Origin: an uncultured Prevotellaceae bacterium
Lineage (GTDB): Bacteria > Bacteroidota > Bacteroidia > Bacteroidales > Bacteroidaceae
DNA: 64,000 nt
Assembly (NCBI GenBank): GCA_900318995.1
Contig: ONMR01000006.1
Coordinates: 89,324 to 153,323, forward strand
Direction of reading: 5' to 3'
Below, piece after piece: positions 1-64,000 of this stretch (position 1 is the stretch's first letter; every line of letters starts with the position of its first letter). The position numbers and the translations under genes were made by a program. Below the pieces are notes generated by a model, which was not told the DNA's origin, searched no databases, and saw only the letters and a program-made list of their open reading frames with translations.

Positions 1-208
1 CCCCGATTGTCTTGATGTAATCGGAGTAGACCATGCCTGCGCCGTTGGTTTGGGCACACTCTTTAAGGCGCTCTGCGGCTTCATCGGTTATTGTCACTTC
101 CCTGCCGCTTATGTTGAGCAGGATATACTGGTCACGGCATGCGCTCAGAGTCTCTCTGACAAACTGCGTTGAACTGCCGTATTGGGGTAAATCAATGGTG
201 TAAATCAT
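1..208 (-). CDS. Probable glycosyltransferase, N-terminal fragment
   Basis: A frame open from an ATG at 206-208 runs off the left edge, giving 69 codons that begin MIYTIDLPQYGS and contain TNGAGMVYSDY. The GAGMVY(S/A)D segment resembles the nucleotide-sugar-binding end of a Bacteroidetes family 2-like glycosyltransferase, where it marks the end of the first Rossmann-like half. Only this fragment is visible, so donor and acceptor cannot be inferred. It is divergent from rlmN, with 94 bases between the starts. The family call rests on memory of similar Bacteroides proteins and is tentative; that the frame is coding is more secure. Confidence 0.5.
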   Translation of the reverse strand, partial: MIYTIDLPQYGSSTQFVRETLSACRDQYILLNISGREVTITDEAAERLKECAQTNGAGMVYSDYIKTIG

Positions 209-235
209 ATCAGCGAAAATAATAAATTATTTTAA

Positions 236-243
236 TACCTTTG
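236..243 (+). promoter_or_regulatory. Candidate -7 box upstream of rlmN
   Basis: TACCTTTG matches the Bacteroidetes TAnnTTTG element. It lies 59 bases before the rlmN start, leaving a leader of about 50 bases. No clear TTG is seen about 20 bases upstream, so the call rests on one half of the promoter. Confidence 0.45.
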
Positions 244-302
244 TAATCTTTTAAGACGTAATTCGGACAACAATACGTTTTTGGGGTATAGTAACAGGAA
301 AA

Positions 303-1340
303 ATGGCTCTCAGGAATCTGGTTGGAATGACATTGGCACAGCTGCAGCAGGTAGCTGTGGAGAACGGTATGCCCCTGTTCACGGCCAAGCAGATGGCCGA
401 TTGGCTCTATGTAAAGCAGGTCCGCTCCATTGACGGCATGACCAACATATCACTTAAGCACAGGGCCAAACTGGCAGAGAACTATGAAGTAGGTCTGGCG
501 GAGCCTTCGCACAAGGCTGCATCGGCCGACGGTACCGTAAAGTACCTCTTTCCCGTGCAGAACGGCCACTATGTGGAGGCAGTATATATCCCCGATGATG
601 ACCGTGCCACCCTGTGTATTTCAAGCCAGGTGGGCTGCAAGATGGGCTGCGTGTTCTGCATGACAGGCCGCCAGCACTATACCGCCAGCCTGACCGCAGG
701 TGAGATACTTAACCAGATACTCTCTCTGCCGGGTAAGGAGAACCTGACCAATGTGGTGTTTATGGGTATGGGCGAGCCTCTGGATAATCTGGAGAACGTA
801 CTTGCAGTACAGGAGATTCTCACTTCCGCCTGGGGATTCGGCTGGAGCCCCAAGCGTATAACCATCTCGACAGTAGGCCTGCGCCGTGAGCTGAAACAAC
901 TCATTGAGGGCTGTGAGTGCCACATTGCGGTAAGTCTGCATGCCCCCACACCGGAAAAACGCCGCGAGCTTATTCCTGCCGAGAAGGCGTTCTCAATGAC
1001 CGAGATGCTGGAGGTGTTGCGCCGGTATGATTTCAGCCATCAGCGCCGTCTCTCATTCGAGTACACCATGTTTGACGGTGTGAATGACTCCATGGACGAT
1101 GCCCGCCAGCTTGTCAAGACGCTCAGCGGACTCAGTTGCCGTGTAAACCTGATCCGTTTCCATGCCATCCCTGACAGCCCTTTGCGGCCTGTATCGGAAC
1201 AGAAAATGACAGAGTTCCGCGACTGGCTTACCGGCCACGGCGTATTTGCCACTATCCGTGCATCACGCGGTGAGGATATATGGGCCGCATGCGGTATGCT
1301 GAGTACTGCAAAGAATGAACAATCCATAAACAACATATGA
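303..1340 (+). CDS. rlmN: 23S rRNA (adenine2503-C2)-methyltransferase RlmN
   Basis: Radical SAM methyltransferase that methylates C2 of A2503 in 23S rRNA (and A37 of some tRNAs) in the cytoplasm. The 345-residue length is usual. The iron-sulfur motif CxxxCxxC is at C112, C116 and C119 (CKMGCVFC), followed by the MGMGEP and STVG segments typical of RlmN. The C-terminal GEDIWAACG places a conserved cysteine at C330, the one that forms the methyl/protein thioether in the known mechanism. An N-terminal helical domain precedes the barrel. The ATG at 303 is the first in frame. The stop overlaps the start of the DUF4837 lipoprotein, indicating co-transcription. Family assignment is secure. Confidence 0.97.
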   Translation: MALRNLVGMTLAQLQQVAVENGMPLFTAKQMADWLYVKQVRSIDGMTNISLKHRAKLAENYEVGLAEPSHKAASADGTVKYLFPVQNGHYVEAVYIPDDDRATLCISSQVGCKMGCVFCMTGRQHYTASLTAGEILNQILSLPGKENLTNVVFMGMGEPLDNLENVLAVQEILTSAWGFGWSPKRITISTVGLRRELKQLIEGCECHIAVSLHAPTPEKRRELIPAEKAFSMTEMLEVLRRYDFSHQRRLSFEYTMFDGVNDSMDDARQLVKTLSGLSCRVNLIRFHAIPDSPLRPVSEQKMTEFRDWLTGHGVFATIRASRGEDIWAACGMLSTAKNEQSINNI

Positions 1341-2536
1341 TCATGAAACAGTTTTTCCTTAAAGTTTGCATCGTGCTGCTGGCGTTAACGGTAACCGTAT
1401 CGTGCGGCAACTCCCGTAAAGGAGAACAGTCAACGGCCGACGGAGCACAGACCGAGACAAATGCTTCGTCCAAGTCCGGCAATGCCCGGAAAGTCAAGAA
1501 ATCCAAGAAATCAGATATAAGTATAGGCCGCAGTAAAAAGAAATCGATACTTACTCCTACATCGGCCGGTTCGCCATATGAGATACTTATGGTTGCCAAT
1601 GAGGATGATTTCCATAACGGTGCGGTTGATTCCCTGTATGCTGTCCTAACGGATGATCTGGCCGGCGTAGCTCAGTCTGAGCCTTGTTTCAAAGTATCAA
1701 GGATAACCAAGAACAACCTCTCCAAGACATTACGTCTGTGCCGTAATATCGTAATCATAAAGATAGATCCCGCTACATATACAAGTTGCAAGTTCAAGTT
1801 TTCGCGGGATGTCTATGCGGCACCTCAGATTGTCATGACCATACAGGCTCCAAATGCCCTCAAGTTCAACAATTTTGTGATGGAAAATCACGATGCCATA
1901 ATCGAATTCTTTACCAGGGCCGAACTGAACCGTCAGATAGATCAGCTCAGGGAAGATCATCAGCCTAATATCCGTGAGGCAGTCAAAAAGGCATTCGGAA
2001 GTGAGATTTGGGCTCCTACGGAGCTTACCAGGATAAAGACCGGCAGAAACTTTGTATGGGCAGCCAGTCAGGACAGATTCCCCAAAAACGTTGAACAGAA
2101 TCTGAACATAGTGGTCTATTCCTATCCTTATCGTCATTCCAATACATTTACTGAAGCGTATTTTGTTCACAAACGTGATTCGGTGATGAAGGCTAATGTT
2201 CCCGGACCGAAAGAGGGACAGTATATGATGACGACAAAAGGCTTTAATCTGATATCGGATGAGACAGTGCATGGTAAATATGCCCAGGTAGTACGTGGGC
2301 TTTGGAATATCAAGGGCTACGATATGGGCGGTCCGTTCGTGTCTGTGTCACGTGTGGACGAGAAATATCAGCGTGTGGTAGTGGCCGAGGCTTTTGTCTA
2401 TTACCCAAACCAGCCCAAACGTAACATACTTAAGAAACTGGAGGCTGCGCTATATACGTTGCGCCTGCCCGATGAACTGGATCTGGAGAAATTCAATTAT
2501 AAGCTGGACGAAATATTAATAACCCCTGAAGATTAG
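1337..2536 (+). CDS. DUF4837 family lipoprotein
   Basis: A 399-residue exported protein of unknown function. The N-terminus has a lysine, a hydrophobic stretch and a lipobox ending VTVSC, so it should be lipid-anchored. A Lys/Ser-rich linker (about residues 45-75) follows, then a globular region with SAGSPYEILMV, a segment I associate with the Bacteroidetes DUF4837 family that commonly sits between rlmN and pdxA. No catalytic motif is visible. The start ATGATCATG overlaps the rlmN stop; the second ATG, two codons later, is an equally good start. pdxA follows after 10 bases. Confidence 0.8.
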   Translation: MIMKQFFLKVCIVLLALTVTVSCGNSRKGEQSTADGAQTETNASSKSGNARKVKKSKKSDISIGRSKKKSILTPTSAGSPYEILMVANEDDFHNGAVDSLYAVLTDDLAGVAQSEPCFKVSRITKNNLSKTLRLCRNIVIIKIDPATYTSCKFKFSRDVYAAPQIVMTIQAPNALKFNNFVMENHDAIIEFFTRAELNRQIDQLREDHQPNIREAVKKAFGSEIWAPTELTRIKTGRNFVWAASQDRFPKNVEQNLNIVVYSYPYRHSNTFTEAYFVHKRDSVMKANVPGPKEGQYMMTTKGFNLISDETVHGKYAQVVRGLWNIKGYDMGGPFVSVSRVDEKYQRVVVAEAFVYYPNQPKRNILKKLEAALYTLRLPDELDLEKFNYKLDEILITPED

Positions 2537-2546
2537 AAACAAAGAT

Positions 2547-3638
2547 ATGAGTGAAAGGATAGTTGTAGGCATCACCCAGGGTGATGTGAACGGAATAGGA
2601 TATGAGGTTATTCTCAAGACCTTTGAGGATCCCACCATGTTTGAGTTCTGCATACCTGTGGTGTATGGCTCCCCCAAGGTTATGACATATCATCGCAAGG
2701 CGATAGATTCTCCCACCAATTTCAATGTGGTAGACAGTGCATCCGATGCGCAGCAGGATCGCCTGAATGTGGTTAACTGCAACAAGGAGGATGTCAAGGT
2801 GGATTTCGGACTCCCTACCGAAGAGAGCGGACAGGCTGCATTCCAGGCTTTGGAACGTGCTGTAAAGGAGTATCGCGAGGGTAAGATAGACGTGCTGGTG
2901 ACCGCACCGATAAACAAGAAGACCATTCACTCTGACTCTTTCAATTTCCCCGGCCACACCGAGTATATCGAGAGTAAGTTGGGAGAAGGCAATAAGGCTC
3001 TGATGATACTTATGAACAGTTCCATGAGAGTTGCTCTGGCTACCGTCCATGAGCCGATAGCCAAAGTGTCTTCACTGTTGAGCAAGGACCTTATCAAGGA
3101 GAAACTCAGGATCCTGAACAAGTCATTAAGCCAGGATTTCGGGATAGAGATACCGCGTATTGCAGTGCTCGCCCTCAATCCCCACGCCAGTGACGACGGT
3201 CTTATCGGCAAGGAGGAGAATGAGATAATCAAGCCCGCCATCGATGAGGCTGCTGCCGACAAGATACAGTGTTTCGGCCCCTTCTCTGCCGACGGTTTCT
3301 TTGGGAGCGGCGAATACCGTAAGTTCGATGCGGTGCTGGCCATGTATCATGACCAGGGACTCATTCCGCTCAAGGCACTGGATATGGACTGCGGTGTGAA
3401 CTATACCGCCGGCTTGCCGGTTGTCCGCACATCGCCCGATCACGGCACGGCATACGATATCGCAGGAAAGGGCGTGGCCAGCGAAGCTTCAATGCGTGAG
3501 GCGATATTCGCCGCGATTGACATATACCGCTCACGTCAGATGGAGAAGGAGATACATGCCAATCCGCTTGGCAAACTCTATTTTGACCGTCGCGATGACA
3601 GCGACAAGCTTAAGCATCTCAATCCGGAAAGGGAATAA
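2547..3638 (+). CDS. pdxA: 4-hydroxythreonine-4-phosphate dehydrogenase PdxA
   Basis: NAD-dependent oxidation and decarboxylation of 4-phosphohydroxy-L-threonine in the DXP-dependent pathway to pyridoxal 5'-phosphate; cytoplasmic and normally a dimer. The 363 residues include the N-terminal TQGDVNGIGYE (usually GDPxGIG; here a valine replaces the proline). Histidines of the metal site lie in FPGHTEY, MYHDQG and SPDHGTAYD. The C-terminal end has the DISKLxxG-like helix region expected of the family. It follows the DUF4837 gene by 10 bases and precedes the nucleotidyltransferase by 17 bases, so it probably shares a transcript with both. Confidence 0.95.
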   Translation: MSERIVVGITQGDVNGIGYEVILKTFEDPTMFEFCIPVVYGSPKVMTYHRKAIDSPTNFNVVDSASDAQQDRLNVVNCNKEDVKVDFGLPTEESGQAAFQALERAVKEYREGKIDVLVTAPINKKTIHSDSFNFPGHTEYIESKLGEGNKALMILMNSSMRVALATVHEPIAKVSSLLSKDLIKEKLRILNKSLSQDFGIEIPRIAVLALNPHASDDGLIGKEENEIIKPAIDEAAADKIQCFGPFSADGFFGSGEYRKFDAVLAMYHDQGLIPLKALDMDCGVNYTAGLPVVRTSPDHGTAYDIAGKGVASEASMREAIFAAIDIYRSRQMEKEIHANPLGKLYFDRRDDSDKLKHLNPERE

Positions 3639-3655
3639 CACTGATTTGGTCAGGA

Positions 3656-4348
3656 ATGCGCTTTGGCATCATATCTGCAGGTGAGGGCAGCCGTCTGGCA
3701 TCCGAGGGATTCGGTCAGCCCAAACCGTTGGTGCCTGTCTGCGGTACGCCCATGATTGAGCGACTCATACGCATCATGTCTGATTGCGGCGCTGAAAGTG
3801 TGGCCGTGATAATTAACGGAGAGAATCCGGAAACCATGGACCTGTTGAATAGCCTGGCTCAGAAGATTCCGATAGACCTTGTGGTAAGGAAAACCCCCAC
3901 ACCCATGCACAGCATGATGGAGCTTGCCCCGTATCTGGATGGTGACCGTTTCTGTGTGACGACAGTGGATACCGTTTTCTCTGCCAGCCTTTTCCGTTCA
4001 ATGATGGATGAGTTTGCCCGGACTCCATATGACGGGCTGATGGGTGTGACCCAGCTGATTGATGATGAGAAACCTCTGTATGTGGATGCCGATCAGGATA
4101 TGATGATAAAGGGCTTCCATGATTCGGAGAATGGCTGCCGGTATGTATCGGCGGGCATATATGCCCTTAAGGCAAAAGCGCTTGAAGTCCTGAAAGGATG
4201 TGTTGACAGCGGCCAGACACGTATGCGCTATTTTCAGCGTCAGCTTCTTGAGGCCGGTTTCAGGCTCAAGGCGTTCGATATGGGGCAGGTGGTAGATGTG
4301 GACCACATAAGTGATGTGGAGAGAGCACAAAAGATTGCGGCCATATGA
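3656..4348 (+). CDS. NTP-transferase domain protein (sugar- or alcohol-phosphate nucleotidyltransferase)
   Basis: A 230-residue single-domain nucleotidyltransferase. It opens with FGIISAGEGSRLASEG followed by QPKPLVPV, the glycine-rich NTP loop and PKP lysine of the GT-A-like pyrophosphorylases. TTVDTVFS around residue 103 is a likely metal-binding aspartate region, and MGQVVDVDHISD ends the protein. Family members condense NTP with a sugar-1-phosphate or alcohol-phosphate. A CDP-alcohol phosphotransferase two genes downstream makes CTP the likely nucleotide, with products such as CDP-inositol or another CDP-polyol; that is inference. The stop overlaps the next start as ATGA, opening a run of overlapped genes to 7727. 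Confidence 0.8.
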   Translation: MRFGIISAGEGSRLASEGFGQPKPLVPVCGTPMIERLIRIMSDCGAESVAVIINGENPETMDLLNSLAQKIPIDLVVRKTPTPMHSMMELAPYLDGDRFCVTTVDTVFSASLFRSMMDEFARTPYDGLMGVTQLIDDEKPLYVDADQDMMIKGFHDSENGCRYVSAGIYALKAKALEVLKGCVDSGQTRMRYFQRQLLEAGFRLKAFDMGQVVDVDHISDVERAQKIAAI

Positions 4349-5160
4349 GATTCCTGGGAGTAAGTCGTGCCGAGAGATTCTCGCCCAACCGTACCGCGGG
4401 CGATGCAGCCGTTTTCCGTGCTGTTGCAACCTGCCTGGAGCGTCATGGCAATGAGGTTATGTGCGTTGATGAGCAGGATCTTAAATCCGTTCCTGACGGT
4501 ATAGACAGCGTTTTCCAGATGGCCCGCAGCCGTGAGGCTTTGTCGCTTCTGGATCAGGTATCGGTTCCTGTAACAAATACAGTCCAGTCTGTATACAATT
4601 GTTTCCGTGCATCACAAACCGCACTGTTGAACGGTTCCGGACTTATTCCCGACAGCATCATATGCAGCACAGATGATATTCCCCAAGAATGGAATAAATA
4701 CCCTTGTTGGATAAAACGGGCCGACAGCCATGCCATAGACAAGGATGATGTGCAGTATATTCAGGATGCCGATAAGCTGGGTGCTGCCATACGCGGTTTC
4801 CGGGAGCGTGGCAACAGAGAGTGTGTGATCCAGGCCCATGTGCGAGGTTGGGTCGTTAAGTTCTACGGAGTAAGGGGTTACGGCCTTACGGACTGCTATG
4901 CGGCCACGGCATGCGAAGGCAAGTTCGGACTGGAGCGTTTCAATGACCAACCGCAGTCCGGCAGTGTTGATATGGATGCACTGACAGAAGTTGCTGAGAG
5001 CGCATCGGATATATTGGGTGTAGACGTATATGGCGGCGATGCCGTGGTGGGCCCTGACGGAGATATTACCTTAATAGATTTCAATGACTGGCCAAGCTTC
5101 CGTACCTGCACTGTCGGTGCGGCGCAGAAGATTGCCCGGATGATAATGGATAAAAGATGA
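4345..5160 (+). CDS. ATP-grasp enzyme, kinase or ligase of unknown substrate
   Basis: A 271-residue ATP-grasp protein. K124 in CWIKRAD is a plausible ATP-binding lysine. IQAHVRGWVVKFYGVRG (about 162-178) and LGVDVYGGDAVV (224-235) are typical of the fold, and LIDFNDWPSF (243-252) supplies the Mg-binding D245/N247 pair. The form xIDFNxWPxF and the VKFYG strand resemble inositol-phosphate kinases of the ITPK type (DINxFPG and KVYVVG) at least as much as RimK ligases, so either phosphorylation of a polyol or an amide ligation is possible. It overlaps both neighbours by four bases, implying translational coupling with the nucleotidyltransferase and the CDP-alcohol phosphotransferase. Confidence 0.75.
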   Translation: MRFLGVSRAERFSPNRTAGDAAVFRAVATCLERHGNEVMCVDEQDLKSVPDGIDSVFQMARSREALSLLDQVSVPVTNTVQSVYNCFRASQTALLNGSGLIPDSIICSTDDIPQEWNKYPCWIKRADSHAIDKDDVQYIQDADKLGAAIRGFRERGNRECVIQAHVRGWVVKFYGVRGYGLTDCYAATACEGKFGLERFNDQPQSGSVDMDALTEVAESASDILGVDVYGGDAVVGPDGDITLIDFNDWPSFRTCTVGAAQKIARMIMDKR

Positions 5161-6083
5161 CAGTAAAGAAACCAAGTGCGGTTGAGTCTACCTTCAAGTC
5201 AAAGGATACCGAGGAGTGGCTGGACATATGGTTCACACGACCAATAGGGTATGTCCTGGCCAGGTTCTTTGAAAAGCTGGGCGTGCATCCCAATGTGGTC
5301 ACGATCATTTCCATATTCCTGGGTGTGTTTGCCGGTTTCTGCTGGTGGCATACCACGATGGATTGGACCATTCTGGGAATAATTATGCTCATGCTGGCCA
5401 ATTTCCTGGACAGCGCCGACGGTCAGCTGGCCCGTATGACCGGCAAGAAGACTATGTGGGGGCGCCTGCTTGACGGTTTTGCCGGTGATCTGTGGTTTAT
5501 ATTCATCTATGCGTTCATAGGTTTAAGGCTTACCTTTGAGCCCATGCCGTTTGGCGGCGGACGTATATGGGGCATATGGATATGGATACTTGAGGTCACA
5601 TCCGGTCTGGTTTTCCATACACGTCAGGCCAGTCTGGCCGATTATTACAGGAACATCTACCTGCTGTTTCACGGTGACAGTGCCGAACTTAACGACAGCC
5701 GTGAACTGGCCCGTGAACAGGCATCCAGCCCGTGGCGTGAACGCTGGTTCTGGAAGATCTGGCTATTCTTCTATCAGAACTATACCCGCAGCCAGGAGCG
5801 GATGACACCCTGCTTCCAAAAGTTCCGTGATGCGGTCCGTGGCAAGTATGGCAGTGAGATTCCAACTGAACTTGGTACAGAGTTCTGCCGGCGCACCTAT
5901 CATCTGCTCAAATGGACCAACATATCAACTTTCAATACCCGGGCCATAACCCTCTACATATCATTGCTTATCGGTCAGCCATGGATATACTTTGTATTTG
6001 AGCTGACGGTGATGAACGTGATATTCTTTGGAATGAGAGCGTCACATGAGAGAGTTTGCCGTGAAATGACAGCCAAGATATGA
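5157..6083 (+). CDS. CDP-alcohol phosphatidyltransferase family protein
   Basis: Integral membrane enzyme, 308 residues, of the family that transfers a phospho-alcohol from a CDP-alcohol to a second alcohol with release of CMP. The signature is D85SADGQLAR93, eight residues, G102RLLD106GFAGD111. D85, D88, G89, A92, R93, G102 and D106 match DxxDGxxAR-x8-GxxxD. The fourth aspartate, expected at 110, is a glycine, with D111 one place later. Hydrophobic segments flank the motif (about 48-82 and 112-125), and a long soluble insertion (about 160-255) carries Arg/Trp/Tyr-rich sequence. Located between an ATP-grasp enzyme and a flippase-like protein, overlapping both. Substrate unknown. Confidence 0.88.
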   Translation: MTVKKPSAVESTFKSKDTEEWLDIWFTRPIGYVLARFFEKLGVHPNVVTIISIFLGVFAGFCWWHTTMDWTILGIIMLMLANFLDSADGQLARMTGKKTMWGRLLDGFAGDLWFIFIYAFIGLRLTFEPMPFGGGRIWGIWIWILEVTSGLVFHTRQASLADYYRNIYLLFHGDSAELNDSRELAREQASSPWRERWFWKIWLFFYQNYTRSQERMTPCFQKFRDAVRGKYGSEIPTELGTEFCRRTYHLLKWTNISTFNTRAITLYISLLIGQPWIYFVFELTVMNVIFFGMRASHERVCREMTAKI

Positions 6084-7079
6084 AGAGACACTGGCGTACC
6101 ATATTCTTCCTGTTCGGACTGGCGGCGGTTGTGTTGATGCTGCTCACATTCGATGCAGACTGGACTCGCGTAAAGGAAGTGCTGTCGGAGGCTGGGATAT
6201 GGTTTCCGGTGATCGTTTTGCTTTGGGGCGTAATATATCTTATTAATGCCTGCTCATTCGGACTCATCATCAATGACGGGACGGGCAGGAGAGTACCTTT
6301 TGGCAAGGTGTTCCAGTTAACGGTTTCCGGATATGCACTCAACTATGTCACTCCGCTGGGTCTTATGGGTGGAGAACCTTACCGCATACTTGAACTGCAG
6401 GGATATCTGGGCGGGCGGAAAGCCACATCGGCCGTAATCCTGTACTCCATGATGCATATATGCTCCCATTTCTGCTTCTGGCTATCAGCGGTGGCGCTTT
6501 ACGTGGTGCTCCATTTTACGGCCGATGGCTACGGACTTGATGTGTGGATGTGCATCATGCTGAGCGTCATGACCATTGTTTTTGTGGCTGTGCTGTGGTT
6601 CTTCTCGCTTGGTTACAGGAAGGGGTTCGTGGTCAAGGTATTCGGACTCCTTAGCCGTATACCGCTGGTTAAGAAGTGGGCAGCAGGTTATCTGGACAAG
6701 CATAGGGAAGACCTTGAGGAGGTCGATGCCCAGATTGCGTTCCTGCACACGCAGCGTCGCGCACCGTTCTGGTGGTCACTGCTGCTGGAGTATGCCGCGC
6801 GTGTGGTTTCATGCCTTGAATACTGGCTCCTGATAGGAATGCTCATGCCGGGATTTACGTTTTGGGACAGCATACTGGTAATGGCGTTCTCATCACTTTT
6901 CAGCAACCTGATATTCTTCTCACCCATGCAGATGGGCGGTTTTGAGGGTGGTATGGCATTTGCTGCGGGAGGCGTTCAGGTGCCTGGTGCATATGGACTC
7001 TACACAGCATTGGTGGCCCGTCTGCGTCAGGTGGTCTGGACAGTGATAGGCGTATTGATTATGAAAACAGGTCGCAGGG

Positions 7080-7087
<8 letters not shown>
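6080..7087 (+). CDS. Flippase-like membrane protein (LPG synthase TM / UPF0104 domain)
   Basis: A 335-residue polytopic protein with about eight hydrophobic segments, the first at residues 7-22. It contains FGKVFQLTVSGYALNYVTPLGLMGGEPYRILEL (about 74-106), the hallmark of the lysylphosphatidylglycerol synthase transmembrane/AglD-like family, and a C-terminal FSPMQMGGFEGGMAFAAGG. Known relatives are aminoacyl-lipid synthases or proposed lipid flippases; here no soluble aminoacyl-transfer domain is attached, favouring a transport or accessory role. The gene overlaps the CDP-alcohol phosphotransferase by four bases and the HAD gene by eight, so it probably moves or protects the lipid product of that enzyme. 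The lipid itself is not identifiable. Confidence 0.82.
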
Positions 7088-8848
<1,761 letters not shown>

Positions 8849-8851
8849 TTA

Positions 8852-10816
8852 TTAAAGGTTATCATCAAAGTAATCAGTGACTTTCTGCATAAGGTGGATG
8901 CGGTCGCGGCCCATCACATTGTGCTCATGAGTGGGATAGGGGAAATAGTCCAGCTGCACACCTTCCTTTATGCAGGCCTCCACAAAACTCAGGCTGTGCT
9001 CCCATACCACAGTGTTGTCTATGGCACCCTGGCATATCAGCAGCTTGCCCTTAAGGTCTTTTGCACGCGGGATAAGGCTGGTCTTCTTGAGACCGTCGGC
9101 GTTGGTCTTGTCGGTCTCCATATAACGCTCGCCGTACATTACCTCATACCATTTCCAGTCTATCACCGGACCTCCGGCCACACCAACCTTGAATACATCG
9201 GGGTAGTTGACCATAAGCGATATCGTCATGAATCCGCCGTAGCTCCAGCCGTGTACTCCGATACGCTCCTTATCCACCCAGTCATGACTCATGAGCCACT
9301 TCATGCCCTCCATCTGGTCGGCCATCTCGGCCTGTCCGCAGTACTTATGGATGGCTTTCTCATAATCGGCTCCGTGGTGCTGGGTGCCGCGGTTGTCCAT
9401 TACGAATACCACATACCCGTGCTGGGCCATATACATCTCCCAGCGGCGCAGCAGTGCCTGGTATGAGTTGTTGACCATCTGTGAGTGAGGGCCGCCGTAA
9501 ACATACAGTATAACCGGATATTTCTTGGCGGGATCAAAGTCAATAGGCTTTATAAGACGGTAGTGGTTGTCAAACTTGCCGTCGGCGCTCTTTATTGAGC
9601 CCAATTCAATAGGGCAGTAATTGAGTTCTGCCGTGGGGTCATCTGCCCGGAATATCTCACGCGGTTTCTTGCCGTCGGTCTGGACGATGCTGACCACGCG
9701 GGGTGTATTCAGTTCTGACCAAGTGTCTATGAAATACTTGCCGTCCGGGCTTATCTGGCAGGTGTGCCAGCCCGATTGGGTGGTCAGACGCTGGGTCTTT
9801 CCGCTCTTGATGTCTGCGCGGTACAAGTGCTGTTCAACCGGTGATACTTCAAAAGAGTAGTAGTAAACGTACTTGCCTTTCACTTCAAGGAGTTCCAGGT
9901 CTGCATCGGTACGGACTATGCGCTTTGGCTCACCGCCCTTTACACTACCTAAATAGAGGTTCCAGTAGCCGTCACGCACATTGGTCTGGTAGATGAAGTG
10001 TTCGGGGTCATCAGGCAGGAATGTCAGGGGATACTGCGGCTCCACATACCGGTCATCATGGTCGGTAAAGAGTGTGCCCAGACACTTGCCGTTAGTGGCA
10101 TCATAAACGTTCAGATGCATGTTCTTCTGGGCGCGGTCCAGCACCTGTATGAAAATGCGGTCGCTTGCCGGGCTCCAGGTTATGTTTGTCAGGTAACGCT
10201 CCTGGTCAAAATCGGTTACGTCCATCCAAACGGTTGTGCCCTTGTCAATATCGTAAACGCCCAGAGTGATTATCTCCGATGTCATTCCGTTCATGGGGTA
10301 GCGTATCTCCTTGAGCGTGCCTGTGCGGGTGGTTATGTCCAGCAACGGAAACAGTGTTACGCGGCTTTCATCTTTCTTGTAAAAGGCTATCTTGCGGCGG
10401 TCAGGTGACACGAATATACCGCCGTCAATGCCGAACTCGTTTCGGCTCACGGTTTCACCGCATACAATGCCTTTCTGATTAAAGGCTGTCACCTGATGCT
10501 CAACGCTGTCCTTGTCCAGATACCATACCTCACCGTCACGGCTGAATGCGCGGAAATGGTCCCTTTTGGCCGATTTCATCTTTGTGGTGGGCTCACCCAT
10601 CTCCTTACCTGTGCGGGCGTCTATGTGATGCCACTCCTTAGCCTTATAGTAGGTATATATCGAACCGCCCTCATCCCAGGAGCAGTAGATGTTTTCAACC
10701 TGGATGCCTGTACCCAGTACAGCCTCCTCCATAGTGAGCAGCCTGCGCTCCTGCTGCGCCTGCACTCCAAGTGAGCTCAACAGACCCACTAACGTAAATA
10801 CAAGAACCTTTTTCAT
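8852..10816 (-). CDS. Dipeptidyl peptidase IV family serine peptidase (S9)
   Basis: A 654-residue secreted peptidase. The start chosen is the ATG at 10814-10816 (MKKVLVFTLVG), which gives a clean signal peptide cut after VQAQ and has an upstream AGGAAA; a longer frame to 10885 would run into the inverted repeat. Residues about 40-400 form the beta-propeller (DPPIV N-terminal domain). The catalytic domain carries Ser about 525 in GWSYGGF, Asp about 600 in GAIDNTV and His about 632 in THEHNV. DPP-IV enzymes release Xaa-Pro dipeptides from peptides; this one probably works in the periplasm or at the surface. It lies 15 bases upstream of the esterase gene, in the same direction. Confidence 0.93.
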   Translation of the reverse strand: MKKVLVFTLVGLLSSLGVQAQQERRLLTMEEAVLGTGIQVENIYCSWDEGGSIYTYYKAKEWHHIDARTGKEMGEPTTKMKSAKRDHFRAFSRDGEVWYLDKDSVEHQVTAFNQKGIVCGETVSRNEFGIDGGIFVSPDRRKIAFYKKDESRVTLFPLLDITTRTGTLKEIRYPMNGMTSEIITLGVYDIDKGTTVWMDVTDFDQERYLTNITWSPASDRIFIQVLDRAQKNMHLNVYDATNGKCLGTLFTDHDDRYVEPQYPLTFLPDDPEHFIYQTNVRDGYWNLYLGSVKGGEPKRIVRTDADLELLEVKGKYVYYYSFEVSPVEQHLYRADIKSGKTQRLTTQSGWHTCQISPDGKYFIDTWSELNTPRVVSIVQTDGKKPREIFRADDPTAELNYCPIELGSIKSADGKFDNHYRLIKPIDFDPAKKYPVILYVYGGPHSQMVNNSYQALLRRWEMYMAQHGYVVFVMDNRGTQHHGADYEKAIHKYCGQAEMADQMEGMKWLMSHDWVDKERIGVHGWSYGGFMTISLMVNYPDVFKVGVAGGPVIDWKWYEVMYGERYMETDKTNADGLKKTSLIPRAKDLKGKLLICQGAIDNTVVWEHSLSFVEACIKEGVQLDYFPYPTHEHNVMGRDRIHLMQKVTDYFDDNL

Positions 10817-10832
10817 ATTTCCTTTCAGTCTG

Positions 10833-11007
10833 ACAATAGGGACGGTTCCATCCGTGTATCCGGGGGTATGGGTATAGGAAACCATGGCCGCCCGTGGGCT
10901 TGTGAACGGGAGGGGCCCGCCGCGAAGCGGTGGGAGGGATAGCGCCGTAGGCGCGTAGTTTCAGATACCCATACCCCCGGATACACGGATGGAACCGTCC
11001 CTATTGT
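10833..11007. repeat. 175-bp inverted repeat with 43-bp perfect arms
   Basis: Left arm 10833-10875 and right arm 10965-11007 are exact reverse complements. Pairing resumes further in with GAAAC/GTTTC (10878-10882 and 10958-10962). The 89-base interior contains further small hairpins: CCCGT/ACGGG, CCGC-gaa-GCGG and GCGCC-gta-GGCGC. The element fills nearly the whole gap between relA and the DPP-IV gene. I see no TAnnTTTG box in it on either strand. It could fold into a branched cruciform or RNA structure. Its interior does not match the core shared by the repeats at 13225 and 30563 apart from short motifs. Confidence 0.9.
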
Positions 11008-11014
11008 GTAATTA

Positions 11015-13186
11015 TCAGTTAATACGTTCCACTTCTCTTACACCCTTTATCTGCTTGAGTTTCTTGACCAGCCGGTCCAGCGATGAAAGGTCACTGACCA
11101 GCACCGTAAGACGTCCCTGGAACAGGCCGCCGTTGGAGTCAATGCTGATGGAACGCAGCAGAGTATCGGGTTCCTTATTTATTATTGATGAAATGTTTGA
11201 TACAATTCCAATGTCGTCCTGGCCCACCACATTAAGCGTGATGCTATATTGGCTACCGCTCTTGCCGCTCCAGCGTGCCTTGACGATGCGGTACGGATAA
11301 CGCTCGCGCATACGCAGCAGGTTGGGGCAGCCGCTGCGGTGGATGCGTATTCCGCCGTTTATGCTCACAAACCCCGTCACGTCATCACCGTAAATAGGAT
11401 GGCAGCAGCCCGCCATCTTGAAGTCTATGCCGGTCAGGTTGTCGCCAATGACCAGAACATCGGTCTCCTGCGCAACCTTTTTCTCAGTTTCCGCAAAAGT
11501 CTTCTCAATGTCAAAGTCCTGGGCGCTGTGAACCTCCTGTTCGGCCTGGGCGTGCATCTCCTCATAAACGCGGAGCACGTCATCGACCGTAATCTCATCC
11601 TCCATAAGGGCATGGAAGAAAGGAGTCTGCCCCTTGAATCCCATACGCACTATAAGGCGCGACATATCGCTCTCCGATATATCTATCTTGCGGTTCTTGA
11701 AACGTCGCTGCAGCAGCTCCTTGCCGGCCTGGGCCTCGCGGTTGCGAATCTCGTTGATGCCCTGACGTATGCGCATGCGGGCTCGGGATGTCACTGCAAT
11801 GTTGAGCCAGTCCTGCTTAGGAGTCTGGGCCGATGATGTCAGCACCTCAACCGTATCGCCGCTCTGCAACTTATGGCTTATGCGCACGTTGCGTCCGCCC
11901 ACGCGTGCACCCACGCATGTAAGACCCAGCTTGCTGTGAATGGAGAAAGCAAAGTCAAGCACCGTAGCCCCCTTGGGCAGCTGGCGGACCTCACCGTTGG
12001 GAGTGAATACGAATATCTCCTCCTGATACATATCCAGCGCAAAGTCCTTGCGCAACTCATCAGGACTGGTGTTATGTTCCAGAATCTCGCGTATGCCGGC
12101 CATCACGCTGTCGGCCGTACCCTCGCTCTTGATGCCCTTGTAAGACCAGTGGGCAGCCAGACCACGCTCCGCGATATCGTCCATGCGGCGGGTGCGTATC
12201 TGAATCTCCACCCAGCGGTTCTCGGGTCCGTTCACCGTAATGTGCAGAGACTCATAACCGTTGCTCTTGGGCACGCTCAGCCAGTCACGCAGACGCTTGG
12301 GGTTGGGCTGGTACATATCGGTCACAATGCTGTAAACCTGCCAGCACTGCGCCTTTTCCTTATCGGCCGGAGAGTCCAGGATGATGCGGATTGCAAAGAG
12401 GTCATATATATGGTCCAGAGTGGTGTTCTGGGCCTTCATCTTGTTCCAGATGCTGGATATGGACTTGGTGCGTCCCTTGATGGTGAACTTGAGCCCCGCC
12501 TCCTCCAGCTTGGCCTTGACCGGTCCGATGAACGCCTTGATGTAAGCCTCGCGTGCGCTCTTGGTCTCGTTGAGCTGGCGTGCAATGTCATCATAGACAT
12601 CACGGTGCTCATACTTGACCACCATATCCTCCATCTCGCTCTTGATGGCGTAAAGACCCAGACGATGGGCCATAGGGATATAGAGCAGCCGTGCCTCCTC
12701 GGTAACATGGAGCCGATAATCAGTCTCAGTGGTGCCTGACAGCATCCGCATCAGCACATAGCGGTCTGCAATAAGGCATATGATCACGCGCACATCCTCG
12801 GCAAACGATACCAGAAGCTTGCGGAAATTCTCATCGGCAATGGAGTCATGCTTGGAGTAAAGCTCCTTGACGCGGCACATGCCCTGGATAAGTCCCGCAG
12901 CATCCTCACCGAACTTCTCGCGGAATTGCTCCGGAGCAATCAGCCCCTGCTGGACCATAGGATCAAACAGAGCCGTCAGCAGTGAAGCCTTCTTAAGCCC
13001 CGTCTTCTCCACAATCACGATACCAGTACGGATGCACCGCTCCAGAGTAGGAACACCATGAGCGTCAGTCCCGTAAGCACCTTTGGCAACACCCTCGCGG
13101 AGCAAACCCTTAAGCCTGCTCCAGTCCTCAGCCCCAAACAAAGGCCGGGCCACCCTCACCAACTCTCTGTAAACCCCAAATTCCAT
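11015..13186 (-). CDS. relA: RelA-type (p)ppGpp synthetase with degenerate hydrolase domain
   Basis: A long RelA/SpoT homologue of 723 residues that makes the stringent-response alarmone pppGpp from GTP and ATP. The N-terminal HD-hydrolase region has lost its signature: TALFDPMVQQ replaces LLHDxxED, and LIADRYVLMR replaces LADRLHNM. The synthetase domain is intact (VPKSNGYESLH, EIQIRTRRM, AAHWSYKG). TGS (VFTPNGEVRQLPKG), helical and zinc-finger-like (GCCHPIYGD) regions and a C-terminal ACT domain follow. The start chosen is ATG 13184-13186 (MEFGVYREL), eight bases after a TATATTTG box; an upstream frame extends into the 13225 repeat and is probably not translated. Likely synthetase-only; a bifunctional paralogue should exist elsewhere. 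Confidence 0.92.
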   Translation of the reverse strand: MEFGVYRELVRVARPLFGAEDWSRLKGLLREGVAKGAYGTDAHGVPTLERCIRTGIVIVEKTGLKKASLLTALFDPMVQQGLIAPEQFREKFGEDAAGLIQGMCRVKELYSKHDSIADENFRKLLVSFAEDVRVIICLIADRYVLMRMLSGTTETDYRLHVTEEARLLYIPMAHRLGLYAIKSEMEDMVVKYEHRDVYDDIARQLNETKSAREAYIKAFIGPVKAKLEEAGLKFTIKGRTKSISSIWNKMKAQNTTLDHIYDLFAIRIILDSPADKEKAQCWQVYSIVTDMYQPNPKRLRDWLSVPKSNGYESLHITVNGPENRWVEIQIRTRRMDDIAERGLAAHWSYKGIKSEGTADSVMAGIREILEHNTSPDELRKDFALDMYQEEIFVFTPNGEVRQLPKGATVLDFAFSIHSKLGLTCVGARVGGRNVRISHKLQSGDTVEVLTSSAQTPKQDWLNIAVTSRARMRIRQGINEIRNREAQAGKELLQRRFKNRKIDISESDMSRLIVRMGFKGQTPFFHALMEDEITVDDVLRVYEEMHAQAEQEVHSAQDFDIEKTFAETEKKVAQETDVLVIGDNLTGIDFKMAGCCHPIYGDDVTGFVSINGGIRIHRSGCPNLLRMRERYPYRIVKARWSGKSGSQYSITLNVVGQDDIGIVSNISSIINKEPDTLLRSISIDSNGGLFQGRLTVLVSDLSSLDRLVKKLKQIKGVREVERIN

Positions 13187-13193
13187 ACTCCCG

Positions 13194-13201
13194 CAAATAT
13201 A
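13194..13201 (-). promoter_or_regulatory. Candidate -7 box of relA
   Basis: On the minus strand TATATTTG matches TAnnTTTG exactly and ends seven bases before the relA ATG, so the transcript would be leaderless or nearly so. No TTG at the usual distance is obvious. Confidence 0.5.
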
Positions 13202-13224
13202 GTCATTTGTTCCCATTTGCAGGA

Positions 13225-13415
13225 GCAGGACCAATATATTTGGGACGATTAGCGGAGGGCGTTAAGCGGAGAGGCTTGGAAGATCCCGTTAAGAACGGCG
13301 CTTGTTTGACGAACGTTCGGCCCCGAAGGGGACGATAAGGAGGAGTTCGCCGTTTAGGGTCTGGAGAGTCTCGGAGTAGCCCGTAGCTGTTGTGTCCCAA
13401 ATATATTGGTCCTGC
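13225..13415. repeat. Structured inverted-repeat element, copy 1 of the shared-core family
   Basis: The 22-base arms at 13225-13246 and 13394-13415 are exact reverse complements, with GGGAC/GTCCC at the inner ends. The interior has GGCGTTAAGCG, GATCCCGTTAAGAACGGC, CTTGTTTGACGA, CCCC-gaa-GGGG, GGAGGAGTTCGCCGTTTAGG and CGGAGTAGCC. Each has a near-identical counterpart in the same order in the element at 30563-30757. AACGGC pairs with GCCGTT and GATCCC with GGGTC, giving a long interrupted stem. Together with the flanks it makes up the 314-base gap between relA and the sigma-54 regulator; no coding frame is supported there. Confidence 0.88.
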
Positions 13416-13472
13416 GGAGGTTAAAATAAACGAAATAATCTGCCAAAATTTCCGTATAAACGCTAAAGTAAG

Positions 13473-13480
13473 TATTTTTG
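13473..13480 (+). promoter_or_regulatory. Candidate -7 box upstream of the sigma-54-type regulator
   Basis: TATTTTTG matches TAnnTTTG and lies 20 bases before the ATG at 13501, with an AAGGA close to the start. The -33 half is not recognisable. Confidence 0.5.
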
Positions 13481-13500
13481 TCAGTCTATTAAGGATAACT

Positions 13501-14712
13501 ATGAATATAGAAGAGATACAGAGAATGAAACAGAGGTTCCGCATAATCGGAAACTCACCGGAGATGAACCGCGCCATAGACGTAGCCATACAGGTTGCGC
13601 CCACAGACCTGACGGTTCTGATAACAGGTGAGAGCGGAGCCGGAAAGGACGTATTCCCAAGAATAATACATGAGAACAGCCTCCGCAAGACCAAGAAGTT
13701 CCTTGCCGTTAACTGCGGAGCCATACCAGAAGGAACCATAGATTCGGAACTGTTCGGACATATCAAAGGTGCATTCACCAACGCCATCAATGACCGCAAC
13801 GGATATTTTGCCGAAGCCAACGGAGGAACCATATTCCTGGACGAGGTCGCCGAACTTCCCCTGGCCACCCAGGCCCGCCTGCTGAGAGTGCTTGAGTCCG
13901 GCGAATATATCAGAGTAGGTTCCAGCACCGTTGAGAAGACCGATGTCCGCATAGTAGCAGCCACCAACGTAGACCTTCAGAAAGCAATAGATCAGGGGCG
14001 TTTCCGTGAAGATCTGTACTATCGTCTCAGCACAATACCCATCAAGGTGCCGCCATTGCGTGAGCGTGGAACCGATGTACAGCTGCTGTTCCGTAAGTTC
14101 GCCGCTGATTGCGCCGAGAAGTACCATATGCCTGCAGTTCAGCTGTCGGAGGATGCAAAGCAGATGCTCATGACCTATCATTGGCCCGGCAACGTGCGTC
14201 AGCTCAAGAATATTACCGAGCAGATATCAATAATGGCTACTCAGAGAGTAATCACCGCCGATATGCTTCAGGATTACCTGCCTGACCGTCGTACCACAAT
14301 GGTGCCGATGCTTGCAGGAGGCCAGCGTCAGGAAAACTCATTTGAGAATGAACGCGAGATACTGTACAAGGTACTTTTTGACCTGCGTAGAGATGTAACA
14401 GACCTCAAGGCTCAGGTAAGCAGCCTGTCACAGGGACAGCCGCCCGTCCAGCAGCCTGTGCCCATATACACACCCGATGAAGGCGTTACCACGGTTCATT
14501 CTGTACCGTCCCGTAAGAATGCACAGCCTGATGATGACATTCAGGATACCGAAGTATATGTTGAAGAGACGCTCTCACTTGATGAAGTGGAGAAGGATAT
14601 GATTAAGCGCGCTTTGGCCAAGCATGGAGGCAAACGTCGTGGTGCGGCTGCCGATCTTAACATATCCGAGCGAACCCTGTACCGTAAAATAAAAGAGTAT
14701 AATCTGGAATGA
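13501..14712 (+). CDS. Sigma-54-interaction-domain transcriptional regulator, Fis-type HTH
   Basis: A 403-residue AAA+ enhancer-binding-protein homologue without an N-terminal receiver domain. Walker A is GESGAGKD, Walker B is GGTIFLDEVAELP, and the arginine-finger region is RFREDLYYRL. The loop normally GAFTGA reads GAFTNA. The C-terminus has a Fis-type helix-turn-helix (AAADLNISERTLYRKIKEY). A Gln/Pro-rich linker separates the two. The start is ATG 13501 (MNIEEIQRMKQRF), which has AAGGA upstream; the frame is open back to 13390 but that part lies in the repeat element. In Bacteroides-type genomes this gene heads the same string: lptE, a TPR-like gene, secG. Targets are unknown. Confidence 0.9.
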   Translation: MNIEEIQRMKQRFRIIGNSPEMNRAIDVAIQVAPTDLTVLITGESGAGKDVFPRIIHENSLRKTKKFLAVNCGAIPEGTIDSELFGHIKGAFTNAINDRNGYFAEANGGTIFLDEVAELPLATQARLLRVLESGEYIRVGSSTVEKTDVRIVAATNVDLQKAIDQGRFREDLYYRLSTIPIKVPPLRERGTDVQLLFRKFAADCAEKYHMPAVQLSEDAKQMLMTYHWPGNVRQLKNITEQISIMATQRVITADMLQDYLPDRRTTMVPMLAGGQRQENSFENEREILYKVLFDLRRDVTDLKAQVSSLSQGQPPVQQPVPIYTPDEGVTTVHSVPSRKNAQPDDDIQDTEVYVEETLSLDEVEKDMIKRALAKHGGKRRGAAADLNISERTLYRKIKEYNLE

Positions 14713-15227
14713 GACGCGGAATACTAAAACCAATCCTGATGATATTGCCTTTGGCAGTGCTGATGTCAGGGTGCTCCATATCTTATAAGCTTAATGGAGC
14801 GTCAATTGATTACAATACCATCAAGACCATCTCAATAGATGCTTTCAGCAACCGTGCAGCCTATCAGTGGGCCCCGATGGCTCCCATGTTCAATACATCA
14901 ATCAGTGACATCTATAACCGCCAGACCAAGCTGAGACAGGTAAAGCGCGACGGAGACCTTATGTTGTCGGGAGAGATAACGTCTTATGACCAGACCAACA
15001 AGTCAGTCTCTGCTGACGGTTACTCGTCAATGGTGCAGCTTAAAATGACAGTCAAGGTCAAGTTCACCAATAACAAGAACCACGATGATGACTTTGAGAA
15101 GGGCTTCACGTCAACCCGCGAGTACGATTCCTCACAGCAGCTCTCTTCGGTCCAGGAGGAACTTGTTCAGCAGATGATTGATGACATAGTGGACCAGGTG
15201 TTTAATGCAACCGTAGCCAATTGGTGA
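14709..15227 (+). CDS. lptE: LPS-assembly lipoprotein LptE
   Basis: A 172-residue lipoprotein with lipobox LMSGC (Cys22) followed by SISYKLNGASIDYNTIKTISI, typical of Bacteroidetes LptE. LptE plugs the LptD barrel in the outer membrane and helps insert lipopolysaccharide. The middle portion (RQTKLRQVKRDGDLMLSGEITSY) corresponds to the LptE beta-strand that meets LptD. The C-terminus is acidic and helical. The ATG overlaps the stop of the sigma-54 regulator by four bases (ATGA), so the two are co-translated. Identity rests on this lipoprotein pattern and on conserved order with secG; the family diverges quickly in sequence. Confidence 0.85.
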   Translation: MRRGILKPILMILPLAVLMSGCSISYKLNGASIDYNTIKTISIDAFSNRAAYQWAPMAPMFNTSISDIYNRQTKLRQVKRDGDLMLSGEITSYDQTNKSVSADGYSSMVQLKMTVKVKFTNNKNHDDDFEKGFTSTREYDSSQQLSSVQEELVQQMIDDIVDQVFNATVANW

Positions 15228-15697
15228 TGGGACAAAGCAAGGATGAACGCCTGATGTCCATTCTGGATACGTTTCTGGAGGGTCGTGAGGATGAGTTGTC
15301 GGGCATGACGGAGCTGGGCGCAGTACCGCTTGATTATGTCAATGATTATCTTGAGGCGGAATCAGACCTGAAAGAGAGTCGTGCCGATTCGGCTATCCGT
15401 TCCAAGTCGGAACAGTTGTTGGATGCGTTCCTGTCATCGGACTACAAGGCACCTTCATTCAGCCAGGCAGAAGAAGGCGACAGGGAGGTCCCTGACGCCG
15501 ATGATGACACGGAACAGCTTGATGAGTCGTGTTTCACCGAGACTTTGGCACGTATCTATCTTAAACAGCACAGATATGACCGGGCATTGGAAATTATTAA
15601 GTCTCTTTATTTGAATTTTCCGAATAAAAGCATTTACTTTGCGGACCAAATCCGGTATTTGGAAATATTGGTAAGGATAAATCAAAAATCAAAATAG
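15227..15697 (+). CDS. Small TPR-like protein of the lptE-secG locus
   Basis: A 156-residue cytoplasmic protein of unknown function. The first two thirds are acidic and probably disordered. The end, YLKQHRYDRALEIIKSLYLNFPNKSIYFADQIRYLE, resembles a single tetratricopeptide helix pair with the FP(N/K)KSxYFADQIRFLE ending found in Bacteroidetes genes at this locus. The start taken is ATG 15227, overlapping the lptE stop as TGATG; a TTG six bases earlier is the only alternative nearby. secG follows after three bases. A role linked to envelope assembly is suggested only by position. Confidence 0.75.
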   Translation: MGQSKDERLMSILDTFLEGREDELSGMTELGAVPLDYVNDYLEAESDLKESRADSAIRSKSEQLLDAFLSSDYKAPSFSQAEEGDREVPDADDDTEQLDESCFTETLARIYLKQHRYDRALEIIKSLYLNFPNKSIYFADQIRYLEILVRINQKSK

Positions 15698-15700
15698 AAA

Positions 15701-16048
15701 ATGTTTAAGGTTTTAATCATCATTATCGTGATTCTGGCACTCTTCCTGTGCTTTGTCGTTACAATCCAGAACTCAAAAGGCGGCGGATTGGCAGCAGGTT
15801 TTGCGTCATCAAACCAGATTATGGGTGTTCGCAAGACAACAGATATCCTTGAAAAGACCACTTGGACTCTGATGGCAAGCATAGCAGTACTGAGCATAAT
15901 TACAGCATATGTTGCCAAACCTAAGGCTGTTAACACAGGTTCTGTACTTGAGGGTGATGCAATTGAGAACCAGTACACCAATCCTGAGTCGTCAACAACA
16001 ACATTTGATGCTCCTCTTGAGATTGAGGATTTCTCAACTGAGGAATAA
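15701..16048 (+). CDS. secG: Preprotein translocase subunit SecG
   Basis: A 115-residue SecG, the small accessory subunit of the SecYEG channel in the inner membrane. Two transmembrane segments (about 2-22 and 54-73) flank the conserved cytoplasmic loop NSKGGGLAAGFASSNQIMGVRKTTDILEKTTW. The acidic C-terminal tail after residue 80 is longer than in enterobacteria but common in Bacteroidetes. It is the last gene of the regulator–lptE–TPR–secG string and is followed within about 20 bases by a strong hairpin with a T-run. Confidence 0.95.
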   Translation: MFKVLIIIIVILALFLCFVVTIQNSKGGGLAAGFASSNQIMGVRKTTDILEKTTWTLMASIAVLSIITAYVAKPKAVNTGSVLEGDAIENQYTNPESSTTTFDAPLEIEDFSTEE

Positions 16049-16068
16049 TTCACGAATTAGGTATATTT

Positions 16069-16102
16069 CGGGAGACATCCTAAGTGGATTGTCTCCCGTT
16101 TT
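16069..16102 (+). terminator. Rho-independent terminator after secG
   Basis: CGGGAGAC (16069-16076) pairs with GTCTCCCG (16091-16098). The stem continues inward as ATCC/GGAT around a five-base loop, and four T follow. It ends only 15 bases before the aminotransferase ATG at 16117, so it also controls read-through into that operon. Confidence 0.85.
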
Positions 16103-16116
16103 CATGAATAATCGAT

Positions 16117-17160
16117 ATGAAAACATACGCTTTCCCGGGTATAATAGAGGATGATATCCTACGGATTTCTGCAGGCCAGATTCCATATATGAGAACCTCC
16201 TGGTTCTCGGGCGTAATGAAGGAGAACGAGCGTATGCTCCTTGATGCAATAGGCTGTCAGGGCGGCAGGGTGATGTTTTTTACGTCATCAGGTACAGCAG
16301 CAATGGAGTCGGTCGTTCAGAATTACGTTGCAGCAAAGGGATCGGCATTCATCATAGATGGAGGCACGTTCGGACACCGTTGGGTGCAGCTCTGCGAGTA
16401 TCACGGCATTGAGCATGAGGTCATGCAGATACCTTTTGCCGAAGATATTGACTATGAGGCTCTGGAACAGCGCGTGGCTTATTCGCGACCTGCAGTATTC
16501 CTTTGTCAGCATCATGAGACATCATCGGGACAACTGTTTGATATAAGGCGCATATCGGACATCTGCCACAAGTTCGGGACAAGCCTCGTAGTGGATGTGA
16601 TAAGCTCTTTTCTTGCCGAAGAACTTGATATGAACGGCATGGGCATAGACGTGGCAGTTACAAGCACTCAAAAAGGCCTGAACCTGCCACCCGGTGCAGC
16701 GCTGGTCTTTTTGGCGGAGAATGCCCTGAAGGTTGATTTTCGCCATAACAATTACTATCTTGACTTCCAGGATAACCTTAAGAACCTGGAGCGCGGTCAG
16801 ACTCCATTCAGTCCCGCAACCACTCTGTTCATGCAGGTCAATGAACGTATGCACCGCAACTTGGAGAAGGGTATTGGTAATGTCATTGCCGCTACCCGTG
16901 AAAAGGCTCTTTATTTCCGCCGTCTTTGCGCCAAATACGGTTGGGAGATACCGGCACATAATCCCGCCAATGCCGTAACGGGTTTCTTTGTACATAAGAA
17001 TGCCGATATTCTGTGTGATGAACTGCAGAAACACGGAATATTCATAATGCCCAGCGGCAAGCCTCATTTCTTCCGAGTCTCGCATATGGGCAGCGATACA
17101 TATCAGGATCTCGATGATCTGGCCGGACTTATCAGTGAAATAGAAAACCTACCCAGATGA
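16117..17160 (+). CDS. Class V PLP-dependent aminotransferase
   Basis: A 347-residue fold-type I PLP enzyme of the class V group (alanine-glyoxylate, serine-pyruvate and 2-aminoethylphosphonate transaminase relatives). FFTSSGTAAMES (about 50-61) binds the cofactor phosphate, VVDVISSF includes the PLP-ring aspartate, and TSTQKGLNLPPG holds the Schiff-base lysine. Its neighbours (a TagB/F-like transferase, LicD and a cytidylyltransferase) suggest that it supplies an amino-alcohol or aminophosphonate head group, or converts an oxo-precursor to an amine. No PEP mutase is present, so an aminoethylphosphonate route is not supported locally. It overlaps the next gene by four bases and no separate promoter is evident. 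Confidence 0.85.
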   Translation: MKTYAFPGIIEDDILRISAGQIPYMRTSWFSGVMKENERMLLDAIGCQGGRVMFFTSSGTAAMESVVQNYVAAKGSAFIIDGGTFGHRWVQLCEYHGIEHEVMQIPFAEDIDYEALEQRVAYSRPAVFLCQHHETSSGQLFDIRRISDICHKFGTSLVVDVISSFLAEELDMNGMGIDVAVTSTQKGLNLPPGAALVFLAENALKVDFRHNNYYLDFQDNLKNLERGQTPFSPATTLFMQVNERMHRNLEKGIGNVIAATREKALYFRRLCAKYGWEIPAHNPANAVTGFFVHKNADILCDELQKHGIFIMPSGKPHFFRVSHMGSDTYQDLDDLAGLISEIENLPR

Positions 17161-18212
17161 GGATTGTACTGTTCTGTGAGAACCGATATGCGATAGACAT
17201 ACTGCAACCTTTGTATGATGAGGCGGTGGCTCAGAAATGCCACGAAGTGCTGTGGTATATCCATACTCCAAAAATTAAAAACTACAAACCCGACGACAGC
17301 ATCCGTTGGACATCAAGCATGCAGGAACTGTATGATTTCAGTCCCGAAGCTGTATTTGTGCCGGGCAACATTGTTCCGTATTATCTGCCGGGCGTCAAGA
17401 TCCAGGTGTTCCACGGATATGCTGCCGAAAAGAAGGATCATTGGATAATCCGCCGTTATTTTGATACATATTTTACACAGGGTCCGTATTTTACGTCTCA
17501 TTTTGAGGCATCAGCCCTTAAGTACAAGGACTTTGAGGTTCGCGAGACGGGTTGGACCAAGCAGGACTGGATATTCCGTCACCTGCATGATTTTGATGAT
17601 GAGAAACAGCGCCTGCTAAAGCAATACGGCAAGAGCAGAGTTGTGCTCTATGCCCCTACGTTCTCGCCCAAACTCACATCGCTTCCCTATCTAAAGCCCG
17701 CTCTCGAGCAGCTTTGCGCCCAGAGAGACATACTGCTTATCCTCAAGTTCCATCCGCTTACAGCAAAGGAGTGGGCCGATGAGTACAGGGAGTGGGCGTC
17801 GGACCGCAATGATGCCATATATATAGAGGCATCAGAGAATGTAACCAGATATCAGATAATGAGTGACGTGATGATAAGCGATACTTCATCATCAGTATAT
17901 GAGTTCCTGCTGCTGGACAGGCCTGTGGTAACTTTCCGCACTATAGCCAAGGATATCTATTGGGAGAATATTGATGATCCGGACCAGTTGACAGACGCAT
18001 TTGACAGAGCGCTGAATGATCCTGATGCCGCGGTCAAACGTCACTGGATAGTGGATAATTATGATCCGCATATGGACGGAATGTGCTGCCAACGTATGAT
18101 TGCCGAGGCTCAGGATTACATAGACCGTCATGGAGTTCCTTCAAAGCGTCGGCTCAATCTTTGGCGCAAGTATACAAGTATAAAGACATTTGGAAAGATC
18201 AAAAGAGACTGA
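17157..18212 (+). CDS. CDP-glycerol glycerophosphotransferase-like protein (TagB/TagF family)
   Basis: A 351-residue GT-B-like transferase. Family features are VFHGYAAEKKDHW (about 82-94, donor-side histidine), VVLYAPTFSPKLTSLPYL, ILKFHPLT and SDTSSSVYEFLLLDRPVV. These match the Glyphos_transf domain of TagB/TagF, which move glycerol-phosphate or ribitol-phosphate from a CDP-alcohol onto a glycan. The protein is close to the size of the catalytic domain alone and has no transmembrane segment. Wall teichoic acid is not expected in this phylum, so the acceptor is more likely a capsule or LPS sugar. It overlaps the aminotransferase (ATGA) and the LicD gene (TGATG). The cytidylyltransferase two genes on could make its donor. 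Confidence 0.85.
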   Translation: MRIVLFCENRYAIDILQPLYDEAVAQKCHEVLWYIHTPKIKNYKPDDSIRWTSSMQELYDFSPEAVFVPGNIVPYYLPGVKIQVFHGYAAEKKDHWIIRRYFDTYFTQGPYFTSHFEASALKYKDFEVRETGWTKQDWIFRHLHDFDDEKQRLLKQYGKSRVVLYAPTFSPKLTSLPYLKPALEQLCAQRDILLILKFHPLTAKEWADEYREWASDRNDAIYIEASENVTRYQIMSDVMISDTSSSVYEFLLLDRPVVTFRTIAKDIYWENIDDPDQLTDAFDRALNDPDAAVKRHWIVDNYDPHMDGMCCQRMIAEAQDYIDRHGVPSKRRLNLWRKYTSIKTFGKIKRD

Positions 18213-19102
18213 TGACATCGTATCAACCATATAATTATGATTTAAGGGAATTTCAGCTGAGGAGTGTATGTTTGCTGGATGCGATTGACAAGGTTTGCAA
18301 GGAACACGACATTACCTATTATGTGATTGCCGGAACACTTCTGGGAGCTGTACGCCATAAAGGCTTTATCCCATGGGATGATGACCTGGACATAGCACTG
18401 ATGCGCAGGGATTATGACCTGCTCATTGAACATGCATCCGAGTGGCTTCCTGAGCCTTTTTCTATAGTTGCTTACAATAATGACCCTGATTATCCCAAGT
18501 ATTTTGCAAAACTTGAGGATAAAAGCACTACTTTAGTGGAGCGTTTCTATCTGGGATACGTAGGGGGAATATATATGGATATCTTCCCGTTGGATTCAGT
18601 ACCTGACAACAAGTTGCTCAGGGCATGGCATTACTACCGTTTCAACCTGAAGAGACGTATGCTCTATCTGGTATACAGGGATCCGTATAAGCACGGCAAG
18701 GGGTTAGGCTCACTGATGCTGCGTCTTATTCAGAAACTTGTGTCCAAAGAGAAACTGCACAGAAGGGCACAGAGGGTCCTTACAGAATTTGAAGGAAAGA
18801 ATAACTGCAATTATGTGATGACCCATGATGACGGATTCAAGGCATATCACAAGTCAGTTTTCGGGAAACCGGTCTCCTGTGAATTCGAGGGTCATACATT
18901 CTGTGCACCCGAGCATCCTGAAGGATTCCTGTCGGTCCTTTATGGAGATGATTACATGACTCCTCCTCCGGAAGGAAAAAGGAACTCGCATTTCCATGAC
19001 TATTGCGATCTGAAGAACGGATATGAGGGCGTTGATATCAATGAGCTGAAGGCTCATTATGAGGGAATTGACAGTTTGAAAAGAAAAGAAGAACGGTTAT
19101 GA
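18212..19102 (+). CDS. LicD family phosphotransferase
   Basis: A 296-residue LicD protein. The signature VIAGTLLGAVRHKGFIPWDDDLDIALMRRDY (about residues 40-70) contains the nucleotidyltransferase-fold G-T/S-LLGAxR and DDDxD metal-binding residues. LicD proteins move phosphocholine or a similar phospho-group from a CDP-activated donor to a surface sugar. The start is ATG 18212, overlapping the previous stop as TGATG; a longer frame back to 18083 is a read-through of the upstream gene. It overlaps the cytidylyltransferase by four bases. No choline kinase or choline transporter lies nearby, so the head group need not be choline. Confidence 0.9.
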   Translation: MTSYQPYNYDLREFQLRSVCLLDAIDKVCKEHDITYYVIAGTLLGAVRHKGFIPWDDDLDIALMRRDYDLLIEHASEWLPEPFSIVAYNNDPDYPKYFAKLEDKSTTLVERFYLGYVGGIYMDIFPLDSVPDNKLLRAWHYYRFNLKRRMLYLVYRDPYKHGKGLGSLMLRLIQKLVSKEKLHRRAQRVLTEFEGKNNCNYVMTHDDGFKAYHKSVFGKPVSCEFEGHTFCAPEHPEGFLSVLYGDDYMTPPPEGKRNSHFHDYCDLKNGYEGVDINELKAHYEGIDSLKRKEERL

Positions 19103-19581
19103 AAAGAGTATTTACATCGGGAAGCTTTGACCTGTTTCATATAGGCCATCTCAATATTCTGGAGAAATCGGCCGCATTGGGCGATGAACTCATAGTCGGT
19201 GTCAGTACCGATGAACTTATAGAGGAATACAAGGGAATGAAACCTATCATACCCTATGAGCAGCGTGCCCGTATAGTGGCCTCTATCAAGTGTGTGACAA
19301 AGGTCGTCAAGCAGACCAAACTGACCGAGATTGCCCAGCTTCAGCGTGAGAATATTGATATCGTAACCATCGGTGATGACTGGAAAGGCAAGTATCTTGA
19401 AGGGCTGGAGTGGATGAAAAATCAGCCGGGCAAGGAGGTTGTATATTTTCCTTATACCCCGGGCGTGAGCACGACCAAAATCAAAAGTGATATCATCAAA
19501 AGCGCGAGCGATATCATTGCTGCCGCTCTATCACGTGAGGAATATATTGACAAGAACTGGAAAGAGGACGAACGTAAATGA
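19099..19581 (+). CDS. TagD-like CTP:alcohol-phosphate cytidylyltransferase
   Basis: A 160-residue member of the nucleotidyltransferase superfamily that joins CTP to glycerol-3-phosphate, phosphoethanolamine or a related substrate. FTSGSFDLFHIGHLNIL (about 5-21) includes the HxGH motif (H14, H17), and PGVSTTKIKSDI near residue 130 is the TagD-type RTxGISTT element in altered form (YTPGVSTTK). The 160-residue length is longer than TagD (about 130), with a basic tail. It ends the operon and probably makes the CDP-linked donor used by LicD and the TagB/F-like protein. A bidirectional terminator follows 20 bases later. Confidence 0.88.
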   Translation: MKRVFTSGSFDLFHIGHLNILEKSAALGDELIVGVSTDELIEEYKGMKPIIPYEQRARIVASIKCVTKVVKQTKLTEIAQLQRENIDIVTIGDDWKGKYLEGLEWMKNQPGKEVVYFPYTPGVSTTKIKSDIIKSASDIIAAALSREEYIDKNWKEDERK

Positions 19582-19601
19582 CAGTTCCATATAATAAGCA
19601 G

Positions 19602-19627
19602 AAAGGGCGGCTTTGAAGGCCGCCTTT
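19602..19627. terminator. Bidirectional terminator
   Basis: GGCGGC pairs with GCCGCC across a seven-base loop, extended by AA/TT on the outside and with T-rich sequence on both strands. It sits between the convergent cytidylyltransferase (ends 19581) and ROK gene (ends 19634). Confidence 0.7.
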
Positions 19628-19633
19628 ACTGTT

Positions 19634-20596
19634 TTACCAAACCATTGATGAAGCACCCAGTATGGCGGCATCGGATTCCTTGAGCGATGAATACAGAATC
19701 TGTATCTTGTCTTTCCAGATCTGCATCAGGTTGTCATTCATTGCCCGTACCATCTCGTCATGGAAAAACTCACGCGACTTGGTCAGTCCTCCGAACAGCA
19801 CTATCGCCTGAGGTGAACTGAACTTTACGAAATCACCCAAGGCACGGCCAAGTATCCGGCCTGTAAACACAAATATCTCTTTGGCCAGCTCATCTCCCTG
19901 TGCGGCGGCGTCATATATATCCTTGGACGATATTGATTCCGGGTCAATCCTGCGCAGCAGGCTCTCCCTGCTGTCTTTCTGCAGAAACTCACGCGCGGTA
20001 CGCGCCACACCCATCGCACTTGCATAGGTCTCCAGACAGCCCTTAAGTCCGCAGTTGCATTGGCGTCCGTCCTGAACTACGCACACGTGACCCAACTCTC
20101 CGGCAAATCCGTCATGACCGTATACCAACCGGCCGTGGGATATTATTCCGCTGCCTACGCCTGTCCCAAGGGTTATCATGATGAAATCGTCTATTCCGCG
20201 TGCCACTCCGTATGTGTGCTCTCCGCGTGCCGCGGCGTTGGCATCGTTGGTAATCCTTACATGCAGGCCGGTGGCCTCCTCAAGCCTGGCGGCCAGGTAG
20301 ACTACTCCGGGCTTGCCTTCGGCATCGCGTGCCCACCTCAGGTTCGGGGCATAGCGTATAGTTCCGTCAATACGGTTTGCATTGGGCGCGCCAATGCCTA
20401 TTCCGACCGGAATCCCTTGAGCTGCGGTCTTTCTGGTCAGGTCCTTGACGGTGTCGGCCAGAAGTGCCAGGTATTCATCAAAGTTGTCAATAAGTGACGT
20501 GACCACACTCTGGCAGAGTATGGTCCCGTCTTGCGTCACGACCCCGCATTTGGAGGATTGGCCGCCTATGTCTATTCCTATGGCCAGCTTTTGCAT
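19634..20596 (-). CDS. ROK family sugar kinase
   Basis: A 320-residue ROK protein, probably a cytoplasmic glucokinase or N-acetylhexosamine kinase. The phosphate loop IGIDIGGQSSKCGVV opens the protein. The catalytic aspartate lies in NDANAAARGE, and the ROK signature follows as LGTGVGSGI and GHDGFAGELGHVCV. The zinc site is CNCGLKGCLE. There is no N-terminal helix-turn-helix, so it is a kinase rather than a NagC/XylR-type repressor. It lies 10 bases downstream of the histidine phosphatase gene and is probably co-transcribed with it. The substrate cannot be settled from sequence. Confidence 0.9.
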   Translation of the reverse strand: MQKLAIGIDIGGQSSKCGVVTQDGTILCQSVVTSLIDNFDEYLALLADTVKDLTRKTAAQGIPVGIGIGAPNANRIDGTIRYAPNLRWARDAEGKPGVVYLAARLEEATGLHVRITNDANAAARGEHTYGVARGIDDFIMITLGTGVGSGIISHGRLVYGHDGFAGELGHVCVVQDGRQCNCGLKGCLETYASAMGVARTAREFLQKDSRESLLRRIDPESISSKDIYDAAAQGDELAKEIFVFTGRILGRALGDFVKFSSPQAIVLFGGLTKSREFFHDEMVRAMNDNLMQIWKDKIQILYSSLKESDAAILGASSMVW

Positions 20597-20606
20597 TGCT
20601 GATTAA

Positions 20607-21998
20607 TTATAATTCGGCTTTGATTCTTGTCCACTTGGCAAGGATATCGCGGTAGTATTTCTCCAGTTTGTTCCAATCATAGAAATATGGATACTCAACT
20701 CCCTTTGAGTCCTTGTAGCACTCAACAGGCAACTTGGCCTCCTTCTCGTCAAGCAGGGCTCTTACCAGTACGGTACCTTTCTTGTTCTTGAAGAAGATCA
20801 GCTGCAGGTTGCTGCCCATGTGTACAATGTCGTAGTTGACCCACTTGTTGGCCAGGTCCTCAATATCCTTGGGAGCGTAAGCGCAGTCGTTCACCTCCAT
20901 CAGGCAGAGCAGGGGGTAAAGGGCTGTGTCATGTCCGTAACGCAGGTTGGCGCTGGGGGTTCCGTTCTTGAGAGCCTCGTCGGCCTTGTCCAGGAAATCC
21001 TGAAGCAGTGTGGCGTGGCCGTAAGGTACTATATTCTGGGTCAGGTCATTATAACCTGATACTGAATACCAGTAGAGATTGTTCTGCAGCCAGCAGTCAT
21101 ACCACTCGTCAAATGTGAATACGTCATCCAGGTCAAATCCCAGATAAGTGTGGCTGCCCATGTTGGCGGCTATGTCATAGATCTTGGTGTAAAGGTCGTT
21201 TGAACGGTCTGTGGTTGAAACGTTGGTTGATGTGGTCTCCTGTCCACCTCCGGCTAAACCGGCACGTGAACTTGACGACTGTCTGACATATCTGGTGATG
21301 AATGTGGTGTCGGTGAACAGGGCGCACATCAGACGCTCGGGATTGTTGTGTCTGGCGTTGAATTCGTTCACGGCGGCGTTCCTTTCACGGCTGTTCTTGG
21401 CGCTGTTGATGGCTCTGTCCTCAGAATTCATGTAACCACGGTCATAATCGCTGCAGTTGTAATCGATTGTCATCTTGGGCAGTATGCTTGAAAACTCCAT
21501 CATAGCGGCGGTCATGCTGGCCATCACACGATGCGATGTGGTGGAACGTGCCACGATGGTGGTCTTTTTGTTGAATATCTCCGGATAGTTGCGGACCATG
21601 CGGCGGGCTATGCCGCGGTGCTGTTGCTGGCCGACAGTGGTGAGGTCACCCAGGTGTCCGTCGGCATCCTTTGCCATAATCTCAAGACGTCTCAGTACAT
21701 CCTTTCCGAAATCGGTCAGGACGCCTTTGTCATTGGCCTGCTGAAGTATGTTGTACGGATCGTTGTACTGCGGAGTGTTGAGCAGATAACGTGAGCCGTG
21801 ACGGCCGTAGTGGCTCATGTAGAACGGCTTGAATCCCTTTGGTGCCTTGGAGTATGTCACTCCCGGATCAACGTATTCCAGCATACTGCCTCTGAACTTG
21901 TAGAGGTTGTCCTTGTTGATGTCTTCTTTCTTAGTGATTTCTGCACATAGCGTCAGCGGGAGCAGCAATGCCAGGCTGATGATAATTGATTTTTTCAT
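20607..21998 (-). CDS. Histidine acid phosphatase (phytase/MINPP-like branch)
   Basis: A 463-residue secreted phosphatase with signal peptide MKKSIIISLALLLPLTLCA. The nucleophile motif is R66-H67-G68-S69-R70, and the proton-donor HD pair is H356-D357 in LRYGHDTALY, as in histidine acid phosphatases that attack phytate or sugar phosphates. A Ser/Thr/Gly-rich stretch at about 240-266 looks like a flexible insertion. Such periplasmic enzymes free phosphate from inositol phosphates or other phosphomonoesters. The gene is divergent from transketolase with interlocked promoters and precedes the ROK kinase. Whether phytate is the substrate is an inference. Confidence 0.85.
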   Translation of the reverse strand: MKKSIIISLALLLPLTLCAEITKKEDINKDNLYKFRGSMLEYVDPGVTYSKAPKGFKPFYMSHYGRHGSRYLLNTPQYNDPYNILQQANDKGVLTDFGKDVLRRLEIMAKDADGHLGDLTTVGQQQHRGIARRMVRNYPEIFNKKTTIVARSTTSHRVMASMTAAMMEFSSILPKMTIDYNCSDYDRGYMNSEDRAINSAKNSRERNAAVNEFNARHNNPERLMCALFTDTTFITRYVRQSSSSRAGLAGGGQETTSTNVSTTDRSNDLYTKIYDIAANMGSHTYLGFDLDDVFTFDEWYDCWLQNNLYWYSVSGYNDLTQNIVPYGHATLLQDFLDKADEALKNGTPSANLRYGHDTALYPLLCLMEVNDCAYAPKDIEDLANKWVNYDIVHMGSNLQLIFFKNKKGTVLVRALLDEKEAKLPVECYKDSKGVEYPYFYDWNKLEKYYRDILAKWTRIKAEL

Positions 21999-22024
21999 AT
22001 GTTTAGGTCAGTATATTTTTATTG

Positions 22025-22055
22025 TTGCAAATGTAAGTAAAATAGCCTAAATTTG
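22025..22055 (+). promoter_or_regulatory. Promoter of transketolase
   Basis: TTG (22025-22027), 20 bases, then TAAATTTG (22048-22055): an exact match to the Bacteroidetes TTG-N19-21-TAnnTTTG pattern. The ATG is at 22118, so the leader is about 55 bases. It overlaps the opposing phosphatase promoter over almost its full length. Confidence 0.75.
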
Positions 22056-22059
22056 CAAA
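22028..22059 (-). promoter_or_regulatory. Promoter of the histidine phosphatase operon
   Basis: Minus-strand TTTG (22056-22059), 20 bases, TACATTTG (22028-22035). The -7 box of this promoter abuts the -33 box of the transketolase promoter and vice versa, so two polymerases could not bind at once. Confidence 0.7.
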
Positions 22060-22117
22060 CTATCACCATGACAGTATGGTGTCTGTTTTTTTGAAATACA
22101 ATCAAAACATTATAACA

Positions 22118-24133
22118 ATGAACAGTAAAGAATTGATGAACAAGGCAGCCGACAATATCCGTATCCTGGCTGCATCAATGGTCGAGAAGGCCAAGTCCGG
22201 TCACCCCGGCGGTGCTATGGGTGGCGCTGATTTCATAAACGTGCTTTTCAGTGAGTTCCTGGAGTATGATCCCCGCAACATGAAGTTTGAGGGTAGGGAC
22301 CGTTTCTTTCTGGATCCCGGCCACATGGCTCCCATGCTTTACTCACAGCTGGCACTCACCGGAAAGTTCTCAATGGAGGAGCTGGCCACACTGCGTCAGT
22401 GGGGCTCTCCCGTAACCGGTCACCCCGAACTTGAGGTTGCACGCGGTATCGAGAACACCTCAGGTCCCCTTGGTCAGGGCCACGTATTTGCAGTAGGTGC
22501 CGCCATTGCCGAGAAGCATCTGGCAGCCGTACTGGGTGAGGAGGTAATGAACCACAAAATCTACGCCTACATATCCGACGGTGGTATCCAGGAGGAGATT
22601 TCACAGGGCGCAGGCCGTATTGCAGGTACTCTGGGTCTTGACAACCTCATCATGTTCTATGATTCAAACGATATCCAGCTCTCAACCGAGACCAAGGTGG
22701 TTACTGCCGAGGATACTGCCGCCAAGTATCGCGCATGGGGTTGGAACGTATATGAGATAAACGGAAACGATGTTGACCAGATCCGCGGTGCCCTGACAAT
22801 GGCTCAGAACGCCAACGGCAAACCGACCCTTATCATCGGTAAGTGCATCATGGGTAAGGGCGCCCTCAAGGCCGACGGTACCAGCTACGAGCGTAACTGC
22901 AAGACTCACGGTGCTCCTCTGGGCGGTGATGCTTATGTTAACACCATCAAGGCTCTGGGCGGTGATCCCGAGAATCCTTTCCAGATATTCCCAGAGGTCA
23001 AGAAGCTCTATGCTGACCGCGCCAAGCAGCTCCGTAAGATCATGGATGCCAAGTATGCCCGCAAGGCTGCCTGGGAGAAGGCTAACCCCGAGAAGGCTGC
23101 CCTCCTTAAGGAGTGGTTCAGCGGCAAGGCTCCTAAGGTTGACTGGAGCAAGGTTGAGCAGAAGGCCGATGACGCCACACGTTCTGCATCGGCAGCCGTT
23201 CTGAGTCAGCTGGCTCAGCAGGTTCCCAACATGATCTGCGCAAGTGCTGACCTTAGCAACTCCGATAAGACCGACGGATTCCTTAAGTTTACCCATAACA
23301 TGGTCAAGGGTGATTTCAGCGGTGCATTCTTCCAGGCTGGCGTAGCCGAGCTCACCATGGCTTGCTGCTGCATCGGTATGGCTCTGCACGGTGGCGTCAT
23401 CCCCGCTTGCGGTACATTCTTTGTATTCTCAGACTACATGAAACCCGCCGTACGTATGGCTGCCCTGATGGAGCTCCCCGTCAAGTTCATCTGGACACAC
23501 GATGCATTCCGCGTTGGTGAGGACGGTCCTACACACGAGCCCGTTGAGCAGGAGGCACAGATCCGTCTCATGGAGAAACTCAAGACCCACAAGGGCAAGA
23601 ACTCAATGCTGGTTCTGCGTCCCGCCGACAGCGACGAGACCACTCAGGCATGGAAGCTCGCTATGGAGAATACCACATCACCCACAGGCCTTATCCTGAG
23701 CCGTCAGAACATCAAGACCCTGCCCGCAGGTAATGACTACAGCCAGGCTGCCAAGGGTGCTTATGTAGTAGCCGGTTCGGACGCTGACTTTGATGTAATC
23801 CTTCTGGCTTCAGGATCGGAGGTATCAACTCTGGTTGCCGGTGCCGAACTCCTGCGCAAGGACGGTATCAAGTGCCGCATAGTAAGTGTTCCTTCCGAGG
23901 GCCTGTTCCGCAGCCAGTCCAAGGCTTACCAGCGCTCTATCCTGCCCGGTAACAAAAAGAAGTTCGGTCTCACCGCTGGTCTGCCTGTAACCCTGGAGGG
24001 TCTGGTGGGTGCCGGCGGTAAGGTTTGGGGCCTCAGTTCATTCGGTTTCTCTGCTCCCTACAAGGTGCTCGATGAGAAGCTGGGCTTCACTGCCGAGAAC
24101 GTTTACAATCAGGTAAAATCACTTTTGAAATAA
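22118..24133 (+). CDS. tkt: Transketolase
   Basis: Thiamine-diphosphate enzyme of the non-oxidative pentose phosphate pathway, moving two-carbon units between ketose and aldose phosphates in the cytoplasm. The 671-residue length is usual. KSGHPGGAMGGAD near the start binds substrate phosphate. The ThDP motif is the GDG-like YISDGGIQEEISQGAGRIAGTLGLDNLIMFYDSN (about 148-180). The pyrimidine domain has THDAFRVGEDGPTHEPVEQ, with a catalytic glutamate upstream in FFQAGVAELTM. The start is ATG 22118 (MNSKELMNKAADNIR); a frame back to 22076 has poorer sequence and would leave almost no leader. rpiB follows after 88 bases, so two steps of the same pathway are paired. Confidence 0.96.
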   Translation: MNSKELMNKAADNIRILAASMVEKAKSGHPGGAMGGADFINVLFSEFLEYDPRNMKFEGRDRFFLDPGHMAPMLYSQLALTGKFSMEELATLRQWGSPVTGHPELEVARGIENTSGPLGQGHVFAVGAAIAEKHLAAVLGEEVMNHKIYAYISDGGIQEEISQGAGRIAGTLGLDNLIMFYDSNDIQLSTETKVVTAEDTAAKYRAWGWNVYEINGNDVDQIRGALTMAQNANGKPTLIIGKCIMGKGALKADGTSYERNCKTHGAPLGGDAYVNTIKALGGDPENPFQIFPEVKKLYADRAKQLRKIMDAKYARKAAWEKANPEKAALLKEWFSGKAPKVDWSKVEQKADDATRSASAAVLSQLAQQVPNMICASADLSNSDKTDGFLKFTHNMVKGDFSGAFFQAGVAELTMACCCIGMALHGGVIPACGTFFVFSDYMKPAVRMAALMELPVKFIWTHDAFRVGEDGPTHEPVEQEAQIRLMEKLKTHKGKNSMLVLRPADSDETTQAWKLAMENTTSPTGLILSRQNIKTLPAGNDYSQAAKGAYVVAGSDADFDVILLASGSEVSTLVAGAELLRKDGIKCRIVSVPSEGLFRSQSKAYQRSILPGNKKKFGLTAGLPVTLEGLVGAGGKVWGLSSFGFSAPYKVLDEKLGFTAENVYNQVKSLLK

Positions 24134-24147
24134 TTTCAAAAATGAAC

Positions 24148-24210
24148 GTTGGCGTTGGCCTTGGCTTTAGCTACCATTCGGTGCGTAGCGAAGCCAACGC
24201 CAATGCCAAC
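24148..24210. repeat. Imperfect inverted repeat between tkt and rpiB
   Basis: Left arm 24148-24174 and right arm 24185-24210 pair with only a few mismatches. Both are built from short repeats of the kind TTGGCGTTGG/CCAACGCCAA. The element lies wholly between the transketolase stop and the rpiB start, and could act as a processing or attenuation hairpin. It has no GGGAC/GTCCC motif and no core like the elements at 13225 and 30563. Confidence 0.75.
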
Positions 24211-24221
24211 GCCAAAGTAAT

Positions 24222-24650
24222 ATGATAGGAATAGCCAGTGACCACGCTGCTTTCCCGCTAAAGCAGTTTGTGATAGAATACTTGAAGGAGAAGGGGCTGG
24301 AGTTCAAGGACTACGGCACCTATACTCCCGACAGTTGCAACTACGCCGACTACGGCCACGCATTGGCCCGCGGCATAGAGAACGGTGAGGTAGAGAAGGG
24401 TATAGCCATGTGCGGCAGCGGAGAGGGTATCTCCATGACCCTGAACAAGCATCAGGGCATCCGCGCCGGCCTGTGCTGGATCCCCGAGATTGCCCACCTT
24501 ATCCGTCAGCACAACGATGCCAACGTCCTGGTAATGCCCGGCCGTTTCATCGACACCGACATGGCCCGCAAGATCATGGACGAATACCTGAACACCCCAT
24601 TTGAGGGCGGTCGTCATCAGGCTCGCGTGGACAGCATCCCCGTCCGCTGA
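24222..24650 (+). CDS. rpiB: Ribose-5-phosphate isomerase B
   Basis: A 142-residue RpiB interconverting ribose 5-phosphate and ribulose 5-phosphate. The N-terminus MIGIASDHAAFPLKQ contains the conserved D-H-A of the active site. YADYGHALARGIENGE and MCGSGEGISMTLNKHQGIRAGLC hold the catalytic cysteine and the phosphate-binding GSGxG loop. HNDANVLVMPGRF is also characteristic. It probably shares the transketolase transcript through the intervening hairpin. A strong terminator follows 12 bases after the stop. Confidence 0.95.
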   Translation: MIGIASDHAAFPLKQFVIEYLKEKGLEFKDYGTYTPDSCNYADYGHALARGIENGEVEKGIAMCGSGEGISMTLNKHQGIRAGLCWIPEIAHLIRQHNDANVLVMPGRFIDTDMARKIMDEYLNTPFEGGRHQARVDSIPVR

Positions 24651-24662
24651 TTAAAATCAGAA

Positions 24663-24693
24663 AAAAAAGCCTTGCGATGTGCAAGGCTTTTTT
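24663..24693. terminator. Bidirectional rho-independent terminator
   Basis: AAAAAAGCCTTGC (24663-24675) and GCAAGGCTTTTTT (24681-24693) form a 13-bp perfect stem with a five-base loop, with T-runs on both strands. It serves rpiB and the convergent FMN-binding lipoprotein gene, whose stop codon lies in the right arm. Confidence 0.9.
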
Positions 24694-25075
24694 ATTTGTG
24701 CTTGGTGTAGTAGTCGTAGGCCGCTTTTATGTTTTCTCGCACGGATTTGCTGCTGATGGTTGCGCCCGATACGCAATCGACCGTGGCGTAATCCTTGAAC
24801 TTAACGTCCTTGAACTTGGGCAGCATATATTTTTTTACGCTGTCAAAGAATCGCGGAGTCTCATGGTTGGGTAGCGCCTCGACACTGACAATCCTGTTTT
24901 TCCTGACTGTTACCGTTATAGGTGTGGTGCCATGATAACCTCTTGCATTACAAATAGTAGTGGTGTTTATAGTATACACTTTACCTTTGGAACTCATTAC
25001 TCCGTCATCGGTTTCCTGACTGGAACATCCGACCAATAGGAATAGTGCTGTCGCAATACTTATTATTCCTTTCAT
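24692..25075 (-). CDS. FMN-binding domain lipoprotein
   Basis: A 127-residue exported lipoprotein (lipobox LLVGC) with a single FMN-binding domain of the RnfG/NqrC type. TVDCVSGATISSKSV near the C-terminus carries the SGATxSS motif at which FMN is attached to the threonine through a phosphoester. TVRKNRIVSVEALPNHETPRF is the typical preceding strand pair. It is probably an extracytoplasmic electron carrier, but no reductase partner is adjacent. The start is ATG 25073-25075 (MKGIISIATALF), which gives a proper signal peptide; the longer frame to 25099 would run through the promoter region. Confidence 0.85.
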   Translation of the reverse strand: MKGIISIATALFLLVGCSSQETDDGVMSSKGKVYTINTTTICNARGYHGTTPITVTVRKNRIVSVEALPNHETPRFFDSVKKYMLPKFKDVKFKDYATVDCVSGATISSKSVRENIKAAYDYYTKHK

Positions 25076-25086
25076 ACCATTGTTTT

Positions 25087-25118
25087 TTGTCCTTTGCAAA
25101 TTTACTTATTTATCTTTG
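25087..25118 (+). promoter_or_regulatory. Promoter of the metallophosphoesterase gene
   Basis: TTG (25087-25089), 21 bases, TATCTTTG (25111-25118). The box ends five bases before the ATG at 25124, so the transcript would be essentially leaderless. On the minus strand TAAATTTG (25097-25104) is a matching -7 box for the divergent FMN-binding lipoprotein. Confidence 0.55.
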
Positions 25119-25123
25119 TACCT

Positions 25124-26206
25124 ATGAATAAAAGTATAGCATTATTGTTTGTAGGCCTATTGCTGGGCCTTACCATATACGTAGGCTGGCGGCTGTGGAG
25201 GATTACACCGGGTATGTGGGCCGTAAAGGCCGGAGTGCTGCTGGCGTTCCTGGCATGGATGGCTCTGTTCTTTGTCAGTTTTGTCCGTATAGAGAGGCTG
25301 CCGCTGGGCTTGGCTCAGACAGTATATAATGTGGGTAACCCCTGGCTCATATTCTTTCTGTATCTGCTGCTGGCGTTCCTGTTTGCCCGTCTTGGGCAGA
25401 TATGCCGCTTACTCCCGGCCGATTTCCTAAAGAGCAACCCGGAAGGGTTCTGCACTATAATTGGAGGCGTGGCGCTGCTCATGCTCATAGGCGGGCTGCA
25501 TTATCACCATAAGTATCGCGAGGAACTTACTGTTCATATCGAAAAGCCGTTGGAAAAGCCGCTCAAGGTGGTACTGATAAGTGACCTGCACCTGGGTTAT
25601 CATAACCGGCGTGCTGAGTTGGCCCGATGGGTGGACATAATCAATGCAGAGAATCCGGACCTTATACTCACTGCCGGCGATGTGGTGGACCGCAGTATCC
25701 GCCCGGTGATTGAGGGTAATTACGCTCAGGAGTTTCATCGGCTTAAAGCACCCGTGTGGACCGTGCTGGGCAATCATGACTACTACAGTAACGAGCCTCT
25801 GGTGGAGAAGTTTTTCAAGGATGCCGGCATTAGGTTGCTGCGTGATGAATCCGCTCAGTTTGGCAGCCTTACCGTGATAGGCCGTGATGACCGCACCAAC
25901 CCGCGTCGCAAACCGCTCAGTGCACTTACAGACAGCATCAGCGGATTCTCCATACTGCTGGACCATCAGCCTTATCATCTGGAGGAGGCTGAGCAGGCCG
26001 GCATAGATTTCCAGTTCAGCGGTCACACCCACCGCGGCCAGGTATGGCCAATCTCATGGGTGACTGATGCCATGTACGAGAAATCCTGGGGCCACCTCCA
26101 GCGCGGCACCACCCGCTACTACATCACCTCGGGCATCGGAATCTGGGGCGCCCGCATCCGCATCGGCACCCGCTCCGAATACCTGGTCCTCACAATCGCA
26201 AAATAG
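25124..26206 (+). CDS. Membrane-anchored metallophosphoesterase (calcineurin-like)
   Basis: A 360-residue protein. About four transmembrane segments fill residues 1-135, followed by a calcineurin-like phosphoesterase domain. The dimetal motifs are SDLHLGYH, TAGDVVDR, LGNHDYY and SGHTHRGQVWP, the standard D-x-H, GD, GNHD, H and GHTH set. Relatives (YkuE/YaeI type) hydrolyse phosphodiesters of UDP-sugars or lipids. The start is ATG 25124 (MNKSIALLF). The TAG stop lies inside the left arm of a 33-bp perfect inverted repeat shared with the convergent DUF4153 gene. Confidence 0.9.
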   Translation: MNKSIALLFVGLLLGLTIYVGWRLWRITPGMWAVKAGVLLAFLAWMALFFVSFVRIERLPLGLAQTVYNVGNPWLIFFLYLLLAFLFARLGQICRLLPADFLKSNPEGFCTIIGGVALLMLIGGLHYHHKYREELTVHIEKPLEKPLKVVLISDLHLGYHNRRAELARWVDIINAENPDLILTAGDVVDRSIRPVIEGNYAQEFHRLKAPVWTVLGNHDYYSNEPLVEKFFKDAGIRLLRDESAQFGSLTVIGRDDRTNPRRKPLSALTDSISGFSILLDHQPYHLEEAEQAGIDFQFSGHTHRGQVWPISWVTDAMYEKSWGHLQRGTTRYYITSGIGIWGARIRIGTRSEYLVLTIAK

Positions 26207-26282
26207 TACAAAAGGGGACAGTCCCCAATTGTATCATTTTCAAAAATAGTACAATTGGGGACTGTCCCCTTTTGTACTATTT
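26201..26282. repeat. 33-bp perfect inverted repeat spanning two convergent stop codons
   Basis: Arms 26201-26233 and 26250-26282 are exact reverse complements around a 16-base loop. Each arm also has its own internal palindrome, GGGGACAGTCCCC or GGGGACTGTCCCC. The metallophosphoesterase stop (26204-26206) lies inside the left arm, and the DUF4153 stop begins at the last base of the right arm. It probably acts as a bidirectional terminator, but is longer and more regular than needed for that. Confidence 0.9.
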
Positions 26283-28150
26283 TACCAGAATAGCGGGCCG
26301 GCAATGGTAAAGTAACCCTTTTTGCCGCTGTAGTATAGCTGGAATGTGTTGAGGTAGAGCGTAACACGGGCCGGGGCGTCGGCATTATTACCCACAAGTG
26401 TGCCGATGTAACTGATTATGTGATTGATATCACCTTTTGCGATATTCTCTGTTGTCATCTCTTTCCCCAATGCGCGTAGCTGCTGCATTGGAATGCGGAA
26501 CTCATACATCAGTTCTTTGTTGTCCCATGAAACCGGCAGTTGCACGGTCAGAATATCCTCCTTTATGGAGTTCTGGTCAATATCGACCGTAGTCTGGTAC
26601 AGGCTCATACTACTGGCATTTGCGGGCAGACTGAAACTTGTCTCTCCCAATATGTGGCGATAACGGTTGATATTCAATGTGCTGTCAGCCTCCTGGTCCT
26701 GAACAGCCTCCGGAATACGTCCCGTCAACACGCCGGTTTCAATAAAGGCCGATACCGACTTGCGTGAAAACTGGCTCTTAAGATAGTCCATGCGGCTGTC
26801 AAGCCGGTGCGATACATCGGCATCAAGCGTGCTGATGAACTTGCCGTAAGTATCATCGTCCATAGCCGTGCCATCCCATCCGTTAGACTTAAGGGTGGAG
26901 TCTATCTTTGCTGTCAGGCTCTTTCTGACCGATGTAGATACGTTAACCGGGAGTAGGGTGAGCAGAGCAAAAGTCAGTACAAGCGATACCGGAATCCACA
27001 GGATTCCCGCATTCCGTTTCAGGATCAATACCACACAAACCGCGTAGCACCAAAGGTTGAACGCCACCAGATACACGCGCAATATGGTAATCCCGTAGTC
27101 CGATATGCGCCGCGCTATACCAATGCTCATAAGCAACAACAGCGGCAGCATCAGTATGGGCATCCGGTGCGTGATTATCCGCACGGCTTTCCTGTTCCAG
27201 CCCGATGCGCTCTTATCGGCCTTGTCACGATAGGGATAGACCATCATGAACAGTATTACGAATGCCAGCATTGATGCTGTAACTAACCACGATACCCAGC
27301 CGTCGGGCAGCTGCCATGTGAACAATATCTTGGCGGCATAGCAGTAGAGTGTTATAAAGTAGGCTATGGCAATGGGCGTGAACAGCCTGGTTACGGAATT
27401 AACCAGCAGTCGGGATATCTCCATCGGCTCTGCGTCATGTTTCTGCTCTCCTCCGGGCACACCTTGTATAAGCAGCACCGGAGCCAGCAAACATAGGCAG
27501 ATTATGGCAATGTTGCTGTAGCAGTGTGAATTTACAGACACGCCGAACAGTTTCTCAATACCCACTACCAGCAATTCCAATCCGCCGCACACAATGCCGC
27601 TTACAATGAAAGCTGTGCAGACAGCCCCTATGGAATGCAGGCTGAAGTTCCAGAAAGCCACATCGGTCCTGTCGCTGAAGAATGAAAGCACAAGCAGCGA
27701 AAGCGTGAGCGTAGCAATAAGAGCCACAACCACATAGGTATAAGGTGCATAACCCAGCATGTCATAATTGCGCATCAGCAGAACGCTCACCCCGATCCAT
27801 GCTATATGAATCAGGGCCGATGCCAGCCGGTATCCCCATTGGCCTCTGTGCTCCTCAAGCCATAGTGAAAGGCTCAGTGAAAGCGCAATACCCGTGGCAG
27901 GATACCATATCATAAAGAACTTCCACTCCTTGCTGATACCGTGATAGCCCTTCCAGTCAAGAATCATCATGCACATGGTAAGCGCTATGGCAAACGCCAC
28001 CGTAAGCGGGAACCTCTGAATCCCGCGCCATACGGTATCGGCCAAACCTTTAATCTTTTCCTTTAAGCTCCTCATATATCTAAGTCTTTTAATCAATGAA
28101 TGCCTGTTACTATTATCAGCTTGCTTATGCTCGTTGTTATCTGTCCCCAT
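26282..28150 (-). CDS. DUF4153 family integral membrane protein
   Basis: A 622-residue protein with about a dozen hydrophobic segments over residues 45-400 and a soluble C-terminal domain of about 220 residues. The pattern of paired helices, NFSLHSIGAVCTAFIVSGIVCGGLELLVVGIEKLFG and the later ITLYCYAAKILFTWQLPDGWVS, resembles Bacteroidetes DUF4153 proteins, whose function is not known. It is the last gene of a minus-strand group that also contains a winged-helix regulator. Its stop is at the edge of a perfect inverted repeat. Confidence 0.8.
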   Translation of the reverse strand: MGTDNNEHKQADNSNRHSLIKRLRYMRSLKEKIKGLADTVWRGIQRFPLTVAFAIALTMCMMILDWKGYHGISKEWKFFMIWYPATGIALSLSLSLWLEEHRGQWGYRLASALIHIAWIGVSVLLMRNYDMLGYAPYTYVVVALIATLTLSLLVLSFFSDRTDVAFWNFSLHSIGAVCTAFIVSGIVCGGLELLVVGIEKLFGVSVNSHCYSNIAIICLCLLAPVLLIQGVPGGEQKHDAEPMEISRLLVNSVTRLFTPIAIAYFITLYCYAAKILFTWQLPDGWVSWLVTASMLAFVILFMMVYPYRDKADKSASGWNRKAVRIITHRMPILMLPLLLLMSIGIARRISDYGITILRVYLVAFNLWCYAVCVVLILKRNAGILWIPVSLVLTFALLTLLPVNVSTSVRKSLTAKIDSTLKSNGWDGTAMDDDTYGKFISTLDADVSHRLDSRMDYLKSQFSRKSVSAFIETGVLTGRIPEAVQDQEADSTLNINRYRHILGETSFSLPANASSMSLYQTTVDIDQNSIKEDILTVQLPVSWDNKELMYEFRIPMQQLRALGKEMTTENIAKGDINHIISYIGTLVGNNADAPARVTLYLNTFQLYYSGKKGYFTIAGPLFW

Positions 28151-28224
28151 TTCAAATCAGCGAATACGGTTTTATATCGATTCAATGTAGCTCAAAGACC
28201 ATTCCTTCTGATGCTTTGGTATTT

Positions 28225-28701
28225 TTAATCCTTATTGAAATTGGACGGTTTACACAATAGGATTAAGAATATCATTCCTGTCAATGCGTTCATTCCTACC
28301 AATGGATAAACAAATGCATCTGTAAAATCCGGTGCAGAGCCGTCCATATTTGAGAGGGCACGGTCAAACAAAGCCAGAAAGGTTCCAATGCCAAGTGTTG
28401 CAGGTATTATGAGTAGCCATGGGTTTATTCCGGCGTCACGCAGGCGCCGTATCGTAACAGTGAGTGAAGGCAGGAACATCACGAGCCAGAATAGCCCCAA
28501 AAGGACAATTGTTGCGTGAAACGCTCCTTCAGCCACAGGATGTCCTGCCGTATTGCCAAACAGAAATGCAATTACAGCCAGCACGCAAACAACCGGAACC
28601 GATACAGCCAGCATAGCGAGTACCCACGTCCAAAACTCCCTGCGGTCAGCTCTGCCCCTGAACTGAAAGTACCGCCTAAACGTATCTGCTAAAGCTTTCA
28701 T
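28225..28701 (-). CDS. DUF805 family membrane protein
   Basis: A 158-residue membrane protein with four hydrophobic segments. It opens with a conserved aromatic/basic cytoplasmic end (FRRYFQFRGRADRREFWTW), the signature of DUF805 (usually YxxFxGRxxRxEYW). TVTIRRLRDAGINPW is the second family hallmark. Molecular function is unknown; members often accompany envelope or stress genes. It lies between the DUF4153 gene and an unrecognised membrane protein, 25 bases from the latter, in the same direction. Confidence 0.88.
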   Translation of the reverse strand: MKALADTFRRYFQFRGRADRREFWTWVLAMLAVSVPVVCVLAVIAFLFGNTAGHPVAEGAFHATIVLLGLFWLVMFLPSLTVTIRRLRDAGINPWLLIIPATLGIGTFLALFDRALSNMDGSAPDFTDAFVYPLVGMNALTGMIFLILLCKPSNFNKD

Positions 28702-28726
28702 ATCGTCTTTATTATACCATTAAACA

Positions 28727-29503
28727 TTATCTCATCCACCCCTCTACCTTATAAACCTTTTCAGAAAGCTTCTGCTTGGTGTGAGTGGCGCTGTCTTGGA
28801 ACCAGACCTCTATTCTTGCCAGGTAATACTCTTCCCATACACCTTCGTAGATACTGAATTCTTTCGGGCTTGTTATCTTACCCTTGTCGTCTTGCGTGAT
28901 TTCTTGTAAGGTCCTTTCCCTGATGCTCTTGGATGACAGTTGGATGTTCTCGGTTATTTCATAACATTCCAGCCAGATTTCTCCATTGTCAATATCCTGA
29001 GGGACGTAGAATGTATATTGATAGATTCCTCCCTGACCTCCGTTTTTAATCTGCAGCCAAGTGTCTCTGTTTCCGGATTCATCACCCCGTTCCGTGTAGG
29101 CCGATGTCAGAGGCTCATTGTATTCAACATTCTCAGGTATAGGATGTTTCCTGCCGAAATCATCCAATCGGTCACCGCCGAACATCCACCAGACACCAAT
29201 TGAAAGAATATTCCATAAGCAGATGGCCACAGCAATTACCATCAATGCCAGATGCCCGGAGATGGCTTTTCCCTGCTTTTTAATTATGTAATAGATCCAA
29301 AGGCACAGGTTGGCAATTATTAGAATTATACTGATAATTGCTATCGGATCCCTGAAGTTTACAACCCTGATGACACTGGCCGGAACATCTGTCCCTACGT
29401 TGTGGCATTTCCTGATGATAAAAAACTGAATTATCTGCAGTACAATTAGAATCAATGGCCAAAGCCACCATTTAAGCAGAATATTATTTATTGATTTTCG
29501 CAT
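28727..29503 (-). CDS. Unrecognised membrane protein with C-terminal soluble domain
   Basis: A 258-residue protein I do not recognise. Three hydrophobic segments (about 12-30, 52-72 and 86-107) are followed by a soluble domain of about 140 residues rich in Glu, Tyr and Trp. That domain has beta-strand-like stretches (GGIYQYTFYVPQ, YYLARIEVWFQD) and ends KVEGWMR. No catalytic motif is visible. It begins eight bases after the winged-helix regulator gene, so it is in the same operon and probably under its control. Confidence 0.7.
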   Translation of the reverse strand: MRKSINNILLKWWLWPLILIVLQIIQFFIIRKCHNVGTDVPASVIRVVNFRDPIAIISIILIIANLCLWIYYIIKKQGKAISGHLALMVIAVAICLWNILSIGVWWMFGGDRLDDFGRKHPIPENVEYNEPLTSAYTERGDESGNRDTWLQIKNGGQGGIYQYTFYVPQDIDNGEIWLECYEITENIQLSSKSIRERTLQEITQDDKGKITSPKEFSIYEGVWEEYYLARIEVWFQDSATHTKQKLSEKVYKVEGWMR

Positions 29504-29511
29504 GACCTGTT

Positions 29512-29805
29512 CTATTTCAAACCAAGTAGTGAACTGAGTGCCTCAATATGTGCACTGAATGCTTTCCGGCCAACATCAGTCACAGAGTATGAGGTGTTGG
29601 GCTTGCGGCCGATGAACTGCTTTTGGGTCTCAATGTACCCCAGTTCCTCCAGAGCCCGGATATGGCTTGCCAGATTCCCGTCCGATACGCCCAACATCCC
29701 CTTGAGGGTATTGAAATCAGACTGCCCGGATGCGGTCAGCACCGACATTATGCCCAACCTAACGCGGCTCTCAAATGCCTTGTCAAGACTCTCAATAGCG
29801 GTCAT
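29512..29805 (-). CDS. Winged-helix transcriptional regulator (HTH_34-like)
   Basis: A 97-residue protein that is essentially one winged helix-turn-helix domain. ESRVRLGIMSVLTASGQSDFNTLKGMLGVSDGNLASHIRALEELGYIETQKQFIGRKPNTSYSVTDVGRKAF matches the MarR/ArsR-like family whose members start (L/F)DxxxESRVRLGIMS and carry a GRxPxTxYxxTxxG wing. It lies six bases downstream of a membrane protein gene whose promoter region holds the palindrome TACTTTG-N5-CAAAGTA, its most likely operator. Autorepression of this membrane-protein operon is inferred from position and symmetry. Confidence 0.9.
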   Translation of the reverse strand: MTAIESLDKAFESRVRLGIMSVLTASGQSDFNTLKGMLGVSDGNLASHIRALEELGYIETQKQFIGRKPNTSYSVTDVGRKAFSAHIEALSSLLGLK

Positions 29806-29811
29806 TGGACA

Positions 29812-30456
29812 TCAATGTTTGTGGTCAAACCAGATCTTGAACCAGATACCCCAGATAAGGTGCAGAATGCAGAATCCTATTGTCCAGAACATCATTCCGA
29901 AAGATGAAAAAGCCAGTGCGGCAACCCCGATCACAATTTCAGCGTATCCCAGATACTTGGTAATGGAAATCTTAAATGCGATTGGAGATATCAGCACCAC
30001 TGCCAGACCGTAAAACACAAGCATAAAGCCAGGTATCAAGTTCCATAAACTGTTGAATATTGGAGTAAGGCAGGCCAATCCACCTGTGACCATAGCCGTG
30101 AAGAAGTTGCCCAGTAAGCGCCGTGTGCCGGCATCGAACGAAAAATCCAGCCCTTCACGGCTTGCCCTGTGCTTTGACATAAGCCAAACTGTCATGAATG
30201 CTGCACAGAAAACGGCCGCGCAGATAATTGCTACTATAAGGAATGTATCCCAGTCCGGTTGACGAATAGGATTGACGGTAGCGCCCCAAAGCGGACTTAC
30301 AGTCCCATAAAGAACCAGACTGACAGCCACTGCACCGAGAAGTGCCCAAACTGCCACTACAATTCCTGCCGTTCCCTCCAGAAACAATACCTTCTGTGAG
30401 CGCTCCATCATATTCCTGATATCACTCAGTGTATCCCTAATCTCCTGTTCCTTCAT
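29812..30456 (-). CDS. Multi-pass membrane protein, first gene of the regulator operon
   Basis: A 214-residue membrane protein of unknown function. A charged N-terminal helix (MKEQEIRDTLSDIRNMMERSQKV) precedes about six hydrophobic segments from residue 27 to the end. The sequence before the first segment and LEGTAGIVVAVWALLGA resemble Bacteroidetes proteins routinely encoded just before HTH_34 regulators. The gene heads the operon and has the palindromic candidate operator 31 bases upstream of its start. A sensory or transport role coupled to the regulator is possible but not shown. Confidence 0.75.
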   Translation of the reverse strand: MKEQEIRDTLSDIRNMMERSQKVLFLEGTAGIVVAVWALLGAVAVSLVLYGTVSPLWGATVNPIRQPDWDTFLIVAIICAAVFCAAFMTVWLMSKHRASREGLDFSFDAGTRRLLGNFFTAMVTGGLACLTPIFNSLWNLIPGFMLVFYGLAVVLISPIAFKISITKYLGYAEIVIGVAALAFSSFGMMFWTIGFCILHLIWGIWFKIWFDHKH

Positions 30457-30487
30457 ATTTTAGCCTATATATTTGTGGTTCTAAAAG

Positions 30488-30506
30488 TACTTTGCGCTAC
30501 AAAGTA
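30488..30506 (-). promoter_or_regulatory. Candidate operator TACTTTG-N5-CAAAGTA
   Basis: A perfect 7-bp inverted repeat around CGCTA, located 31-50 bases upstream of the membrane protein/regulator operon. On the minus strand the repeat half TACTTTG overlaps a -7-like TTTACTTTG, so a bound dimer would block polymerase. It is the natural site for the winged-helix regulator encoded at 29512-29805. The rest of the 361-base gap 30457-30817 holds the element at 30563 and a terminator. Confidence 0.65.
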
Positions 30507-30562
30507 AAAGCAAACAAACTAAACCACCAAACAAATTCGCAGAAAACTTTCTTTTTGCAGTA

Positions 30563-30757
30563 GCCGAACTATTCCCTTTGGGGACCATCAGTGAAGTGGC
30601 GTTAAGCGTAGCCCTCCGAAGGATCCCGTTAAGAACGGCACTTGTCTGACGACGATTAGACCCCGTAGGGGGCTAAGATGGAGGAGTTCGCCGTTTAGGG
30701 TCCGTAGGTGGGCGGAGTAGCCACGGAACGTTGCGTCCCCAAAGGGAATAGTTCGGC
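30563..30757. repeat. Structured inverted-repeat element, copy 2 of the shared-core family
   Basis: Arms 30563-30585 and 30735-30757 are exact 23-base reverse complements, with GGGGAC/GTCCCC at the inner ends. The interior repeats the blocks of the 13225 element in order: GGCGTTAAGCG, GATCCCGTTAAGAACGGC, CTTGTCTGACGA, CCCC-gta-GGGG, GGAGGAGTTCGCCGTTTAGG and CGGAGTAGCC. The arms, in contrast, are unlike those of the 13225 element except for GGGAC. Variable bases lie mainly in loops or as changes on both sides of stems. Confidence 0.88.
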
Positions 30758-30767
30758 GGTGTAAAAA

Positions 30768-30801
30768 AAAGAGCCCTGCAAGCAAACCAGCAGGGCTCTT
30801 T
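30768..30801 (-). terminator. Terminator of the periplasmic aldose epimerase gene
   Basis: AAAGAGCCCTGC (30768-30779) pairs perfectly with GCAGGGCTCTTT (30790-30801) across a ten-base loop. On the minus strand eight T follow. It lies 17 bases after the galM stop. Confidence 0.9.
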
Positions 30802-30817
30802 AAAAGAAATCAAAAAC

Positions 30818-31963
30818 TTACTTTACAGAGAGCTTGTAGATGACAGTGTGCTCATACTTCTCACCCGGGCGCAGGGTTGTGCTGGGGAAGAAGTCGTGGT
30901 TAGGTGAGTCAGGATACATCTGTGACTCAAGAGCGATAGCGGTGCGTGCACCAGTATATACCTGAAGTCCCGGATGGTTGTTCCAAACCTCCATGAATCG
31001 GCCCGACTTGGGAGAGTAGAGAGTGGCAACCTTCTCAACCTTACCGGCCTGCTCATGAATCAGGCAGAAGTTGTTGTCATAGTTGCGTACCATACCCTCG
31101 GGAACCTGGCCACCGAAACCGCCGAATCCGCCGCGGCCGCCACCCTGTCCCGGCTGGGGAGGAGCAGGTGAGTACTGACGGTCACCTATGCGTACCGGCT
31201 TCTGGAAATCGTAAGGAGATCCGTCAACCATACCCAGGTCACCGGTAGGAATGTTACTGCGGTCAGTCTCTGTAATGAATGCAGCATTGATGTAAAGCTC
31301 ATGATCCATGATGTCTCCGTTGCCTACGCCGTCCAGATTAAAGTAGGTGTGGTTGGAAAGGTTCACTACAGTGGCCTTATCGGTAGTGGCCTCATAGCTT
31401 ATCTGCAGACCCCCGTCCTTAGTGATGGAGTAGGTCAGGGTAGTGGTCAGAGTGCCGGGGAATCCGTCCAGGCCATCGGGCAGAACGCAACTGAGAATCA
31501 GCTTGCTCTTCTTGGCCTTGACAACCTTCCATGCGGTATGGTCAAAACCTTTGGCACCGCCGTGCAGTGTGTGCTGGCCACTGTTCTTGGTGATGTTGTA
31601 TTCCTTTCCGTCCAGTGTGAACTTGCCGTTGGCGATACGGTTGGCATAACGGCCCAGAGCCGGACCTACCATACCCATGTTGTAGCGCATGTACTGGTGA
31701 ATGTCATCGTAGTGGGTTACCAGATTGGCGTACTCACCGTTCTTGTCAGGAGCGTAAAGGCCTACCACAAATCCGCCGTAGTTGATGATCTGTGCAGCCA
31801 CCTTACCTTTCTTGATGGTGTAAAGGGCAACTTTCTGACCGTCGATAATAGTGTCGTAGGGTGCGCTGGGCAGAAGCGGAAACTTGGGCTTGGCAGCCAT
31901 TGAAGGCATGCAGCATACAAGTGCAGCTGCTATTGCCATAACTGTTTTTGAAAACTTTTTCAT
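30818..31963 (-). CDS. galM: Secreted aldose 1-epimerase with Gly-rich insertion
   Basis: A 381-residue aldose epimerase (mutarotase) with an N-terminal signal peptide (KKFSKTVMAIAAALVCCMPSMAA), so it should act in the periplasm. Active-site pieces are GRYANRIANGKF, the histidine in HTLHGG, NLSNHTYFNLDG with the catalytic histidine, and a late glutamate in TAIALESQ. Unlike the other two epimerases here it has an insertion at about 275-300 (PPQPGQGGGRGGFGGFGGQ) just before the strand bearing NYDNNF. The start is ATG 31961-31963; a longer frame to 31987 would precede the signal peptide with polar residues. It is a monocistronic unit ended by a strong terminator. Confidence 0.92.
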   Translation of the reverse strand: MKKFSKTVMAIAAALVCCMPSMAAKPKFPLLPSAPYDTIIDGQKVALYTIKKGKVAAQIINYGGFVVGLYAPDKNGEYANLVTHYDDIHQYMRYNMGMVGPALGRYANRIANGKFTLDGKEYNITKNSGQHTLHGGAKGFDHTAWKVVKAKKSKLILSCVLPDGLDGFPGTLTTTLTYSITKDGGLQISYEATTDKATVVNLSNHTYFNLDGVGNGDIMDHELYINAAFITETDRSNIPTGDLGMVDGSPYDFQKPVRIGDRQYSPAPPQPGQGGGRGGFGGFGGQVPEGMVRNYDNNFCLIHEQAGKVEKVATLYSPKSGRFMEVWNNHPGLQVYTGARTAIALESQMYPDSPNHDFFPSTTLRPGEKYEHTVIYKLSVK

Positions 31964-31998
31964 ATATGCATTAATTGATTTTGTCATTCAGTTGATAG

Positions 31999-32006
31999 CA
32001 AAGATA
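31999..32006 (-). promoter_or_regulatory. Candidate -7 box of the secreted galM
   Basis: Minus-strand TATCTTTG matches TAnnTTTG, 35 bases before the galM ATG. The -33 half is not clear. Confidence 0.45.
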
Positions 32007-32091
32007 GCTTATTATTTCAGTCGGCGTATCAGTAAATGCCACAAATGCTGACGTGTGGTAAACTCCTCCTACAAAATAAAAGAATATTCAG

Positions 32092-32099
32092 TAATTTTG
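32092..32099 (+). promoter_or_regulatory. Candidate -7 box of the lipoprotein/M64 peptidase pair
   Basis: TAATTTTG matches TAnnTTTG and lies 21 bases before the lipoprotein ATG at 32121. No TTG is seen at the usual upstream distance. Confidence 0.45.
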
Positions 32100-32120
32100 C
32101 ATTCGCATAATAAGCAAACA

Positions 32121-32591
32121 ATGAGCAAGACAATAACACTCTGTTTGACTTTGGTATTGCTGTGTACCGCCTGCGGGTCGTCCCGGAAAGCCTTGTCCGA
32201 TGACATATCGGCCCGGGAGCAACAGTTGCTGATAGTAACCGGAACCCTAGCCTATGACTCGGTAAATGCCCGCTATGATATAACCGTCAGCAACAGACAG
32301 CGTGTACCCGGAGTGCTGAATCTGGCCGATGAACCCCTGACCGGGTCCGATATCCAAGGCCTCAATTACGCCCAAATAGGAAAGAAAGACAGAGTCCTGA
32401 GCGTACACAGAATGGACAATCCGCTTATACGTCAGATGGAGTTCCATGACGGAGAAATGATGGGTCGCAAGACAGTGCGCGTCTCCAGCAGTGTGTTCAA
32501 TCTAAGGGTTCAGTTAGATCCGCAGGCCACCCGAATCCTCATAAGGGACGGAGTAAAGACAATAACTGAAATAGCAGCAGATACAAAATGA
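32121..32591 (+). CDS. Small lipoprotein upstream of the M64 peptidase
   Basis: A 156-residue lipoprotein (lipobox CTAC, Cys17) that I do not recognise. After CGSSRKALSDDISAREQQLL comes a compact beta-rich domain with GVLNLADEPLTGSDIQGLNYAQIG and FNLRVQLDPQATRILIRDG. The gene overlaps the M64 peptidase gene by four bases, so the products are likely made together and may interact in the envelope. The start is ATG 32121 (MSKTITLCLTLVLLCTACGS); the frame upstream to 32055 lies over the promoter. Confidence 0.75.
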   Translation: MSKTITLCLTLVLLCTACGSSRKALSDDISAREQQLLIVTGTLAYDSVNARYDITVSNRQRVPGVLNLADEPLTGSDIQGLNYAQIGKKDRVLSVHRMDNPLIRQMEFHDGEMMGRKTVRVSSSVFNLRVQLDPQATRILIRDGVKTITEIAADTK

Positions 32592-33943
32592 AACATATCA
32601 GAATAATAGTTTGCATCCTGGCAGTTCTGGCTGCCTATCCGTGTGCCGCCCAATACAAGACCGACACATTGAGATATGCAGGCAGTAATGATGACTACAC
32701 CGATATAGTATTCTTGGGTGAAGGCTATACAGCCGCCCAAATGAATAAGTTCGTACAGGATGTAAAGAGCCATGACGTATATTTTTTCAACAAGGATCCG
32801 TGGAAGCGTTACTCAAACATGTTCAATGTCTTCTATGTCAAGACACCGTCCAATGTGAGCGGAGCCGGCCTTACCCCTGATAAACCCATCGACAATTTCT
32901 ATAAGACCACTTTCGGTTGCGCCGGTGTTGACCGAATGCCGTGGCCAACCGATATGAATAAGGTATATGAGGTACTCAATGCTACCGTACCCCAATATGA
33001 TATGGTGGTAATCCTGGTTAACTCCTCAAAGTACGGTGGTGCCGGAAATGCCTCACTCAAGATGATGTGCGTATCGCTGGACGGCTCATCAATGGAGACC
33101 ATATGTCATGAGGCCGGTCATGCCTTTGCCAGTCTGGCCGATGAGTACTGGTATGACCGTGATGTGGAATCTCCGAATGATGCCCGTAAGACCAATCCCG
33201 TAAAATGGCAGCGTTGGGTGGGCACAAACAAGGTGGGTATATATCCGTTTGAAGATACCAATGGCTGGTACAGGCCACATCAGAACTGCCTTATGCGCTA
33301 CCTTGACCGCGAATACTGCCCGGTATGCCGCGAGGCAATCATTGAGACCATACATAAAACCAGCAGGATAGTGCAGTCCTATGCCCCTGAAATCCCCAAA
33401 TATGGAAGGATAAAGATTGAAAGTGATACAGTATTCTCTGTCAAAGTGCTTGCCCCTACACCAAATACGTTAAGACGCGAATGGAAACTTGATAGCGTGA
33501 GAGTGGCTTACAATACGGACAGATATCTGTTACATGCATCTCAGATTCCGGAAGGCACCCATGACATAACTGTCACGGTCGAGGATACCACCAGTTTGGT
33601 ACGTATAGCCAACCACAGTACAATCCACTCCACCACCGTTAAATGGAAAGTCGTCAACAAAGTAACATCGGGCATCAAAGTTCTGGAGTCCGATGAGTAC
33701 AGGTTCTCAGTCGGCCCGGTACCATTCACGGATGATCTGACATTCTGGTCGGAGCAGACTCTGTCCGGACCAGTCAGGATGGAGCTCTATAGCATACAAG
33801 GTGTGAAAGTGGCACAAGGCGTGTTCCCCGTAGGTACACCTGCAACCCTATATACATCAAATCTCCAGCCCGGGATATATATCCTTAAGGTTTTTGTTCA
33901 GGACAAGGAAATCTACTCACGTAAACTGACAAAAGAAAATTGA
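32588..33943 (+). CDS. M64 (IgA-peptidase-like) metallopeptidase with C-terminal sorting domain
   Basis: A 451-residue secreted protein with signal peptide ending CAAQ. DIVFLGEGYTAAQM (about 39-52) is the opening signature of peptidase family M64. The zinc site is H174-E175-A-G-H178 in CHEAGHAFASLADEYW. An immunoglobulin-like region follows. The last 85 residues (FSVGPVPFTDDLTFWSE, MELYSIQGVKVAQG, LQPGIYILKVFVQD) have the form of a type IX secretion type A sorting domain, so the protein is probably exported to the cell surface. Family M64 is named for a Clostridium IgA protease; Bacteroidetes members have not been shown to cut IgA as far as I know. The stop lies in a terminator hairpin. Confidence 0.88.
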   Translation: MKHIRIIVCILAVLAAYPCAAQYKTDTLRYAGSNDDYTDIVFLGEGYTAAQMNKFVQDVKSHDVYFFNKDPWKRYSNMFNVFYVKTPSNVSGAGLTPDKPIDNFYKTTFGCAGVDRMPWPTDMNKVYEVLNATVPQYDMVVILVNSSKYGGAGNASLKMMCVSLDGSSMETICHEAGHAFASLADEYWYDRDVESPNDARKTNPVKWQRWVGTNKVGIYPFEDTNGWYRPHQNCLMRYLDREYCPVCREAIIETIHKTSRIVQSYAPEIPKYGRIKIESDTVFSVKVLAPTPNTLRREWKLDSVRVAYNTDRYLLHASQIPEGTHDITVTVEDTTSLVRIANHSTIHSTTVKWKVVNKVTSGIKVLESDEYRFSVGPVPFTDDLTFWSEQTLSGPVRMELYSIQGVKVAQGVFPVGTPATLYTSNLQPGIYILKVFVQDKEIYSRKLTKEN

Positions 33944-33960
33944 GAACTGATTTCTCAATT
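33938..33960. terminator. Bidirectional hairpin between M64 peptidase and araB-like gene
   Basis: AATTGAGAA (33938-33946) pairs exactly with TTCTCAATT (33952-33960). The hairpin overlaps the stop codon of the peptidase gene, and flanking A/T runs on both sides suit termination of both convergent units. Confidence 0.65.
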
Positions 33961-33991
33961 CCCAATTTTCAAATCAAACCGGTTCAAGTAT

Positions 33992-35590
33992 TTACTTTTT
34001 GAACTTGACAGCGGCCTCCTCAATGGGCAGGCACTGCTTGTAGTTCTCAATGTAAGCGTTGAATCCTGCCACATCCTCAGGGGTAGGAGCAACCGATGTG
34101 CCTGTATCGCCGGCAAATACCTGATCATCGAGGAACTCAGCCAGAGACTGTTTCTTCTTGTTGTTGATAAGGTACGATGCCAGGATAGCCATACCCCAGG
34201 GACCGCCCTCACCTGCAGTCTTCATGCAGGAGATAGGTGAGTTAAGGGCAGCACCCAGAATCCTCTGGCCAACACCCGGAGTGGTAAACAGACCGCCGTG
34301 GCCGGTAATACGGTCCACCTTGATCTTCTCCTCGTTGAACAGGATATCGTTACCAACCTTGAGCACACTGATTGCGCCGCTTATAATAGCGCGCATAAAG
34401 TTGGCCAGGTTGAACTTGTCGTTAGCCGAGCGTACAAACAACGGACGTCCGTCGGCAAAACCGGTAACAGGCTCACCCGATACGTAGTTGTAGCTCATAA
34501 TGCCGCCGCAGTCAGGATTACCCTTCAGTGCCACGTTAAAGAGGTTGGTAAAGAGCTTGCCCATATCAACGGGAATACCCATAACCTCCTCAAACTCCTT
34601 GAACAGGTTGACCCACGCATTAAGGTCACTGGTACAGTTGTTGCAGTGAACCATAGCCACGGGGCTGCCGTCAGGAGTAGTCACGATATCAATCACCTCA
34701 TGCGGTTTCTTAAGGTCCTTCTCAAGCACGATCATTGAGAATGATGATGTGCCGGCCGATACGTTACCGGTGCGCGGACGTACTGCGTTGGTGGCAACCA
34801 TACCTGTGCCTGCATCGCCCTCAGGAGGACAGATGGGAGCACCGGGCTTTAGATGACCGGTGATATCCAGCTTGCGTGCGCCGGCCTCGGTCAGCACGCC
34901 TGCATCCTGGCCTGCGTCAAGTGACTTGGGCAGAATGTCAAGCAGTTTCCAGGGATATCCCTTGGTAGCAATCAGCTTGTCAAACTTGGCTACCATATCG
35001 GCATTGTAGGTCTTGGTCTTGGGATCAACGGGAATCATACCCGATGCGTCACCAACACCCAGAACTCTCTTGCCGGTGAGCTGCCAGTGGATGAAACCTG
35101 CCAGAGTGGTCAGGAAATCAATATCCTTTACGTGCGGCTCATTGTCCAGGATAGCCTGATACAAGTGTGAGATGCTCCAGCGCAGAGGTACGTTGAACAC
35201 AAACAGGTCAGACAACTCGGCGGCTGCCTTGGCGGTGTTGGTGTTACGCCATGTGCGGAACGGAACCAGTATATCACCATGCTTGTCAAACGGCATGTAG
35301 CCGTGCATCATGGCGCTTACGCCAATTGCTGCAAGGTTCTCAATCTCAACCTCGTACTGCTTGAGCACGTTCTCACGCAGGTTTGCATAGCAGTCCTGCA
35401 GACCGAACCAGATGCTCTCAACGCTGTATGTCCACAGGCCGTTGACCAGTTGGTTCTCCCAGGTGTGACTGCCTTGTGCTATCGGCTTGTACTCAGGATC
35501 AATGAGCACAGCCTTGATACGGGTCGAGCCAAACTCGATACCGAGTATGGCCTGACCTTTCTCAATTACTGATTTGGGATTGTATGCCAT
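33992..35590 (-). CDS. araB: FGGY-family carbohydrate kinase, probable L-ribulokinase
   Basis: A 532-residue FGGY kinase. GIEFGSTRIKAVLID (about 17-31) is the N-terminal phosphate-binding motif. AAIGVSAMMHGYMPFDKHG and GDASGMIPVD follow the xylulokinase-like pattern. CPPEGDAGTGMVATNAV and RITGHGGLFTTPGVGQRILGAALN form the C-terminal ATP site. By sequence it would often be labelled a xylulokinase. It follows araA by one base and belongs to the operon with araD, where ribulose is the expected substrate, so a ribulokinase role is inferred from context. It is the last gene of the long sugar operon. Confidence 0.8.
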   Translation of the reverse strand: MAYNPKSVIEKGQAILGIEFGSTRIKAVLIDPEYKPIAQGSHTWENQLVNGLWTYSVESIWFGLQDCYANLRENVLKQYEVEIENLAAIGVSAMMHGYMPFDKHGDILVPFRTWRNTNTAKAAAELSDLFVFNVPLRWSISHLYQAILDNEPHVKDIDFLTTLAGFIHWQLTGKRVLGVGDASGMIPVDPKTKTYNADMVAKFDKLIATKGYPWKLLDILPKSLDAGQDAGVLTEAGARKLDITGHLKPGAPICPPEGDAGTGMVATNAVRPRTGNVSAGTSSFSMIVLEKDLKKPHEVIDIVTTPDGSPVAMVHCNNCTSDLNAWVNLFKEFEEVMGIPVDMGKLFTNLFNVALKGNPDCGGIMSYNYVSGEPVTGFADGRPLFVRSANDKFNLANFMRAIISGAISVLKVGNDILFNEEKIKVDRITGHGGLFTTPGVGQRILGAALNSPISCMKTAGEGGPWGMAILASYLINNKKKQSLAEFLDDQVFAGDTGTSVAPTPEDVAGFNAYIENYKQCLPIEEAAVKFKK

Positions 35591-35591
35591 A

Positions 35592-37124
35592 TCACTTCAG
35601 GGCTTTATTGAGCATGTAATAAACCTCGTTGTTACGAAGCTGCTGCTTGAAACCGCTGATAGTGGTATTCTTGTCGATACCGATGTACTCTATTCCGCAC
35701 ATCTCGGCAAAATCCTCCCAATACTCGGCAGTGATATCGTATGAGAAAGCACTATGGTGTGTACCACCTGCCAGTATCCATGCGCCTGCGCCAATCTCAA
35801 ATGTGGGCTGCGGAACCCAAAGGGCCGATGCAACCGGCAGTTTGGGCATTGGCTTGGGCTCGATGCACTCAACCTCACTGGTGATAAGACGGAAACGGTT
35901 ACCCAGGTCAACAACTGTTGCCTTGATACCGCGGCCGGTCTTGGATGTGAACACCAGACGTGCGGTCTGCTGCTTGCGGATACCTATACCCAGGAAGTGA
36001 ACCTCCAGTTTGGGCTTGCCGGTAGCAATCAGCGGGCAGATCTCCAACATGTGGCTCTGCAGGCTTGATGTGCAGTCGGCGGCAAAGTTCAGGGTGTAGT
36101 CCTCCAGGAATGAGCAGCCCTTGGGCATACCCTGGTTCATAACCCAGAGAGTACGCTGCAGGCAGGCTGTCTTCCAGTCACCCTCGGCACCGAAACCGTA
36201 ACCCTCCTGCATCAGACGCTGTGATGCCAGGCCCGGAATCTGGTCGAAACCGCAGAAATCAGGGGCGTCGATATCGGCATCACCCAGATCGTCAAAGTTG
36301 GTGGTGAAAGCGGTAGCGTTCTCATCCTTAAGCACGCGACGCAGAGCTATCTCAGCCTTGGCTGCGTTCTTGACCTTCTCCCAGTATACCTTCTCACCGC
36401 TCTCATCGATCTTGATGGTGTAGAGCTTCTTGTACTCCTCAACAAGGGCATCAGCCTCGGCGTCGGTAACCTTCTTGAAGTAATCCATCAGTGATGATAC
36501 GGGGTAGTAGTCTACATGGTAACCCATGCGCTGCTCAAACTCAACACGGTCACCGTCGGTAACGGCCACGTTGTTCATGTTCATACCGAACATAAGGCAG
36601 CGTACGTTGTGTGCATCGGCACGGCCGGCAGCGGCGCGGGCCCATACGGCAATCTGCTTCTGAGCCTCAGCGCTCTTCCAGTGACCTACAACAACCTTGC
36701 GGGCTACACGCATACGGGTGCAGATATGACCGAACTCGATATCGCCGTGGGCGCTCTGGTTCAGGTTCATGAAGTCCATATCGATGGTGTCCCAAGGAAT
36801 ATCGGTATTGTACTGGGTATGGAAATGGAGCAGAGGCTTCTCAAGAGCCTGCAGGCCCTTGATCCACATCTTGGCGGGGCTGAAGGTGTGCATCCAGGTG
36901 ATTATACCTATGCACTTGTTGTCATTGTTGGCAGCCTTCATTACGGCCTCAACCTCGTTACTGCTGTTTGCAGTACCTTTATATACTATCTTAACGGGTA
37001 TGTTGCCGCTCTTGTTAAGACCATCTACCATCTCCTTTGAGTGACCGTCAACTGCAACTACTGCATCGCCTCCGTAAAGGAGCTGTGCACCGGTAACCCA
37101 CCAAATTTCAAAATTATCAAACAT
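35592..37124 (-). CDS. araA: L-arabinose isomerase
   Basis: Converts L-arabinose to L-ribulose in the cytoplasm using Mn2+. The 510-residue length is that of the family. The N-terminal WWVTGAQLLYGGDAV, IITWMHTFSPAKMWI, and LLHFHTQYNTDIPWDTIDMDFMNLNQSAHGDIEFG are hallmarks. The metal ligands are expected in EGYGFGAEGDWKTA, SHMLE and GGTHHSAF. The gene lies between araD (20 bases upstream) and the FGGY kinase (one base downstream), giving araD-araA-araB order. Start ATG 37122-37124 (MFDNFEIWWVTG). Confidence 0.97.
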   Translation of the reverse strand: MFDNFEIWWVTGAQLLYGGDAVVAVDGHSKEMVDGLNKSGNIPVKIVYKGTANSSNEVEAVMKAANNDNKCIGIITWMHTFSPAKMWIKGLQALEKPLLHFHTQYNTDIPWDTIDMDFMNLNQSAHGDIEFGHICTRMRVARKVVVGHWKSAEAQKQIAVWARAAAGRADAHNVRCLMFGMNMNNVAVTDGDRVEFEQRMGYHVDYYPVSSLMDYFKKVTDAEADALVEEYKKLYTIKIDESGEKVYWEKVKNAAKAEIALRRVLKDENATAFTTNFDDLGDADIDAPDFCGFDQIPGLASQRLMQEGYGFGAEGDWKTACLQRTLWVMNQGMPKGCSFLEDYTLNFAADCTSSLQSHMLEICPLIATGKPKLEVHFLGIGIRKQQTARLVFTSKTGRGIKATVVDLGNRFRLITSEVECIEPKPMPKLPVASALWVPQPTFEIGAGAWILAGGTHHSAFSYDITAEYWEDFAEMCGIEYIGIDKNTTISGFKQQLRNNEVYYMLNKALK

Positions 37125-37144
37125 AAATATCCTTTTTTATAGTG

Positions 37145-37849
37145 TTACTTTTTCTTCTGGCCGTAGTAGGCGTTGGGCCCATGCTTACGGCTGTAGTGCT
37201 TCTCAATGAGAAGCGGATTCATTGTCAGACCCGGATTCACTGACAGGGCCACGAACGCCATCTTGGCGCACTGCTCCATCACCTTGGCGTTGTAAACGGC
37301 ATTGTCGGGTGATGTGCCCCATGAGAACGGACCGTGGTTCTTTACCAGCACGGCGGGAGTGTGGTCGGGGTTTATCTTGCGGATGTTCAGAATCTCATCC
37401 ACAATCACGTTACCCGTCTCCAGCTCATACTGACCCTTGACCTCAGCCTCGGTCATGTCACGTGTACAGGGAATGTCCTTGTAGAAATAGTCGGCGTGTG
37501 TGGTTCCGATGTTGGGAATGTCACGTCCGGCCTGTGCAAATGCCGTGGCATAGGTAGAGTGAGTATGCACCACGCCCTGAATATTGGGGAATGCCCTGTA
37601 CAGAACAAGGTGAGTGGGGGTGTCAGATGAAGGGTTGAGATCCCCCTCGACAACCTTGCCGGTCTCGAGGGAGACAACAACCATATCACTGGCCTTCATC
37701 TCGTCATAGCTTACGCCGCTGGGCTTTATCACTACGAGGCCTTTCTCACGGTCTATGCCCGATACGTTACCCCATGTGAATATTACCAGACCCTGTTTTA
37801 CGAGATCAAGGTTGGCTTTGAATACCTTCTCTTTAAGTTCTTCCAGCAT
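37145..37849 (-). CDS. araD: L-ribulose-5-phosphate 4-epimerase
   Basis: A 234-residue class II aldolase-family epimerase that converts L-ribulose 5-phosphate to D-xylulose 5-phosphate, the last step of arabinose entry into the pentose phosphate pathway. [27 protein letters not shown] is the phosphate-binding N-terminal motif. Zinc histidines are in [12 protein letters not shown], and a further histidine lies in [11 protein letters not shown]-terminal [14 protein letters not shown] is typical. The gene begins one base after the stop of the sodium/sugar symporter. Confidence 0.96.
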
Positions 37850-37850
37850 A

Positions 37851-39776
37851 TTACCAGAGACTTACGTAAAGGATAACCAGAATCACGATAACACCCAGTG
37901 CACCGATGTTGAATGTCCTGTCGGTGTGGAAGAGCTCCAGGTCAATGCCTACAGCCTTGGCATCCTGAACCTTATCCTTGGCATTTGAACGCAGGTAAAG
38001 TCCCAGAACAGCCAGGATGGCGGTCAGGAAGAACATAGCCTCAAAGCCCCATCCGCGCAGAACGGGATTGATAACACCGATGATGGAAACTACAAGGCAG
38101 ATAGCCGAGATGCAGAACAGTATTGATGACCACTTCATCTGGGCATCAATGGTGTGCTGGTCAAGCTTGTCAGCCTCAACGGCATTCTTCTTGTTGTAGA
38201 GTGACATCGGGATAAAGATGGCAACCAGGCAGAGGAATACGTAGCCCATGCGGAGCATGAACGGAACGTTGGGCATCAGCACCTTGAACAGGATTGAGAA
38301 TACGAATGTTCCGATAGCTGCAACAACGGCTGCGGGACCCGAAGCACGCTTCCAGAGCAGACCCAGACCGAAGATAACCACAACACCCGGATATACGAAT
38401 CCTGAGTACTCCTGAATGATCTGGAATGCCTGGTCGGCACCACCCATGATAGGATAAACTGCGATGAGAGCGATAACCAGGGCGCAAACTGATGTGATAC
38501 GGCCTACGTTAACAAGACGCTTCTCGGATGCATCCTTCTTGAAGTACTGCTTGTAGATATCCATCGTGAAGATGGTTGATGTTGAGTTGAACATTGAAGC
38601 CAGTGATGAGATGACGGCTGCACTCAGAGCTGCGAATGACAGACCCTTTACGAATACCGGAGTGAAGTTGCGGATAAGGAAAGGATAAGCGTCATCAGAG
38701 CGCTCAATACTACCGGCCAGCTTTGCAAACAGCTCGGGCTGCTCCTTCATGATGTAGAATGCGCATACACCGGGGATACATACGATGAACGGGATCAATA
38801 TCTTGAGGAATGCGGCAAATACCATACCCTTCTTGGCCTCGTCAAGGCTCTTGGCTGCAAGACCCTTCTGGATGATGTACTGGTTGAAACCCCAGTAACC
38901 CAGGTTGGTCAGCCACAGGGCACCTACGATAACGGCGATACCCGGAATGTCAAAGTATGCATCGGGAGTCTTGGCCTGGTTAACGACCAGGTTGAAGTGG
39001 GAGTCGCCCGGTATTGATTTGAGCTTATGGTAAACCTCGCCCAGAGCTGCCAGTGCACCGCCTTCCAGACCCAGGTCCTTAGCGATGACAACCAGAGCGG
39101 CATAAGCGGTGATAAGACCGCCGCCAACCAGGAATGTAACCTGCATGACATCGGTCCATGCAACTGATGACAGACCACCGTAGATTGAGTAGATACCGGC
39201 AATCAGATAGAGAACCAGGATGATGACCAGAAGTGTCATATCAACCTCCATACCCAGGAACATGCCCGGAATCTTGGGCAGGCCAAGGATCTGCTTGATG
39301 GCCAGGGCGCCCAGCCATGCTACAGATGTCAGGTTAATGAACACGTACAGGAAAAGCCAGAAGATTGAGAAAGCCAGACCTGTGCCCGGATTGTAACGGT
39401 CACGAAGGAACTGCGGGATGGTGAAAATCTTCTTCTCAATCATCACGGGGAGCAGGAACTTACCTACAACCAGCAGGGTGGCTGCTGCCATAAGCTCATA
39501 GGCTGCGATTGCGATACCTGATGCGAAAGCGGTACCGGACATACCGATAAACTGCTCGGCACTGATGTTAGCGGCAATCAGAGATGCACCTACTGCCCAC
39601 CATGTCAGGGTATTACCGGCCAGGAAGTAATCCTTTGAATCCTTCTCTTTACCGTTCTTACTGCGGGACAGGAAGAATCCCAGGAAAATCAGAATTGCCA
39701 GATAGGCAACGAATACTACATAGTCAATCGGTTTGAAACCGTTGTTTGACAATGCATCAATAATGTTGTTGTTCAT
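37851..39776 (-). CDS. Sodium/sugar symporter (SSS/SGLT family)
   Basis: A 641-residue transporter with about 14 hydrophobic segments. [34 protein letters not shown] (about 46-79) is the SGLT N-terminal signature, including the Na+-site region. [13 protein letters not shown] and [26 protein letters not shown] are the other family landmarks. It should import a monosaccharide with sodium across the inner membrane. Placed between the galactose genes (galM, galK, galM) and araD-araA-araB, it may carry L-arabinose, D-galactose or both; these sugars share configuration at C2-C4 (arabinose numbered C1-C3), so one permease for both is plausible but unproven. Confidence 0.92.
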
Positions 39777-39808
39777 TTAGTTATTTATTTGTAATTAGGA
39801 ATTCGTGA

Positions 39809-40960
39809 TTATTCGACGCCGAACTGATATATGCAGTGGCTGTAATACTCCTGACCGGGAGCAAGTTCTGCGCTGTACCAACCGGGCAGATTTGACTTGT
39901 TGGGGCTGTCGGGGAACTTCTGGGTCTCCAGGCAGCAACCGGTACGCTGCTCCATGGTGTTGCCCTGCTTGTCTATACCCGAACCGTCCAGGAAGTTGCC
40001 TGAATAGAACTGTATACCGGGCTCGTTGGTGTAAACCTCAACGTATATGCCGGTGATGGGGCTGTACAGTTTTGCGGCGCACTTGGTGTCGTCGCACTTG
40101 GTGTCAAGAACCCAGTTGTGGTCATAGCCGTTACCGTTCTTGAGCTGCTCATAGCCGAAGTTGGTAATTTCCTTGCCGATGGCCTTGGCCTTGGTAAAGT
40201 CCATTGGAGTTCCTGCAACGGGCAGTATCTCGCCTGTAGTCATGTAGGTATCATCGCAGGGAGTGAAGTTACTGGCATTCAGTGTCAGCAGGTGGTTTGT
40301 GATAGGAATTGAGTGGTCACCGTTCAGGTTGAAATAACTGTGGTTGGTCATGTTGACTACGGTCTTCTTGTCGGTCGTGGCCTTCCATACTATGTCAATG
40401 GCGTTCTTGTCATTGAGTGTGTAGGTCACGGTTGCTACTACATTACCCGGGAAACCGGCCTCACCGTCGGGTGAGTTCTTGACCAGGGTTATGGCATTGC
40501 CCTTAACCTCCTTGACATCCCAAACCAGGTTCTGCCAGCCCATAGGCTCCGGCTCAAGGGTGCAACCTCCGTGCAGGCAGTGACCGAAATTGTTCTGCGG
40601 CAACTGATAGGTTACTCCGTCCAGAGTGATCTGACCCTGATTGATACGGTTGGCATAACGGCCTACTGTCGAACCAAAGTCACTTGGCTGAGTGGTGTAG
40701 TCCTTGATGTTTGAGAAACCGATGACTACGTCCTGCATCTTGCCCTGCTTGTCGGGAACCATAATGGCTACGATACGTGCTCCGAAATTGGTTACCCAAA
40801 CCTCACAGCCGTTGGCATTGGTTAGTTTGTACAGGTCAGTCTTCTTGCCTGTAAACTCCATCTGGAAGTCTGCTCTGTTGAGAACAGGAGCTTCCTTCTG
40901 TGAACAGGATGTCAGTGCAATCATTCCTGCCACAAGAGCGATAAAACATGATCTTTTCAT
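39809..40960 (-). CDS. galM: Lipoprotein aldose 1-epimerase
   Basis: A 383-residue mutarotase with lipobox LTSC, hence anchored in the envelope facing the periplasm. GRYANRINQGQITL, HCLHGG, MTNHSYFNLNGD (catalytic histidine) and LETQKFPDSPN (catalytic glutamate) are the family motifs. The start chosen is ATG 40958-40960 (MKRSCFIALVAGM); the frame extends to 41068 only by overlapping galK. It probably equilibrates anomers of galactose or arabinose before uptake by the symporter encoded next. It lies 31 bases after galK and 32 before the symporter. Confidence 0.92.
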   Translation of the reverse strand: MKRSCFIALVAGMIALTSCSQKEAPVLNRADFQMEFTGKKTDLYKLTNANGCEVWVTNFGARIVAIMVPDKQGKMQDVVIGFSNIKDYTTQPSDFGSTVGRYANRINQGQITLDGVTYQLPQNNFGHCLHGGCTLEPEPMGWQNLVWDVKEVKGNAITLVKNSPDGEAGFPGNVVATVTYTLNDKNAIDIVWKATTDKKTVVNMTNHSYFNLNGDHSIPITNHLLTLNASNFTPCDDTYMTTGEILPVAGTPMDFTKAKAIGKEITNFGYEQLKNGNGYDHNWVLDTKCDDTKCAAKLYSPITGIYVEVYTNEPGIQFYSGNFLDGSGIDKQGNTMEQRTGCCLETQKFPDSPNKSNLPGWYSAELAPGQEYYSHCIYQFGVE

Positions 40961-40991
40961 TTTGTTGTTTATTTGGTTGATTAATAAATTA

Positions 40992-42143
40992 TTACAGTTT
41001 CCTGGATCCGTTTCCGATAACCACGTGGTAGATCTCAGGTATGATTCCGAACCTGCGGGCATACTCACGTTTTGCCTTTGATATGAACAGATCTGCTATG
41101 GTATCCCGAACCAGATTGATGGTGCATCCTCCGAATCCTCCGCCCATTATGCGGCTTCCGGTTACACCGCATTCCGATGCAATCTCCACCAGAAAGTCAA
41201 GTTCCGGACAGCTTACGGTGTAATCCCGGCTAAGCCCCCAATGGGTCTCGTACATCTTCTTGCCCACTAACTCATAGTCGCCCTCATTCAAGGCGTCACA
41301 AACTGCAAGCACACGCTCCTTTTCATCCAGGACATACTTTGCGCGCCGGTAATCCTCATCGGTCAGGGAGCCTTTCACGGCTTCAAGCATCTGATAGTTG
41401 GCATCGCGGAGCGTTTCCACTTGACCGAACTGCTCATTCATCAGAGCTACGGCCTTCTCGCAGCTCTCACGCCGCTCGTTGTACTCATTGCCTAATGAAT
41501 GTTTGACAAGAGAATTGATCAGCACCAGTTTGTACCCCTTGGGATCAAACGGGAAATACTCATATTCCAATGAACGGCAGTCCAGACGTATCAGGCAGCC
41601 TTCGCGCCCGAATACTGATGCAAACTGGTCCATTATGCCGCATTTGACTCCGCAATAGTTGTGCTCCGTTGCCTGACCTATCTTGGCCAGTTCAAACTTG
41701 TCGACGCGTGAGTCGGCGAACATGGTGTTCAGGGCAAATGCAAAAACACTCTCAAGTGCGGCCGATGATGACATGCCGGCACCCAACGGAACATCACCTG
41801 TTATGGCTGCATTGAATCCGCCGAGTGACACCCCGCGTTTTTCAAGTTCCTTGCATACTCCGAAAATGTAACATGCCCAATGCTGCTCAGGCTTTGAGGT
41901 GTCATCGAGCGAGAACTCTACGTAGTTATTCTCCTTCTGGTCAAGAGCCAGCAGGCATACCTTGCGTGAACCGTTGCGGTATATCTCTATGGTAATGCCC
42001 TTGTCTACAGCACCGGGAAATACAAATCCGCCGTTGTAGTCGGTATGCTCACCGATCAGGTTTATGCGGCCTGGCGAAAAGTACAGGTCACCGCTTGTAC
42101 CGAACTGTTCACGGAACCTGTTTCTCAGAATGGTCGTGTCCAT
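40992..42143 (-). CDS. galK: Galactokinase
   Basis: A 383-residue GHMP kinase that phosphorylates D-galactose at C1. The galactokinase signature PGRINLIGEHTDYNGGFVFP is at residues 24-43. The ATP loop is DVPLGAGMSSSAALESVFAFAL, and the third GHMP motif is GVTGSRIMGGGFGGCTINLV. Catalytic Asp is expected in GIMDQFASVFG. It sits between two galM genes, nine bases after the cytoplasmic one. galT/galE are not in this window, so the rest of the Leloir pathway must be elsewhere. Confidence 0.97.
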   Translation of the reverse strand: MDTTILRNRFREQFGTSGDLYFSPGRINLIGEHTDYNGGFVFPGAVDKGITIEIYRNGSRKVCLLALDQKENNYVEFSLDDTSKPEQHWACYIFGVCKELEKRGVSLGGFNAAITGDVPLGAGMSSSAALESVFAFALNTMFADSRVDKFELAKIGQATEHNYCGVKCGIMDQFASVFGREGCLIRLDCRSLEYEYFPFDPKGYKLVLINSLVKHSLGNEYNERRESCEKAVALMNEQFGQVETLRDANYQMLEAVKGSLTDEDYRRAKYVLDEKERVLAVCDALNEGDYELVGKKMYETHWGLSRDYTVSCPELDFLVEIASECGVTGSRIMGGGFGGCTINLVRDTIADLFISKAKREYARRFGIIPEIYHVVIGNGSRKL

Positions 42144-42152
42144 AGACAGTGA

Positions 42153-43238
42153 TTATTCCACTCCGAAACGGTAAATTGTAGTCTGTGTGTAAACCTCTCC
42201 GGGGCAGAGCACCGTGCTTGGGAAATACGGACGGTTGGGGCTGTCCGGGAAGTGCTCGGCCTCAAAGCAGATAGCGCAGCGCTTGGGAAGAGTCGAGCCA
42301 TGGGCGCAGGTGCTTCCGCTGCAGTAGTTTCCGGTATAGCACTGTACGCCGGGTTCGGTGGTATAGCATTCCAGGAAACGGCCGCTTGCCGGATCCGAAC
42401 ATTTTACTGCAAAACTCAGTTCTCCCGGCTCGCGCTTGTTGAGAACCCAGCAATGGTCATATCCGTTGCCGTTTTTGGTCTGCTGTCCCTGCTCAATCCT
42501 TTCTCCCACTTTATGCGGGGTACGGAAATCAAACGGTGTGCCCTCAACCTTGTCGATGGTGCCCAGAGGTATAGCTGTGTTGTCAATAGGGATATAGTGG
42601 TCGGCATTGATTGTCATGTCATAGTCCAGGACGGTGAGAGGATTCTTTTTCATGCCGTTCAGGGTGAAATATGCATGATTGGTAAGGCATACGACGGTCT
42701 TCCTGTCAGTGGTAGCCTCATATTCAATGACCAGTTCATTGTCATCGGTCAGACGATAGGTAACGTTGACGTCCAGATTGCCGGGGAAGCCCTCCTCGCC
42801 ATCCTTGCACAGATAATGCAGATGCAATGTCTGAGCATCAGTCTGTTCGGCGTCGAATACGCGTTTGTGGAAACCGGTGGGACCGCCATGAAGGCTGTTG
42901 GGGTCATTGTTGATGGCCAGTGAGTACTGCTTGCCGTCAAGTGTAAACTTACCGGCAGCGATGCGGTTGCCGTATCGGCCGATAAGGACGCTCAGGTAAG
43001 TTTCCTGACTTTCCATTACGTGCTGCAGACTGTCATGTCCCCAGACCACGCTTTCCATCTTACCGTCGCGGTCAGGCATCATTATCGCGCAAAGCGCACC
43101 TGCAAAGTTTGAAACTGCTATTTCACTGCCTTTCTTGTTCTTGAGAATGAAGAGGTCCACTTTCTTACCCTGAACCGTAGCCTGGAAATCCTCTCTCCTG
43201 AGGCCGGCCAGATTATCCTTTACAAAAAAATCTCCCAT
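42153..43238 (-). CDS. galM: Cytoplasmic aldose 1-epimerase
   Basis: A 361-residue mutarotase without a signal peptide. Motifs: IGRYGNRIAAGKFTL, NSLHGG, LTNHAYFTLNGM (histidine) and CFEAEHFPDSPN (glutamate). It is the first gene of the gal-ara operon and precedes galK by nine bases, fitting conversion of beta- to alpha-galactose for that kinase. The other two epimerases in the window carry export signals, so the organism runs the reaction on both sides of the inner membrane. Start ATG 43236-43238. Confidence 0.95.
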   Translation of the reverse strand: MGDFFVKDNLAGLRREDFQATVQGKKVDLFILKNKKGSEIAVSNFAGALCAIMMPDRDGKMESVVWGHDSLQHVMESQETYLSVLIGRYGNRIAAGKFTLDGKQYSLAINNDPNSLHGGPTGFHKRVFDAEQTDAQTLHLHYLCKDGEEGFPGNLDVNVTYRLTDDNELVIEYEATTDRKTVVCLTNHAYFTLNGMKKNPLTVLDYDMTINADHYIPIDNTAIPLGTIDKVEGTPFDFRTPHKVGERIEQGQQTKNGNGYDHCWVLNKREPGELSFAVKCSDPASGRFLECYTTEPGVQCYTGNYCSGSTCAHGSTLPKRCAICFEAEHFPDSPNRPYFPSTVLCPGEVYTQTTIYRFGVE

Positions 43239-43281
43239 ATAGTATTAACTGCTTAATTGGTTATTTATTAATAAAACAACG

Positions 43282-43312
43282 CAAATTAAGCCAATTTCAG
43301 ATACTATACCAA
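43282..43312 (-). promoter_or_regulatory. Candidate promoter of the galM-galK-…-araB operon
   Basis: Minus-strand TTG (43310-43312), 20 bases, TTAATTTG (43282-43289), one mismatch from TAnnTTTG. The leader would be about 35 bases. The 92-base gap from folC holds no other obvious signal; I could not identify a regulator site with confidence. Confidence 0.5.
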
Positions 43313-43330
43313 GTGAAATTGCAAAAAATA

Positions 43331-44644
43331 TCAGCTGTGAATAAAGAAATCGGGCATGGAAAGGAGGTCGGCGACCACAAAAGTGCTTCCTCCCACAAAA
43401 ATCAGGTCTTCGGGGGCTGCTTCGCGTTGGGCGGTGCTCACGGCCTGCGCCACGCTTCTGTATACTCCTCCTTTCAGTCCCGCCTCACAGGCCATCTCTT
43501 TCAGTGTGTTGGCGTCGATCGCCCTCTTGACCGATGCCTGGGTGAAATAATAGCTTGCATTCTTTGGCATCAGGGCAAGAACTTGCGTAACGTCCTTGTC
43601 ATTGACCATACCGAGGATTATGCGCAACTGTCCCGCTCCCGGTCTTGACGACAGTTCCTCCAGATGCCGGGCGATATATTTAAGGCCATGGCTGTTGTGG
43701 CCTGTATCACAGATTATGTCCGGTTTTCTGCTGACCAGTTGCCAGCGACCCCTCAGGCCGGTCATGCGGCATACGTCCCTGAATCCCTTTCTTATGGCCT
43801 GTTCCTGAATGACGAATCTTTTGCGTCTTAGCAGATCTATGGCGTTAAGGATGGTGTTGGCGTTTTTCTCCTGGCACAATCCGGCAAGTCCGCTCTCCAG
43901 GGCGGGGTACTCCGTGGTCTCGTACACAACCTTTGAAGGATTTATGTATTTATGCGAAATTATTTTACAATTATCCTGTGCGAAAACAATCTTTGTTTTA
44001 ACCTCTTCGGCCTTGCGTTCAAAGACAGGTCGGGTCTCATCGTTATGCTCACCGATAACTACCGGTACGTTTTTCTTGATGATTCCGGCTTTCTCGAAAG
44101 CTATTCCGGCAAGAGTGCCGCCCAGAAACTGCATATGGTCAAAGCCGATGTTCGTAATTATTGACAGGACCGGACGGATTATGTTGGTGCAGTCCAACCG
44201 GCCTCCAAGTCCCGTTTCAATGACAGCTACGTCCACTTCCTGTTCTGCAAACCAACTGAAAGCCATTGCGGTTGTAACTTCAAAGAATGAGGGGTGCAAC
44301 GGCTCCAGGAAATCGCGGTTCCGCTCGATGAACCTGACTACGAAATCAGGACTCACCGGCTTTCCGTTCACGCGGATACGTTCGCGGAAATCAGTCAGAT
44401 GAGGAGATGTGTACAGTCCTGTCTTCAGTCCGGATGCCTGCAGTATGGCGGCAATGGTATGCGATACGCTTCCCTTGCCGTTCGTACCTGCCACATGAAT
44501 CGTCTTATACAGTTTATGCGGACAGCCCAGATGGCGGTCTATGGATATTGTGTTGTATAGGCCTTCCTTATAAGCTTCCTGGCCTACGTTCTGGAAAAGG
44601 GGTGCCTGCGTGTAGAGATACTCTACTGCTTCCTGATAGTTCAT
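43331..44644 (-). CDS. folC: Dihydrofolate synthase / folylpolyglutamate synthase
   Basis: A 437-residue Mur-ligase-family enzyme that adds glutamate to dihydropteroate and extends the polyglutamate tail of folates. TIHVAGTNGKGSVSH (about 47-61) is the FolC P-loop. LYTSPHLTDFRERIRVNG is the second signature, and VAVIETGLGGRLDCTNI the third. The C-terminal domain has ICDTGHNSHGLKYIARHL, the ADP/glutamate-binding D-x-GHN motif. It follows dnaJ by 13 bases in the same direction, so it may be read from the grpE promoter. Confidence 0.95.
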   Translation of the reverse strand: MNYQEAVEYLYTQAPLFQNVGQEAYKEGLYNTISIDRHLGCPHKLYKTIHVAGTNGKGSVSHTIAAILQASGLKTGLYTSPHLTDFRERIRVNGKPVSPDFVVRFIERNRDFLEPLHPSFFEVTTAMAFSWFAEQEVDVAVIETGLGGRLDCTNIIRPVLSIITNIGFDHMQFLGGTLAGIAFEKAGIIKKNVPVVIGEHNDETRPVFERKAEEVKTKIVFAQDNCKIISHKYINPSKVVYETTEYPALESGLAGLCQEKNANTILNAIDLLRRKRFVIQEQAIRKGFRDVCRMTGLRGRWQLVSRKPDIICDTGHNSHGLKYIARHLEELSSRPGAGQLRIILGMVNDKDVTQVLALMPKNASYYFTQASVKRAIDANTLKEMACEAGLKGGVYRSVAQAVSTAQREAAPEDLIFVGGSTFVVADLLSMPDFFIHS

Positions 44645-44657
44645 CAGTCAATAGTGC

Positions 44658-45827
44658 TTAATCAAAATAACTGCGGAATTTTCTGAACAGTTTCTCCTTT
44701 ATGGATTGGGATGGTTGGAAATGGTCCGATGCCTGGAACTTTTCCATAGCCTGTCTCTCATCCTTGGAGAGAGTCTCGGGTATGTATACGCTTACGTTGA
44801 CAATCATGTCGCCGCGACGGTTGGTATTCAGTTCGGGAAGTCCCTTGCCGCGCAGACGCAGCATCTTGCCTGGCTGGGTGCCGGGTTCAATCTTCAGCTT
44901 GACTGCGCCATCCAGGGTAGGTATTTCTATGGCACCTCCCATTGAGGCCTGAGGGACTGTCAGCAACAGGTTGTAAACCAAGTCATTCTCATCGCGTACC
45001 AGATCTTTGTGAGGAGCCTCTTCTATCATAACCAGAAGGTTGCCGTTGTAACCGTTGTGTTTGCCGGCATTTCCTTTTCCCTCGACAGAAAGCTGCATTC
45101 CCTCGGCTACACCTGCAGGAATGTTGATCTCGACTATCTCTTCGCCGTATACGACGCCGTCACCGCTGCAGTGAGGACAGCGGTCTTTGATTATCTTACC
45201 TTCGCCGCCGCATCTTGGACATACGCTCTGGGTCTGGACCATGCCGAAGAAACTCTGCTGTGTGCGCAGTATCGTACCGCTGCCATGGCAGTCGGGACAT
45301 GTCTCTGCAGCCGATCCGTCCTTTGCTCCCGTACCCTTGCAATGCTGGCAGGGCACCAGCTTCTTGAGCTTGAATTTCTTTGTCACACCGGTGTTGATCT
45401 CCTCGAGCGTGAGTGTCACCTTTACCCTCAGGTCAGATCCGCGCATCTTGCGGTCACCGCGCTGACGTGTACGGCTTCCGCCGAAACTGCTGAATCCGCC
45501 GAATCCGCTTCCGCCGAATATATCGCCGAACATGGAGAATATGTCATCCATGGACATGCCGGCGCCGCTGAACCCGCCTCCGCCGCCGAATCCGGACGCT
45601 CCGTTCAGACCTTCAAATCCGAACTGGTCATATTTGGCACGCTTGTCAGGATCGCTCAGTACACTGTACGCCTCGGCAGCCTCCTTGAATTTCTCCTCGG
45701 CTTCCTTATCGCCGGGGTTCTTGTCAGGGTGATACTGAATGGCTTTCTTGCGGTACGCCTTCTTTATCTCATCGGCAGTTGCGGTCTTGGGGACCTCAAG
45801 CACCTCGTAATAATCTCTTTTTGCCAT
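44658..45827 (-). CDS. dnaJ: Chaperone DnaJ
   Basis: A 389-residue type I J-protein that delivers substrates to DnaK and triggers its ATPase. The J domain (2-70) has HPD in [11 protein letters not shown] Gly/Phe-rich region (about 74-120, [10 protein letters not shown] and [14 protein letters not shown]) follows. Four CxxCxGxG zinc-finger repeats ([32 protein letters not shown]) precede the C-terminal beta domains. It lies four bases after grpE. dnaK is not adjacent, which is usual for this phylum. Confidence 0.98.
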
Positions 45828-45831
45828 ATCG

Positions 45832-46431
45832 TTATTCTCCTACAGCCACTTTGGCGTGACGAAGCACTTTGTCGTTAAGTTTATATCCGTCGATGGCACA
45901 GTCCAGAACCTTGCCTTTCAGATCTTCGCTGGGTGCGGGAATCATGGCAATGGCCTCATGGAAATCCGTATCGAACGGCTCGTTCTTGGGTGATATCTTC
46001 TCAAGCCCCTTCTGCTCCAGGGTGTGCATGAGCTTGTTGAAAATAAGTTCTATCCCCTCTTTGAGTGCACTGAAGTCCTCTGACTTGGCGGAATTTGCGA
46101 TGCATCTCTCCAAATCGTCTATCACGGGCAGAATGTCAGTTATTACACCGGCGCTGCCGTTCAGGATGATTTCGGCTTTCTCCTTCATGGTGCGTTTGCG
46201 ATAGTTGTCAAATTCGGCCATCTGTCTGAGCAGACGGTCCTTGAGGTCAGCTACTTCAGCTTCGCTTCGGGCAAGTCTTGATTCTATCGTTTCCTCCTCC
46301 GGTCCGGCTGTTTCCGTGCTTTCTTCGCGGGAGGGGGCTTCCTCTGGCTTTTCATTGTTCAGAACATCCTTGTCCTGATCCTTCTCGGATTGAATTTCTT
46401 TTGACATCTTATGTTTGTTTCCCTTACTCAT
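45832..46431 (-). CDS. grpE: Nucleotide exchange factor GrpE
   Basis: A 199-residue GrpE, the ADP-release factor of DnaK. The N-terminal 55 residues are acidic and disordered. A long coiled coil ([36 protein letters not shown]) leads to the beta-wing domain, with [21 protein letters not shown] and the C-terminal [18 protein letters not shown] motif. Start ATG 46431; an in-frame ATG eight codons later is possible. Two palindromes upstream (46462-46479 and 46494-46506) are candidate heat-shock control sites. Confidence 0.96.
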
Positions 46432-46461
46432 TTTACTCTATTTCTGATAATACCTATTACT

Positions 46462-46506
46462 GCACAACAAAGATTGTGCCACAGCTGATGCGGTGACACA
46501 GTGTCA
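46462..46506. promoter_or_regulatory. Two palindromes upstream of grpE-dnaJ
   Basis: GCACAA-N6-TTGTGC (46462-46479) and TGACACAGTGTCA (46494-46506) are both perfect, lying 30-75 bases before the grpE start. Neither matches the CIRCE element bound by HrcA. They sit where a promoter and operator are expected. No clear TAnnTTTG box is seen, consistent with an alternative promoter type. Confidence 0.4.
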
Positions 46507-46523
46507 TATTAAAAAATCAAAAA

Positions 46524-47006
46524 TCATTTCATTGAGTCAGCTCCGAAACAGAATGGCAGTATGGAGTCTGTCCCGCCCTCAATGACCATTGTACCTTCGG
46601 TTCCGTACAGGATATATCTTATGGGCTGCCCGCCGCGCTGTTCTGTCTCGGCAAGCACTTGGCGGCAAGCTCCGCAGGGTGTTATGGGCTGTCCTGTAAA
46701 ACCTTTGTCGTTACGGGCTGCTATGGCCAGTGCCAAGACTGCCTTGCCGGGATGGGCGTGTCCGGCGGCGAAGAGAGCCGTCCTCTCGGCGCACAGTCCT
46801 GACGGATAGGCGGCGTTCTCCTGATTGCTTCCGGTTACCACAGTGCCGTCATCCAATCTGAGCGCAGCCCCCACCTTGAACCCGGAATAGGGCGACCAGC
46901 TTCCGGCTGTGGCCTCCTTGGCGGCATTTACCAGCATCAGGTCATCGGGGAGCAGCTCATTCTGATCCATGATGCTCCAGCTTATGGTATGAGTGAACTT
47001 TTTCAT
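46524..47006 (-). CDS. cdd: Cytidine deaminase
   Basis: A 160-residue zinc enzyme converting cytidine and deoxycytidine to uridine forms in pyrimidine salvage. The zinc/catalytic motif is CAER (with glutamate as proton shuttle) in YPSGLCAERTALF, and the paired cysteines are in TPCGACRQVL. SPYSGFKVGAAL binds the nucleoside. The N-terminal 15 residues precede the usual family start but no better ATG is obvious. It is on the minus strand between grpE and the divergent LysM glucosaminidase gene. Confidence 0.95.
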   Translation of the reverse strand: MKKFTHTISWSIMDQNELLPDDLMLVNAAKEATAGSWSPYSGFKVGAALRLDDGTVVTGSNQENAAYPSGLCAERTALFAAGHAHPGKAVLALAIAARNDKGFTGQPITPCGACRQVLAETEQRGGQPIRYILYGTEGTMVIEGGTDSILPFCFGADSMK

Positions 47007-47079
47007 ACGGTAATCTCTTAACTGACCGCTAAGTTAGTTTTTTTATTTAACTTCGCGCTATCCAATCAGCAACAATAAT

Positions 47080-47979
47080 ATGAATTCAGCCCGCCCGGCC
47101 ATACTCTTCCTGCTCGTGGTGCTCGTATCCTGTTCTACAGTCCGGAATACCTCCGTCAGCACTTCGGGGACGGATGCCTATTCGGCTTATATAGCCAAAT
47201 ACAGCGATATGGCAGTGGATCAGATGAAATCATACGGAATCCCTGCAAGCATCACGCTGGCGCAAGGGCTTCTTGAGTCCGATGCTGGCCGCAGTTCATT
47301 GGCGACCAAATGCAACAACCATTTCGGTATCAAGTGCCACAGCGATTGGACCGGCCGTAAGATGTATCATGATGATGATGCCAGGCAGGAGTGTTTCAGG
47401 TGCTACAAGGATGCAGCCGAATCCTATCGTGACCATTCCCTTTTTCTTGTAAACGGATCGCGTTACCGGTCACTGTTCAAGTTGGCCTCAACTGACTATA
47501 AGGGATGGGCCAGAGGACTTAAGGCTGCCGGATATGCAACCAGTCCCACTTATGCCGACAAGCTTATTGAACTTATAGAGAGATACGGTCTGGACCGGTA
47601 TGACAGCAGGAGTGGAGTGCATCTCAAACCGGGGCAGCTTCCGCATCAGCCTGTTCTGGTAAACGGTCAGCGTTGTGTGCGTCTCCGTGAAGGCGAGACC
47701 CTTAAGGATATTGCACGTGAATATGGAATGCAGCTTCTGATGCTTCGCCGTTTCAATGAGGTGGACCGCAAATTCGCTCCGCCTGCAGGATCACTCGTCT
47801 ATCTTGAAAAGAAAAAGTCCCGCGCTGACCGTGAGCACAGGACTTATGTTGTAAAAAAAGATGACAGTTTGTGGTCAGTCTCCCAACAGTTCGGGGTCCG
47901 TATGAAACCGCTTGCCAAACGCAATGGCCTGTCGGATGAGAATCCGCTTACTGTAGGTATGACATTGATTCTGCGTTGA
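47080..47979 (+). CDS. Lipoprotein glucosaminidase (GH73) with LysM domains
   Basis: A 299-residue cell-wall hydrolase with lipobox LVSC (Cys18). Residues about 40-175 are a glucosaminidase domain of the GH73/FlgJ type: GIPASITLAQGLLESDAGRSSLATKCNNHFGIKCH contains the catalytic glutamate (LLESD). Two LysM repeats follow (about 205-245, REGETLKDIAREYGM; and 254-299, VKKDDSLWSVSQQFGV), which bind peptidoglycan. It should cleave between GlcNAc and MurNAc in the periplasm. Its TGA directly abuts the stop of the convergent DUF4252 gene. Confidence 0.92.
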   Translation: MNSARPAILFLLVVLVSCSTVRNTSVSTSGTDAYSAYIAKYSDMAVDQMKSYGIPASITLAQGLLESDAGRSSLATKCNNHFGIKCHSDWTGRKMYHDDDARQECFRCYKDAAESYRDHSLFLVNGSRYRSLFKLASTDYKGWARGLKAAGYATSPTYADKLIELIERYGLDRYDSRSGVHLKPGQLPHQPVLVNGQRCVRLREGETLKDIAREYGMQLLMLRRFNEVDRKFAPPAGSLVYLEKKKSRADREHRTYVVKKDDSLWSVSQQFGVRMKPLAKRNGLSDENPLTVGMTLILR

Positions 47980-48474
47980 TCATTCCATCTCTTGCGTGGC
48001 CTTGGCTATTGCTTTTTCCAGCTCTGCGCGGCTCATGGTTCCATCCAGGCAGATGAATGTGAATGCTTCATTTTCGGATGCTGTCAATATGAATTGGGAT
48101 ACGGTTTTTTCATTTCCGGTGGTGTATATCCGGACCGTTTCGCCTTTATCCTTGATTTCCATGAGCATCTCGAATTCATATTTCTTTACGAACTTGTTCA
48201 CATCCGATTTGATCTCTTTGCAGAGTTCGGGATCTTCGCAGTCCAGCAGGTACATCGAGTTCAGGTTCTTGATTATTGAACCCAAGTTGATGGATCCTTC
48301 GCCTACTTCCATATCTGGCACTTTTCCCATGAGCTTGAACATGGACGACGAGATATAGACTGCACTTACCTCCTCATTGTCGGAGTACTTGTTGTAGATT
48401 CCTTTGCCGTCCTGAGCCCAGGCTCCGGCTGTGAGCAGAAATACTGCTGTCACGAATGCTGCTATTCTTTTCAT
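47980..48474 (-). CDS. DUF4252 family exported protein
   Basis: A 164-residue protein with a signal peptide cut after AWAQ and a small domain of unknown function. NEEVSAVYISSSMFKLMGKVPD and VRIYTTGNEKTVSQFILTASENEAFTFICLDGTMSRAELEKA match the DUF4252 pattern seen next to ECF sigma factors in Bacteroidetes. The start overlaps the preceding gene by four bases, and that in turn overlaps the sigma factor gene, so the three form one operon. Confidence 0.85.
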   Translation of the reverse strand: MKRIAAFVTAVFLLTAGAWAQDGKGIYNKYSDNEEVSAVYISSSMFKLMGKVPDMEVGEGSINLGSIIKNLNSMYLLDCEDPELCKEIKSDVNKFVKKYEFEMLMEIKDKGETVRIYTTGNEKTVSQFILTASENEAFTFICLDGTMSRAELEKAIAKATQEME

Positions 48475-48893
48475 CTTAGTGCGTTTAACGTTTTGTCAAT
48501 TACCGGTTCGGCTGCATCGGCAATAGCCAAGCCGGCGTTCATTTTCTCTGATATGAATCCGAATACCTGCTCCATCTGCTGGTAAGCCAACTTGGGATCG
48601 TCGAACGTATCCTTGGGAGTGGTTATCGAATCCTGGAAAGAGATACCCATACCGATTGTGATTATCGCAACTGCTGCAGCAGGGTAGGATATCATCTTGA
48701 GTATTTTTCTGTATCTCTTGTGGAATACATTGTTTTCCTGTGATTTATCATCTTCTTTTGATGATATCTCAAGGGCACGTGCCGTAACGGCTATGTCGTG
48801 ATTCAGTGAGTCGGGTACCTTGACGCTCTCATCGGAGGCTATCCTCTCAAGGTCAAGCATACTCAGTTTTTCAATATCTTCCAATCGTTTCAT
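48471..48893 (-). CDS. Putative anti-sigma-like membrane protein
   Basis: A 140-residue protein with one transmembrane segment (about 70-87, MISYPAAAVAIITIGMGIS), a cytoplasmic N-terminal half beginning MKRLEDIEKLSMLDLERIASDE, and a short extracytoplasmic tail. Translational overlap with the upstream ECF sigma factor and the one-helix topology suggest it restrains that sigma factor. No zinc anti-sigma motif (HxxxCxxC) is present, so the role is inferred from layout only. Confidence 0.7.
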   Translation of the reverse strand: MKRLEDIEKLSMLDLERIASDESVKVPDSLNHDIAVTARALEISSKEDDKSQENNVFHKRYRKILKMISYPAAAVAIITIGMGISFQDSITTPKDTFDDPKLAYQQMEQVFGFISEKMNAGLAIADAAEPVIDKTLNALR

Positions 48894-49369
48894 ATCTGGC
48901 TCCTTAATGACTTGCGGGCGTTACTCAGCAATACCCTCAAAGTCAGGTTTGACATTCCGGTCCTTTTTTCTATCTCATCGTATGACATTTCTTCCAATAC
49001 ATACATCTTCATTACGTCACGTTGTCTGGCGGGTAGCCGTTCGATAGCGGCAAGTACCCTTTCCAGTTTTTCCCGGGCATCATAATCATCATCAACCAGT
49101 CTTGATTCCGCTATGTCCGGCCCGGGTTCCATGCTCTGCACGCGCTGTTCCTTACGCAGTTTGTCTATGCAGAGGTTTTTCATCAGGGTTGTGCAGTATG
49201 CTTTCATGTTCAGTACCGTGTCCAGCTGGTCCCGGCTGTTCCACAGTTTTATGAACAGGTCCTGCACTGCATCTTCGGCATCGGTCTGAGACTCCAGAAT
49301 GTAATACGCCACCCTATAGAGCCCGTCGCTCAAGGATTTGTATGCTTCTGTAAGAACTTCTGATGTCAT
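48890..49369 (-). CDS. ECF-type RNA polymerase sigma factor
   Basis: A 159-residue sigma-70-family factor. Region 2 (about 8-75) has YRVAYYILESQTDAEDAVQDLFIKLWNSRD and AYCTTLMKNLCIDKLRKE. Region 4 (about 105-155) has IERLPARQRDVMKMYVLEEMSYDEIEKRTGMSNLTLRVLLSNARKSLRSQI with a helix-turn-helix. There is no region 1 or 3, as usual for the ECF group. It heads a three-gene operon with the anti-sigma-like protein and DUF4252 protein, which are likely regulators or targets. The promoter is not evident. Confidence 0.93.
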   Translation of the reverse strand: MTSEVLTEAYKSLSDGLYRVAYYILESQTDAEDAVQDLFIKLWNSRDQLDTVLNMKAYCTTLMKNLCIDKLRKEQRVQSMEPGPDIAESRLVDDDYDAREKLERVLAAIERLPARQRDVMKMYVLEEMSYDEIEKRTGMSNLTLRVLLSNARKSLRSQI

Positions 49370-49445
49370 CTTGTTTCTGACCGTTTCCGATATAGAGACG
49401 TGATAACCCCTAAAGTGTTAATGTCTCAATGTAAAAAAAATATGG

Positions 49446-49474
49446 GAAAAACAGAAAACCGGCCCTTAAGCCAG
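49446..49474 (-). terminator. Probable terminator after RNase G gene
   Basis: On the minus strand CTGGC and GCCGG form a short stem with one wobble pair, followed by TTTTCTGTTTTT. It lies in the 115-base gap between the RNase G stop and the ECF sigma gene. The stem is short, so the call is moderate. Confidence 0.5.
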
Positions 49475-49484
49475 TCTCTGAAAG

Positions 49485-51056
49485 CTATAGTATCTCGTGT
49501 TCTTCCTTCATATCTATCTCGTTACCTTTCAGGTCAATGAAACGGTAGGATAGGAATGGAAGGTTCTGATCCGGCAGAAGGTTGATGCCGAAACCATACC
49601 TGAACTGCCAGCGTAGTTTGAGAGAGAAAAGCCCTCTTGTCAGGTAGGCGTAAACATATGGATGTACAAACAGCGTAAAGTGGCTGGTCTTCATGTTGTT
49701 GGTCAGACAGCTGATCTTGTTTTCCAGCTGGTCCGTAAACAGTATTGACGGCCTTATCGTGCCTGTGCCGAAGCATGTCGGGCAGGTCTCGTCCACAGGA
49801 ACGTCCATCACGGGACGAACCCTCTGGCGTGTTATCTGCATGAGTCCGAATTTGCTCAACGGAAGAATGTTGTGCTTGGCCCGGTCACGTTCCATATTCT
49901 GGCACATACGTTCGTAAAGTTTCTGGCGGTCTTCGGCCAGAGCCATGTCGATGAAATCAACCACAATGATACCTCCCATGTCACGCAGACGCAGTTGCCG
50001 CGCCAGCTCATCGGCAGCACCCAGATTAACCTCGAGCGCGTTCTCCTCCTGTGTGCCGGCTTTCACGCGATGACCGCTGTTGACGTCAACCACATGCAGA
50101 GCTTCTGTGTGTTCAATGATAAGGTATGCGCCGCTCTTGTATGAGACAATACGTCCGAATGACGACTTTATCTGCTTGGTGATGGCAAAGTTGTCGAATA
50201 TGGGCAACTCACCTTTGTATAGCTTTACTATCTTGGTCTTTTCGGGGTCTATCAGCGATACGTAATCACGTATCTCCTGATATGTCTTCTCGTCATTGAC
50301 ATGTATGGACTCATATGACGAGTTCAGCATGTCGCGCAGTATTGCTATGGTGCGGCTGGTCTCCTCAAAGATGAGGGTAGGTGCTTTCTCGGCCTTCTGG
50401 GCTCTTGTAAGACAGTCCTCCCAGCGTTGGTATAGTATTGACAGCTCGTTGTCCAGTTCGGCCACGCGTTTGCCTTCTGCCACGGTGCGGACTATTACGC
50501 CGCAGTTCTTGGGCTTGATGCTGTGGATAAGCTGCTTAAGTCTTGCCCGCTCCTCATTGGACTTGATCTTTGATGATACCGATACCTTGTCACTGAAGGG
50601 AATCAATACCAGAAAACGTCCGGCAAAGGATATCTCACCTGTCAGTCTCGGGCCTTTGGTTGAGATGGGCTCCTTGGTTACCTGGACCACTATCTCGTCG
50701 CCCTGCTCAAGGGCGGTGCTGATGTTTCCCGATTTCTCGTCAAACTGAACAGGCTGTGCTTTGCTGAAAGGAGCAAGTTTCTTGCGGTTGGCGCGAACCT
50801 GTTTTATGTATTTTTTCAGAGATGCGAACTGCGGCCCCAGGTCCTGATAATGCAGGAAAGCCTCCTTGTCGGAACCAACGTCGACAAAACATGCGTTGAG
50901 TCCCGGCATGAGTTTCTTGACACGTCCCAGATACAGGTTGCCGACGGCAAAAGTAACCTCTTGGGCATCTTTCTGGTATTCAACCAGATTGTGGTCTTCG
51001 GTGATGGCTATCTGTATGCTGTCCGGCTGGACGTTTATAGTCAGTTCGCTTGTCAT
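49485..51056 (-). CDS. rng: Ribonuclease E/G family endoribonuclease
   Basis: A 523-residue RNase G-type enzyme that cuts single-stranded RNA, including rRNA precursors and mRNA. An S1 domain (about 35-125, VGNLYLGRVKKLMPGLNACFVDVGSDKEAFLHYQDL) carries an insertion, followed by an RNase H-like catalytic domain with DVNSGHR and GIIVVDFIDM (Mg-binding aspartates). The zinc-link motif is CPTCFGTG. There is no long C-terminal scaffold, which favours RNase G over E. The start is ATG 51054-51056 (MTSELTINVQPDSIQIAI). An 11-bp hairpin lies just upstream. Confidence 0.95.
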   Translation of the reverse strand: MTSELTINVQPDSIQIAITEDHNLVEYQKDAQEVTFAVGNLYLGRVKKLMPGLNACFVDVGSDKEAFLHYQDLGPQFASLKKYIKQVRANRKKLAPFSKAQPVQFDEKSGNISTALEQGDEIVVQVTKEPISTKGPRLTGEISFAGRFLVLIPFSDKVSVSSKIKSNEERARLKQLIHSIKPKNCGVIVRTVAEGKRVAELDNELSILYQRWEDCLTRAQKAEKAPTLIFEETSRTIAILRDMLNSSYESIHVNDEKTYQEIRDYVSLIDPEKTKIVKLYKGELPIFDNFAITKQIKSSFGRIVSYKSGAYLIIEHTEALHVVDVNSGHRVKAGTQEENALEVNLGAADELARQLRLRDMGGIIVVDFIDMALAEDRQKLYERMCQNMERDRAKHNILPLSKFGLMQITRQRVRPVMDVPVDETCPTCFGTGTIRPSILFTDQLENKISCLTNNMKTSHFTLFVHPYVYAYLTRGLFSLKLRWQFRYGFGINLLPDQNLPFLSYRFIDLKGNEIDMKEEHEIL

Positions 51057-51087
51057 CGGGTAGAGTTGATGAAGTGTTTGATAAAGC

Positions 51088-51133
51088 AAAGAACAAACCT
51101 GACGAAAAGATACTCACGGCAAGTTTGTTCTTT
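51088..51133 (-). promoter_or_regulatory. Hairpin in the RNase G leader
   Basis: AAAGAACAAAC (51088-51098) and GTTTGTTCTTT (51123-51133) pair perfectly around a 24-base loop. It lies between the small basic protein gene and the rng start, ending 31 bases before the ATG. No T-run follows on the minus strand, so a leader structure or processing site is at least as likely as a terminator. Confidence 0.55.
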
Positions 51134-51157
51134 GAAAGTTTTGTCAGAGAAAGAGCC

Positions 51158-51247
51158 TTATTTGCTCTTATGTCTGTTCTTTCTCAGTCTTTTTTTACGC
51201 TTGTGCGTAGACATCTTATGTCTTTTTTTCTTCTTACCGCTTGGCAT
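51158..51247 (-). CDS. 29-residue basic protein, AURKAIP1/COX24-like ribosomal small protein
   Basis: Reading from ATG 51245-51247 gives a 29-residue protein that starts MPSGKKKKRHKMSTHKRKK and ends RKNRHKSK, with TAA at 51158-51160. About 60% of residues are Lys, Arg or His. The HKMSTHKRKKRLRK core is nearly invariant in Bacteroidetes and is annotated as an AURKAIP1/COX24 domain, related to mitoribosomal mS38. It probably binds the small-subunit rRNA. It lies 24 bases downstream of HU and upstream of rng, so is likely co-transcribed with HU. Confidence 0.88.
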   Translation of the reverse strand: MPSGKKKKRHKMSTHKRKKRLRKNRHKSK

Positions 51248-51271
51248 AATCGTGATTATTTATGTTAACTA

Positions 51272-51547
51272 TTACTTTCTAACAGCCTGAGCGAAAGTCT
51301 TTGCCGGCTTGAAGGCAGGGATCTTGTGCTCGGGAACGGTGATTGTCGTGTTCTTGAGTATGTCGCGGGCTGCCTTTGCTGCTCTTTTCTTGGTGATGAA
51401 ACTGCCGAAACCTCTCAGATAAACGTTCTCATCGTTTTCAAGTGATTCCTTAACAACCTCCATGAAACCTTCAACACATGCCAGAACGTCGGTCTTGTCA
51501 ATACCTGTCTTTTTGGCAATCTCGCTAACAACTTCTGCTTTAGTCAT
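51272..51547 (-). CDS. HU family DNA-binding protein
   Basis: A 91-residue histone-like protein that bends and compacts DNA as a dimer. N-terminal TKAEVVSEIAKKTGIDKTDVLACVEGFMEVVKESL forms the helical dimer base. VYLRGFGSFITKKRAAKAARDILKNTTITVPEHKIPAFKPAK contains the GFGSF turn and the beta-arm (with NTTITVPEH in place of the usual NPxTG tip). The gene leads a group with the 29-residue basic protein and probably rng. Confidence 0.95.
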   Translation of the reverse strand: MTKAEVVSEIAKKTGIDKTDVLACVEGFMEVVKESLENDENVYLRGFGSFITKKRAAKAARDILKNTTITVPEHKIPAFKPAKTFAQAVRK

Positions 51548-51594
51548 ATTCTCAATTGTTTAAGTCTTAAATGTCGCTTTTTGATTTCGAGTTG

Positions 51595-51602
51595 CAAATG
51601 TA
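51595..51602 (-). promoter_or_regulatory. Candidate -7 box of HU
   Basis: Minus-strand TACATTTG, 47 bases before the HU ATG. The -33 half is T-rich but has no clear TTG. Confidence 0.5.
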
Positions 51603-51715
51603 GTTCTTTTTTGGTGATATGGAAAATATTTCAGCTCTTTTTGTTTTAAAATAGTTTATAAAAATCCAAAGCAGGTCCTGTGGTTTGACACAGGTCAAAA
51701 AAATCGGCTTATTGT

Positions 51716-51746
51716 TTTGTTTCATCTCCTCCAGTGATTATATTTG
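51716..51746 (+). promoter_or_regulatory. Promoter of ssb-gldE
   Basis: TTTG (51716-51719), 19 bases, TATATTTG (51739-51746): an exact match to the Bacteroidetes pattern. The ssb ATG is at 51777, giving a leader of about 25 bases. Confidence 0.75.
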
Positions 51747-51776
51747 CTCCCGAAATATTTTTTAATACCTATTATT

Positions 51777-52187
51777 ATGTCAGTTAACAAAGTAATTTTG
51801 ATTGGAAACGTTGGTAAGGATCCGGATGTGAGATATCTGGACAACCATGTTTGTGTCGCTAATCTAACCCTTGCCACTACAGAACGCGGTTACACAGCCC
51901 AGAACGGTACCCAGGTGCCGGATCGTACGGAATGGCACAACCTCGTTTTCTGGAGAGGTCTAGCCGAGACCGTTGAAAAATACGTTCACAAAGGTGACAA
52001 ACTCTACATCGAGGGTAATATCCGGAACCGTAGCTATGATGACCAGAACGGTGTGAAACGTTACGTGACGGAGATTTTCGTCGATTCCATGGAAATGATG
52101 TCATCAAAGTCCCAGCCCAGGGGTGATTCGCGTCAGGACTCAGTTCCCTCGCAACCGGAAACCGGAAACTCCGGCGCTCCATTCTAA
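51777..52187 (+). CDS. ssb: Single-stranded DNA-binding protein
   Basis: A 136-residue SSB. The OB fold occupies residues 1-108: MSVNKVILIGNVGKDPDVRYLDN, ANLTLATTERGY, TEWHNLVFWRGLAETVEKYVHKGDKLYIEGNIRNRSYDDQNGVKRYVTEIFVDSMEMM. The tail is short and ends PETGNSGAPF, without the acidic DDDxPF tip through which SSB recruits partner enzymes, though the terminal Pro-Phe is kept. The start is ATG 51777, 30 bases after the promoter. gldE follows closely. mutY, often found beside this gene in Bacteroides, is not here. Confidence 0.95.
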   Translation: MSVNKVILIGNVGKDPDVRYLDNHVCVANLTLATTERGYTAQNGTQVPDRTEWHNLVFWRGLAETVEKYVHKGDKLYIEGNIRNRSYDDQNGVKRYVTEIFVDSMEMMSSKSQPRGDSRQDSVPSQPETGNSGAPF

Positions 52188-52254
52188 TTAAAGAGAAAGC
52201 ATTATAGAAACCTTATTATTATTGATTTCAGGAACTGCGGCCCGGGGGGCTGTC

Positions 52255-53553
52255 ATGTTCAATGCTCCTACAGCGGGGTCTGTCATCGCTATGGTGACGG
52301 CCCTGCTTCTTTTGGCCTTGTCAGGTTTCGTCTCAGCATCCGAGACGTCTTTCTTTTCACTTTCGCCCGAAGAACTCAAGAGATTATCCCAGGACAACAG
52401 TTTCCGTGGCCGTAAGGCTTCCGTGCTTCTGTCTGATTCCGAGCGTCTGCTTGCCACGATCCTGACTGCCAACAATCTTGTCAATGTTGCTATCATCCTT
52501 CTCCTGGACCTGGCTTTTGCGCAGATGCTGGTTTTCAGCGCCGAGTGGGCCGAATTCCTGGTCCTGACGGTTATCCTGACATTCATACTGCTCCTCTTCG
52601 GTGAAATAATACCCAAATTGTATTCGGCGCACAATTCTCTTCCTTTCAGCCTTAAGGCGGCGCCTCTCCTTTCGGTGCTTACCGTACTGCTCCGGCCAGT
52701 GTCGTCTCTGCTGATGCGTTCCAAGGTGTTGTCCGATCATGTCCAGTCCAAGAATAATTACAACATTTCGGTGGATCAGCTGGAACACGCTCTGGAACTT
52801 ACCGACTCGGAGGATATACAGGATGAGCAACAGCTGCTGGAAGGAGTGATACGCTTCGGCGATGAAACGGTAGTGGATATAATGACATCCCGAATTGACA
52901 TGATAATGCTGGATGTAAAGGCCAGTTACGGAGATGTGATAAAATGCATCCGCGAGAACTTCTATTCCAGAGTTCCGGTCTATTCCGGAACATCAGATAA
53001 CATTAAGGGAATTCTTTACATTAAAGACCTTCTTCCGTACCTTGAGAAGGGTGACGGATTCAGATGGCAGTCACTTATAAGACCGGCTTTCTTTGTGCCC
53101 GAAACGCGCAAGATAGATGACCTTCTCCATGATTTTCAGACAGGCAGGATCCATATGGCAATCGTGGTCGACGAGTTCGGAGGCACATCCGGCCTGGTCA
53201 CACTCGAGGATGTGATTGAGGAGATACTCGGTGAAATCAATGATGAGTTTGACGATGATTCGGTGGCTTACCGCAAGACAGGTCCGGATACATATGTCTT
53301 TGAGGGTAAGACGCTGCTTTCGGATTTCTTCAAGGTCATAGGACTTGATGAGGATGATTATTCGGAGTTTGTGGGCGAGGCGGATACCCTTGCCGGTTTC
53401 CTTCTGGAACTTAAGGGTGATTTCCCCAAAAAGGATGAGGAACTGGTATGCAAAGACCTGGTGTTCAAGGTCATGGAAAAGAAGGAGAGACGCCTTTCCG
53501 GCATTCGCGTAACAGTCAGACGCCAGGAACAGCACTCAGGCAGGGAGGAGTGA
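52255..53553 (+). CDS. gldE: GldE-like CNNM/CBS-domain membrane protein
   Basis: A 432-residue protein of the HlyC/CorC (CNNM) family. The N-terminal DUF21 membrane domain has about four hydrophobic segments (ALLLLALSGFVSASETSFFSLSPEEL; LFGEIIPKLYSAHN). Two CBS domains follow (VVDIMTSRIDMIMLD; MAIVVDEFGGTSGLVTLEDVIEEILGEI), then a CorC_HlyC domain. In gliding Bacteroidetes GldE works with GldD; gldD is not visible here, and relatives are thought to act in ion transport. The start is uncertain: ATG 52255 is the first ATG, but the frame is open from 52192 and a TTG at 52222 would give a longer N-terminus. Confidence 0.88.
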   Translation: MFNAPTAGSVIAMVTALLLLALSGFVSASETSFFSLSPEELKRLSQDNSFRGRKASVLLSDSERLLATILTANNLVNVAIILLLDLAFAQMLVFSAEWAEFLVLTVILTFILLLFGEIIPKLYSAHNSLPFSLKAAPLLSVLTVLLRPVSSLLMRSKVLSDHVQSKNNYNISVDQLEHALELTDSEDIQDEQQLLEGVIRFGDETVVDIMTSRIDMIMLDVKASYGDVIKCIRENFYSRVPVYSGTSDNIKGILYIKDLLPYLEKGDGFRWQSLIRPAFFVPETRKIDDLLHDFQTGRIHMAIVVDEFGGTSGLVTLEDVIEEILGEINDEFDDDSVAYRKTGPDTYVFEGKTLLSDFFKVIGLDEDDYSEFVGEADTLAGFLLELKGDFPKKDEELVCKDLVFKVMEKKERRLSGIRVTVRRQEQHSGREE

Positions 53554-53581
53554 CCCGAATATTCCTCTCCTAAAATACGTA

Positions 53582-53595
53582 CGCCCGCGTGGGCG
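53582..53595 (+). terminator. Possible terminator after gldE
   Basis: CGCCC-GCGT-GGGCG is a 5-bp GC stem-loop 28 bases after the gldE stop, followed by the T-rich ATTGTTATATTTTT. Short but well placed. Confidence 0.45.
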
Positions 53596-53602
53596 ATTGT
53601 TA

Positions 53603-53621
53603 TATTTTTGTACTATATTTG
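53603..53621 (+). promoter_or_regulatory. Candidate -7 boxes of the lipoprotein/DUF5723 pair
   Basis: Two matches to TAnnTTTG lie close together: TATTTTTG (53603-53610) and TATATTTG (53614-53621), 50-68 bases before the ATG at 53671. Which is used cannot be told; the spacing to a TTG is not ideal for either. Confidence 0.5.
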
Positions 53622-53670
53622 CACAAAAATACAATTCCACACTTAACTCAACCAAATCCCAATACTGTTT

Positions 53671-56600
53671 ATGGAAAAAAGCAAAAAATCATTGGTATTG
53701 GGCGGTATCATCGCAGCTTTCTGCCTTGGTTCATGCCTTAAGACGACTAATGAACTTGACCTTGACAAGGAAATTAGTCTTGACATGCAGATCGGCCCCG
53801 GTGGCCTGACTATACCTCTGGGTAGTCTTGATACCCTATATCTTGATTCACTCATTAAAGTAGACGGTGATGAATCCGTTCTGGATACCCTGTATGACGG
53901 GTTGTACGGATTCACTATGGACGGCGATATCGATAAGGTTACCGTCAGTATCGGTGATGTAACCATAAACATCCCCAAGCCTGAGATAGATGAGATAACA
54001 GCAAGCTTTGACCAGACCGATGTGGATGACATCACGATTGATGAGAAGTCACAGAACAGCACGATCAAGATATCGTCGGTTAACCTCTCTTCCATCAATG
54101 ACCAGCTTCCTACTCCTTTCAGCAGTTTCCGTACCGATCCCATATTGGTGCCGGTAGTCCCCGGAATACCTATCGCTAATCCTCTGACAAGTCAGAATTT
54201 CATAGAACTGGTAATCCCTGACCAGTCAGTGAATGTTGAGTTCAACTATACACTTCCGGAAGACGTGTCCAGCATCAACAGGATCATCTTTGGCCCGGAA
54301 AACACGGATAAGGGTCAGACCATAAACCTTAATGTTGACCTGGCAAGCGTGTTCGCCATTACAGATTCTCCTGATATAACTCTGGAAACCCTTCAGATAA
54401 CCTTCCCGTCCAATTTCTATCTCTCCAAGAGCAGTGCCCTGGACAACTATCTCAAGAATGGAGACATTTCCATAAGCGGAACGGTATTCAGCATAAACAA
54501 TGCCAAGGTTAACAATGAGGCCTTCACTGCAGGTAATTATGTATTGCCTATTTCACTGGTAGTTGATTCGGCCGACTTCAAGGATTACATCGTCAATGAA
54601 GATGATAAGCTTAAGGTCAAGTATAAGCAGGATATCGGCTATAAGTTGTCGATCAGGCTTTCTGGAACATCTACAGCAACGGGTAACAAAAACATTTATG
54701 TAGATGTAAGCATGAACGATAAGCTCCAGATGAGGGATTTCTATGTTGACACCAAACAGAAAGACCTGTCCCTTCCTTCCGGAAATGTTGAATCGTCATA
54801 CAAGGTAACCGGTCTGGACAATCTCTCAAAGGTTAACTATATTGAGTTCGAGGAGTCACAGAGCATCCTGAACCTTTCTCTCTCTGATTTCGACATCAAT
54901 CCATTTGAATTTGCAGAAAACAGTGCCATCAGGCTTCAACTCCCGTTGGGCTTTGTGTTCGTCAGGAACCCGGACGGCAAGATCTATGTAGACAATGAAG
55001 CTGTAGGACAATGGGTCGAGAACAGCAATATCCTGGAAATCTGGCCCGGTTACGCCAAAGGCAAGACCATGCAGCTCGCTGTCAGCAGACTCGATATATA
55101 CAAGACCGTCGATGAAGTCAGCAAATCCATTGATCTCAACAATGATGTAAACTATAGCGGAAGCATTAGCATAGCAGCCAAGACAAACCTGGACAAGAGT
55201 GCTCTCGATGCTCTCACGGATAAGGATATCAATTTCAAGGTTTGGGGTAGCTTCAAGGTTAAGAACGCCAATGTCGAGACCTCCAGGATAGAAACGGAGT
55301 TCAATGAGAGCACGACATTCTCCATTGATGAGGAGATAGACCAGGCATTGGTCGAGCTGAACAGCATAAGCCTTACCCAACCGGCCGGCGCTTACCTGCA
55401 GCTCAAGTTCCAGGGCATCCCTGAAACCATCTCCAAGATGACTTTCTCAAACGTGACAATGGTATTCCCCGATTTCATTCTCATCAGGTATACCGGAAAT
55501 GACCATAGGATAAGAATTAATCAGGACACCCTGTTCATCAACGGAGACCTGTATAAGGATGAATTCCTTGATGAGAGTGACGGATTCCAGTTGAGCGGCC
55601 TTCAGATAGAGGGCATGGAGTTCAAGAATCCCCTGATTATCGAGGACAGCCGTATCAAGCTGACAGACAGTGTCAAGATAAGCGGAGGAGTCTTAGTCGG
55701 CAACCAGCTTATCAACAGTGAGGAAATGAAGGAGATCAAGGTAACTCCCACCATTGATTTTGACCCTGTAGTGGTCAAGTCCATTGTCGGAAAGGTCAAT
55801 CCTGCCATTGACGACGTTCATGAGGAGGTGGACCTTGACCTGGGCGATGACCTGGATTTCATTCAGAATAAGGACAACCGTCTGATGTTGAGCGATCCGC
55901 AGATTACCATCAGCATCAACAGCACGGTTACAGTTCCTATCAACCTGAATCTCTCACTTTCATCAAAGGATTCCAATGGACTTCCCATAGCCGAGAACAT
56001 AACTCCAGACAATGGGGTGATCAGGCTCGAAAAGTGCGGTCTTGATGTAGAGAGCCGTAATACTACAATCATCATCTATAAGAATGACAGGGTTGTTCCG
56101 CAGTCAGATGACACCGTCTATGTGCGTATGAGCCGTCTGTCAGACCTTATGTCATCCATACCCGATAAGATATCGTTCGACCTAACAGCCCAGGTGGACC
56201 AGTCCGAGGAGCATTACGTTGACCTGACCCGCGAGTTGTCAGTATCGGGAAGTTACAAGGTTTCCGTACCTCTTTCGTTCGACAGCCTGTACATAGAGTA
56301 TTCGGATACTATCTCAGACCTTGCCAAGAGCCTGGAGGATGTAGCCGATAAGATCGAGGCCACCGAGCTTAAGCTTCTGGCAGACCTGGAGAACACTATA
56401 CCTCTGGGAGTTACACTAAAGGCCAAGGCTTTGGACAAGAATGATAAGGAAATAAGCGGCATCAGTATCGCTTCGTGCGTGATTGCACCGGGAAGCCCGA
56501 GCATAACCAAGTCCACCATGACCCTTGACGTGAATGTCAGGAAGGGGGCTCTCGAAAAGCTTGAGTCGATCGTATTCACTGCCGAATGCCAGTCGGGCGA

Positions 56601-56706
56601 CGGAAGCACCAGCATACAGAAAGGACAGTGGCTCTGGATCAAGAAGGTGCGTTTACAGTTGCCCGAAGGCCTCAAGGTTGACCTGACAGAAAAAAAAGAT
56701 AAATAA
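53671..56706 (+). CDS. Large beta-rich lipoprotein of unknown function
   Basis: A 1011-residue exported lipoprotein (signal SLVLGGIIAAFCLGSC, Cys22). I do not recognise a named family. The whole chain is built of short Ser/Asp/Thr/Ile-rich segments like KVTVSIGDVTINIPKPEID, TGLDNLSKVNYIEFEES and KISGGVLVGNQLI, suggesting several tandem beta-sandwich or beta-helix domains. Conserved-looking openings recur, such as DLDKEISLDMQIGPGGLTIPLGSLDTLYLDSLIK. No catalytic motif stands out; it is rich in acidic residues. It lies 21 bases upstream of a DUF5723 outer-membrane barrel and is probably its partner at the cell surface or periplasm. A structural or adhesive role is a guess. Confidence 0.75.
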   Translation: MEKSKKSLVLGGIIAAFCLGSCLKTTNELDLDKEISLDMQIGPGGLTIPLGSLDTLYLDSLIKVDGDESVLDTLYDGLYGFTMDGDIDKVTVSIGDVTINIPKPEIDEITASFDQTDVDDITIDEKSQNSTIKISSVNLSSINDQLPTPFSSFRTDPILVPVVPGIPIANPLTSQNFIELVIPDQSVNVEFNYTLPEDVSSINRIIFGPENTDKGQTINLNVDLASVFAITDSPDITLETLQITFPSNFYLSKSSALDNYLKNGDISISGTVFSINNAKVNNEAFTAGNYVLPISLVVDSADFKDYIVNEDDKLKVKYKQDIGYKLSIRLSGTSTATGNKNIYVDVSMNDKLQMRDFYVDTKQKDLSLPSGNVESSYKVTGLDNLSKVNYIEFEESQSILNLSLSDFDINPFEFAENSAIRLQLPLGFVFVRNPDGKIYVDNEAVGQWVENSNILEIWPGYAKGKTMQLAVSRLDIYKTVDEVSKSIDLNNDVNYSGSISIAAKTNLDKSALDALTDKDINFKVWGSFKVKNANVETSRIETEFNESTTFSIDEEIDQALVELNSISLTQPAGAYLQLKFQGIPETISKMTFSNVTMVFPDFILIRYTGNDHRIRINQDTLFINGDLYKDEFLDESDGFQLSGLQIEGMEFKNPLIIEDSRIKLTDSVKISGGVLVGNQLINSEEMKEIKVTPTIDFDPVVVKSIVGKVNPAIDDVHEEVDLDLGDDLDFIQNKDNRLMLSDPQITISINSTVTVPINLNLSLSSKDSNGLPIAENITPDNGVIRLEKCGLDVESRNTTIIIYKNDRVVPQSDDTVYVRMSRLSDLMSSIPDKISFDLTAQVDQSEEHYVDLTRELSVSGSYKVSVPLSFDSLYIEYSDTISDLAKSLEDVADKIEATELKLLADLENTIPLGVTLKAKALDKNDKEISGISIASCVIAPGSPSITKSTMTLDVNVRKGALEKLESIVFTAECQSGDGSTSIQKGQWLWIKKVRLQLPEGLKVDLTEKKDK

Positions 56707-56727
56707 CCATCAAACAGTGATACAGTT

Positions 56728-58134
56728 ATGAAAAAGCATATTGTAAGAAAATCGTTCATGGCAGTTTCAATGCTGCTGCTCACTGTAGCTGCCTCGGCAC
56801 AGAGTTCCAGCTCCGGTTATTTCCTGGAAGGATTCAGTCAGCGTTATCAGCTCAACCCCGCTTTGACTCCGGACCGCAATGTATTTGTCTCTATACCTGT
56901 CCTGAGCAACATTCAGGTGGATATGCAGAGTTCCGTAGGTCTGGCCAATTTCCTTTATGAATCCAAGTCCAAGCCCGGAATGCTTACCACATTCATGAGC
57001 CCGGACGTCGATGCCAAGACATTCCTGGATGCTATGCCCAAGGCCGCCCAGCTCAATGTCGGACTCAATATGGATATCCTTTCGGTGGGTGTGGGCTCAA
57101 AGAATAGCTTTACCACATTCAATATGAAGCTCCGCAACAAGGAACAGGTCAGTCTCCCCAAGGAGTTGTTCGGATTCATGAAAGCCAGCCTGGCCGAGGG
57201 GGACTATCTCATTGAGAACACCAATATCAACTCTATAACCTATCTGGAGACATCCCTGACACACTCTCATAAGATAGGCGATAATCTTAGTATAGGTGCC
57301 GACCTCAAGTTCCTGGAAGGTATGGCTTATGCCGATTTCACCATCGATGAGATTGATGCCAGACTTCATGGCGATGAATGGCTTGTCAAGTCAAACGGAA
57401 CCTTAAAGGGTTCCATTCCCGCAGTCGAGTATAAGCTGGATCCCGAGACCCAGACTTTTGATGGAGTTGAAACTGTCGATGAGATCAATGCCAACATTGT
57501 CCCCAAGAGTTACGGATTTGCCGTCGATCTTGGCGCAGAGTATGATTTCAAGGACCTTGTGGAAGGCCTCAAGGTATCGGCAGCCATCACAGATATAGGT
57601 TTCATCAACTGGTCAAACCTGAATACCTTCGCCACCAATAACAACGAGTATGTTAAGTTCGAGGGATTCAACAACTATGATATCGAAGGTGACAACAACG
57701 ATGAAACCCTGGATCAGATAACCGATGATTTCAACGATATGGTAAAACTCTACCAGACAGGTTCTGTCAACGGTAAGGAGAAGGTGATGCTTGACGCCAC
57801 ATGCAGACTGGGTGCCGAGTATGCACTTCCTTTCGTGGATTGGATTTCATTCGGCGAGTTGTTTACATACCGTACCGGTCTTTGGCCGTATGCCGAGTCA
57901 CGCACATCAATCTGCCTTTCACCCTGCGGATGGTTTGACATGACCGGAAACGCTGTACTGTCAAGTATGGGTTCATCTATGGGTCTTCTCTTCAACCTTC
58001 ACCCCAGGGGAATCAATTTCTTCCTGGCTATTGACAAGCTTAAGGCGGAGTTCAACCCTCAGTTTATTCCACTCCATGATTTCGGCCTCAATTTCAGCTT
58101 TGGTCTGAATCTGGCATTCGGCAAGAAAGATTAG
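56728..58134 (+). CDS. DUF5723 family outer-membrane protein
   Basis: A 468-residue protein with a signal peptide ending ASAQ. The body has the alternating aromatic/hydrophobic strands of an outer-membrane barrel: GYFLEGFSQRYQLNPALTPDRNVFVSIPVLSNIQVDMQS near the N-terminus and FSFGLNLAFGKKD at the end, with a terminal Phe-rich strand. The NPALTP segment is common to the PorV/FadL-like and DUF5723 groups. Function is unknown. Linkage to the 1011-residue lipoprotein suggests the two act together in the outer membrane. LysE family gene follows after four bases. Confidence 0.82.
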   Translation: MKKHIVRKSFMAVSMLLLTVAASAQSSSSGYFLEGFSQRYQLNPALTPDRNVFVSIPVLSNIQVDMQSSVGLANFLYESKSKPGMLTTFMSPDVDAKTFLDAMPKAAQLNVGLNMDILSVGVGSKNSFTTFNMKLRNKEQVSLPKELFGFMKASLAEGDYLIENTNINSITYLETSLTHSHKIGDNLSIGADLKFLEGMAYADFTIDEIDARLHGDEWLVKSNGTLKGSIPAVEYKLDPETQTFDGVETVDEINANIVPKSYGFAVDLGAEYDFKDLVEGLKVSAAITDIGFINWSNLNTFATNNNEYVKFEGFNNYDIEGDNNDETLDQITDDFNDMVKLYQTGSVNGKEKVMLDATCRLGAEYALPFVDWISFGELFTYRTGLWPYAESRTSICLSPCGWFDMTGNAVLSSMGSSMGLLFNLHPRGINFFLAIDKLKAEFNPQFIPLHDFGLNFSFGLNLAFGKKD

Positions 58135-58138
58135 ATAG

Positions 58139-58786
58139 ATGATAGAAATTTCCATCTTTGAGATAGTTCTCAAAGGAATGGCGATAGGTTTTCTGGCAGC
58201 AGCCCCGGCGGGACCGTCGGGGGTGCTTGTCATACAGAGAACACTCAACAAAGGCCGTTGGAAGGGATTCCTTACCGGTCTCGGAGTCTCTGTGAGTGAC
58301 GCAATATATATTTTCATCACCATGATGTGCCTGTCTCTGGTTCTCAGTTATCTGGAGAATCCGGACGTGGCTCTGGTGGTGAAACTGGCAGGATGTGCAC
58401 TGCTTCTGGTGTTCGGCATAACCACTGTCCGCAACAATCCCCTTGCCAAGTCAAAGGATGTGGCAGTAAAGAAAGAATCGCTTGGGCAGTTTACCCTGAC
58501 CGGATTCCTGGTGGCTATAGTGAACCCGTTGGTGGTTTTTTTCTATATGGGCCTGTTTGCATTCTTCTCACTTCCGGTGGATGATTTCGGTACAAGCCTT
58601 AAGATGGAGACTTACGCATCTGTCCTTCTGGGTGATGTCTGCTGGTGGTTCACCCTGTCATATGTAATAAACAAGTTGCGCAACCGCTTTGATCTGCGCG
58701 GTCTTTGGATGATAAACAGGATTCTGGGAACCATACTCATAACCGCGGCAGTAGGATGGTGCACACTGATACTGATAAAGTTATAG
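58139..58786 (+). CDS. LysE family amino-acid exporter-like protein
   Basis: A 215-residue membrane protein with about six hydrophobic segments. GFLAAAPAGPSGVLVIQRTLNKGRWKGFLTGLGVSVSDAIYIFI (about 17-60) is the LysE/RhtB signature (GPxxxxxxxxxxxGxxxGxxxGxGxxxxD), and GFLVAIVNPLVVFFY is the second. Members export amino acids such as lysine, threonine or homoserine lactones; the substrate here is unknown. It begins four bases after the DUF5723 gene and ends one base before the DUF4924 gene, in a group kept together in Bacteroides-type genomes. Confidence 0.9.
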   Translation: MIEISIFEIVLKGMAIGFLAAAPAGPSGVLVIQRTLNKGRWKGFLTGLGVSVSDAIYIFITMMCLSLVLSYLENPDVALVVKLAGCALLLVFGITTVRNNPLAKSKDVAVKKESLGQFTLTGFLVAIVNPLVVFFYMGLFAFFSLPVDDFGTSLKMETYASVLLGDVCWWFTLSYVINKLRNRFDLRGLWMINRILGTILITAAVGWCTLILIKL

Positions 58787-58787
58787 A

Positions 58788-59333
58788 ATGTTTGTCCAAG
58801 AGGATTTAAGAAATAAGAATATAGCCGAATATCTGCTCTATATGTGGCAGGTTGAGGATGTTATACGTGCAGCCGGCCTGGACAGCGACCGCCTGTATGA
58901 AACCGTTATTAAAGGCAGCGGACGCAGTGAGTCCGATATGCATAAGTGGAAACAGTGGTATGATGACCTGATAGCCATGATGTATGCCGAGGGCAAGACC
59001 GGGAGCGGTCATCTGCAGGTCAATGAGAACGTGCTCATGTTGCTGGAGGATCTTCATGCCCGTTTGCTGGACTCCCACAAGCAACAGGAGTATAAGGACC
59101 TTTACTATAGGGCTTTGCCATTTATTGTAGAGTTCCGCGCCAGGAACCATGAGCAGCAGAATGATGAGTTGCGTGACTGTTTCAATCTGCTGTATGGAGT
59201 ATGGATGCTCAAGCTGCAGAACAAGCCGGTGAGCAGTGCCACGACTCAAGCCGTTACGGCTATATCGGCATTCATCGGTAAACTGGCGCAACTCTACAAA
59301 GAGGATAAGGCCGGTCAGTTGGATTTGGATTGA
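58788..59333 (+). CDS. DUF4924 family protein
   Basis: A 181-residue, mainly helical cytoplasmic protein of unknown function. [28 protein letters not shown] at the start and [30 protein letters not shown] in the middle match the family found between LysE and prfC in Bacteroidetes. No enzymatic motif is visible. One base separates it from the LysE gene, and its stop is next to the prfC start. Confidence 0.82.
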
Positions 59334-59335
59334 TT

Positions 59336-60901
59336 ATGGAAGAGATAAACAGACGTAGAACATTTGCGATAGTATCGCACCCCGATGCCGGTAAGACTAC
59401 GCTTACCGAGAAGTTCCTGCTGTTCGGCGGCCAGATTCAGGTGGCCGGCGCGGTCAAGTCAAACAAGATCCGCAAGACAGCAACATCCGACTGGATGGAT
59501 ATTGAGAAACAGCGTGGAATATCAGTGACTACATCGGTCATGGAGTTTGATTATGAAGGTTACAAGATAAACATCCTTGATACCCCCGGTCACCAGGATT
59601 TTGCCGAGGATACGTTCCGCACGCTGACCGCTGTAGACAGTGTCATCATTGTCATTGACAGTGCCAAGGGCGTAGAGCTGCAGACCCGCCGCCTCATGGA
59701 GGTTTGCCGTATGCGCAAGACTCCGGTAATTGTCTTTGTAAACAAGCTGGACCGTGAGGGTAATGACCCGTTTGATCTGCTTGACGAGCTGGAAGAGGAA
59801 TTGCAGATTCACGTGCGCCCCTTAAGCTGGCCTATAGAGAAAGGAGCCCGATTCAAGGGCGTTTACAATATTTATGAGCAGAAACTGGATCTCTTTACAC
59901 CCGATAAGCAGAAAGTGACCGAGAAGGTCCAGGTTGATATAAACAGCACAGACCTTGAGACCAGGGTGGGAGAGCGTGAGGCACAGAAACTTCGCTCTGA
60001 CCTGGAACTGATTGACGGTGTATATGAGCCCTTTGACCGTCAGCAGTACCTTAGCGGAGAACTTGCTCCGGTATTCTTTGGTTCGGCCCTGAACAACTTC
60101 GGTGTGCAGGAACTGCTCAACTGCTTTGTCCAGATTGCGCCCAGTCCGCGTCCCACGCAGGCATTGGAGCGTATGGTCAATCCCGAGGACAGCAAGTTCA
60201 CCGGATTCATATTCAAGATAACCGCCAATATCGATCCCAACCACCGCTCATCGGTAGCCTTCTGCAAGGTCTGCTCGGGACGTTTTCAGCGTAACGAGCC
60301 GTACTATCACGTACGCTTGGACAAGACATTCCGTTTCTCGTCGCCAACCCAGTTTATGGCGCAGCGCAAGAGCACCATCGAGGAGGCCTGGCCCGGCGAT
60401 ATAATAGGCCTTCCGGATACCGGAAACTTCAAGATAGGCGATACGCTAACTCAGGGAGAGAAACTCCACTTCAAGGGTCTGCCCAGTTTCTCGCCCGAGA
60501 TGTTCAAGTACATTGAGAACGCCGATCCCATGCGCGCCAAGCAGCTTGCCAAGGGCATTGACCAGCTTATGGGTGAGGGCGTTGCCCAGATGTTCGTGAG
60601 TCAGTTCAACGGCCGCAAACTCATCGGCACCGTAGGCCAGCTTCAGTTTGAGGTCATCCAGTACCGTCTGGAACATGAGTACAATGCCATATGCCGTTGG
60701 GAGCCGGCCAGCCTCTACAAGGCTTGCTGGATAGAGAGCGACGATGAGGCAGAGCTGGAGGCGTTCAAGAAGCGCAAGTACCAGTTCATGGCCACCGATA
60801 TGGAAGGACGTGACGTATTCCTGGCCGACAGCGGCTATGTGCTGCAGATGGCCCAGATAGACTTTAAGCATATCAAGTTCCACTTTACAAGTGAGTTCTA
60901 G
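59336..60901 (+). CDS. prfC: Peptide chain release factor 3
   Basis: A 521-residue translational GTPase that recycles RF1/RF2 after termination. The P-loop is [13 protein letters not shown], the switch-II motif is [15 protein letters not shown], and NKLD (VNKLDREG) gives guanine specificity. [23 protein letters not shown] is the switch-I region characteristic of RF3. Domains II and III follow ([38 protein letters not shown]). The start chosen is ATG 59336 ([10 protein letters not shown]), since the codon at 59330 is TTG. tsaC starts with no gap. Confidence 0.96.
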
Positions 60902-61474
60902 ATGAAAGAGTATATAGAGGATGTAAAGAAGGCTGTAGAGATAATGCGCGGTGGCGGCATAATCCTTTATCCCACTGATACAATCTGGGGGATAGGATGC
61001 GATGCCTCAAACTCCGCAGCCGTTCGCCGTATCTTTGAACTAAAGCGCCGAAGTGACAGTAAGTCGATGCTTTCTCTCATCGATTCCGATGCCAAACTGG
61101 GTTATTACGTTCCGGACATCCCGGATGTTGCGTATGACCTTATGGACCTGTCTGAAAAGCCCCTCACCATCATCTATGACAATGTGCGCCATATGGCACC
61201 CGAACTCATTGCCGATGACGGCAGTGCGGGCATACGTATCACCCGTGAGGAGTTTTCACGTGAACTTTGCCGCCGAATGGGAGGGGCGGTTGTGTCCACA
61301 TCGGCCAATATAAGCGGCCAACCGTCGGCAGCCAATTTCAGTGAGATATCTGAGGATATAAAGAGTGGTGTGGATTATATTGTTGAATACCGCCGTGATG
61401 AACAGACCCGCTCGGTTGCGTCAAGTATCATCAAACTTGGCAGCGGCGGATTGGTAAAAGTTATCAGAGAGTGA
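60902..61474 (+). CDS. tsaC: L-threonylcarbamoyladenylate synthase (Sua5/YciO/YrdC)
   Basis: A 190-residue enzyme making threonylcarbamoyl-AMP from threonine, bicarbonate and ATP, the first step of t6A modification of tRNAs that read ANN codons. GGGIILYPTDTIWGIGCDASN (about 18-38) is the YrdC signature, with KRRSDSKSMLSL and VVSTSANISGQPS (S-T-S-A-N) as further landmarks. It lacks the Sua5 C-terminal domain, so it is the short TsaC form. Start ATG 60902, directly after the prfC stop; its stop overlaps the ClC start. Confidence 0.94.
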   Translation: MKEYIEDVKKAVEIMRGGGIILYPTDTIWGIGCDASNSAAVRRIFELKRRSDSKSMLSLIDSDAKLGYYVPDIPDVAYDLMDLSEKPLTIIYDNVRHMAPELIADDGSAGIRITREEFSRELCRRMGGAVVSTSANISGQPSAANFSEISEDIKSGVDYIVEYRRDEQTRSVASSIIKLGSGGLVKVIRE

Positions 61475-63273
61475 TGGAAACAGTAAATGATGAGATGGAG
61501 CGCCAGACTGAGTCACTGCTCAACAGGTTCAACCTATGGCGTAAGGATCATATCAGCGAGCGTCAGTTCATTCTTCTGCTCAGCCTGGTGGTAGGCGTGT
61601 TCACGGCATTTGCAGCACTGCTGCTCAAATTTCTTATTTCATTGATTCACGGATTCATTTCGGGACATCTGTTAATCAGCCAGGAAAACTACAGCCTTCT
61701 GGTCTATCCCATAATAGGAATCCTGCTCTCAGGCCTGTTTATCAGGTATATAGTGCGTGATGACATAGGTCACGGCGTAACAAAGATACTCTATGCACTA
61801 TCCAAGAAGAACGGCCGGATCAAACCGCATAACATGTACTCGTCGGTCATAGCCAGTGCCATCACCATCGGAATGGGCGGATCGGTAGGTGCCGAGTCTC
61901 CTATAGTTCTCACAGGCTCGGCCATCGGTTCCAACATAGGACGTATGTTCAAGATGGAGCATCGGACCCTGATGCTGCTTGTGGGCTGCGGATCGGCCGG
62001 CGCCATTGCCGGTATCTTCAAGGCCCCTATAGCCGGACTGGTGTTTGTGCTTGAGGTGCTGATGTTTGACCTTAGTATGGGTTCACTGCTGCCGCTGCTG
62101 GTTTCATCAGTAACAGCAGCCACCATTTCATACGTGTTTACCGGGACCGATTCCATGTTCCATTTTGTATCGGAACACGGGTTTGAACTGTCTCACATAC
62201 CGCAGGCCCTGCTGCTGGGAATTGCCTGCGGATTGGTATCGCTCTACTTTTCGCAGACCATGCACTGGTTCGAGACCTGGTTCAAGAGGTTCTCCAATCC
62301 ATGGGTCAAGTTTGTCATCGGCGCAGTTGTACTCAGTGTATTGATATTCCTCTTCCCGTCGCTGTTCGGTGAGGGTTATGATACTATCGGCATGCTGCTC
62401 AATGTGAATGAGAATCCTGAGAAAGTGATGGAGGGCTCTCTCTTCTACGGAGGTAACATATTGCTGTATCTGGGACTTGTAGTGCTGACCAAGGTCTTTG
62501 CCTCCACCGCCACCAATGCTGGAGGCGGATGCGGCGGTATTTTCGCACCCAGCCTGTTCCTGGGCTGTCTCACCGGATTTATCTGCGGTACCGTAATTAA
62601 CCGCCTTTCGCCAGGTACCGATATCTCCGTCCAGAACTTTGCACTGCTGGGTATGGCCGGACTTATGTCGGGAGTCATGTTCGCCCCGCTTACCGGAGTC
62701 TTCCTGATTGCCGAACTCACCGGCGGCTACTCCATGTTCCTGCCGCTCATGATGGTGTCGGTCATGTCTTATCTCACTATCAAGCTGTTCCAGTCACACT
62801 CCATCTACTCCATGCGTCTGGCTCAGAAGGGAGAGCTCATGACCCATCACAAGGACCAGTCGGTACTGCTTCTCATGAGCATGGACAATATCATAGAAAC
62901 GGAGTTCCTCAAGGTACGTCCAGATATGGACCTGGGGCAGCTGGTCAATGTGATAGCACGTTCCAAACGAAACCTCTTCCCCGTGGTCGATGACAATGGC
63001 TTCCTGGTGGGAGTAGTCAATATGGAGAGCATCCGCAACATCATGTTCCGTCAGGAACTGTATCACCGTTTCAATGTCCAGAAACTCATGGAACTTCCGC
63101 CTGCCCGCCTGTCGGTCAAGGACCCCATGGAGACCGTAATGAAAAAGTTTGATGAGACGGGAGCCTGGAACCTGCCCGTAGAGGATGAGGAGGGTCGCTA
63201 TGTAGGTTTCGTCTCCAAGTCCAAAATATTCAATTCGTACCGAAATGTCTTACTTGAACTTTCTGAGGAGTGA
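61474..63273 (+). CDS. ClC family chloride channel/antiporter with CBS domains
   Basis: A 599-residue ClC protein. Residues about 30-440 form the 18-helix membrane domain. The GxEGP motif reads GAESP in GGSVGAESPIVLTGSAIGSNIGR, still with the gating glutamate. The selectivity motif GxFxP is GGIFAPSLFLG. The C-terminal third has two CBS domains (MDLGQLVNVIARSKRNLFPVVDDNGFLVGVVNMESI; AWNLPVEDEEGRYVGFVSKSKIF). It may carry chloride or another anion. The ATG at 61474 overlaps the tsaC stop as TGATG. fmt begins 47 bases after its stop. Confidence 0.93.
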   Translation: METVNDEMERQTESLLNRFNLWRKDHISERQFILLLSLVVGVFTAFAALLLKFLISLIHGFISGHLLISQENYSLLVYPIIGILLSGLFIRYIVRDDIGHGVTKILYALSKKNGRIKPHNMYSSVIASAITIGMGGSVGAESPIVLTGSAIGSNIGRMFKMEHRTLMLLVGCGSAGAIAGIFKAPIAGLVFVLEVLMFDLSMGSLLPLLVSSVTAATISYVFTGTDSMFHFVSEHGFELSHIPQALLLGIACGLVSLYFSQTMHWFETWFKRFSNPWVKFVIGAVVLSVLIFLFPSLFGEGYDTIGMLLNVNENPEKVMEGSLFYGGNILLYLGLVVLTKVFASTATNAGGGCGGIFAPSLFLGCLTGFICGTVINRLSPGTDISVQNFALLGMAGLMSGVMFAPLTGVFLIAELTGGYSMFLPLMMVSVMSYLTIKLFQSHSIYSMRLAQKGELMTHHKDQSVLLLMSMDNIIETEFLKVRPDMDLGQLVNVIARSKRNLFPVVDDNGFLVGVVNMESIRNIMFRQELYHRFNVQKLMELPPARLSVKDPMETVMKKFDETGAWNLPVEDEEGRYVGFVSKSKIFNSYRNVLLELSEE

Positions 63274-63319
63274 CCGTAAGAAGGAGGATATCCCCAACCT
63301 GTTTGATTTAGTACCCAAC

Positions 63320-64000
63320 ATGGAAAAGAAAGAGATGAGGATAGTGTTCATGGGAACCCCCGAGTTTGCCGAGCATATACTGCGACGTCTCGTGGAAGAC
63401 CAATATAATATAATAGGTGTGGTAACCATGCCCGATAAGCCGATGGGCCGTCACGGAAGCGTTCTTCAGAGCAGTCCCGTCAAGAAATACGCTGTGGAGC
63501 AGGGCATACCGGTCCTGCAGCCCGAACGTCTCAAGGATCCGCTGTTCATAGAGCAGCTCCGCGCTCTCAGGGCCGATCTCCAGATAGTGGTGGCCTTCCG
63601 CATGCTGCCCGAGGTGGTCTGGAGCATGCCTCCTCTGGGAACCTTCAACCTGCACGCTTCACTTCTGCCGCAGTATCGAGGCGCCGCTCCCATAAACTGG
63701 GCCATAATCAACGGCGATAAGGAGACGGGCGTAACCACCTTCTTCCTCAAACACGAGATAGATACCGGCGATATAATCCATCAGGAACGCATACCCATAC
63801 TGCCTACCGATAACGTTGGCACTCTCCATGACAAGCTCATGGAGTTAGGTGCAGACCTCACTGTCAGGACCCTTGATGATATCCTGGCGGGAAATGTAAG
63901 ACCCATCCCGCAGTCGCAGATACCTGCCGATGAGCTCCGCCCCGCCCCCAAGATCTTCAAGGATACCTGCCGCATAGACTGGAATCAACCTACAGCCCGT
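63320..64000 (+). CDS. fmt: Methionyl-tRNA formyltransferase, 5' part
   Basis: The first 227 codons of Fmt, which formylates initiator Met-tRNA using 10-formyltetrahydrofolate; the rest lies beyond the right edge. MRIVFMGTPEFAEHIL opens the Rossmann-like domain. FNLHASLLPQYRGAAPINWAIINGD (about 109-133) holds the catalytic Asn/His pair and folate-binding loop, and GVTTFFLKHEIDTGDI contains the catalytic aspartate. The start at 63320 (MEKKEMRIVF) is the usual one for the phylum. The frame is open further back, overlapping the ClC gene, with an ATG at 63245 that I do not favour. Confidence 0.95.
   Translation, partial: MEKKEMRIVFMGTPEFAEHILRRLVEDQYNIIGVVTMPDKPMGRHGSVLQSSPVKKYAVEQGIPVLQPERLKDPLFIEQLRALRADLQIVVAFRMLPEVVWSMPPLGTFNLHASLLPQYRGAAPINWAIINGDKETGVTTFFLKHEIDTGDIIHQERIPILPTDNVGTLHDKLMELGADLTVRTLDDILAGNVRPIPQSQIPADELRPAPKIFKDTCRIDWNQPTAR

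Follow-up and report, generated by a model that had tools for sequence, protein, structure and literature searches.

Structured elements in the window

The window, by which we mean the whole 64,000-nucleotide stretch of DNA analysed, carries two copies of a structured element, both on the + strand. Element 1 (13225–13415) has terminal arms, forming helix P1, at 13225–13246 and 13394–13415 around a P2–P6 core, and element 2 (30563–30757) has P1 arms at 30563–30585 and 30735–30757 around a core of the same type (hereafter referred to as core A). The arms, of 22 nt in element 1 and 23 nt in element 2, are 100% complementary to their partners, and all the core blocks named in the initial annotation were found in both elements, in the same order; the observation of paired arms around a common core is therefore confirmed for both. 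The ungapped repeats common to the two cores span 74 nt at 77% and 61 nt at 75%. The two arm pairs, initially described as unrelated, do differ from each other, but both follow a loose family consensus. The proposed pairing of AACGGC with GCCGTT is as described, and GATCCC does pair with GGGTC, but the actual helix is GATCC/GGGTC with a conserved U-G wobble, a bulged base being ruled out. In element 1, the conserved blocks GATCCCGTTAAGAACGGC (13282–13299, + strand; 5' strand of P3/P4) and GGAGGAGTTCGCCGTTTAGG (13339–13358, + strand; 3' strand of P5/P4) lie on either side of the covarying P6 apical hairpin GTTCGG-CCCC-GAA-GGGG-ACGAT (13315–13336, + strand). A family-conserved 5' loop, TTCCCATTTGCAGGA (13210–13224, + strand), was identified immediately outside P1 from an alignment of 15 copies from the same genome, and homology between copies usually starts 6–20 nt upstream of the arm. 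The predicted folds of elements 1 and 2 were better than those of dinucleotide shuffles (z −6.1 and −8.2, respectively; 0/200 shuffles as good in each case). A related composite, at 10833–11007 (strand not assigned), combines a REP-like palindrome and a P0-type stem around a different structured core (hereafter referred to as core B).

Size and distribution of the family

One core block matched 17 places in the genome at ≤3 mismatches (reversed-pattern control: 1), another matched 18 at ≤1 mismatch (control: 0), and a covariance model (R1) built from 38 of 66 trimmed sequences gave 21 matches in the draft assembly (2.5 Mb) of this rumen-type Bacteroidales bacterium, including element 1 (G000:C21:102564-102722) and element 2 (G000:C21:119903-120063). 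These counts greatly exceed those of the controls, and the resemblance of the two elements is thus not due to chance. Searches of the genome and its congeners bear out the claim of a dispersed, many-copy element: family matches were obtained in 31 of the 37 genus genomes examined, with 0–49 copies per genome and an element length of about 190–300 nt. Diverged homologs of the core were found in seven genomes of other genera, from several families of the phylum, and the fold is kept in homologs from other families. The one-block search gave 126 matches, some of them due to chance, 104 of which had a detectable 3' half; a stricter search yielded 106 elements, 100 with arms and six without (three near contig ends). 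Nearly all the sequences come from draft assemblies, G624 being a single contig. Several contigs end at copies, and the family is therefore perhaps a cause of MAG fragmentation.

The copies are mostly intergenic: among the 55 for which 1.5 kb of flanking sequence was considered, four overlap an ORF (≥100 aa) by more than 60 nt, and the orientation of the surrounding genes displays no bias (11/17/12/13). This gene context does not support a gene-linked RNA, as implied by the suggestion of a structured RNA domesticated between genes. The family consists of multicopy, intergenic, imperfect palindromes without coding capacity, as in the description of ERIC and BOX repeats. The initial annotation had named membership of an existing Rfam family as a ground for refutation; at the gathering threshold, Rfam release 15 gave no match in the window, five loci, four distant-homolog loci or four further loci. 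At a relaxed threshold, two sub-threshold hits (10.5–11 bits) were obtained near element 1, and none in positions 4600–5150 of L229. The family is undescribed in the sources searched and absent from Rfam. Element 1 had no match in phage records and three viral-contig pattern hits lacked the rest of the element, a phage origin being rejected, and a plasmid search with one distant homolog gave no match.

Fold and covariation

The element folds into one long nested hairpin, P1–P6. Arms were located with a perfect seed of 7–14 nt, which favours intact arms; arm pairing was assessed for 92 of the 100 elements with arms, 75 passed a length and arm filter, and 70 of these were aligned (L055, L075, L094, L099 and L105 were left out). 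In the covariation test, 95.9% of cells were paired, versus 80.1% in shuffles, with 624 two-sided changes over the P1–P6 hairpin versus 154, and a shift of the partner columns by one position decreased pairing to 45–49%. The covarying base pairs by which structured RNAs are recognised are therefore present, and the covariance check proposed in support of a conserved structure with a changing sequence revealed strong covariation. On this strand, the inner helices contained 202 G-U and 18 A-C combinations, versus 253 and 17 in the RNase P control (30 of the 35 genomes with a match); G-U thus far outnumbers A-C, and the core behaves like RNA. A GTAG tetranucleotide is present inside the element; in REPINs, a conserved GTAG or GGAG is located specifically at the foot of a 20–40-nt hairpin. 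Some P0 stems contain a group-I-intron-like string, TCAGAGACTA; it varies between copies, and this link was dropped.

Mode of change in the arms

The arms are highly diverse: 92 elements yielded 82 different 5' arm sequences. In P1, there were 313 two-sided changes (186 transversions and 127 transitions in the 70-sequence alignment), 29 G-U and 10 A-C, versus 283 two-sided changes and 202 G-U in the inner helices, or 262 and 67 if only varying pairs most commonly found as Watson-Crick are considered. The RNase P control gave 192 two-sided changes and 253 G-U; for RNase P pairs at 80–95% identity, two-sided changes accounted for 0.30–0.52 of the sum of two-sided and G-U changes, and were mostly transitions. 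As the cells of the alignment do not represent independent events, significance is overstated by the Fisher values for these counts. At orthologous sites, a single pair was taken from each locus family; the arms were comparable in 11 of 14 families, which gave 20 two-sided changes (eight transitions and 12 transversions), eight G-U and three mismatches. All 28 comparable pairs together gave 41 transitions, 39 transversions, 22 G-U, five mismatches and four other changes; transitions equal transversions here, and the lack of a transversion excess argues against template switching. The clustering of arm changes is suggestive at most (6 adjacent versus 3.1 expected, p 0.054). The arms evolve unlike the core and RNase P, with few G-U intermediates and with about half or more of the double changes being transversions. 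Of the explanations initially offered, these two features favour, as far as the arms are concerned, a copying mechanism that regenerates them, whereas the excess of G-U over A-C in P1 is as selection on RNA would give, and counts against template switching.

Orthologous sites

In the orthologous comparison (49 pairs), both elements were required to lie between matched flanks. Four pairs in which a different copy from the record had been matched (L039/L102, L049/L135, L052/L059 and L057/L102) were left out, which hardly affected the outcome; the test of clustering given above includes them. Arm identity was 0.762 in 40 orthologous pairs and 0.605 in 1500 other pairs (p 3e-8), versus 0.798 and 0.778, respectively, for core identity (p 0.033); the arms are clearly linked to the locus, and the cores barely so. 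Of 39 orthologous pairs, 11 had arms too divergent for comparison. The comparison of orthologous intergenic regions with and without the element, as initially suggested, did reveal empty sites: the locus of element 2 is filled in the window and in L171 and L172, but empty in three congeners (L180, L183 and L187). The inserted stretch is approximately 30547–30762 (+ strand), with ends blurred by poly-A; the empty sites lie in poly-A, where a target-site duplication is not definable. Other sites had a deletion scar, tandem remnants of the 3' arm, or elements nested in other palindromes, and core B replaces core A at some congener sites (L144, L134).

The element lies in opposite orientations in eight of the 49 orthologous pairs, seven of which concern four loci that were read (L123, L056, L057 and L116), the eighth being L113/L130. 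At L123 and L056, the element is reversed inside arms about 95% alike, and an interior flip is likely; at L057 and L116, the arms differ, and independent insertion is as likely as a flip. Whole elements located at different sites were in some cases 95–97% identical, as in the pairs L172/L013 and L099/L105, implying that whole elements, arms included, have also spread.

Insertions of IS110-type elements

IS110-type ends interrupt the element in nine loci (L006, L017, L025, L029, L146, L149, L170, L175 and L179), always at the same position in the apical stem, and the transposase of a full copy of the IS belongs to the IS110 family. The left end of the IS bears GTTTAACGAC, also present in the target. 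The C-terminus of the transposase was matched in three of the 37 genomes, an undercount, as contigs break inside the IS. L006 and L017 were considered as long versions representing an autonomous parent, and rejected because their extra part is an IS110 element; a 46-residue fragment from this inquiry, taken alone, had no Pfam hit. At L107, the insert and its neighbours were read as ORFs only. The repeat family is thus a recurrent target of IS110.

Interpretation of the paired arms

The reading that we prefer, with a probability of about 0.5, is that of a palindromic, non-autonomous repeat resembling REP and ERIC in kind, in which the core is RNA-like and the arms are kept complementary largely by inverted-repeat homogenisation through template switching. 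During replication, single-stranded DNA would allow the element to form a hairpin, and polymerase template switching could then copy one arm onto the other, giving rise to paired, often transversional arm changes and interior flips, whereas slippage might account for the deletions and 3'-arm duplications. The core would be held by selection on the fold, probably as a + strand RNA, and either ectopic conversion or renewed insertion may keep its copies homogeneous. An enzyme acting in trans would be required for the element to reach new sites; none was found, PF01797 (RAYT) being the family tested. Template switching is reported to homogenise inverted-repeat arms and invert spacers (PMC8604942), and both to create RNA stems and to help to maintain them (PMC8794818). 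In the rRNA examined in PMC8794818, enrichment was reported for multiple paired changes but not for paired changes accompanied by loop inversion, and the loop-inversion result counts against template switching here. The arm differences at a site could also have arisen if a different, perfect-armed copy had taken the place of the entire element. We consider this to be a new family with an unusual mode of evolution, not a proven new mechanism.

It is possible, if rather doubtful, that the arms are the ordinary long stem of a transcribed structured RNA with many paralogs, kept paired by stepwise selection alone. The strong covariation over the whole fold, the predominance of G-U over A-C (mild in P1) and the one-sided G-U changes at orthologous sites are consistent with such a stem, but both the core and RNase P have far more G-U intermediates than P1, transversions exceed transitions in the 70 sequences and equal them at orthologous pairs when RNase P is transition-dominated, certain sites are empty in congeners, and the orientation of the element relative to genes is unbiased. 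In a similarly tentative reading, the repeat would be built in two layers with little coupling between them: palindromic arms, bound to the locus and rewritten pairwise by template switching, would serve as sockets for interchangeable RNA-like cores (A and B), inserted either way round and homogenised genome-wide, the core, relatives of which occur in at least seven other genera of the phylum, perhaps being an RNA-dependent mobile element, a bacterial analogue of SINEs, moved in trans. The arms travel with the cores in whole elements up to 97% identical, making this reading less probable.

Mobilisation by a known type of transposase is less plausible. The initial suggestion of a REPIN-like repeat, which would be spread by the action of a REP-associated tyrosine transposase (RAYT) on hairpins in single strands, appears unlikely. 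The palindromes are dispersed and intergenic, PF01797 genes are present in 23 of the 37 genus genomes, and some elements are nested inside palindromes of the type adjoining RAYT genes (in the reading of RAYT flanks at 13 loci, only + strand ORFs were considered, and the flanks are right for about half). Nevertheless, PF01797 had no match in G007 (49 copies, 97% complete), G051 (24 copies), G009 (21), G020 (11) or G044 (11), these drafts being incomplete, and core A was matched in 0/30 of the RAYT loci fetched (~3 kb each); the presence of RAYT genes does not follow the number of copies. Dispersal and empty sites support the initial proposal of a non-autonomous mobile element, and, together with size and terminal inverted repeats, would suit a classical MITE, derived by deletion from an IS and recognised at its terminal inverted repeats by a DDE transposase. 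Such an origin is nonetheless improbable: the termini, with almost as many 5' arms as elements, are not conserved repeats and are unlikely to be the binding site of a single enzyme, no autonomous relative was noticed in the few neighbourhoods in which translated ORFs were read, and no target-site duplication is definable at the poly-A empty sites. We consider it highly improbable that the inserting IS110 system mobilises the element or is the source from which it was derived. The fixed insertion point, the family of the transposase and the shared GTTTAACGAC would fit such a relationship, but the element is divided into two parts at the junctions, as expected of a target site, the fold is kept by homologs in other families, and the transposase C-terminus was matched in few genomes, albeit as an undercount.

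According to PMC8794818, it is less clear what part template switching plays in the maintenance of short stems, and the strongest evidence is circumstantial. How long RNA or DNA stems remain perfectly paired is an open question, for which this family provides a natural test, with up to dozens of stems of the 22-nt class per genome, in many congeners, and with an internal control in that the core, within the same molecule, evolves more like ordinary RNA.

Comparison with known systems

ERIC, BOX and Correia-type repeats, prokaryotic MITEs, are non-coding, intergenic imperfect palindromes of roughly 100–300 bp. The elements described here are likewise multicopy intergenic imperfect palindromes without coding capacity, and ERIC-type repeats are present in tens to hundreds of copies (PMC10969869 for ERIC copy numbers). 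In our family, however, the arms differ between copies yet pair perfectly, the core covaries pair by pair, and the phylum is different, the likeness being one of description. With REP/REPIN elements and their RAYT (TnpA-REP), the family has in common dispersed, clade-specific intergenic palindromes present in many copies and hit by IS, but REPs are 20–40 nt long (PMC3733652), whereas the elements here are longer, with a conserved RNA-like core, variable arms and no link to RAYT presence. As in IS621, for which 144 of 173 mapped insertion sites were in REP elements (PMC11208160), an IS110 element targets a multicopy palindromic repeat; the target family is different here, and guide-target pairing is a matter of sequence resemblance only. 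Finally, the footprints predicted for template-switch hairpins, namely simultaneous changes in more than one pair, inverted spacers and arms that have been homogenised, resemble those reported here (PMC8794818 and PMC8604942), but those studies concern rRNA stems and yeast genes, whereas we describe ~22-nt arms and a ~150-nt reversed part in a multicopy element.

The core-A elements and their occurrence in the genus
Both elements of the initial annotation, the core-A copies at 13225-13415 (locus 1) and 30563-30757 (locus 2), are real as claimed: their terminal arms (P1), of 22 and 23 nt, are perfectly complementary, and all the core blocks named are common to the two cores. No Rfam match was obtained at gathering thresholds for the window and the loci tested, nothing convincing was found in Rfam below these thresholds, and no description of the family was found in the part of the open-access literature covered. 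A covariance model built from 38 cores (R1) matched 21 places in the home genome, a draft of 2.5 Mb in 42 contigs, and the family was present in 31 of 37 genomes of the genus that were examined (home genome included), with 1 to 49 R1 matches each. Among the matches listed, exact-pattern matches in named records were mostly from Bacteroidales/Bacteroidaceae MAGs from ruminants. An ORF of at least 100 aa was overlapped by more than 60 nt in 4 of the 55 copies with enough flank, and flanking-gene orientation was even (11/17/12/13) for the 53 copies with genes on both sides.

Fold, covariation and distant relatives
RNAalifold analysis of 70 elements gave 59 pairs, 42 of them with compensated two-sided change. 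The covariation check proposed in the initial annotation yielded 95.9% paired cells and two-sided change in 43 pairs for these elements; there were 624 two-sided cells, versus 154 in shuffled alignments, and none of 500 shuffles reached 624. The pairing suggested there for GATCCC/GGGTC was recovered as GATCC/GGGTC, with a U-G wobble retained in all 70 elements. In the apical helix P6, an internal G.A or A.G mismatch was frequent, swapping between copies, and some copies (e.g. L013, L012 and L054) had an extra outer stem, P0, which was also complementary and variable. Of 100 elements, 92 retained an arm 18 nt or longer.

The family was detected in at least 4 of 198 genomes in an order-level draw, and in at least 3 (R1) or at least 5 (broader model R2) of 395 genomes in a phylum-level draw, the home genome being counted each time; these values are lower bounds, because strict filters were applied and only 14 or 7 candidates were scored per genome. 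Seven genomes of other genera had homologs (G110, G214, G125, G624, G234, G537 and G141), G624 belonging to a different genus of the same family as the home genome. The nested hairpin was kept in all seven, with a common apical motif, roughly CTGTYTGAG..stem..GAGTT, and the G141 homolog retained even GGCGTAAAGCGGAG and CGGAGTAGCCC. In a joint alignment of 27 sequences, which had been fitted to the structure, two-sided changes occupied 242 cells, versus 76 after shuffling, and sliding the partners by one column reduced pairing from 91% to 40-41%. Single copies folded well relative to shuffles for G110 (z -7.7), G537 (z -5.1), G234 (z -3.8) and G141 (z -3.3), one G214 copy folded less well (z -2.1), and the G125 and G624 copies barely beat shuffles (z -1.1 and -0.1). 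In G214, which is from another family, copies spaced by about 218 nt occur in tandem; tandem copies lie at L229 4686-5066, L230 1-280 and L227 9422-9736, some reaching contig ends. Sequences ending in TTTTGGTTACTTTT..AAAAGTAACC are frequent in Bacteroidota, and a form of this sequence adjoins the copies in G624, G234 and G141.

Modes of change in core and arms
Because a G-U pair appears as an A-C mismatch when the opposite strand is read, the ratio of the two shows which strand folds as RNA. This ratio was 202 to 18 for the inner helices, 253 to 17 for the RNase P of 30 congeners (analysed likewise, on the correct strand) and 29 to 10 for P1. Two-sided Watson-Crick changes numbered 313 versus 29 G-U in P1, 283 versus 202 in the inner helices (262 versus 67 when restricted to varying pairs whose commonest form is Watson-Crick) and 192 versus 253 in RNase P, all these counts being of alignment cells, not events. 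The core is thus RNA-like and the arms are unusual in their mode of change. Transversions (186) exceeded transitions (127) among the two-sided P1 changes of the 70-element alignment, again counted as cells. At orthologous sites, with one pair taken from each of the 11 locus families (of 14) with comparable arms, there were 20 two-sided changes (12 transversions), 8 G-U and 3 mismatches; all 28 comparable orthologous pairs gave 80 two-sided changes (41 transitions and 39 transversions), together with 22 G-U, 5 mismatches and 4 other. RNase P pairs of 80-95% identity had a two-sided share of 0.30-0.52, with transversions far below transitions. Stepwise change, the usual route, therefore does not seem to be the main way in which the arms evolve.

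Arms were clearly locus-linked, with an identity of 0.762 for 40 orthologous pairs versus 0.605 for non-orthologous pairs (p 3e-8), and cores hardly so (0.798 versus 0.778, p 0.033). Cores from the same genome were 0.806 alike, versus 0.774 for non-orthologous cores between genomes, this excess coming mainly from JAFZKA (0.838) and the home genome (0.800), the two that contributed the largest numbers of pairs; several other genomes had values near or under 0.774.

Orthologous sites and the possible origin of arm differences
Sites without an element were found at both loci. The locus 1 element is absent from several congeners. Its arms are unchanged in L140, with a diverged core, and in L143, with an interrupted core; other arms are present in L142 and L145, L148 is a mini-hairpin, and in L141 the element has shrunk to its arm tips, which meet at AATATATT, a direct repeat of 8 nt. 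In L144, as in the congener L134, the core-A position is occupied by a second structured core, core B, here within a P0 stem with a 3' strand resembling that of L142. Locus 2 is empty, at an A-rich junction, in three congeners (L180, L183 and L187), and occupied in L171, L172 and L189, the last with additional 3'-arm copies. IS110 interrupts locus 1 in L146 and L149 and locus 2 in L170, L175 and L179.

Non-orthologous whole elements 95-97% identical were found between genomes (L172/L013 and L002/L056) and within one genome (L099/L105), so there has been fairly recent spread or conversion of whole elements, arms included; L005/L094, also highly alike, are probably orthologous, because the match extends into the flank. 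Most of the remaining copies were far more divergent. In L123 and L056, the element is reversed inside near-identical arms, and in L057 one core lies in three nested palindromes, the outermost of GGGACGGTTC type. In L112/L142, L150, L151, L042, L179 and L189, the element is followed by at least one additional tandem copy of the 3' arm with part of P2, each copy slightly different. Template switching between inverted-repeat arms reportedly homogenises the arms and inverts spacers, and earlier bacterial data cited in the same source indicated that it favoured transversions (PMC8604942); it reportedly also creates, and possibly maintains, RNA stems, the maintenance role being called less clear (PMC8794818). 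Transversion-rich paired arm changes, interior reversal, the L141 deletion and the tandem 3'-arm copies fit hairpin-prone replication. The core still requires selection on its fold, its internal loops being conserved rather than homogenised. Arm differences at one site may instead, as the main alternative, reflect the replacement of whole elements.

Associated repeats and insertion sequences
RAYT-type genes were present in 23 of the 37 genomes of the genus, with none in the genomes with 49, 24 and 21 copies or in two with 11, and core A was found in none of the 30 RAYT loci examined. Simple GGGGAC or GGGGTC palindromes, which recur in the genus and vary in their outer sequence, occurred at several of 13 RAYT loci inspected (flanks in L240, L241, L244, L255 and L263) and at 26200-26283 in the window. 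Core B (GGGAGGGGCCCG..stem..GTGGGAGGGATAG) lies at 10833-11007, where a REP-like palindrome and a stem of P0 type enclose it. Another multicopy insert, starting with TTCCTATGTTTGAAATCCC, enters just after P6 in L033, L098 and L120, records that end within it. An insert of about 40 nt with a GGCTACGC-GCA-GCGTAGCC hairpin was observed in the core's 3' strand in L009, L020, L021, L054, L095 and L143, in closely similar copies, and is missing from the element of L062, the same site as L054. The orthologous site without core A in L157 (G008:C12 near 99000) carries tandem units of about 100 nt with CCTTAGGG..CCCTAAGG palindromes and GCGATATTCCGTATT.

The inserting element was identified as IS110 (PF01548, E 1.7e-21; PF02371, E 2.5e-14). 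It enters at one point of the apical stem, on the apical strand around CGAC/YGTTAG, in L006 (1-450), L017, L025, L029, L146, L149, L170, L175 and L179, and its left non-coding end holds GTTTAACGAC, also present in the target. A full copy, at about 285-1944 of L297, is located in a different sequence. IS621 is described as using REPs (PMC11208160), and the insertion of IS110 into the core-A element resembles this.
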